IMG/VR virus record: IMGVR_UViG_3300006921_000177 | Location: 1-22,381 of that record | DNA length: 22,381 bases | Reading direction: 5' to 3' (one strand) | Source of the DNA: a virus | Shown: positions 1 to 22,381 of the stretch, piece by piece | Numbering within the stretch: position 1 is the stretch's first letter | Layout: every line of letters begins with the position of its first letter | Notes under the pieces: generated by a model | What the model was told of the DNA's origin: nothing | The model's database searches: none | The model's input: the letters and a program-made list of their open reading frames with translations, nothing else | Position numbers and translations under genes: made by a program

Positions 1-503
1 TAAAGAGTAATTAAGTTAGATGCGTTTCTTGTAAGAACTAAATTTATATCTGCAATAAAAGTTCCTTCATCTAAAGACAAATCAACTAAGCTACCATCTG
101 TTGATACTCTTAAAGCTTCTGAAGTCATAATTTTTAAAAATTCAGCAGGTTGGTCGTTAGAACCAATTACAGCTAAATTAAGTGCGTCAGGCTGTAACTT
201 TATACCAACAGTAAAAGCACCACTTAATGTAATATCACTAGCAGACTGCAAATTTTGAGTATCGGCTGCTGTAAATTCTATATCCCCTGAATTATAAGCA
301 GGTTGTTTGTTTACTGTAGCTTGTACCATATCAAAACTATTAGAAGAACTATCAGCCCAAGCAGAAACATCTGAGCCATTTAAAGTAATTCCTTCTTTGT
401 TTTTATACCAAGCGACTAAATCAGCACCTTCACTATCAGGTGTCCAACCACCCATAGGTCTGTTAGAACCCCCTATACTCATTCCTAATTTAAGTGCTAA
501 CAT
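1..503 (-). CDS. Concanavalin-A-like (LamG-type) virion protein, 3' end cut by window edge
   Basis: I reconstructed this by hand from an ATG at 503; the frame stays open to the left window edge, so about 167 residues are seen and the C-terminus is missing. The protein begins MLALKLGMSIGGSNRPMGG, followed by DLVAWYKNKEGI, WADSSSN, QPAYNSGDIEFTAADTQ and a GAFTVGIKL strand. This pattern (aWyka..g...vs.W.D.sg....q.t...qP.y) is usual for LamG/concanavalin-A-like jelly-roll domains in phage surface proteins, which bind sugars or decorate the virion. It starts 3 nt after the stop of the gene at 507-770 and is probably co-transcribed with it and with 781-1269. Role as a receptor-binding or decoration protein is inferred from fold and position. 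Confidence 0.72.
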   Translation of the reverse strand, partial: MLALKLGMSIGGSNRPMGGWTPDSEGADLVAWYKNKEGITLNGSDVSAWADSSSNSFDMVQATVNKQPAYNSGDIEFTAADTQNLQSASDITLSGAFTVGIKLQPDALNLAVIGSNDQPAEFLKIMTSEALRVSTDGSLVDLSLDEGTFIADINLVLTRNASNLITL

Positions 504-506
504 TTC

Positions 507-770
507 TTATTCTTTATACCCTATACCAACACCACTTGTTAAAGTGATTGCAGTTACATTCATAAACAAAACAGTTCCCGCAGGTAAAGTCGTTTGTAAA
601 GCTGCTTCACCTGTTGCGTCTGCTACTGTTATTGAAGCTACTACACTTTCAACAGGGAAGTGAATACAATACCAATCTTTACTTGTTTGAGCTGCTGTTG
701 TGAATATTTCTGTGCCACCATTTTTACCTAGTTGCTCAGTTAATAATTGTTGTACATTTTCTATTGCCAT
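507..770 (-). CDS. Small virion structural protein (87 aa)
   Basis: The protein starts MAIENVQQLL and is rich in Thr, Val, Ala and Gly, ending in short beta-strand patterns (AGTVLFMNVTAITLTSG). It has no membrane segment and no recognised catalytic motif. The composition fits a small capsid-decoration, head-fibre or adaptor protein, but I do not recognise the family. The start is supported by an A-rich tract running into ATG GCA, the same initiation signal as before four other virion genes of this window. The stop codon of the upstream gene lies inside that tract, 10 nt before the ATG, so the two genes are co-transcribed. Confidence 0.7.
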   Translation of the reverse strand: MAIENVQQLLTEQLGKNGGTEIFTTAAQTSKDWYCIHFPVESVVASITVADATGEAALQTTLPAGTVLFMNVTAITLTSGVGIGYKE

Positions 771-780
771 TTTTTATTTT

Positions 781-1269
781 TTATTGTCCGTAATATATGT
801 AATTCGTTCCACTCGCTTCTTGCCTTTGTGTATATCTAACTTGTTCTTCTCCTGATTTTTCTGTTACAAATAATTTACCTATTTCAACACAACCTTTTAT
901 TGTACCATAAACTCCTGATTGGTCAGAAGCTGTACCTGTTTCGCTTTTAGGAACTGTTGTATCAGATATAACAACTGAAGCTCCATTAAAACTAACTTCG
1001 TAAACTTCGTATTTCCAATAACCATTAGGTAAGAAATTTATTGAACCCTCAACTATATTTTCAGTAGTGTTATGTCTTAGTGTAATATTTGTGTATCTAT
1101 CTCTTATAGTTTCACTACGACCATAAGCATATTTAACACCTCCGTCCATATCATTTGTAAACTTAAACAAGTGCCTTATTTGTGTTCTAGGCACAGATGT
1201 ATCTATTCTTACATCTTCTGTTGTTACATTAAATGAATAAGTAGCGTCTTTGTAATTTAATTGTATCAT
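781..1269 (-). CDS. Hypothetical virion protein (162 aa)
   Basis: The protein starts MIQLNYKDATYSFNVTTEDV and is beta-rich throughout, with many Thr/Ser and the segments NGYWKYEVYEVSFNG and GTIKGCVEIGKL. It resembles small phage structural proteins with an immunoglobulin-like or jelly-roll fold, but I do not recognise a family. It is the first gene after a strong terminator (1321-1349), and a copy of the bipartite promoter-like element ends 5 nt before its ATG. It therefore probably opens its own transcription unit, continuing into 507-770 and 1-503. The immediate neighbourhood of capsid and tail-tube-like genes supports a virion role. Confidence 0.7.
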   Translation of the reverse strand: MIQLNYKDATYSFNVTTEDVRIDTSVPRTQIRHLFKFTNDMDGGVKYAYGRSETIRDRYTNITLRHNTTENIVEGSINFLPNGYWKYEVYEVSFNGASVVISDTTVPKSETGTASDQSGVYGTIKGCVEIGKLFVTEKSGEEQVRYTQRQEASGTNYIYYGQ

Positions 1270-1274
1270 TCTAC

Positions 1275-1304
1275 TATATAATAGAAAAGAGTTGAATTTA
1301 TTTG
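1275..1304 (-). promoter_or_regulatory. Bipartite promoter-like element, copy 1
   Basis: On the minus strand CAAATAAA (1297-1304) is followed after 11 nt by TCTATTATATA (1275-1285), 5 nt before the ATG at 1269. It is one of five copies with fixed spacing. It lies downstream of the terminator at 1321-1349, so the gene at 781-1269 needs a promoter here. Confidence 0.65.
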
Positions 1305-1320
1305 TATTCAGTTAGTATTA

Positions 1321-1349
1321 AAAAGAAAAAGGTGAGCAAAAGCCCACCC
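1321..1349 (-). terminator. Rho-independent terminator after the tail-tube-like gene
   Basis: On the minus strand GGTGGGC, loop TTTT, GCTCACC form a 7-bp stem with one G-U pair, followed at once by TTTTTCTTTTT. It lies 27 nt after the stop of the gene at 1376-1957. It is the best intrinsic terminator in the window, GC-rich in otherwise AT-rich DNA. Confidence 0.85.
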
Positions 1350-1375
1350 CAATCAAGAAAATATGATAAAGACTA

Positions 1376-1957
1376 CTAAGAAGTAACGATAGCTCCCATT
1401 GTAAATGCTGCATTGTCAAATGGTGTTGTAGTGTAGTCAGCAACTAAACTCATTGGCTCTTGCTCCATTCCGTCAAGTGTCCATTCGTAACCATTCCTGT
1501 CTGCCCAAGCTGCTCCTGAAGCGTTTGTACCTGCGTTCAAGTGCATACCATTCTTAACACCTAATGCAAGAATAACATTATTTCCACTTGCTAATCTTTG
1601 ATTTAATTCTGCAAAAACGACAAGCTTAGATTGTGCTAATGCTTTTAATTCGTTCTGATCTTCTTTTGTCAATTTGTTTAATTGAATTGTAATAGAAGGA
1701 GTGTAGTATATCGTTCCTGCGGTTGTATCGCCGTTTATTGTTTCAGTAACACTTGCAGTTCCTTTTGGTAAAGAATATCTGTAAAGTCTCTTATCTGCCA
1801 TTTCAATATCTGTTACTTGCCCTGAAGCTACTACTATTCCTGTTCCATCTGTAGGTGCATCAAATTCATCATAAACACCAAAAAAAACATTTTTTACACC
1901 TCCTAATGATCTAGAGCAATCAAGCCCTCTACCTTTTGTAATTACTGTACACGCCAT
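1376..1957 (-). CDS. Putative major tail (tube) protein (193 aa)
   Basis: The protein starts MACTVITKGRGLDCSRSLGG and is made of beta-strand stretches around one helical segment, LNKLTKEDQNELKALAQSKL. It ends with an aromatic-rich part holding NGYEWTLDGMEQEPM. Size, composition and a place just after the major capsid gene fit a tail tube subunit, which polymerises around the tape measure, but a head-decoration protein cannot be excluded. The start is fixed by the A-rich tract before ATG GCG. A hairpin separates it from the capsid gene and a strong terminator follows it, so it can be read at a level different from both neighbours, as expected for a high-copy protein. Confidence 0.55.
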   Translation of the reverse strand: MACTVITKGRGLDCSRSLGGVKNVFFGVYDEFDAPTDGTGIVVASGQVTDIEMADKRLYRYSLPKGTASVTETINGDTTAGTIYYTPSITIQLNKLTKEDQNELKALAQSKLVVFAELNQRLASGNNVILALGVKNGMHLNAGTNASGAAWADRNGYEWTLDGMEQEPMSLVADYTTTPFDNAAFTMGAIVTS

Positions 1958-1979
1958 TTTTTTTATTTTAAAAGGTTAA

Positions 1980-2003
1980 GGGAATGGTTTTTACACCACT
2001 CCC
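1980..2003 (-). terminator. Hairpin between capsid and next gene, weak terminator or attenuator
   Basis: On the minus strand GGGAGTGG, 8-nt loop, CCATTCCC form an 8-bp stem with one G-U pair, followed by TTAACCTTTT. The T-tract is imperfect, so partial read-through into the gene at 1376-1957 or 3'-end protection of capsid mRNA is as likely as full termination. Confidence 0.5.
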
Positions 2004-2017
2004 GTTTATTTGTTTTA

Positions 2018-2947
2018 TTATGATACTAATACTGTATCAGCTCCAATACCTACTTGTACACCCCCTGAATATTTAGCAACTACACGAATATTGTCGCTCC
2101 CATCAAGAGTACTCATATCCATTAATCTGATACTAGTTTGGTCACCTAAAAGGTCAGTTCCAAAGAATAAATTAGATTTTTCTGCTGCTACTAAAACATC
2201 ATTAGACATTCCTGTACAAACGGCAATTTTTATTCCTTCAAATACAGCGTCATAATCTCTGTTCATAGAATAAGCGTTTACATATCCTAAAGTAGAAATA
2301 GCAGAAATGTATAATCTGTAAGATTTTGGACTCATATAGATATATAAATCTTCTTTTGTATATACTGCTGTAGGAATAGCTGCTGTACACGCTTGTAAGT
2401 TAGCGATAATATTAGTAGCGTCATAAGCAGTACCTGCACCCCCTGCGTTAGCTACATCATTAACTGTTGCATCTGCAACTAAAATTCCAACTGCTGCTGC
2501 CGAAGTTACAAAACCTGCCCATTCTCCTGCTGCATTTGGTGCTGCTGTATCTCCATTCCATATAGTGTTTTCTGTATCATCTGCAATAATATCAGCTAAA
2601 TAAGAAATTACATAGTCATCAAAACTTGCAGGTGGTGGTGCGCCTGCTCCTGCTCTCATTTGCATTGCTTCCCAAGAATCTAACAAGTCGCCCTTGCATA
2701 AATCTGTATTGATTTGTCTATTAGAAGGTGTAAGCACATTTTCTGTAAGAGCTAATGTACCTGCTCCTGTAAAATTACAAGACGCTGCCATTACCATACC
2801 TGTTGCATTCATCTTCTGTATATTACTTTTAAATTTGATATTTTCAATCATTGTCAAGTACTCCATAGAAGTAGCTTGTCTTAACGCTTGAGATACATAG
2901 AACCCTGCGCTTTTACCCGAATAGTTCGAATTTGTTGTTAAAGCCAT
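2018..2947 (-). CDS. Major capsid protein (309 aa)
   Basis: This is the main shell protein of the phage head. It starts MALTTNSNYSGKSAGFYVSQ, then has the N-terminal helix ALRQATSMEYLTMIENIKFK common in Bacteroidota phage capsid proteins, a central Ala/Gly-rich part, and a C-terminal beta part ending GGVQVGIGADTVLVS. Length (309 aa) fits an HK97-fold subunit without a delta domain, since a separate scaffold-like gene lies just upstream. The protease, scaffold, capsid gene order supports the call strongly. The start is set by a long A-rich tract (about 20 nt) before ATG GCT, expected for a highly expressed gene, and a hairpin follows the stop. Family assignment is from pattern and order, not from a search. 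Confidence 0.82.
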   Translation of the reverse strand: MALTTNSNYSGKSAGFYVSQALRQATSMEYLTMIENIKFKSNIQKMNATGMVMAASCNFTGAGTLALTENVLTPSNRQINTDLCKGDLLDSWEAMQMRAGAGAPPPASFDDYVISYLADIIADDTENTIWNGDTAAPNAAGEWAGFVTSAAAVGILVADATVNDVANAGGAGTAYDATNIIANLQACTAAIPTAVYTKEDLYIYMSPKSYRLYISAISTLGYVNAYSMNRDYDAVFEGIKIAVCTGMSNDVLVAAEKSNLFFGTDLLGDQTSIRLMDMSTLDGSDNIRVVAKYSGGVQVGIGADTVLVS

Positions 2948-2960
2948 TTTTTTTTATTTT

Positions 2961-3650
2961 TTAATTATTATATAAGTTATACAAGTATTTCTCTTGTTTT
3001 GTCATTCTTCTTAAATCTTGCTTAGATAGTGTTCTCTTTTCTGAGCTGAATTTATTTGTATTTAAAGATGTATCAGCAGGTTTCTTAGCTAATTCTTCTT
3101 TTAATTTTTCATTCTCAGCTTTTAATTCTTCTACTGAAAATTCAACTACTTCTGTAGTCTTAGTTGTTACTGTTCTAGGGTTTTCTGAAGGCTCAGTAGT
3201 TTCTACTTCAGTAGTTTCTTCTGACAATTCTTCTTCTCCTTCTGCACCTCCTTTCATTTCTTCAATAACACTTTCTAAATACTCAATTCTTTTTTCTAAT
3301 GCTTCATATTTAGATGTTTCTTCTTCTTCCTTTGCTTCTACTTCTTCAGCTGCTTCAACTACTTCTTCTTCAGCAGGAGCTTCTTCTTCTTCAACTACTT
3401 CAGCTTCACCAACTGTAGCAATAACACCTGCTTCTTCAACTACAAAAGTTACACCATCTTCTGTTTCATACTCACCGATTGGTAGTTCAATAGTCGTTCC
3501 GTCCTCAGTTAAAACTGAAATATCTACACCCTCAGCTAAAGCATCTGCTGTTGATACGATAATAGTTCCGTCCACTAATTTTGCTTGTACTTCAAACTTT
3601 ACTTCTGAAGAAAGTCCGAGTGCTTTTAAGATTTGTTCTTTTAGTTCCAT
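2961..3650 (-). CDS. Scaffold-like acidic coiled-coil protein (229 aa)
   Basis: Scaffold proteins guide capsid assembly and are removed by the prohead protease. This protein starts MELKEQILKALGLSSEVKFE, has a beta-rich part to about residue 80, then a long Glu/Ala-rich acidic stretch (residues about 80-115), a coiled coil (ALEKRIEYLESVIEEMKGG), a Thr/Glu linker, a second coiled coil (SVEELKAENEKLKEELAKK) and a basic tail (KRTLSKQDLRRMTKQEKYLYN). This layout, with a positive C-terminus that can bind the inside of the shell, is typical of scaffolds. It lies between protease and capsid genes. A promoter-like element sits 2 nt before its ATG, suggesting a leaderless message for scaffold and capsid. 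Confidence 0.72.
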   Translation of the reverse strand: MELKEQILKALGLSSEVKFEVQAKLVDGTIIVSTADALAEGVDISVLTEDGTTIELPIGEYETEDGVTFVVEEAGVIATVGEAEVVEEEEAPAEEEVVEAAEEVEAKEEEETSKYEALEKRIEYLESVIEEMKGGAEGEEELSEETTEVETTEPSENPRTVTTKTTEVVEFSVEELKAENEKLKEELAKKPADTSLNTNKFSSEKRTLSKQDLRRMTKQEKYLYNLYNN

Positions 3651-3652
3651 AG

Positions 3653-3682
3653 TATATAATAGATTAATATTTAGTTTGTTTG
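3653..3682 (-). promoter_or_regulatory. Bipartite promoter-like element, copy 2
   Basis: On the minus strand CAAACAAA (3675-3682) is followed after 11 nt by TCTATTATATA (3653-3663), only 2 nt before the ATG at 3650. The hexamer before CAAA (ATCAAA) is identical to copy 3. It would drive the scaffold and capsid genes. Confidence 0.65.
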
Positions 3683-3702
3683 ATTTTTAGATTTTATTAG
3701 GT

Positions 3703-4680
3703 TTACAGTATTTTCTTTAACATTTCATTCCAACCATTTAAAGCATTTTGATTTTCAAACATTTCATTAATCAATTTATTTGCTTCATTATATCCTTTCA
3801 CATCATTTACAGGTACTCCTAATTCTTTTGCTTGAACCTCTATTTTATTCAAGATTTTATCACTTTCTTTCTTCAATGTACCTGCTTGTCTTATAGCACC
3901 TCTAGTAATTCCTTCTGCATCAGAAATTACTTTTTTTACTTCTTTAAATTGAGTTTCTGCTTTTTCTCCCCATTTAAAACCGTCCTCTTGTAAGCCAATT
4001 ATTCTTTTAGCGTCACTAACTATATTTTTTAAATCATCAGCAACTCCCAACTCAACCTTCTCAGCCTTTAGTTCAGTTTTGTTTTCTCTTATTAGCTCGT
4101 TTAAAGCACTTAGTATTTGTTCTTGTGTTGGTTGTTTCTTGTTCATTTGTTCAAATTTATTAGTAAAGTAGCCTTCAATTGAAAGACCTTTCAAAGTTCC
4201 ATCTTTAATTTTGCTCCAAACCTCATCATTTTCAATTTTCATTTTCACGAACCAAGTGCCGATTGGCAAGTCAAAGCCGTATAAATTAGACTTATCTTGT
4301 TCACCTTCCTTAATCCAACTTTCAATTGTAAGAACTCCTGAAACTCTATCAGTATGTTGCTCAGTTGCTTTATGGTGATTGTTATGTTTTAAATATAAAT
4401 GTGAAGCCTTTTTTACAGTTTCTTTAGAAAAGTAAACATAATATTCACTATCAGTATTAGGGTCATATCGGAATATTTGTTTGTTAGGAATCAAAGCAGG
4501 AGAAATTAATTCTCTTTTTTCTTCATCTACCTTTGCAAAAGTTAAATTGTTCTTCTCTTTTGAGAAATAAACAAAGTCTTGTTCTATTGCAGGTGAAGTA
4601 ACTAAACTAATTGCGTCAATTGTTAATGCTTCGTTTTCATCACTTATTACTAGCTCTACGATACTTGTTTTCTTTTTCAT
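3703..4680 (-). CDS. Prohead serine protease, XkdF-like, with extra C-terminal domain (325 aa)
   Basis: This enzyme would cleave scaffold and capsid proteins during head maturation. Residues 1-172 match the XkdF-type phage protease pattern: SLVTSPAIEQDF near the start, YFSKETVKKASHLYLKHN followed by a His cluster (102-103 and 109), LPIGTWFVKMKIENDEVW, and GLSIEGYF with the candidate nucleophile Ser167. A flexible segment follows, and residues about 205-325 form a helical domain that resembles the neighbouring 127-aa protein. That domain may be an attached scaffold or targeting part. The ATG overlaps the stop of a 25-aa reading frame (ATGA), so translation is probably coupled to it. An AGGAGG lies 24 nt upstream, too far to serve as a ribosome site. 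Confidence 0.82.
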   Translation of the reverse strand: MKKKTSIVELVISDENEALTIDAISLVTSPAIEQDFVYFSKEKNNLTFAKVDEEKRELISPALIPNKQIFRYDPNTDSEYYVYFSKETVKKASHLYLKHNNHHKATEQHTDRVSGVLTIESWIKEGEQDKSNLYGFDLPIGTWFVKMKIENDEVWSKIKDGTLKGLSIEGYFTNKFEQMNKKQPTQEQILSALNELIRENKTELKAEKVELGVADDLKNIVSDAKRIIGLQEDGFKWGEKAETQFKEVKKVISDAEGITRGAIRQAGTLKKESDKILNKIEVQAKELGVPVNDVKGYNEANKLINEMFENQNALNGWNEMLKKIL

Positions 4681-4754
4681 ATTAAATGTTCTAAAGTTCC
4701 GTTACCTCCTATTCTAATTATTGTATCAATCGTTTCTTCTGTAAATGGTTTCAT
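4677..4754 (-). CDS. 25-aa peptide coupled to the prohead protease
   Basis: This short frame was found by hand. It reads MKPFTEETIDTIIRIGG and then NGTLEHLI, and its TGA overlaps the ATG of the protease gene (ATGA). Only 21 nt separate it from the stop of the 127-aa gene. It could be a leader peptide that sets the translation of the protease, or a small real protein; I do not recognise it. On the minus strand TATATTTG (plus 4768-4775) lies 13 nt before the ATG and matches the Bacteroidota -7 consensus TAnnTTTG, but I see no good -33 TTG. Confidence 0.55.
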   Translation of the reverse strand: MKPFTEETIDTIIRIGGNGTLEHLI

Positions 4755-4775
4755 AATATATTTTTTACAAATATA

Positions 4776-5159
4776 CTATTTTATAGAAGAAGTTGCTTTT
4801 AAAATCTCTCTTATTGTTTCTCCTGAACTTAAAGCCGTTTTATAAAGTCTTTCAATATCATTAGGAACATCTACCCCTAATTCTTTTGCTGCTCTTTGAA
4901 CTTTTGCCATTTCGTCTATTACTTTTTTTAGCCACTTTTCTCCTGATTTACTTGCACTTCTTGCTTCTGTTGCTGCTTTAACAACTGTATTGTATTGTCT
5001 TTGAGCTTCTGATGAAAAATCGGCTGCTGTTATTACAATTTTTTTTAAGTCTTGAAGCATATCTAACTCAATTCTTTCAACTTTACTTAAGTTAAATTCG
5101 TTTACTTCTTTTTCGTATTCTGCAAATGTTTTCTTTCCTATTGGTGTTGGCTTGTTCAT
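4776..5159 (-). CDS. Stand-alone paralogue of the protease C-terminal domain (127 aa)
   Basis: The protein is almost wholly helical, starting MNKPTPIGKKTFAEYEKEVN. It aligns by eye with the C-terminal domain of the prohead protease: VERIELDMLQDLKKIV (residues 27-42) against EKVELGVADDLKNIV (207-221), and AKELGVDVPND (91-101) against AKELGVPVND (284-293), with the spacing between the two blocks 14 residues shorter here. The two genes are adjacent, which suggests a local duplication or a split of a protease-scaffold fusion. A role in head assembly is inferred. A promoter-like element with a perfect 16-bp palindrome lies 29 nt before its ATG, so this gene probably opens the head-gene transcript. 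Confidence 0.65.
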   Translation of the reverse strand: MNKPTPIGKKTFAEYEKEVNEFNLSKVERIELDMLQDLKKIVITAADFSSEAQRQYNTVVKAATEARSASKSGEKWLKKVIDEMAKVQRAAKELGVDVPNDIERLYKTALSSGETIREILKATSSIK

Positions 5160-5187
5160 AATTTTAATTTAAGGTTGTAATTAAGGT

Positions 5188-5222
5188 TCTATTATATAAT
5201 AGATTATTTATTGCTTTATTTG
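5188..5222 (-). promoter_or_regulatory. Bipartite promoter-like element, copy 3, with palindrome
   Basis: On the minus strand CAAATAAA (5215-5222) is followed after 11 nt by TCTATTATATA (5193-5203). Here the second box extends into a perfect 16-bp palindrome, TCTATTATATAATAGA (5188-5203). The ATG at 5159 follows after 28 nt, the longest leader of the five copies. Confidence 0.65.
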
Positions 5223-5225
5223 ATT

Positions 5226-6872
5226 TTAGATTGTTGCCCTTCTTCTAATATTTGCTAATTGGTCTTGACTGTTTGACATTTCATCTGTTACTACAAATGC
5301 TTTAACAGGCTCAGGTGCTTGACCACCTCCTAATTCAAATGCTCCTGACATCATCTCAGGTGCAGGTGCAGAAGCTCCCGCTGTAGGTACAGAGCCACCA
5401 CTTGGAGCAGAACCACCTCCTCCATCTGTTGCTAAAATAGCTTTTACATTAGCTAAACCTGAAGCAATAGCTGCTCCTGCTGCAACACCACCTAAAACAG
5501 GACCTACTACAGGAATACCTGCCATAGAAGCATAAGCTGCTGTAGCACCTTTATAAGTATCTATTGTAGCTTGTGTAACAGCCATAGCTTTACCTGCTGC
5601 TGTTTCTTCACCTAATATCTTGACCATATTTCCTGCCGTTTGGCTCATAATATCTAATTGAGCTTCAGATGACATTTTAGCCCAAGTTTCTTTTTCCTTT
5701 TCGTACTTCTTTTTAATTGCTGATTGGTCGCTTTCAAACTTTTCAGTAATAGCAGTTGTATCTTCACCTGCTTTACGAGCCATTTCTATTTTTAAGTCAT
5801 AAGCTGTTTGAAGTTCTGCTAATTCTAAAGCCAAACCCTCTAATCCACTTAACAACAATTCTCTTTTTGTTTCTCCTAATTCTTTTTCTAATGATACTTG
5901 ATTAGTAAGTTGCTCTGACTGAAATCCTGTTATTTGTGCTTCTACTGCTTTTCTTTCATTAAGAGCTTCTGTTAAAGCTATAAGGTTTTCTTGACTTTGG
6001 TTTTTATTAAATTCAACTTGTGCTGCATTAACTTGTATATCAACTAGTTTCTGCATTTCAACTCCCTGCTCTTTTAGGACTTCACCTAACTTTGTATTTG
6101 CTTCTATTCTTTCTGCAAAAGTTTTAGTTTCATCATCTCTTACCTGTCTAAGTTTTTCAGCTTGTCTATCGTATTCTTCAATCAACCCCTGAACTTGTAC
6201 TTTAGCTAATTCAGCTGCTTTATTTAATTCTATTGTTGCTGTTGCTGCTTCAATAGTTGTTGAAACATAATTTTTAATAGTTTTGGCAACTTCTTCGTAA
6301 GATTTATCTACACCTGTAAATACATCTACTGTTTCTTTTCCTGCTTCTTTTATAGTTTCAAAAGCTGCACTAAATTCTCCTTGTATTAACTGACCAAAAG
6401 ATTTAGCAACTAATCCCATAACCTCTAAGGCTTGATTAAATCTGTCTATAAATGCGTCTTTAATAGTATCTCCAAGCTCCCTAATTTTTTCAGCAGGATT
6501 CTCAAACATATCTTTAAACCAACCTGTAACTTTTCCTACATTTCCTGATAAGAAACTAAACAGGTCGTTAAATGCTATACTTAAAGATTCCATAGCAATA
6601 CCAAAAAGGTCTACTACCCTTTGATTTTTACCTAATACTTCTTGAAAAATCTCAAAAGCTTTATTTAGTAAAAACACAACCCCTGAAGCTTTAGCTAAAG
6701 CCTTAAACCCAACTGTTAATTTCTTAACTCCACCTGCTGATTTTTTACTTGCTTCACCTACACCTTCTGTTTCTTTTCCTAATTTCTTGGTGCTTTTTGT
6801 AGCTTTATCAATACCCTCTGAAACTTCTCCTATGTTTGATTTTATTTCTGCTTCTATTATTTCTTTGCTCAT
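5226..6872 (-). CDS. Tail tape measure protein (548 aa)
   Basis: Tape measure proteins set tail length and pass into the host envelope during DNA entry. The N-terminal 60 residues are Lys/Gly-rich (SKEIIEAEIKSNIGEV, GEASKKSAGGVKKL); a hydrophobic helix region follows (ASGVVFLLNKAFEIFQEVLG), then long alpha-helical and coiled-coil stretches (residues about 170-420). A Gly/Ala-rich hydrophobic segment typical of tape measures comes next (IPVVGPVLGGVAAGAAIASG), and a Pro/Gly/Ser-rich C-terminus ends in IRRRATI. At about 0.15 nm per residue, 548 residues predict a tail of roughly 80 nm, which fits a short siphovirus tail. It starts 1 nt after the fibre-like gene ends, so the two are co-transcribed. 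Confidence 0.82.
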   Translation of the reverse strand: MSKEIIEAEIKSNIGEVSEGIDKATKSTKKLGKETEGVGEASKKSAGGVKKLTVGFKALAKASGVVFLLNKAFEIFQEVLGKNQRVVDLFGIAMESLSIAFNDLFSFLSGNVGKVTGWFKDMFENPAEKIRELGDTIKDAFIDRFNQALEVMGLVAKSFGQLIQGEFSAAFETIKEAGKETVDVFTGVDKSYEEVAKTIKNYVSTTIEAATATIELNKAAELAKVQVQGLIEEYDRQAEKLRQVRDDETKTFAERIEANTKLGEVLKEQGVEMQKLVDIQVNAAQVEFNKNQSQENLIALTEALNERKAVEAQITGFQSEQLTNQVSLEKELGETKRELLLSGLEGLALELAELQTAYDLKIEMARKAGEDTTAITEKFESDQSAIKKKYEKEKETWAKMSSEAQLDIMSQTAGNMVKILGEETAAGKAMAVTQATIDTYKGATAAYASMAGIPVVGPVLGGVAAGAAIASGLANVKAILATDGGGGSAPSGGSVPTAGASAPAPEMMSGAFELGGGQAPEPVKAFVVTDEMSNSQDQLANIRRRATI

Positions 6873-6873
6873 T

Positions 6874-7722
6874 TTAAAAGTCTATATTTGTTCTTAATTC
6901 GTGTAAGTAAATTGTTGCTGACCATAAGTTGTTTATATTATTTCTATCTGATACCTCTATTGTTACACTAGGTATTCCATCTGTTGTACTATCTACAATT
7001 GAGAAACTACCATTGACTCCAATTTTTGCAGTATTTCTTGTAACTCCTACATCAATCGTTATAGCTCCATTTCTATCTGTTTGTATAGCTCCTCTTTGCA
7101 ATCTATAACTAAAATTCCCTGCCGTTCCTGAAGAACCTCCTGTTTCTAATCTTGTTACATAAGCAGTATAGCCTACAATGCTATTTGTTTGTAAAGTAAT
7201 AAATTCACTTGTTATATTTTGTACTGTTAAATTAGTAGCTGTATTATCAGTAGTTGATCCACTTAATTGAACTTTTGAACTCTGAGCATAGCCTGACACT
7301 TCAGGAGTTCCAAAGAATCCACCACCTAAAACAACTTCTCCCTGTCTTATTATCTTGCCCATTTTACCTCCTACTATTGAGCCGTTGTTTATCCCTACTG
7401 ACGCTTCACCTTCTTGTCCTGTAATTAAAATATTGCGATTATCTCCTTTTGTTATATTACCCTCACCATTTAAAAGTGAGTTTTCTGTTCCTACTAAAGC
7501 TTCACCACCCCTTACATTGTTTGATTTATTATTAAGTAGTGCATTTACTTTATTACTATATTTGAAAGCAGAACAAACTCCTAATGTCTTATCGTACTTA
7601 TAGCCATACGCTTCACATTGTAATTGATTAGGGGGGAAGTCGTGAGTACCATCAGTAAAAGTTACCTCACCAAGTCTATTCGTTTCTTTTGGTTTTACTT
7701 TAAATCCTTTTTTGTAATCCAT
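6874..7722 (-). CDS. Tail fibre-like protein with trimeric-head-type repeats (282 aa)
   Basis: The N-terminus (MDYKKGFKVKPKETNRLGEV) is followed by a short part with two cysteines (residues 35 and 50). Then come irregular repeats of the G-N/E-x-x-x-G type (GGEALVGTENSLLNGEGN, GQEGEASVGINNGSIVGG), as in left-handed beta-roll heads of trimeric adhesins and phage fibres. The last 110 residues form a beta-rich domain (LQRGAIQTDRNGAITIDVGV to the end). This suggests a trimeric tail-tip or fibre protein involved in host contact. Its ATG shares one base with the TAA of the 933-aa gene, so the two are tightly linked. The fibre role is inferred from repeats and location. Confidence 0.6.
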   Translation of the reverse strand: MDYKKGFKVKPKETNRLGEVTFTDGTHDFPPNQLQCEAYGYKYDKTLGVCSAFKYSNKVNALLNNKSNNVRGGEALVGTENSLLNGEGNITKGDNRNILITGQEGEASVGINNGSIVGGKMGKIIRQGEVVLGGGFFGTPEVSGYAQSSKVQLSGSTTDNTATNLTVQNITSEFITLQTNSIVGYTAYVTRLETGGSSGTAGNFSYRLQRGAIQTDRNGAITIDVGVTRNTAKIGVNGSFSIVDSTTDGIPSVTIEVSDRNNINNLWSATIYLHELRTNIDF

Positions 7723-10523
7723 TATGTTATAAGTATAAAGTCCACAGTTGATAAATCGTTTGGTTTGTAGTTTATTTTGTCCACTCTATATTCCCTATTC
7801 TTGATAAATACTTTATCATAGAAATTGAAATTTGCAATATCGTTTGGAGTTAATAAAACTTTTAATGTCATAGACTTTACATCAGGACTATAAAGCTCCT
7901 GAAAGTATCTAGCATAGTAAGTTGAGTAAAGATTGTTTAAAGGTGAGACTCCCATTGATGTACCTATTAATTGACAAGCACCAAAGTTTAAATCGTCATC
8001 TGTTGATGTAGCAGGTACAGCTGAAGTATGAGAAAATAAACTGTAAGTAGATTTATTAGAATCACTGCCTCCGTTTTGAGCAGGTACATAAAAAGTATCT
8101 GAAGCTGTATTTACTCCTGTATCAATTAAAATTCTAGGAAGGTTTTTAATAGAGCCAAATTCAGTAACTTCTTCATTTGAACCATAAATAGAAGGTATTG
8201 TTAATTCAGGTGTATCATCAAACAAGTCTTTCATAATTGTAGCAGCAAAAGGACTAGCAATAACCTCATCTTCACCTGACAATAAATCTAACTGTGATGA
8301 ATCAAGTATTAAACTTCCGTATAAATAACCTCCTGTAGCTAATTTATAAACTCCAAAAGGATAATCGTCCTCATCTTCTTCATATTTGAAAACAACCCTC
8401 TTTTTTAAATCTAATGCTTTTAATTTAATATCTGAAACATCTACTTTATGCGTCCAATCTAATGTAGTAACATCATCACTAAACACATCATTATAAGGCT
8501 CTATAAGTATGTTAGAAGGGTTTTGTTTATCTTGTAGTGTTATAAGGTTAAACATTGTAAATAATCCTTTTAAGAAATCCCATTGTACCATTTCACCTCT
8601 TGCTGCGTCTAATAGAGTAGGAACTTGTACTGCGTTATTGTTGTAATAACAAGTTAAATAACTATACCCGTTATCTGAAATATACATATCACCATCACTA
8701 TTGTAGGTTCTTGCTTCCATTTGTATATAATCACCATTATTTAATACAGTTTCATAAGTTCCTGTCATATCTGCCGTATCTCCCGGATCTATAGATAAGG
8801 ATTGTTCTTCAAACACCTCTAAAACACTATTATTTGAATTGAATTTACATACTCTTACTGTAGATGTCCAAGTATCTACATTTGTACCACCTTTATTTTT
8901 CAATTCTATTTTATAACTACCTGTAACTGCTAAGTTGTTTACATCAGATTGTAGTCCATACCAACTATTATTCCACAAAGCAGTACTACCACCTCCTGCA
9001 CCTGTTGTTAATGGTAAGCTTACAGGTACATTTGTCCAAGAAGGCGATTGAGCAATATATGTTAGTGAAGCTGAAGTGTCTGACTTTCTTCTTGTAAAAT
9101 CATTTCTTAAAGGTGCTGAACCATTTGGTTCTTCACCCCAATTAAAGTCCATAAATAAATTACTGAAATATGAACTGTCAAAAAATGCAGATGAGTATGT
9201 AAATCCTGCATCTTTAAATATATTATCTACTAAATACTTGACATTTATAAAAGGTCTAAATCCATCTTCTAGTCTTTTTAAAGACGGTCTACCTGATGTT
9301 GCTCCATCACTCACTTGTGCTGATGTTGCATTTCTTCTAATGCTACCTGCCCAATTTAAAAACGGGTACTTTAAAACAGAAGTAGTAGTATCACCTGCTG
9401 CTCCTGCAAAACTATCAGCTTGTAATGGGTTTAATAAAGGCAAAGCACCTGTTTGACTTGCTTCTATTGAAGTTAAATTATAAGTATGGTCTAATTCTGA
9501 AAGATTTAAGTCTGCAAATGTCAAGTCTTTCATAGCGTCCATAAGTGCTACTGAATCTGAGTACAAGTTTACATTATAACTTATTTCACCTTTTTTATCT
9601 ACAATATCAATTAGTTTTAAAAATCCTTCAAAGACTATAAAGCCATTTTCCTTCAACATTACAGATGTTTTTTTATAAGGATTAAAAGTATAAGCTCCTG
9701 ATGCTTTTGTAACTTCAAATAAATTCCCAAATATTCTATTATTCTTTTTAGTAGCAGGTAAATGAAACGCTTTTGAGTAAGATTGAGTTTTAGTAGCTAC
9801 ATCTTTAAAATCATCAACGCTTAAAGTTAAAGGTATCGTTTCATCTTCGTAAAGATCTAGAATTTCCTGACTTAGTAACTCATAAGGCGAAAAACCTTCT
9901 GTTGTTGTGGTGATAACTTCATTTACAGATATGTTATCTATTACAATAGGCACAGCAGGATTGATGTGTGGGTCAAAAGTATCTACATAATGTAAGTGAA
10001 TAATAAACTCATCTCCATAATTTGAGTTCCATTCAATTTCTTTTACAGTTGTGTTATAAAAAGCTTCAGCTGTAGGAGCTGCTTCAAACCATAAATTAAC
10101 ACCTACTTTTTTCATTACCTTAATATATAAGCGACCAAAGTGTGATGACGCATTAGGAGTAAAATTTATTGTTAATCTATAAACAGTTTGATTAGTAAGA
10201 CCTATAATACGCTGATAAACACCTCCATACGGCTGACTTCCTGTTGTGTAATCTGCATTGTAAATATAAAGTTTATTTCCAATTTGAGCAGGAGCTGTTG
10301 GCTGTGTGTATGTAGCAGGATTTATATACCTAAACCAAGTGTTAGGCGTCATAAGATTACTTGGAAGAAAGCTAAAAGCAGGTGAGTTTTGTTCTAAATT
10401 TGAAGAAGGAATAGAATTGAAATTTAAACCATCTACAACATAATTAGTTGTTCCAAGCGTTGTAGTTGTCGTGCTAGTTACATCAGGTGTACTTTGTGGT
10501 GCTATTATTAATTGTACGCTCAT
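7722..10523 (-). CDS. Large tail-tip/baseplate hub-like protein with N-terminal carbohydrate-binding-like domain (933 aa)
   Basis: This is the largest protein of the window. After a Thr-rich start (TSTTTTTLGTTN), residues about 25-205 look like a jelly-roll carbohydrate-binding module, ending in VPIVIDNISVNEV. The next part, IPLTLSVDDFKDVATKTQSY followed by SKAFHLPATKKN, recurs in Bacteroidota phage tail proteins as I know them. The C-terminus (FYDKVFIKNREYRVDKINYK) looks like a hub protein strand pattern. It probably forms part of the tail tip next to the tape measure, with the N-terminal module touching surface glycans. It joins both neighbours by 1-nt stop/start overlaps (TAATG type). Structural role is well supported; hub assignment is inferred. 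Confidence 0.65.
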   Translation of the reverse strand: MSVQLIIAPQSTPDVTSTTTTTLGTTNYVVDGLNFNSIPSSNLEQNSPAFSFLPSNLMTPNTWFRYINPATYTQPTAPAQIGNKLYIYNADYTTGSQPYGGVYQRIIGLTNQTVYRLTINFTPNASSHFGRLYIKVMKKVGVNLWFEAAPTAEAFYNTTVKEIEWNSNYGDEFIIHLHYVDTFDPHINPAVPIVIDNISVNEVITTTTEGFSPYELLSQEILDLYEDETIPLTLSVDDFKDVATKTQSYSKAFHLPATKKNNRIFGNLFEVTKASGAYTFNPYKKTSVMLKENGFIVFEGFLKLIDIVDKKGEISYNVNLYSDSVALMDAMKDLTFADLNLSELDHTYNLTSIEASQTGALPLLNPLQADSFAGAAGDTTTSVLKYPFLNWAGSIRRNATSAQVSDGATSGRPSLKRLEDGFRPFINVKYLVDNIFKDAGFTYSSAFFDSSYFSNLFMDFNWGEEPNGSAPLRNDFTRRKSDTSASLTYIAQSPSWTNVPVSLPLTTGAGGGSTALWNNSWYGLQSDVNNLAVTGSYKIELKNKGGTNVDTWTSTVRVCKFNSNNSVLEVFEEQSLSIDPGDTADMTGTYETVLNNGDYIQMEARTYNSDGDMYISDNGYSYLTCYYNNNAVQVPTLLDAARGEMVQWDFLKGLFTMFNLITLQDKQNPSNILIEPYNDVFSDDVTTLDWTHKVDVSDIKLKALDLKKRVVFKYEEDEDDYPFGVYKLATGGYLYGSLILDSSQLDLLSGEDEVIASPFAATIMKDLFDDTPELTIPSIYGSNEEVTEFGSIKNLPRILIDTGVNTASDTFYVPAQNGGSDSNKSTYSLFSHTSAVPATSTDDDLNFGACQLIGTSMGVSPLNNLYSTYYARYFQELYSPDVKSMTLKVLLTPNDIANFNFYDKVFIKNREYRVDKINYKPNDLSTVDFILIT

Positions 10524-11935
10524 TATACAGACTGTGTTCTTTGGTTCTTAGTTCTTTCTACTTCAAAAGTATATTGAATTAGTTTATCATTTGCTATTGT
10601 CTTTCTAGTATGACTTGAAGTTGTTAGGGTTACAGGCTGCACATATCTTCTTAAAGTACCACCTACATCTGATTGATAGCCATTTAAAATATAAACTTCA
10701 GGACTGTTTATTAGTTGCTCTAGCCAAACAGATTCGTCTTGTGAAATATAATCTGTATTCATTTTTATTTTCTCTTTTGTGTCTACTTTATAATTCTTAC
10801 GACCTCCACTAGAGCCGTGTAATTTATATGTAGCTTCATTCCAAGTACCACTAAGTTGAGTATAAGTTTTTCTATTAGTACTAAGACTTCTAACTGACTT
10901 TTTATTGAATGTATAGTAATCCCAAGTTCCGTGTTTGTTCAGCCAAGTTAATCTGATACCCTCATAACCTCTTGCGTCATCACATATTACATTAAATCTA
11001 TATGTTTGTCCAATTGTTGTAGAAGCACTTTCAGTTTTAACAGTATAATAAGATACATTAGCTTTATTTGTATTCCAAGCAGAATAACCTGCTCCTGTAA
11101 AGTTTGCAGGGAAGCAACCAATAAAAACTATTTTATTCATAGACAAAGTAGCTGTTGCTGAACTTGTAACAGCTACATCAAATGTTCCTAAACTTGCTCC
11201 TGAGCTATTAAACATTTCCACCTCAGCATTTACAATTTTAGGACAAATAAAAGAAGAAAAAATATCTAAATCTGATAAGAACGGCAAAGTTCCATAATCA
11301 GTTATTCTAACATATTGCGTTAAAGGTGCGTCTGATAAAGCACCTCCACTAACTCCTGTTACTAGACCTACTGTTGTATATCCTGCTGCGTCTAAATCGT
11401 AACCAAAATTACTACCACTTGTTGTTAATACATCTATATAATCTACAACTCCATTGTATAAAATATACTGCTGAGTACTTAGACTCATAGAAGCATCTTC
11501 TGCTACAAAGTTTGGAAAAGCTGCGTCTGCTCCTTCGTACTCTATTGCAAAATCTATTTGAAACCACTTTACTGAATTAACACCTAAAGCAGATTTATCT
11601 ACTGTATGTAGACTATGATAATTTGTACTACTATAAGCAGCACCTTTAAAAGTAGAAATAACACCACCTGCGTCTGTACCTGTAAAATCAGGAGTTACAT
11701 AATTTTTAAGAATTGTACTGAAATCAAATATACCTACTTGTGCTGCATTGGGTGTAGTTTTAAAAACTCCTATCTGAACGGGTGTAGCACTATCACTATA
11801 AACATTTACATAAGCTACATATTTTACTTTTGATTTATCAGCAACTATTGTTGTATCTTCCTTTATTACAAATATAATATCTTGCTCTGCTGCTACTGTG
11901 TTGTAAAGAGGTTTCTGTTGTAATTGTAATGCCAT
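10523..11935 (-). CDS. Large tail/baseplate structural protein (470 aa)
   Basis: The protein starts MALQLQQKPLYNTVAAEQDI and is beta-rich with many aromatic and Thr/Ser residues. Recognisable stretches are DFSTILKNYVTPDF, CDDARGYEGIRLTWLNKHGT followed by WDYYTFNKK, and the C-terminal EVERTKNQRTQSV. I take it as a distal-tail or baseplate component, since it precedes the hub-like gene and both lie upstream of the tape measure. The exact family is not recognised. The start has an A-rich tract before ATG GCA, one of five such virion starts, so it is probably highly translated. Only 5 nt separate it from the gp10-like gene upstream. Confidence 0.62.
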   Translation of the reverse strand: MALQLQQKPLYNTVAAEQDIIFVIKEDTTIVADKSKVKYVAYVNVYSDSATPVQIGVFKTTPNAAQVGIFDFSTILKNYVTPDFTGTDAGGVISTFKGAAYSSTNYHSLHTVDKSALGVNSVKWFQIDFAIEYEGADAAFPNFVAEDASMSLSTQQYILYNGVVDYIDVLTTSGSNFGYDLDAAGYTTVGLVTGVSGGALSDAPLTQYVRITDYGTLPFLSDLDIFSSFICPKIVNAEVEMFNSSGASLGTFDVAVTSSATATLSMNKIVFIGCFPANFTGAGYSAWNTNKANVSYYTVKTESASTTIGQTYRFNVICDDARGYEGIRLTWLNKHGTWDYYTFNKKSVRSLSTNRKTYTQLSGTWNEATYKLHGSSGGRKNYKVDTKEKIKMNTDYISQDESVWLEQLINSPEVYILNGYQSDVGGTLRRYVQPVTLTTSSHTRKTIANDKLIQYTFEVERTKNQRTQSV

Positions 11936-11940
11936 TTTTT

Positions 11941-12468
11941 TTATTTTACTGTTGTTAAATTTTCTATTATATCTTCTTTCACGCTTTTTAACATTTCACT
12001 TCCAAATTGTTTTAATCCAAGACCTAAAGGTTTTTGAAAAAAGCTTATACCTTGCTTTCCGTATAAGTAAATCTTACGAGCTATAAGGAACTTTAAAGAC
12101 TTCCTAGACAAGAACTTCCCTTTAGCATCACGAGGTGCAATACCCCTTCTTACAATCCATTGGTCAAGACCTTTAGTTAATCCTCCATCTCTTGTTTTAC
12201 CATAGCTAAAAGGTGATGTCTTTTTCTGCCCTTTATAATCTACAAAACTTCTTTTCTTTTTTGTTCCTGAAACTCCTTTGTCAATAAACTTTCCATAGTC
12301 TAGCATACTGAACTCTACACTATATCCTTCTTGTGTTTTTACTACATTGTACTTAACACTATTTAATAGCTTACCTGTAACAACTTTATCTCTCCTTTTA
12401 AGGTTTCCCTTAGCACGATTGACTACTTGTTTACCAAAACTATTTAGATAGCGTTCTAAGTTCTTCAT
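11941..12468 (-). CDS. HK97-gp10-like tail completion / neck protein (175 aa)
   Basis: Proteins of the HK97 gp10 family join the head connector to the tail. Seen here: an N-terminal helix (MKNLERYLNSFGKQVVNRAK), the RDKVVTGKLLNSVKYNV pattern of the family (TG.L..Si.y.v), EGYSVEFSMLDYGKFIDKGV followed by SGTKKK, a basic middle part, and a helical C-terminus. It is very basic overall. The length is slightly above the family norm (about 110-150 aa) because of an inserted stretch around residues 100-130. It starts on the last base of the stop of the gene at 12468-12917, so translation is coupled. The neighbourhood of tail genes agrees with this role. Confidence 0.62.
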   Translation of the reverse strand: MKNLERYLNSFGKQVVNRAKGNLKRRDKVVTGKLLNSVKYNVVKTQEGYSVEFSMLDYGKFIDKGVSGTKKKRSFVDYKGQKKTSPFSYGKTRDGGLTKGLDQWIVRRGIAPRDAKGKFLSRKSLKFLIARKIYLYGKQGISFFQKPLGLGLKQFGSEMLKSVKEDIIENLTTVK

Positions 12469-12917
12469 TATACACTAGCAACAAAGATTTCTACATCACA
12501 ATCTTCAGAAGCTCTTGGCTTAACTTGAATACTTGTTATATCTTCTAATGTAGGGAAGTTAGGTGTTGTATCTGCTTCTGCTATTACTGCTGTATCTGCT
12601 TGACATAAGATATGTGAAGTTCCTCCTGTCATTACAACTTGATAGTTAGTATTTTCTGTTACAATTGCTATATCCAAAACTCCTGTTGTGCTTAGGTTTG
12701 TTACTCTAATATACTTACAATTTTGTAAGTCTAAAGCTCCTGCACTACCATATACATTACTGTTGAATGTTGCTATTGTAGTTGTTTGAGAATGAGGACA
12801 AGTTACTAATCTTTCAAAAGTATCTGTAATATCTGATACAGTTAGTGTGTTTGTTGAACCTCTTTTTGCATTATTTAAAATAATACTTTCGGTTACTGTT
12901 ACTGTTAAATCTGCCAT
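12468..12917 (-). CDS. Virion structural protein, beta-rich (149 aa)
   Basis: The protein starts MADLTVTVTESIILNNAKRG and is a Thr/Val-rich beta protein (SQTTTIATFNSNVYGSAGAL, NCKYIRVTNLSTTGVLDIAI). It has no enzyme motif and no membrane segment. Such proteins are common as small virion or head-tail joining components, but I do not recognise a named family. The A-rich tract before ATG GCA marks it as one of the five strongly initiated virion genes. It lies 1 nt after the 116-aa gene and shares one base with the start of the gp10-like gene, so it belongs to the same operon. Confidence 0.62.
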   Translation of the reverse strand: MADLTVTVTESIILNNAKRGSTNTLTVSDITDTFERLVTCPHSQTTTIATFNSNVYGSAGALDLQNCKYIRVTNLSTTGVLDIAIVTENTNYQVVMTGGTSHILCQADTAVIAEADTTPNFPTLEDITSIQVKPRASEDCDVEIFVASV

Positions 12918-12918
12918 T

Positions 12919-13269
12919 TTATTTTTTATTTATTTGTTTTAATTTATTAATTGCCCATTCTATTCCTGATGTACCACCCCAAGCATCCCACATTATACCA
13001 CCACAACCTTCTGAGTAAGGTACGTCTTTATGCTGTTGGTGTCTTTTAAATGATGCCATACGAGCAATAGTGTCTCTACTTATATTTTCTCTATTTGCTA
13101 ATTGTGCGCTTCTTGTCCAACCAACTCTTGTTCCACAATCACTTCCATTTTCCTCTTTCCATTTCCTAGCTCTTTTAGCATTGTTAGTAGCACTTTTTGG
13201 ATAATCATTGTAAGTTTCTAGCTTTACACTTATTTCTTCTAACTTATCTAATAATTCATCATATTTCAT
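12919..13269 (-). CDS. Phage protein with conserved VGW-R-A-L domain (116 aa)
   Basis: Residues about 27-110 carry a pattern seen in many phages, either as a small protein or at the end of a protease or head protein: NNAKRARKWKEENGSDCGT, RVGWTRSAQLANRENISRDT, IARMASFKRHQQHK and GGIMWDAWGGTSGIEWA. The family function is unknown to me; it is often found near head and packaging genes. The N-terminal 25 residues form a short helix (YDELLDKLEEISVKLE). Two cysteines (about 44 and 89) do not make a clear zinc site. It lies between connector-like genes, so a structural or assembly role is likely. The start is the only good ATG, 15 nt after the upstream stop. Confidence 0.6.
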   Translation of the reverse strand: MKYDELLDKLEEISVKLETYNDYPKSATNNAKRARKWKEENGSDCGTRVGWTRSAQLANRENISRDTIARMASFKRHQQHKDVPYSEGCGGIMWDAWGGTSGIEWAINKLKQINKK

Positions 13270-13284
13270 ATCTTAATATTTTAT

Positions 13285-13788
13285 TTAAACTACAGGTATT
13301 GTGCAAGTCTGAAAGTCATTCTCAGCTTCTACTGAAATTGAGAATACAAAACCTGTTACATCATTGTCAAATCGTTCTGTAAAAGGATTTAAAGTTTCTC
13401 CTACTGAACTGAAATAGATAGGTACATTAATATCGTCCATAGCTTGTGATTGGTATTTACTATGTCTTAACATTCCTATTATATCAACTGAATTACTAAG
13501 GCAATCTGACAATACTTCTTTTTCATTTGTTTTATTAACTGCTGTTGAAGTAGTCCAATCATCTTTTATACTTACTAAATCCATTATAAAGATCTGAAAG
13601 TTAAATGTTAAAGAACTTTCATTAGCTTGAACGCTTGTTGGATTGATGTGCATTAAAGGATATTTTGTATTCTTTTCCAAGTCTACATCATAAATATCGC
13701 CTGTTGTTACTGTTGCTATTTGTTGGTGCTTATCTCCTAGCTCTGCAATTACATCAATTACATTCTGATATGTTTTATTGTTAATCAT
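13285..13788 (-). CDS. Putative tail terminator / minor tail protein (167 aa)
   Basis: The protein starts MINNKTYQNVIDVIAELGDK and has alpha helix then beta strands (NTKYPLMHINPTSVQ, LTFNFQIFIMDLVSI), a helical part (LSDCLSNSVDIIGMLRHSKY) and a final beta strand region. This order resembles small tail-completion proteins, but the match is only by general shape. Its start overlaps by 8 nt the stop of the -1 frame extension at 13781-14032. This means the gene is coupled to the frameshift product, not to the frame-0 product, which ends 123 nt before. That supports translation of the extension. Function is inferred. Confidence 0.5.
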   Translation of the reverse strand: MINNKTYQNVIDVIAELGDKHQQIATVTTGDIYDVDLEKNTKYPLMHINPTSVQANESSLTFNFQIFIMDLVSIKDDWTTSTAVNKTNEKEVLSDCLSNSVDIIGMLRHSKYQSQAMDDINVPIYFSSVGETLNPFTERFDNDVTGFVFSISVEAENDFQTCTIPVV

Positions 13789-14032
13789 TTCTATTTACTG
13801 TTTTAGTATCGTTCAAATCTGTTTCATAACTCAACCAAGTTAAGCACTCATAAAGATTGAGTTTTGTTATTTTTTCTAAGTTTACTATTTCACCATTTGT
13901 TAGTCTATACATTACACCGAACCAAGACCATTTGTTTGCAAAGTCCTCGTCTGCGTTTCCTCCACTATCTTCTCCGTCTGTTCCATTAAATATGATGGCA
14001 TAGTCAGCAATAGTTTTTTCACGAAATGCCAA
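13781..14032 (-). CDS. -1 frameshift extension of the tail chaperone gene (GT-type, 83 codons)
   Basis: This open frame has no ATG at its start; its first codon in the open stretch is TTG (14032), directly at the slippery run. Entered by a -1 shift from the upstream gene it gives 174 + 83 = 257 residues, joined as VFF-LAFREKTIADYA. The sequence is protein-like (NKWSWFGVMYRLTNGEIVNL, LYECLTWLSYETDLND) and remains open to 13781, where it overlaps the next gene by 8 nt. Such G/GT pairs are known in lambda and many siphoviruses, where the longer form binds the tape measure and tube proteins. Here the role is inferred from arrangement. An independent start at the TTG is possible but less likely. 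Confidence 0.7.
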   Translation of the reverse strand: MAFREKTIADYAIIFNGTDGEDSGGNADEDFANKWSWFGVMYRLTNGEIVNLEKITKLNLYECLTWLSYETDLNDTKTVNRND

Positions 14033-14553
14033 AAAAAAACCAACGCACCCTGTACATCTTCTGCTTTCATCTGTTGCATTTCTCCTGCCCTAAGCCGTAA
14101 ATCTCCATCATACGCTTGTATTGAATAAAGTCCTTTTTTCTTTTCTACTACAGGTCTGTACAATATTGCCATTATTTCAGCTAAGTTATTTTCTATACCA
14201 TCTTTTATCATAACCTCTAAGTCAGCAAATTCACCTAAAGTAATATCTGATAAGTCAGGGTGGAAGCCATACTCTACACCATCAATTTCAATTAGGTTTT
14301 TAAGAGTTGTATCTGCCTTTGCTTGAAGCTCTGATATTTTACCCATAATACCAACTACATCACCTAATGAAAGTTGCGATACTAATTTTCTAGGAATATC
14401 TGACATTGAAGTTATAGTTTCAAAAGCTTCTTCACTTTTTGTTGTTTCTTCTAAAGCTATAAGTTCTGCCCACTTTTCAAGAGTTACATCTGACCAACTA
14501 TCAATCAAATTAAATGTTTCTTGCTTACCTTCCTTTTTTATTTTGACTTTCAT
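13912..14553 (-). CDS. Tail assembly chaperone-like protein, frame-0 product (213 aa)
   Basis: The protein starts MKVKIKKEGKQETFNLIDSW and is mostly helical (SDVTLEKWAELIALEE, LSDITLGEFADLEVMIKDGI). It has the segment LAEIMAILYRPVVEKKKGLY and the final helix ALVFFWHFVKKLLLTMPSYL. This composition fits the tail chaperone (G-like) proteins of siphoviruses; the LYRPV and ALVFFW parts are familiar from Bacteroidota phages. Codons 172-175 read GTT TTT TTT TGG, a run of nine T that permits a -1 slip. The frame-0 end extends 39 residues past the slip site, longer than usual. A promoter-like element lies 2 nt before the ATG, separating this tail block from the terminase genes. Confidence 0.65.
   Translation of the reverse strand: MKVKIKKEGKQETFNLIDSWSDVTLEKWAELIALEETTKSEEAFETITSMSDIPRKLVSQLSLGDVVGIMGKISELQAKADTTLKNLIEIDGVEYGFHPDLSDITLGEFADLEVMIKDGIENNLAEIMAILYRPVVEKKKGLYSIQAYDGDLRLRAGEMQQMKAEDVQGALVFFWHFVKKLLLTMPSYLMEQTEKIVEETQTRTLQTNGLGSV
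14031..14040 (-). other. Programmed -1 frameshift slippery site
   Basis: On the minus strand G GTT TTT TTT TGG contains nine T (14031-14039). After codon 174 a slip by one base gives TTG GCA TTT CGT and enters the 83-codon frame. The run permits full re-pairing of both tRNA in the -1 frame. I did not identify a stimulatory hairpin. Confidence 0.7.
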
Positions 14554-14555
14554 AC

Positions 14556-14585
14556 TATATAATAGAATTTTATTGTTTTTAGTTT
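14556..14585 (-). promoter_or_regulatory. Bipartite promoter-like element, copy 4
   Basis: On the minus strand AAACTAAA (14578-14585) is followed after 11 nt by TCTATTATATA (14556-14566), 2 nt before the ATG at 14553. The upstream box overlaps the terminase stop codon and is the least conserved of the five. Confidence 0.6.
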
Positions 14586-15795
14586 ACTGCACAAAATAAC
14601 GACCTGAGTTTGGATTGTCTAAGTGAAAAATTACATTGTAACGAACACCATCAATTGCGTGATTGTAATTATCTACATAAAGTTTAGAACCCTTATCAGC
14701 GTATATATAATTATTTAGCTCTTTGGCTATGTTTGTACTCTCAGGAGTTATAATTAATTCATAGTCTTGCATACGAGTTATCCCACTTTCAACAGTTCCT
14801 TTTTTTACAGGTTTTATGTTTACTCCTAAATGTTTAAGGTCTGCAATTAGTCTTGGTTCTGCTGAATCTGCTATGATAAGTTTATCACCTACTTTGTCTA
14901 ATATAATTTGAGCCAACTCATTTGACTTCAATCCGTTCTTATAGATATGTTCTTTTAAATATATCTTACGCTTCTTTTTATCAATAGCTACTTCTGTTAA
15001 GCTATCAGGGTCTACACTAAAACCAAAGTCCATTCCACAAGAAGTCTGTAGTCCATCAGGATTAAATTCACCTATACTCCAATTCTCAAAGACAACTCCT
15101 TCTGCTTTATCCAACCACCCTCCTAAGATTTTGTGCTGATACTTTTTAAAGTTCCTGTGCTTTATACTCTTAATACGCTCTAGGAAGCTCTGTGAGAGGT
15201 TTTCTATATTGTCTAGGTAGTTAGTATGTATATAGCATACATTGTCCTTAAAGCCATTAAAACCACCTTCTACACCTTTGTCCTCAAAAAACCTTTTATA
15301 TATCCAATGCTCTTTAGTTACAGGGTTTAATATTAATACTACTCTATTGTGTATATTCTTTTCCCTAATACTTAAATCAATTGTATCAAAGATATTCTCA
15401 TCAACTAATTCCTCAGCTTCATCTAATACCCAAGTGCTTATTCCCTGTAATGACTTTAGACTTGCTGTTTGATTTCCTGCTGAGGTTCTAATACCTCTAA
15501 ATAATATATCTGATTGATTGCTTGTATTTAATACTTCTGATTTATTAATACTAAATACATCATCAAATCCTAAAAGCCCTATCTTTTCCAAGAACTCAGG
15601 AATGATTGATAAGTGAGCTGAAGTCATAGTGTAACGAGTAAAGAGTATTCTTATCCCTTTAGTCATTGTAAGTAAAGTAAGAAAAACTGTAGCAGCAAAA
15701 GACTTTCCTGATCCTCTACCTCCTGTAATTATAAAGTACCTAGCGTCAGATGAAAATAATGGATTGTATTTCTTATTCAGTATCAGTTTCAACAA
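14584..15795 (-). CDS. terL: Terminase large subunit (403 aa)
   Basis: This ATPase-nuclease packages DNA into the prohead. The ATPase domain has Walker A GGRGSGKS (residues 25-32) and Walker B WVLDEAEE (Asp125, Glu126 as catalytic acid), with ILNPV near residue 157 as coupling motif. The nuclease domain shows three acidic positions: GMDFGFSVDPDS (Asp256), IIADSAEP (Asp310) and HAIDGVRY (Asp382). Length and pattern agree with the Terminase_3/XtmB type, about 400-430 aa. It overlaps the small subunit gene by 23 nt. All catalytic residues are present, so it appears intact. The next gene downstream is not a portal, which is unusual. Confidence 0.95.
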   Translation of the reverse strand: MLKLILNKKYNPLFSSDARYFIITGGRGSGKSFAATVFLTLLTMTKGIRILFTRYTMTSAHLSIIPEFLEKIGLLGFDDVFSINKSEVLNTSNQSDILFRGIRTSAGNQTASLKSLQGISTWVLDEAEELVDENIFDTIDLSIREKNIHNRVVLILNPVTKEHWIYKRFFEDKGVEGGFNGFKDNVCYIHTNYLDNIENLSQSFLERIKSIKHRNFKKYQHKILGGWLDKAEGVVFENWSIGEFNPDGLQTSCGMDFGFSVDPDSLTEVAIDKKKRKIYLKEHIYKNGLKSNELAQIILDKVGDKLIIADSAEPRLIADLKHLGVNIKPVKKGTVESGITRMQDYELIITPESTNIAKELNNYIYADKGSKLYVDNYNHAIDGVRYNVIFHLDNPNSGRYFVQ

Positions 15796-16126
15796 ATGTT
15801 ATAACAGGCATATTAATTGCTTTATCACCTGAAGTTATATCTACTCTGTTTGTTTCATTCCAACCTAACCTAGTCTTTGCAGCGTGTATTACAACTGATG
15901 GTACTTTATCCTTTACACATTCATAATATTTAGACTTAATAAAATCTTGTTGTATGTTTTCTATTTCTTCAACCTTAGCTGCAAATTCCTCATCTTCTTT
16001 TAGCCACTTATAAAAGTTTGTTCTGCTTAGGTCGGTTGCTTTTAAAGCAGTTGTTATTACTCCTAATGAACTTTCTAAAGCTTTGAGTAATCTCTCTTTG
16101 TTAATCTTTGTTCTATTCTGTTCCAT
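15773..16126 (-). CDS. terS: Terminase small subunit (117 aa)
   Basis: The small subunit recognises the packaging site on phage DNA and hands it to the large subunit. Residues about 8-42 form a helix-turn-helix (ERLLKALESSLGVITTALKA, TDLSRTNFYKWLKEDEEF). A helical oligomerisation part follows (VEEIENIQQDFIKSKYYECV), then the VIHAAKTRLGWNETN stretch seen in many small terminases, and a short beta tail (INMPVITFVETDTE) that may contact the large subunit. It overlaps both the methyltransferase (14 nt) and terL (23 nt), so it is a real member of this operon. Length is within the usual range for the family. Confidence 0.85.
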   Translation of the reverse strand: MEQNRTKINKERLLKALESSLGVITTALKATDLSRTNFYKWLKEDEEFAAKVEEIENIQQDFIKSKYYECVKDKVPSVVIHAAKTRLGWNETNRVDITSGDKAINMPVITFVETDTE

Positions 16127-17600
16127 TCTTTATTGCTTTTTGTCCTGTAAATTGTTCCCATCTTTCTATTATAACATCACAATACTTTTCGTCTAATTCC
16201 ATTCCGTAACATTTTCTTTTAAGTTTCTCTGCTGCTATTAGTGTTGAGCCACTTCCAAGAAAAAAATCTAAAATAATTTCATTTTTTTCACTACTACTTT
16301 TTATTACTCTTTCACATAAAGGAATTGGTTTTGGTGTAGCGTGTCCTCCCTCGTTTCCTTTTCTTATATGTCGGTCAAAGTGCCATACATTGTTAAAATT
16401 ATCGTGTGTATTATTAAAGTATGCTCTTGTTCCGTAAAAATCTTTTTTTAATTCTTCATATTCTTTTTTTAATTCTTCATATTCTTTTTTTAATCCTTCT
16501 GTATTTTTTGTTTTTAAATACTTTCTTAAATCATTATAGTTTTTTTCTGTTGGAAAAGTCCACTGTGATTTACTCCACCAATGATTTACAGTTCTTCCGT
16601 CTTTATACCCTAAAGCAGTAGCGATTTTTTTATCACTTTCATTAAATTTTTTTATTTCTTTTTCTAAATATGTTCTTATTGGTTCCCACTTGTCAAAATA
16701 ATTATCTGCATTATTATTAAAACCCTGAACTCCACACATAACAAATAAACATTTTTCGTCTGCTATTGCATAGCTTCTTGTGTTATCAGAATTTTGACCC
16801 TGACCGTTTCCCTTATCCCAAGTAATAAGATTTCTAAAAGTTGCTTTTTGTTCTTTTATATATGGTTTTAATATTTCTGAATAAATATCCATAAGAGGTT
16901 CATCTATACCCCAACAGTAAAAACTTCCGTTATCTTTTAAGTATGTAAATTGTAAAGTTATCCATTCTTTGTTAAAATTCAATAAGTCAGAATAATTAAG
17001 ATTATCATTTAACACTCCGTCATTTTCTTTCTTCATTCCATAAGGTGGGTCATTGTGTGCTAAGTCTGCTTTTTCCCCATTCATTAGTTTCTCTACATCA
17101 TCTGAGCTTGTGCTATCTCCACACATTATTCTATGCTCTCCTAGTTGCCAAATATCACCACGCTTTACTTTGCTTTCTTTTACTTCAGGTATTTCATCAT
17201 CTTCTATTAGTCCTGCTTCAGCTATTTTATCATCTTCATTTTCCCATACATCTAAACCCCATTCAGCAAGTTGTACGCTATCCCATTCATTAGCTAACAT
17301 ATCCCATTCCCATTCTCCAAACCCTACATTGTCTTTAACTATAAATTCTTTCTTTTGTTCTTCAGTAAGTCCTTCTGCTACTTCAATCCATACTTCTTTT
17401 AGTCCTGCATCTTTACTTGCCTTCAATCTCATATTGCCACCAAGCACCATCATATCTTCATCAACTACAATAGGTCTTAGCTTTAACATCTCAGGAAAAT
17501 CCTGTATTGACTTCACTAGCTTTTTAAATTTATCGTTTTTTATTATTCTAGGATTGTCAGGGTTTCCCTTTACTTTACTTATCTTAACTTGTTGTTTCAT
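16113..17600 (-). CDS. ParB/Srx-like domain fused to beta-class DNA methyltransferase (495 aa)
   Basis: This enzyme probably methylates an adenine or cytosine amino group in phage DNA to guard against host restriction. Residues 1-75 form a ParB/sulfiredoxin-like domain (GNPDNPRIIKNDKFKKLVKS, LGGNMRLKASKDAGLKEVWI). The methyltransferase has motif IV NDPPYG (about 183-188) and, after it, motif I FLGSGST (447-453) with the Glu of GMELDEKYC; the order IV before I is the beta class. Between them is a target-recognition region with a likely helix-turn-helix (ATALGYKDGRTVNHWWSKSQ) and a three-fold repeat of seven residues (KKEYEEL). No restriction enzyme gene lies nearby, so it is an orphan. A promoter-like element lies 15 nt before the ATG. 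Confidence 0.88.
   Translation of the reverse strand: MKQQVKISKVKGNPDNPRIIKNDKFKKLVKSIQDFPEMLKLRPIVVDEDMMVLGGNMRLKASKDAGLKEVWIEVAEGLTEEQKKEFIVKDNVGFGEWEWDMLANEWDSVQLAEWGLDVWENEDDKIAEAGLIEDDEIPEVKESKVKRGDIWQLGEHRIMCGDSTSSDDVEKLMNGEKADLAHNDPPYGMKKENDGVLNDNLNYSDLLNFNKEWITLQFTYLKDNGSFYCWGIDEPLMDIYSEILKPYIKEQKATFRNLITWDKGNGQGQNSDNTRSYAIADEKCLFVMCGVQGFNNNADNYFDKWEPIRTYLEKEIKKFNESDKKIATALGYKDGRTVNHWWSKSQWTFPTEKNYNDLRKYLKTKNTEGLKKEYEELKKEYEELKKDFYGTRAYFNNTHDNFNNVWHFDRHIRKGNEGGHATPKPIPLCERVIKSSSEKNEIILDFFLGSGSTLIAAEKLKRKCYGMELDEKYCDVIIERWEQFTGQKAIKNGTE
16441..16503 (-). repeat. Three tandem 21-bp units inside the methyltransferase gene
   Basis: The plus strand reads tctttttttaattcttcatat twice (16441-16461, 16462-16482), then a diverged third unit tctttttttaatccttctgta. 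The repeat keeps the frame and encodes KKEYEEL-type heptads in a coiled-coil linker of the target-recognition region. Confidence 0.85.
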
Positions 17601-17615
17601 AATGTAGTGTCTTAG

Positions 17616-17645
17616 TATATAATAGAATTTTTGTTTATTTATTTA
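17616..17645 (-). promoter_or_regulatory. Bipartite promoter-like element, copy 5
   Basis: On the minus strand TAAATAAA (17638-17645) is followed after 11 nt by TCTATTATATA (17616-17626), 15 nt before the ATG at 17600. It overlaps the stop of the zinc-ribbon gene and would drive methyltransferase, terS and terL. Confidence 0.62.
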
Positions 17646-17897
17646 GTCAAATGATTCATTGATTCCTCTTTCGCCTACTAGCTTTTCTTTTGCTCCTGCC
17701 CAAAGTTTATCTCTTTGCTTACTTAGACTTGGTTCAGTTCTTTTAAGATTAGGCATACCTTCTGTTGGTTTGCTATCCATATATTTACCACAACTACATT
17801 GAGCTTCTTTACATACCCACTTTTTATCTCTTAGGACTATTGTAGCTTTGCCAACTTCTTTTTCTTCTTTACCACATTCGCATTTATATAATGTCAT
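17643..17897 (-). CDS. Small zinc-ribbon protein (84 aa)
   Basis: The protein starts MTLYKCECGKEEKEVGKATI and has two Cys pairs, CECG near residue 6 and CSCGKYM near residue 33, with a further Cys at about 29. That fits a small zinc-ribbon fold. The C-terminal half is charged and probably flexible (LSKQRDKLWAGAKEKLVG). Proteins of this shape are common in Bacteroidota phages and have no named function known to me. The start overlaps the stop of the DUF3310 gene (ATGA), so both are translated together. It is the last gene before the promoter-like element of the methyltransferase. Confidence 0.68.
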   Translation of the reverse strand: MTLYKCECGKEEKEVGKATIVLRDKKWVCKEAQCSCGKYMDSKPTEGMPNLKRTEPSLSKQRDKLWAGAKEKLVGERGINESFD

Positions 17898-18103
17898 TTC
17901 TTTAGTTTATCTAATTCAAACTCTAAATGATTAATAGCTTTTTGTATGCACTCAATAGGACTTTTATGTTTCCTTTCAGCTCTTAGTAAGTAAGTAACAG
18001 CCGTTCCTGTATTGTAGCTGAGTTCAAAATCTTCTATAACTTTACGAGCTTCATATCCATATCTTATTCCTTTATAGTAGCTTGGTATTCTATTGTCTTT
18101 CAT
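17894..18103 (-). CDS. DUF3310-family protein (69 aa)
   Basis: The sequence fits DUF3310 as I know it: SYYKGIRYGYEARKVIEDFE, then NTGTAVTYLLRAERKHKSPI with the typical G....YL.R...K spacing, and IQKAINHLEFELDKLKK. The family is widespread in phages; in T7 the related gp1.7 is a nucleotide kinase, so a role in nucleotide metabolism is possible but not shown here. The length is close to the minimal domain. Its ATG lies inside the end of the 44-aa membrane gene (14-nt overlap) and its stop overlaps the zinc-ribbon gene start (ATGA). Confidence 0.75.
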   Translation of the reverse strand: MKDNRIPSYYKGIRYGYEARKVIEDFELSYNTGTAVTYLLRAERKHKSPIECIQKAINHLEFELDKLKK

Positions 18104-18224
18104 TTAGGTTATTTATGTTATCAATTAAATCTTTATTGTTTCTTATTGCTATCTTATTTTCTATAATTGTATTTACAAGTAATAGTATTATAATAATTGC
18201 GATTATTATTGCTAGTGTTATCAT
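18090..18224 (-). CDS. Single-pass membrane peptide (44 aa)
   Basis: Found by hand. The protein has an N-terminal hydrophobic helix (MITLAIIIAIIIILLLVNTI, residues 1-20), then a polar, charged tail (ENKIAIRNNKDLIDNINNLN) and ends ERQ. It is predicted to be anchored in the inner membrane with the tail in the cytoplasm or periplasm. Its ATG overlaps the TGA of the 56-aa gene (ATGA) and its end overlaps the DUF3310 gene by 14 nt, which argues strongly that it is a true gene. The function is unknown; small membrane peptides in phage early regions often act on the host or exclude other phages, but nothing here shows that. Confidence 0.65.
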   Translation of the reverse strand: MITLAIIIAIIIILLLVNTIIENKIAIRNNKDLIDNINNLNERQ

Positions 18225-18391
18225 TTGCTTAATAATTTTAAAAGTTGATGAGGTGTATATATTCTGCTATCACCATCATAGTTTTCAAAGATACAAGTAA
18301 AATTGTCATCTTCCCAAGTCCAAAGACTTCTGACATTCTTTTTAATATGACTGTTTAATACCCACTTGATTGTTTTGTAAGTTCTTTCCAT
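18221..18391 (-). CDS. Small hypothetical protein (56 aa)
   Basis: Found by hand. The protein starts MERTYKTIKWVLNSHIKKNV and goes on with RSLWTWEDDNFTCIFENYDG and a C-terminal helix (HQLLKLLSK). The middle looks like a small alpha/beta fold with several aromatic residues; I do not recognise a family. It is the first gene after the terminator-like hairpin at 18429-18461 and its stop overlaps the ATG of the 44-aa membrane peptide (ATGA). I see no clear promoter in the 37 nt between the hairpin and the ATG, so it may depend on read-through. Confidence 0.62.
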   Translation of the reverse strand: MERTYKTIKWVLNSHIKKNVRSLWTWEDDNFTCIFENYDGDSRIYTPHQLLKLLSK

Positions 18392-18428
18392 ATCTATTGT
18401 TTAAGTTTTAAATACGCTAAGGGTTCAG

Positions 18429-18461
18429 AAAAAAAATAAAGAAATAACCACTTTGTTATTT
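18429..18461 (-). terminator. AT-rich terminator-like hairpin after the sigma/Zn pair
   Basis: On the minus strand AAATAAC, 6-nt loop, GTTATTT make a 7-bp stem followed by CTTTATTTTTTTT. An outer 8-bp inverted repeat (GCTAAGGG 18416-18423, CCCTTAGC 18474-18481) encloses it. The stem is weak because it is AT-rich, so termination may be partial. Confidence 0.5.
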
Positions 18462-18469
18462 TATTAAGT

Positions 18470-18874
18470 TTAGCCCTTAGCATATTCATTATATAGTTTT
18501 TTTATACCATCAAAGCAAGTTGAAATACAAGAGCCACAATTAGTCCTGACATTGTAGTTTGTATTGTATATTGTGTTATATGTTTCAATCATCCTCTTTT
18601 TAGCTGCTTGGTCTTTTGCTCTGCCTGTTCTTAAGTCCTTCCACATATCTAATATCTCATCTACTATTTCCTGTGGTAAAGTATCAGGAGTTTCTATCTC
18701 AGTTGTCTTTTCCCATTTCTTCTGACTACAGCCCATTGGTGCTAGTCTTGCCTTGATTTTCATAAAACAGCCACAGTCCTTGCAAGTTCCTGTAGGTTTA
18801 AAATAATAAATACAACCCTTACAGATAGCTATTCTATCTTCATAGACTTCATTAGGTACAAAAAACTTATTCAA
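18470..18874 (-). CDS. Cysteine-rich zinc-binding protein, DUF6171-like (134 aa)
   Basis: The N-terminal half has the pattern CKGCIYYFKPTGTCKDCGCF followed by MKIKARLAPMGC, with Cys at about 19, 22, 31, 34, 36 and 49, as in small zinc-binding proteins that I associate with DUF6171. A helical middle follows (PQEIVDEILDMWKDLRTGRA) and a second Cys group at the end (NCGSCISTC). Function is unknown. The start codon appears to be TTG at 18874, overlapping the sigma-like gene stop by 8 nt (TTGAATAA); no in-frame ATG is found before the zinc site. The tight coupling to the sigma-like gene suggests the two act together, for example as partner or control of transcription, but this is inference. Confidence 0.62.
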   Translation of the reverse strand: MNKFFVPNEVYEDRIAICKGCIYYFKPTGTCKDCGCFMKIKARLAPMGCSQKKWEKTTEIETPDTLPQEIVDEILDMWKDLRTGRAKDQAAKKRMIETYNTIYNTNYNVRTNCGSCISTCFDGIKKLYNEYAKG

Positions 18875-19424
18875 CTTCTTCTTTTATTTTAGTTCTTACT
18901 TTATCTATTGTAGTAAAAAGACTATTCCTGCTTATCCCTGTTTTCTTTGCTAAACTATCAAGCGTGTTCCCTTCATAGTAGTATAGTTTAAATATCTCCC
19001 TATCATACCAATAATCTAAGCTGTCTAATACTTTGTCTATCTTTTCTAATTGCTCATATTTATAAACTTTTGAAACTTCTTCAGGAATATTGTAAATACT
19101 TTTATGACTGTTATATTCATTCGTGTAATAAGTAGCGTTACTTGTAAGCTCATCAATATTTTTGTAATACTTATTGTAAGTGTAATAGAACTTACTTCTA
19201 GGACTTGTAAAGCTTCTTCTTAAAGCAACTGCTCCATATCTCTTTAATCCTAATGATCCATCTTTTTCATAAATTGAAGTTAATGTTGCTTGGTTCATTT
19301 GCATAAAATATAACATCAATTCCTGCACAGCATTATCAATTTCGTTTTCATCTTTAGTAAAAGCAAAAGACATTGTTTTAAAATCACTTCTTAAATCTGC
19401 AATAGCTTGATAAATCTTATTCAT
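18867..19424 (-). CDS. Sigma-70-like transcription factor (185 aa)
   Basis: The C-terminal part (residues about 125-183) looks like sigma region 4: LEKIDKVLDSLDYWYDREIF, KLYYYEGNTLDSLAKKTGIS and RNSLFTTIDKVRTKIKEEVE, with a helix-turn-helix in the last third. The N-terminal part (ENEIDNAVQELMLYFMQMNQ, LGLKRYGAVALRRSF) would correspond to a shortened region 2. Similar phage proteins are often labelled sigma factors, but not experimentally tested to my knowledge. If active it would guide host RNA polymerase to phage promoters. The five repeated promoter-like elements are the natural candidate targets. Its start overlaps the 118-aa gene by 8 nt (ATGAATAA), the same type of overlap as at its other end. 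Confidence 0.6.
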   Translation of the reverse strand: MNKIYQAIADLRSDFKTMSFAFTKDENEIDNAVQELMLYFMQMNQATLTSIYEKDGSLGLKRYGAVALRRSFTSPRSKFYYTYNKYYKNIDELTSNATYYTNEYNSHKSIYNIPEEVSKVYKYEQLEKIDKVLDSLDYWYDREIFKLYYYEGNTLDSLAKKTGISRNSLFTTIDKVRTKIKEEVE

Positions 19425-19773
19425 ACATTCTTTCTAAGTTATCTATCTTGTCTGCAACTTCGTGTACCAACTCATCTAATACAACCCTATAAGCTCTTAT
19501 GATTGAAGCATTAGTTTTAGTTTCTATTCCTGCAAAGAATCCACTTGTTGCAACTGATAAGTTTATAGGTATAATCATCAACCAAGAATACCAATTATCC
19601 TCTTTAACTCCTGAGCCATATCCGTTATGGTATTCAATAATGGTATCTATAACATCTAAATAATTATTGTATTTTGCTTTAGTGCTTACATCTTTTGCAA
19701 ACTCCTTACACATAGTTACATAAGTTTCAATGATATTTTTGTGTTCTTCACTTGCATAAATAGTTTTAGTCAT
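19417..19773 (-). CDS. Hypothetical protein (118 aa)
   Basis: The protein starts MTKTIYASEEHKNIIETYVT and is mainly helical. A moderately hydrophobic centre (WYSWLMIIPINLSVATSGFF) might be a buried helix or a weak membrane segment, and the C-terminal helix (VVLDELVHEVADKIDNLERM) could form a coiled coil. I do not recognise it. It is the first gene of a trio with the sigma-like and zinc proteins, joined by 8-nt overlaps, so a link to transcription control is possible. On the minus strand TAAGTTTG lies 4 nt before the ATG and fits the host -7 element, which would make a nearly leaderless message. Confidence 0.6.
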   Translation of the reverse strand: MTKTIYASEEHKNIIETYVTMCKEFAKDVSTKAKYNNYLDVIDTIIEYHNGYGSGVKEDNWYSWLMIIPINLSVATSGFFAGIETKTNASIIRAYRVVLDELVHEVADKIDNLERMYE

Positions 19774-19795
19774 ACGGCAAACTTATTAAAAAAGC

Positions 19796-20209
19796 TTACT
19801 CAATTCCTTTTTCTTTTTTTAACTTTTCAACAAGTGATTTGTAATAACTAATCTTTTCTTCGTATTCTATCCTAGAAATCTTTAAAGTTGTGTGTTTAGC
19901 TAAGTATTGTAATTCTTGCGCTGTACCTTCTCCATACTTTCCATCTAAAGCTAGACTAAATTTATACTGTTCACCCCAAGCATATACATTACATTTAACG
20001 CATTGTACCTGACAATTTTCTTCATCAAAACGAGTTGATAGATGTTTCCTGCTTTGAAAGTGTCCGTTCTGCATACCTTCTTTATAGTGCCTTACTATTC
20101 CACAGGTGAAGCATTGGCACATTCCGTATTCGTTTGCTTCCCTAAGTCTAATGTAAAGACTAAACCACTTGTCAAGTTCCTTTTTTAATTTACTGACTGT
20201 CTTTTTCAT
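19796..20209 (-). CDS. ninG: NinG/Rap-like recombination protein (137 aa)
   Basis: NinG (Rap) of lambda is a structure-specific endonuclease that acts on recombination branches such as Holliday junctions. Seen here: a basic helical start (KKTVSKLKKELDKWFSLYIR), the zinc-type pair CQCFTCG (about residues 31-37), then GMQNGHFQSRKHLSTRFDEE and NCQVQCVKCNVY with further Cys. The NGHF.SR....RF.E.N...QC..CN pattern is the family core. The C-terminal helical part (EEKISYYKSLVEKLKKEKGI) is basic. The protein is shorter than lambda NinG (about 200 aa), as is usual in Bacteroidota phages. Its start overlaps the previous gene (ATGA). Confidence 0.88.
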   Translation of the reverse strand: MKKTVSKLKKELDKWFSLYIRLREANEYGMCQCFTCGIVRHYKEGMQNGHFQSRKHLSTRFDEENCQVQCVKCNVYAWGEQYKFSLALDGKYGEGTAQELQYLAKHTTLKISRIEYEEKISYYKSLVEKLKKEKGIE

Positions 20210-20628
20210 ATACTCTTAATTAAATCAGCTACTAATTTCCAATCCTGATCTGTGCTTGTATCTTTGTTTTTATATAATTCACGCAAAGAATTTAAAGCGT
20301 CATCAATTTTATGTTTTTTGGTTCTATTAGACTTTTTAATTTTTATAGGAAGTCTATCTGTTAAATCCCATTCAATTACATTCATACCTGTAATTTTACA
20401 CTTTCTATTTTGAACTTCATAAATAACACCTAACTCTCTCAATTCGGTAAATCTTGCTCTTGATTGACTTATTTGATTTTCTTTAGTAGTCATTGTTGCA
20501 AAAGCTTCTCCACTTGTACAGGGTGCTTTTCTTAAAATAGCTTCATAAACTTTAAATCTCATATTAGATAAAAGTCCTTCTGACTTTATTTTATTATAAC
20601 AGTCTATTGATGTTTGTCTTGTTTTCAT
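20206..20628 (-). CDS. Winged-helix DNA-binding protein (140 aa)
   Basis: The protein starts MKTRQTSIDCYNKIKSEGLL, then has SNMRFKVYEAILRKAPCTSG, where a helix leads to a likely winged helix-turn-helix (EAFATMTTKENQISQSRARF, TELRELGVIYEVQNRKCKIT). This is the pattern of small MarR-like or replication-control domains in phages. The C-terminal 60 residues are basic then helical (DDALNSLRELYKN, DQDWKLVADLIKSI). It could be a regulator of replication genes or a DNA-binding accessory protein. It is joined by ATGA overlaps to the 28-aa peptide upstream and to NinG downstream. Specific function not known. Confidence 0.65.
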   Translation of the reverse strand: MKTRQTSIDCYNKIKSEGLLSNMRFKVYEAILRKAPCTSGEAFATMTTKENQISQSRARFTELRELGVIYEVQNRKCKITGMNVIEWDLTDRLPIKIKKSNRTKKHKIDDALNSLRELYKNKDTSTDQDWKLVADLIKSI

Positions 20629-20711
20629 TCATTTTCAAATTTAGTAAAGAAAATTGCTTCTAAAATACAAGCTATAATTATTATTCCCCATACGATTATT
20701 AATATTTTCAT
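20625..20711 (-). CDS. 28-aa single-pass membrane peptide
   Basis: Found by hand. It reads MKILIIVWGIIIIACILEAI and then FFTKFENE: one hydrophobic helix (residues 3-22) and a short charged tail. The ATG overlaps the TGA of the 60-aa gene (ATGA) and the TGA overlaps the ATG of the winged-helix gene (ATGA), filling the gap between them exactly. That double fit makes chance unlikely. It is expected in the inner membrane; no function is known. It may act on a host membrane protein or simply couple translation of the genes on each side. Confidence 0.62.
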   Translation of the reverse strand: MKILIIVWGIIIIACILEAIFFTKFENE

Positions 20712-20890
20712 TTTAAAAAATCTAATATCATTTCATAAAATTCTGATTCGTTATTTTCAGTCCATTCTTGTATCTGTTCTTCAGTAAGTTCTTTTCCATT
20801 TTCATCTTCTGCATAACTGATAAAAGCGTCGCAAAAATCAGGATAATCCCAAGACTTTACATCTTCTAATTCATAATCTGTTAATTTCAT
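20708..20890 (-). CDS. Small acidic hypothetical protein (60 aa)
   Basis: The protein starts MKLTDYELEDVKSWDYPDFC and is very acidic (ENGKELTEEQIQEWTENNES), ending with a short helix (FYEMILDFLK). Acidic small phage proteins can mimic DNA and block host enzymes, but nothing in the sequence proves this; the family is not recognised. I chose the ATG at 20890 because it overlaps the upstream stop as ATGA, like most junctions of this block. An in-frame ATG ten codons earlier (20920) lies inside the upstream gene and gives a basic start that looks less natural. Confidence 0.6.
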   Translation of the reverse strand: MKLTDYELEDVKSWDYPDFCDAFISYAEDENGKELTEEQIQEWTENNESEFYEMILDFLK

Positions 20891-21255
20891 TTTAATAGTT
20901 TTATTGGTTCTTGATACCATAAGGTCTTTCCTTTTGGCTTTCCTAATGTATGTACTTCATAGTAGGCATTGTCTACTAACTTCTTTTGAGCATATACCCA
21001 CTTGTAAAAAGTTCTGATGTTTAAAAAGGGTTCGTCTTTACCAAATCTTACTCCCTGTCTAAATGCGTCCTGTACTTGGTTAAAAGTCATATTGCCGAAA
21101 CGCTTTTCTTGTATTAAATCCTCAGCAAATATTTTACTAAGACTTGCTAAAGTTTGAGCGTCTGATCTGTGTCCTATTTCAACTGAAGTCTTTGCAACTA
21201 AGTCTAGGACTTTTTCAGTTAATTCTTTTAGGTTTTCTTGTTTTAGTGGTTTCAT
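20887..21255 (-). CDS. DUF6633-like phage replication-associated protein (122 aa)
   Basis: The protein is helical: MKPLKQENLKELTEKVLDLV, then DAQTLASLSKIFAEDLIQEK, RFGNMTFNQVQDAFRQGVRF and NIRTFYKWVYAQKKL. The pattern of an N-terminal helical bundle followed by ..t..qv..Af..Gvr.....f.l.....y.W... recalls small proteins next to replication genes in Bacteroidota phages (DUF6633 as I remember it). A helicase-loader or primase-helper role is possible from position but is inference. It overlaps the 68-aa gene upstream by 4 nt and the 60-aa gene downstream by 4 nt (both ATGA). Confidence 0.55.
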   Translation of the reverse strand: MKPLKQENLKELTEKVLDLVAKTSVEIGHRSDAQTLASLSKIFAEDLIQEKRFGNMTFNQVQDAFRQGVRFGKDEPFLNIRTFYKWVYAQKKLVDNAYYEVHTLGKPKGKTLWYQEPIKLLK

Positions 21256-21458
21256 AACCTGCTTTTTATTATTTCTTGTATTTGTTCTTCTTCTAAGTAA
21301 GTGTCGTCCTCACCATAATATTCTATATGTGTTATGTGATTTGATACACTTATGGTTAAATTATATTCTATATTTTCTGCATAACCTTCTTCTCCTATAT
21401 TTGCTCTTGTTACTAATTTTCCTTCAGGAGTTAAATCTATTAAATTTGGTAAATTCAT
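21252..21458 (-). CDS. Small hypothetical protein (68 aa)
   Basis: The protein starts MNLPNLIDLTPEGKLVTRAN and continues with beta strands (NIEYNLTISVSNHITHIEYY) and an acidic helix (DDTYLEEEQIQEIIKSRL). It looks like a small alpha/beta domain; I do not recognise a family. The start has an A-rich tract before ATG and lies 14 nt after the stop of the replication gene. Its stop overlaps the next gene start as ATGA, so it is translated as part of the operon. Confidence 0.6.
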   Translation of the reverse strand: MNLPNLIDLTPEGKLVTRANIGEEGYAENIEYNLTISVSNHITHIEYYGEDDTYLEEEQIQEIIKSRL

Positions 21459-21472
21459 AATTTTTTTTTAAT

Positions 21473-22147
21473 TTATAATAATTCTTTTGCTTTTTGCCAT
21501 TCATTAATTTGAGCGTCTAACTTAGACATTGTTTTTTTATTAGACTTAGGTTTATCCCATTTCTTTTGATTGTTAGCCCAAGTCTTTAGTCTGAGCTTTG
21601 TACTCCAAGTTTTTTGTAATTCAAATTTCATCTTAGATTTTGACTTATTTGGCTCTGTCCAATAATCTATAAATCCATTTAAAATACTTTCTTCATAATC
21701 AAAAGACAAAACCTCAAATATAAATTCATTACGCCTATTAGATATATTATTGTTATTGTTATTCTTATTGTTATTCTTATTAATAGTTTGCGTTTTTTTA
21801 ACAACTAGTTTTGCAGTTTCTTCACAACTAGTATTGAAATAACTTAACAACTTGTTTTCTATTATTTTAAAGTGTTGCTTTGCAGGAATACCAATTACTT
21901 TAGTTTCTATAATTCCTAATTCTTTTAATCTCTTAATTGCTTTTCTTTGCTGATGAGATGTCAAACAAGTATCTTCTTCTATATTCTTGGCTGTATTAAA
22001 AAACCACCCATCAGTCATTCCGTTAGCCATAAAGTATTCTTCTTTGCTAATTAGGTCAGCAAGTAGGACTGCCCCTTTCAATCCCACCTGCTTCGCTAAT
22101 TGCTTGTTCACTATTAAAAAAGCTGAACTACTTAGTAAATGTTTCAT
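21473..22147 (-). CDS. Replisome organizer / DnaD-like replication protein (224 aa)
   Basis: Such proteins bind the phage origin and bring the helicase. Residues 1-105 form a winged-helix domain (LIVNKQLAKQVGLKGAVLLA, MTDGWFFNTAKNIEEDTCLT, SHQQRKAIKRLKELGIIETK, GIPAKQHFKI), the usual phage replication-initiator pattern. A Lys/Asn-rich low-complexity linker follows (residues about 120-135), then the C-terminal FIDYWTEPNKSKSKMKFELQ and TWSTKLRLKTWANNQKKW that I know from Bacteroidota phage initiators. The linker DNA is a set of three 12-bp repeats. Start overlaps the previous gene as ATGA. The origin may lie inside the gene, as in lambda O, but that is inferred. Confidence 0.78.
   Translation of the reverse strand: MKHLLSSSAFLIVNKQLAKQVGLKGAVLLADLISKEEYFMANGMTDGWFFNTAKNIEEDTCLTSHQQRKAIKRLKELGIIETKVIGIPAKQHFKIIENKLLSYFNTSCEETAKLVVKKTQTINKNNNKNNNNNNISNRRNEFIFEVLSFDYEESILNGFIDYWTEPNKSKSKMKFELQKTWSTKLRLKTWANNQKKWDKPKSNKKTMSKLDAQINEWQKAKELL
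21747..21782. repeat. Three 12-bp units in the replication gene
   Basis: The plus strand holds ttattgttattg, ttattcttattg and ttattcttatta in a row. It encodes the Asn/Lys-rich linker of the replication protein. It could be simple low-complexity coding DNA or origin iterons; position alone cannot decide. Confidence 0.6.
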
Positions 22148-22381
22148 ATAACTTCTATTTCGTATTTATAATTTTGAAGGGCTAACTTACATAATTCAAA
22201 TTTATTATAGAACTCTCTGTAAGAAACTTTTATATCTACTCCAAACTTACCACAACTAATACGGATAGTTGTCTGATGTTTTTCACTATCGTATATATCA
22301 TTATCCTTTAAATATCTCTTTAAATGATACATATCTTTAAAAGTATATTTTGCGTCTTTAATTTCTGAATAAGCATTGTAA
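22144..22381 (-). CDS. Hypothetical protein, 5' end cut by window edge (at least 78 aa seen)
   Basis: The frame is open to the right edge, with YNAYSEIKDAKYTFKDMYHL as the first residues seen, so the ATG at 22332 is probably internal and the true start lies outside the window. The rest reads KRYLKDNDIYDSEKHQTTIR, then SCGKFGVDIKVSYREFYNKF and a final helix to YEIEVI. It is an alpha/beta protein with no motif that I recognise. Its stop overlaps the start of the replication gene (ATGA), so it belongs to the same operon. Confidence 0.6.
   Translation of the reverse strand, partial: YNAYSEIKDAKYTFKDMYHLKRYLKDNDIYDSEKHQTTIRISCGKFGVDIKVSYREFYNKFELCKLALQNYKYEIEVI

Follow-up and report, generated by a model that had tools for sequence, protein, structure and literature searches.

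What reads the five copies of a two-box, promoter-like element that stand before gene blocks of a virus genome, and do they represent a new kind of promoter? The window, by which we mean the whole stretch of DNA that was analysed, is a virus record of 22,381 bases with genes mostly on the minus strand: replication-type genes, NinG, a small sigma-like gene, a ParB/DNA methylase and the small and large terminase subunits (TerS and TerL), and also tail, prohead-protease-like, scaffold-like, capsid-like and further virion genes. Judging from the promoter type and the isolate relatives, the host is probably a member of the Bacteroidota. The original prediction had described an A-rich box, CAAAYAAA, placed 11 nt before the 11-mer TCTATTATATA, and had proposed an undescribed, phage-specific promoter class. 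The five elements are:

1275-1304, minus strand: putative late promoter 1, box CAAATAAA at 1297-1304, 11 nt, then TCTATTATATA at 1275-1285; ATG of the next gene at 1269.
3653-3682, minus strand: putative late promoter 2, box CAAACAAA at 3675-3682, 11 nt, then TCTATTATATA; ATG at 3650 (2 nt), scaffold-like/capsid block.
5193-5222, minus strand: putative late promoter 3, box CAAATAAA at 5215-5222, 11 nt, then TCTATTATATA; ATG at 5159 (33 nt), prohead-protease-like block.
14556-14585, minus strand: putative late promoter 4, box AAACTAAA at 14578-14585, which overlaps the TerL stop, 11 nt, then TCTATTATATA; ATG at 14553 (2 nt), tail block.
17616-17645, minus strand: putative late promoter 5, box TAAATAAA at 17638-17645, 11 nt, then TCTATTATATA; ATG at 17600 (15 nt), ParB/DNA methylase-terminase block.

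All five exact 11-mers are present on the coding (minus) strand where they had been placed; 0.014 copies are expected per strand, and 2000 dinucleotide shuffles of the window gave a maximum of one copy. The A-rich 8-mer ends exactly 11 nt upstream of the 11-mer at 5/5 sites, as had been claimed, and the distances to the ATG (5, 2, 33, 2 and 15 nt for promoters 1 to 5) agree with the reported range of 2-33 nt. The wording of the two boxes needed revision: an A-rich box is found at every site but literal CAAAYAAA at three of the five only, TMAAMYAAA fitting better, and the exact 11-mer understates the conserved core, which is longer (TCTATTATATANTA, usually with TT in front). The reported mismatch with the Bacteroidota housekeeping promoter was confirmed, as the sigma-A -7 box TAnnTTTG is absent from the late motif and is present before the transcription unit of the sigma-like gene. 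The ParB/DNA methylase frame contains short in-frame KKEYEEL repeats at 16435-16500.

The element is common in related phages: the two-box pattern alone retrieved at least 120 stretches from IMG/VR, many of them with more than one site. In relatives selected through TerL (768 kb), the 11-mer occurs 145 times on the coding strand and 4 times on the opposite strand, which is the enrichment before genes that a promoter had been expected to display; relatives chosen by the sigma protein gave 90 and 8 copies, respectively. Of the exact 11-mer sites followed by an ORF, 132 are non-redundant; the A-box lies at exactly 11 nt in 113 of these, and any other spacing is found at most six times. The refined consensus reads TMAAMYAAA-N11-TTTCTATTATATANTA and was drawn from 142 non-redundant places where the 9-mer core TCTATTATA precedes an ORF; the columns of the 9-mer are fixed by construction because it was the search seed, whereas no such constraint applied to the A-box, the TT beside it or the TA-N-TA that follows. 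Information sits in TMAAMYAAA (-20 to -12) and in TTTCTATTATATANTA, with nearly featureless, A+T-rich sequence between them. The distance from motif to ATG varies from 2 to >40 nt while the spacing between the two boxes is kept, which argues for a transcription signal.

In near-complete relatives the motif precedes the same gene blocks, in line with the block-opening position originally described. In G002 all five sites precede the same genes as in the window, and there is no site before the replication genes; G004 has five sites before the same genes, its packaging block beginning at TerS, and G044 has four; the same genes are preceded in G014 and G015 by variants, TCTATATATAA among them. Seen from the window, the motif of promoter 1 also heads the same gene in G002, G004 and G044, and the same three genomes have sites syntenic to promoter 2. 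Promoter 3 is syntenic in G002 and has a counterpart with a variant -10 in G014, promoter 4, downstream of TerL, has a counterpart in 5/5 fully mapped relatives, and promoter 5 is syntenic in G002 and G044 and heads TerS where the ParB/DNA methylase gene is absent before it. In genomes with TerS as block leader (L182, L186, L191 and others) the A-box and the final codons of the gene before it overlap (CCAAATGAATA), so that the sequence is under promoter and coding constraint at once. A literature search, weak on subscription papers, found no account of the motif.

A candidate for the protein that recognises these sites is encoded in the window itself, in a two-gene unit with its own, different promoter-like box:

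18867-19424, minus strand: gene for an ECF-like two-domain sigma factor, proposed reader of the five promoters (profile and fold matches).
19417-19773, minus strand: 118-aa ORF (ORF call), first gene of the sigma transcription unit.
19778-19785, minus strand: host-type -7 box TAAGTTTG (TAnnTTTG), 4 nt before the ATG at 19773 of the two-gene sigma unit.

The protein of 185 aa has a weak match to Pfam Sigma70_r4 (19.4 bits, gathering cut-off 24.1) and sub-threshold matches to PHROG sigma-factor families. Its AlphaFold model, for which 38 relatives were used, consists of two helical domains and a disordered linker (about residues 90-119; mean pLDDT 77), and its closest folds are ECF sigmas. The best solved match in Foldseek is ECF sigma L of M. 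tuberculosis (6dv9, E 9.4e-4); E. coli sigma-E region 4 on -35 DNA (2h27) fits one part of 64 columns (TMt 0.78, 1.7 A), which is taken to be the C-terminal domain, and the disordered linker between the two domains keeps global TM-scores low (about 0.34). The protein thus has the layout of ECF (group IV) sigmas: sigma-2 and sigma-4 only, about 160-200 aa, and a flexible linker. The DNA motif by itself retrieved 35 contigs; the sigma is encoded in each of the 16 that reach 25 kb, although in one of them only a terminal piece of 26 residues is present at the edge of the contig. Fold and co-occurrence make this phage-encoded, ECF-like sigma the probable reader of the five promoters.

Tblastn of the sigma against isolate phages gave no match. 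GTDB yielded two matches only (L425 and L426); their contigs have the length of a phage and belong to MAGs that carry the labels Pseudooceanicola and Euryarchaeota, and both are probably phages that were mis-binned. One 31-kb IMG/VR contig (L020, G027) has two sigma-family frames (698-1252 and 29145-29705, encoding 185 and 192 aa), which may be two paralogues or result from an assembly join. Directly downstream of the window sigma, at 18470-18874 on the minus strand, lies a gene for a Cys-rich DUF6171 protein, a possible partner of RNA polymerase or sigma.

How is the sigma itself switched on? TAnnTTTG-N3-4-ATG, with a variable nn such as a host sigma-A box would have, heads the sigma unit in 72/75 relatives, and the distance from this host-type promoter to the sigma start is nearly constant (358-373 nt). 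The position of the box suggests that the host polymerase probably makes the phage sigma, which would then redirect the enzyme to the late promoters. In the transcription start site map of F. psychrophilum, TAnnTTTG lies at -12 to -5 (PMC9723704), which together with the 4-nt gap places the AUG of the sigma unit at +1. The arrangement (19774-19785 in the window, and in nearly all relatives) predicts a leaderless early mRNA; leaderless mRNAs are only 5.5% of those mapped in F. psychrophilum (PMC9723704). A further host-type box, TATATTTG, is found at 4768-4775 on the minus strand, within the late region between the gene starting at 5159 and the protease-like gene.

Some related phages have both a divergent homologue of the sigma and a different -10. 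The Nonlabens phages P12024S and P12024L (Inhavirus), with a TerL 63% identical to that of the window, have, immediately before TerL, a gene whose annotation names Sigma-70 region 2, and gp33 of P12024S passes Sigma70_r2 (25.2, cut-off 24). Their sigma is about 14% identical to that of the window; the two are linked by the position of the gene and by iterated profile searches, which arrive at 217 shared proteins whichever sigma set they start from. TCTATTATATA is absent from P12024S. In both phages the motif TAAAACAAA-N13-CGTTAATA precedes six genes, at 3031, 5412, 21280, 23961, 25201 and 26802 (P12024S coordinates), with a spacing of 12 at one of them, and a weaker version precedes the gene at 179; their record has no promoter annotation. 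Kin of P12024S carry the same TAAAACAAA/CGTTAATA motif, and the spacing to the -10 is about 2 nt longer in this clade than in the window clade. Overall, CGTTAATA, CGTTTATA and xGTTATAT are found as alternative -10s behind a similar A-rich box, and the site downstream of TerL reads CGTTTATA, TGTTTATA or AGTTATAT in other relatives.

We compared motif labels with phylogeny in 80 contigs that have a sigma, a TerL and a motif label; outside the window clade the labels come from few sites per contig, and their words were picked by eye after reading the sequences. On the sigma tree, which contains long branches, the labels require 3 changes, the fewest possible; on the TerL tree they require 4. The additional step comes from L391 and L398, whose TerL is nearly equally close to two groups (68-72% and 71-73% identity); in sigma, by contrast, they share 54-59% identity with one group and 16-22% with the other, and their motif is that of the sigma-close group. 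As the two trees are nearly congruent, co-divergence rests mainly on clade-level contrasts and this one discordant case, which, being a single contrast, is supportive but not proof that sigma and promoter diverged together. Riemerella phage RAP44 (TerL 46%) was left out, having no annotated sigma and looking temperate. The TerL match of OQ791282 (Shigella phage Henu10) has the same coordinates and identity as that of Riemerella phage PT15, and its host label looks doubtful.

Could the motif be read by a host ECF sigma that the phage exploits, with the phage sigma-like gene serving some other function? Flavobacteria have several ECF sigmas, and one F. psychrophilum motif whose -10 region includes a CGT box (PMC9723704) is similar to CGTTAATA of P12024S. 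However, the type of motif tracks the phage sigma clade, the phage sigma is present in 16/16 near-complete contigs that were retrieved via the motif alone, and the phage could rely on a host ECF only if that factor were active in every infection; we consider this explanation improbable. An operator, bound by a phage activator or repressor beside unseen host promoters, would be in agreement with a perfect 16-bp palindrome at one site (5188-5203). A sixth copy of TCTATTATATA, on the plus strand at 5188-5198, is the mirror half of this local palindrome (TCTATTATATAATAGA) and can be ruled out as a second site because the right arm is not conserved elsewhere: 17% of sites have the G that the palindrome would require at position 14. 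The palindromic operator is rejected on the same grounds, and the strict orientation (145:4), the fixed two-box layout and the fact that TAnnTTTG is not a recurring element at the five window starts make any operator quite unlikely.

A translation-initiation or mRNA 5'-end signal in place of a promoter could account for the many motifs that lie 2-6 nt from the AUG, in particular as Bacteroidota are without Shine-Dalgarno signals and favour A-rich leaders (PMC6847099). It is at odds with the distance to the ATG, which is not fixed although the internal spacing stays at 11, and with the restriction of the motif to block-leading genes; such a signal is very unlikely and was rejected. Finally, long exact motifs are typical of promoters of phage RNA polymerases, but PF00940 (T7-type RNA polymerase) was found neither in the window nor in 19 relatives or P12024S with a T7 positive control that was detected, which rejects a T7-type reader, and near-complete relatives of only about 27-32 kb speak against a multisubunit one, leaving a phage polymerase with next to no probability.

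The reading that we hold with high confidence is that the motifs serve as late promoters in a tailed Bacteroidota phage with a small genome of about 29 kb and are read by the host core RNA polymerase with the phage ECF-like sigma encoded at 18867-19424. A late-promoter function is supported by strand bias, fixed spacing, variable ATG distance, block synteny and occurrence in hundreds of contigs. The sigma unit would be transcribed by the host RpoD holoenzyme from the TAnnTTTG promoter, as its sequence suggests, and the small sigma, with sigma-2 and sigma-4 only, would bind the host core polymerase. Sigma-4 would recognise the A-rich box TMAAMYAAA, and sigma-2 would melt and read the TCTATTATA core; the spacing is consistent with this. 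Two details are reminiscent of ECF promoters: some upstream boxes contain AAC, and the core of P12024S contains CGT. Transcription may start a few nucleotides downstream of the motif, often at or next to the AUG, in which case several late mRNAs would be nearly leaderless. Judging from gene content, the packaging, tail, head and last virion blocks would be switched on together, late in infection.

Of the proposal of an undescribed, phage-specific promoter class, the phage-specific late promoter is upheld by strand bias, spacing, synteny and conservation; the new category is not, as a probable phage ECF-like sigma as reader makes the system an instance of a known mechanism. Phage sigmas with cognate late promoters are already known from phiEco32 and 7-11, but a set with diversified specificities in Bacteroidota phages appears to be undescribed. 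We see even chances for a wider reading, namely that one family diversified a late ECF sigma into matched pairs (with TCTATTATA, CGTTAATA, CGTTTATA or xGTTATAT as the -10 and a similar A-rich box upstream) and that leaderless translation is the rule for its block-leading late genes, with many late mRNAs starting at or next to the AUG in hosts where this is rare. Bacteroidota phages are abundant in seawater and lakes, and their promoters and regulators are almost unmapped. The pairing of sigma and promoter would offer a testable cascade (host sigma, phage sigma, late genes) for a large family and would allow the annotation of late operons from sequence; key late genes may be carried by leaderless mRNAs, and the pairs could serve as expression tools in Bacteroidota, where standard ones fail.

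The closest known systems are those of phiEco32 and 7-11 (Kuravirus-like), which have conserved low-copy phage promoters before structural genes and upstream genes on host promoters (PMC4331800), and whose sigma is assigned to the ECF group (PMC7881722). The window phage shares the ECF-type sigma, the oriented motif before structural and packaging blocks and the host promoters upstream: its motif is oriented and conserved, and the co-occurring sigma (16/16) is itself under a host-type promoter (72/75). Unlike the window phage, phiEco32 and 7-11 are gammaproteobacterial podophages with much larger genomes; their core motif is TGATGT plus TATA, whereas the window phage has a conserved upstream box at fixed spacing, and they have an anti-sigma, a protein that shuts off host transcription, whereas none was recognised in the window phage, whose sigma is flanked by ORFs of no assigned function. 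Flavobacterial host promoters are expected to share the host transcription machinery with those of the window phage. The P12024S -10 CGTTAATA resembles the CGT box of the flavobacterial ECF motif SM6 (PMC9723704), but the window-clade -10 TCTATTATATA matches neither sigma-A TAnnTTTG nor SM6, and its sigma is phage-encoded. P12024S and P12024L are like the window in having a sigma-like gene just upstream of TerL and a bipartite motif before several blocks, and differ in the -10 CGTTAATA, the spacing longer by about 2 nt and the divergent sigma. Gp55 of T4 is likewise a phage sigma that redirects the host RNA polymerase to late genes with an A+T-rich, -10-like sequence. Gp55 is without a DNA-binding region 4 and needs gp33 and gp45, and T4 late promoters are without an upstream box; the window system, in contrast, has both sigma-4 and an upstream box.

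Follow-up and report, generated by a model that had tools for sequence, protein, structure and literature searches.

The question raised by this locus is whether a single gene directly behind the terminase gene yields two proteins by a change of reading frame at a run of T's and, if it does, what those two proteins are for. The reading that we favor, with a probability of about 0.82, is that recoding of the gene produces a G/GT-like pair of tail assembly chaperones. Comparative sequence shows that both frames are coding, that the junction lies at the T-run, and that the arrangement is conserved; from there we infer the tail-chaperone function, the G:GT ratio, and which machine slips.

Gene layout in the window

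The window, by which we mean the whole 22,381-base virus record that was analysed (position 1 is its first letter), carries the gene on its minus strand (Table 1). Frame-0 codons 172-175 read GTT TTT TTT TGG (V-F-F-W) in the context G GTT TTT TTT TGG, and rereading the minus strand places a run of nine T's (T9) at the codons where the initial annotation had located a slip sequence. Frame 0 continues for 39 residues past the slip and stops 123 nt before the ATG of the next gene, a distance that came out the same when recomputed. The -1 extension had been described as 83 codons long with no ATG of its own; it is indeed open over that length, with TTG as its first codon and no ATG near its start, and its stop falls 8 nt inside the next gene, as had been reported. 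Since the ATG of the next gene overlaps the stop of the -1 ORF, the next gene may be translated in coupling with GT and not with the frame-0 product; a short overlap or abutment at this point is found in 133 of the 144 loci described below. The position right after terL and far from the tape measure, also remarked on earlier, holds as well, with the tape-measure gene lying 6.9 kb off.

Table 1. Coordinates of the putatively recoded gene and of its neighbors in the window.
Feature	Position	Strand	Remarks
Frame-0 ORF (putative G-like chaperone)	14553..13912	minus	ATG start, 213 aa; counterpart in all relatives
T9 slip run	14039-14031	minus	9 or 10 T's in 144/144 loci
Slippery heptamer T TTT TTT, in-frame	14038-14032	minus
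-1 frame extension (putative T-like domain)	14032-13781	minus	83 codons and stop; no conserved start codon
Apparent dual-coded overlap (frame-0 tail and start of T-like domain)	13912..14030	minus	synonymous-rate suppression, open-frame simulation
Next gene	13788..13285	minus	ATG overlaps -1 ORF stop by 8 nt
terL (terminase large subunit)	14584..15795	minus	directly upstream of frame-0 ORF
Tape-measure protein	5226..6872	minus	phrog_3336, phrog_1538 and others, E about 1e-16

Two further observations concern the surroundings of these genes. A ParB-like domain fused to a DNA methyltransferase is encoded directly upstream of terS (16113-17600), and genes that probably encode the capsid and a head protease (2018-4680) come after the tape-measure gene (5226-6872) in the downstream direction, which is an unusual order for the virion module of a siphophage.

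Runs of eight or more T's are not rare in the AT-rich window (11 seen versus 15.8 expected), and the T-run by itself therefore proves nothing; it is conservation that decides.

Conservation of the T-run and of the -1 frame

Relatives were gathered by searching viral contigs with the frame-0 protein (274 relatives, 80 of them analysed) and again with its homologue from Nonlabens phage P12024S (63 more, mostly 25-33% identical to the query), while a scan of a genome collection added only three MAG contigs. The patterns used in the first search lay off the T-run, and one pattern of the second (FFYHLGND) covered it at the protein level. Kinship makes the relatives non-independent, an effect that was lessened by using clusters at 80% and 90% identity together with disjoint pairs. 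The phage family that they make up is marine and freshwater and is related to phages of Flavobacteriia. Three of the homologous phage contigs (L083, L084, and L085) sit in MAGs labelled Euryarchaeota and Pseudooceanicola, probably through binning errors.

At all 144 loci with enough sequence, which span identities of about 96% to about 25% and include Nonlabens phages P12024S and P12024L, a run of nine (139 loci) or ten (five loci) T's covers an in-frame T TTT TTT in the same position. In all relatives the -1 product begins with FFL.FR or a close variant and continues into a conserved W.W...L...L domain that is under purifying selection, which bears out the earlier impression that the extension is protein-like. 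As a control, we took the other predicted ORFs of at least 120 aa from the same contigs (805 ORFs, 214,016 codons) and derived expectations by shuffling synonymous codons within genes. Coding-strand runs of nine or more T's were absent from these ORFs (2.8 expected), and those of nine or more A's numbered 16 (58 expected). Because T9 or T10 is present in 144/144 relatives and runs of this length in none of the 805 other ORFs, the slip run is more than chance. The long T-run is kept at the slip site and avoided elsewhere in these contigs, and the site is neither a coincidence nor a sequencing artefact. The initial annotation had proposed to check its reading by the conservation of the T-run in relatives, which proved complete; the relatives that it had thought might contradict it, with no T-run yet two separate, well-started genes, were sought among the 144 loci and none was found.

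Three lines of evidence support a switch from frame 0 to the -1 frame at the T-run: this conservation at 144 loci, purifying selection on both frames, and the absence of a -1 start in many relatives. Recoding has been weighed against two readings that do without it. The -1 ORF could be a separate gene started from the TTG that is its first codon in the window, or from an internal ATG such as the one annotated for gene 39 of P12024S. More than half of the relatives, however, have TTA or another codon where the window has that TTG, and most of these lack an alternative start close by. Conservation of the -1 sequence sets in at the T-run already, before the ATG annotated in P12024S is reached, and two separate genes would have no need of a conserved T9; we consider this reading very unlikely. 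The other reading is that a homopolymer was miscounted in sequencing or assembly and that the true gene is a single ORF. Errors are frequent in homopolymers, and the AT-rich window has many T-runs, but conservation refutes error as a general explanation, since the same length class recurs in 144 records and in cultured genomes and the frame-0 tail is under purifying selection. We give error a negligible chance.

A direct homologue in cultured phages is the pair formed by genes 38 and 39 of Nonlabens phages P12024S and P12024L (JQ823122, JQ823123), which has the same T9, the same frames, and terL upstream. In P12024S the homologous recoded pair occupies JQ823122.1 23136-23830 (L082:8552-9246), the slip codons are CTT TTT TTT TAT, and the gene order matches that of the window, with the recoded gene after terL and away from the tape measure. 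The difference lies in the annotation: P12024S is given two hypothetical genes and no recoding, and gene 39, called from an internal ATG, misses the first part of the T domain. Separately, Flavobacterium phage 6H (L149:10352-10927) encodes a fold relative of the G protein with a T-like continuation out of frame. The T-like region of 6H has no clean T-run, only a short one; in this phage the shift may come about by another mechanism, or the sequence may contain an error.

Two selected reading frames after the slip

The length of the frame-0 product past the slip, 39 residues in the window, had been singled out as an oddity. Across the family this tail runs from 16 to 84 codons, depending on the lineage. 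In 48 disjoint pairs, the T-frame pS is 0.090 within the overlap versus 0.335 outside (about 3.7-fold lower), and the frame-0 pS is 0.053 in the overlap versus 0.288 upstream. All pS values for the overlap are simple counts of Nei-Gojobori type and do not model the overlapping frames in full. Amino-acid divergence in the same pairs is no greater in the overlap for the T frame (0.025 versus 0.041 outside) and was judged no greater for frame 0 (0.035 versus 0.033).

The synonymous drop in the T frame largely follows the frame-0 stop of each group. Where frame 0 ends 25 codons on, T-frame pS goes from 0.15 to 0.50 directly past the stop; in the 55-62 codon group it climbs from 0.06 to 0.44 as the stop is approached, and in the 79-84 codon group it nowhere exceeds 0.11. 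The window's own 39-codon group has values of 0.24 and 0.21 in bins 1 and 2 and 0.36 in bin 3, and the far end of the 39-codon tail is less well supported because the bin-3 intervals overlap those outside. For four members of the longest group, redrawing the T codons synonymously never left frame 0 open as long as observed (0/2000 trials); with the window sequence, about 9% of trials did. The window's tail alone is therefore only mildly unlikely by chance, and it is the family that carries the case. In the predicted structure of the G protein (mean pLDDT 83.5), the frame-0 tail forms the end of a helix (residues 164-207). The suppression of pS in the overlap across the family marks the long frame-0 tail as real coding sequence, conserved and under selection, and the DNA after the slip as encoding conserved protein simultaneously in two frames.

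Low pS is also seen just before the T-run, at G codons -13 to -3, in two of the four groups (0.15 and 0.08). An RNA fold signal was not found at these codons; the low values there possibly reflect an upstream stimulator.

Ribosome or RNA polymerase as the source of the shift

A ribosomal -1 slip and the insertion of one U by RNA polymerase predict an identical V-F-F-L protein. The initial annotation had spoken of a programmed -1 frameshift, of which the recoding is borne out by the 144/144 T-runs and the attribution to the ribosome needs qualification, as RNA polymerase may make the shift. We lean towards a ribosome that slips by -1 on T TTT TTT with no help from RNA structure. In 72 sequences no stimulatory structure was seen beside the slip site (mean fold z -0.17 to 0.11), and the mean fold z-score at -100..-40 from the site was -0.54. 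The alternative, to which we give an appreciable though less than even chance, is that RNA polymerase slips on the T9 template and adds one U, so that the T10 transcripts would be read straight through as GT.

The missing stimulatory structure speaks for the polymerase, and so do several features of the run itself. Its length is always 9 or 10 in the 144/144 loci, never 7 or 8, over several codon arrangements. GTT TTT TTC followed by TGG, TAC, or TAT would give the same residues in both frames and keep the Phe-Phe heptamer with seven T's, yet it is not used. The third codon is TTT in 33/33 clusters at 80% identity, whereas a control column of conserved Phe has 23 TTT versus 9 TTC; at 90% identity there are three TTC cases, exactly those in which CTT TTT TTT TTC makes T10. 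A run of at least nine A's or T's at the frame transition, kept in homologues, is what transcriptional slippage would call for, and it is found here. The avoidance of runs of nine or more in other genes of the contigs fits the threshold reported for many bacteria; in a large share of bacterial genomes, selection against A/T runs can be seen once they reach nine nucleotides (PMC1088944). The avoidance of TTC is nevertheless not decisive for the polymerase because the ribosome may just slip better on U UUU UUU than on U UUU UUC. Conserved Val/Leu/Ile and Trp/Tyr codons, moreover, dictate the outer T's in part, and the shift in tail chaperones of the lambda type is described as ribosomal (PMC5009743). 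Both machines may contribute. As a tentative proposal, RNA-polymerase slippage on T9, and not the ribosome, would set the chaperone ratio in this phage clade, and up to 84 post-slip codons would encode two selected proteins.

A probable pair of tail assembly chaperones

Under normal decoding the product would be a G-like protein of 213 residues with a long helix at its end. A minority of products would shift into the -1 frame at T9, reading V-F-F and then L-A-F-R.... The GT-like fusion made in this way would have 257 residues, with a helical T-like domain of 83 residues in place of the frame-0 tail. The two products are most likely the tail assembly chaperones of the phage, such that many G and few GT would coat the tape-measure protein and the T part would recruit tail-tube subunits.

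The architecture is that of G/GT, with a frame-0 ORF, an overlapping -1 ORF that lacks a start of its own, and a slippery site in the overlap that is conserved among homologues (144/144 loci). The homology searches gave weaker indications. The gene matches phrog_32199 in 48/48 members and the T domain matches phrog_38404, both of unknown function, whereas the 'tail protein' phrog_166 was matched by 3/48 members (best E 0.0014) and Pfam Phage_TAC_7 by 2/48 (best E 0.012). Two fold matches in BFVD are annotated as tail assembly chaperones, one with E 0.011 and probability 0.99 and the other with E 0.2 and probability 0.99 over 93 columns. The window protein had no significant chaperone match in Pfam, NCBIfam, or PDB sequences, and Foldseek on PDB returned no match with E<=0.001; a second look at PDB folds with VIA-align gave only Z<=3, mostly on long helices, scores that speak neither for nor against a known fold. 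The model of the T domain has low confidence (pLDDT 64), and its best BFVD matches are unnamed. Neither in the window nor in the relatives does the gene lie between the tail tube and the tape measure, the usual place of G/GT; at least 103 of the 132 loci that allow the comparison have terL immediately before the gene. The G/GT reading in the initial annotation stands for the recoded-pair architecture, and the gene is away from the usual siphovirus position by the tape measure, as that annotation had itself remarked. The architecture and the weak profile and fold hits suggest that the gene probably works like G/GT as a tail chaperone, and it is left outside any named chaperone family because the homology hits are weak and the usual gene position is not found.

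It is also possible, though unlikely, that the recoded pair is some other packaging or neck protein beside terL. The gene does have terL before it and probable neck or tail-completion genes behind it, and it lacks strong chaperone homology. A low-ratio -1 fusion is, however, a hallmark of tail chaperones (PMC5009743), the weak matches to phrog_166, Phage_TAC_7, and BFVD folds point the same way, and the window, which does have a tape-measure gene, contains no other candidate pair beside it among its ORFs.

Recoding in tail chaperones is a classic conserved frameshift, and here it would occur at an unusual gene position, on a nine-T run otherwise avoided in these phage contigs, with a post-slip region that appears dual-coded under selection. 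The analysis suggests a likely function for the unknown families phrog_32199 and phrog_38404 and points out a mis-annotated gene pair in the cultured phages P12024S and P12024L, which offer a cultured system for the question of ribosome versus RNA polymerase.

Comparison with known systems

The slip site of phage lambda is GGGAAAG, unlike the T9 of the present gene. The lambda gpG/gpGT system is likewise one gene with a frame-0 product and a -1 fusion whose T part has no start of its own (PMC5009743). In contrast to lambda, the gene described here has a conserved frame-0 tail that extends 16-84 codons beyond the slip, with dual coding, follows terL instead of the tail-tube gene, and has no detectable sequence homology to its lambda counterpart. 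The E/E+E' gene of phage P2 also undergoes a -1 shift at a T-rich heptamer, TTTTTTG, that lacks downstream RNA structure (PMC3091744), and the weak Phage_TAC_7 profile matches in two members of the present family add to the likeness. P2 has six T's, a protein E of 91 aa, and a gene between tail tube and tape measure, compared with nine T's, 213 aa, and another gene position here.

The run length of nine is shared with bacterial genes that undergo transcriptional slippage at 9A or 9T, such as those of IS elements and Thermus dnaX (PMC1088944). As with those genes, long runs are avoided elsewhere in the contigs and the shifted frame is conserved after the run. The present gene differs from them in that a ribosomal slip site, T TTT TTT, accompanies the run, and polymerase slippage is a candidate mechanism beside that of the ribosome.
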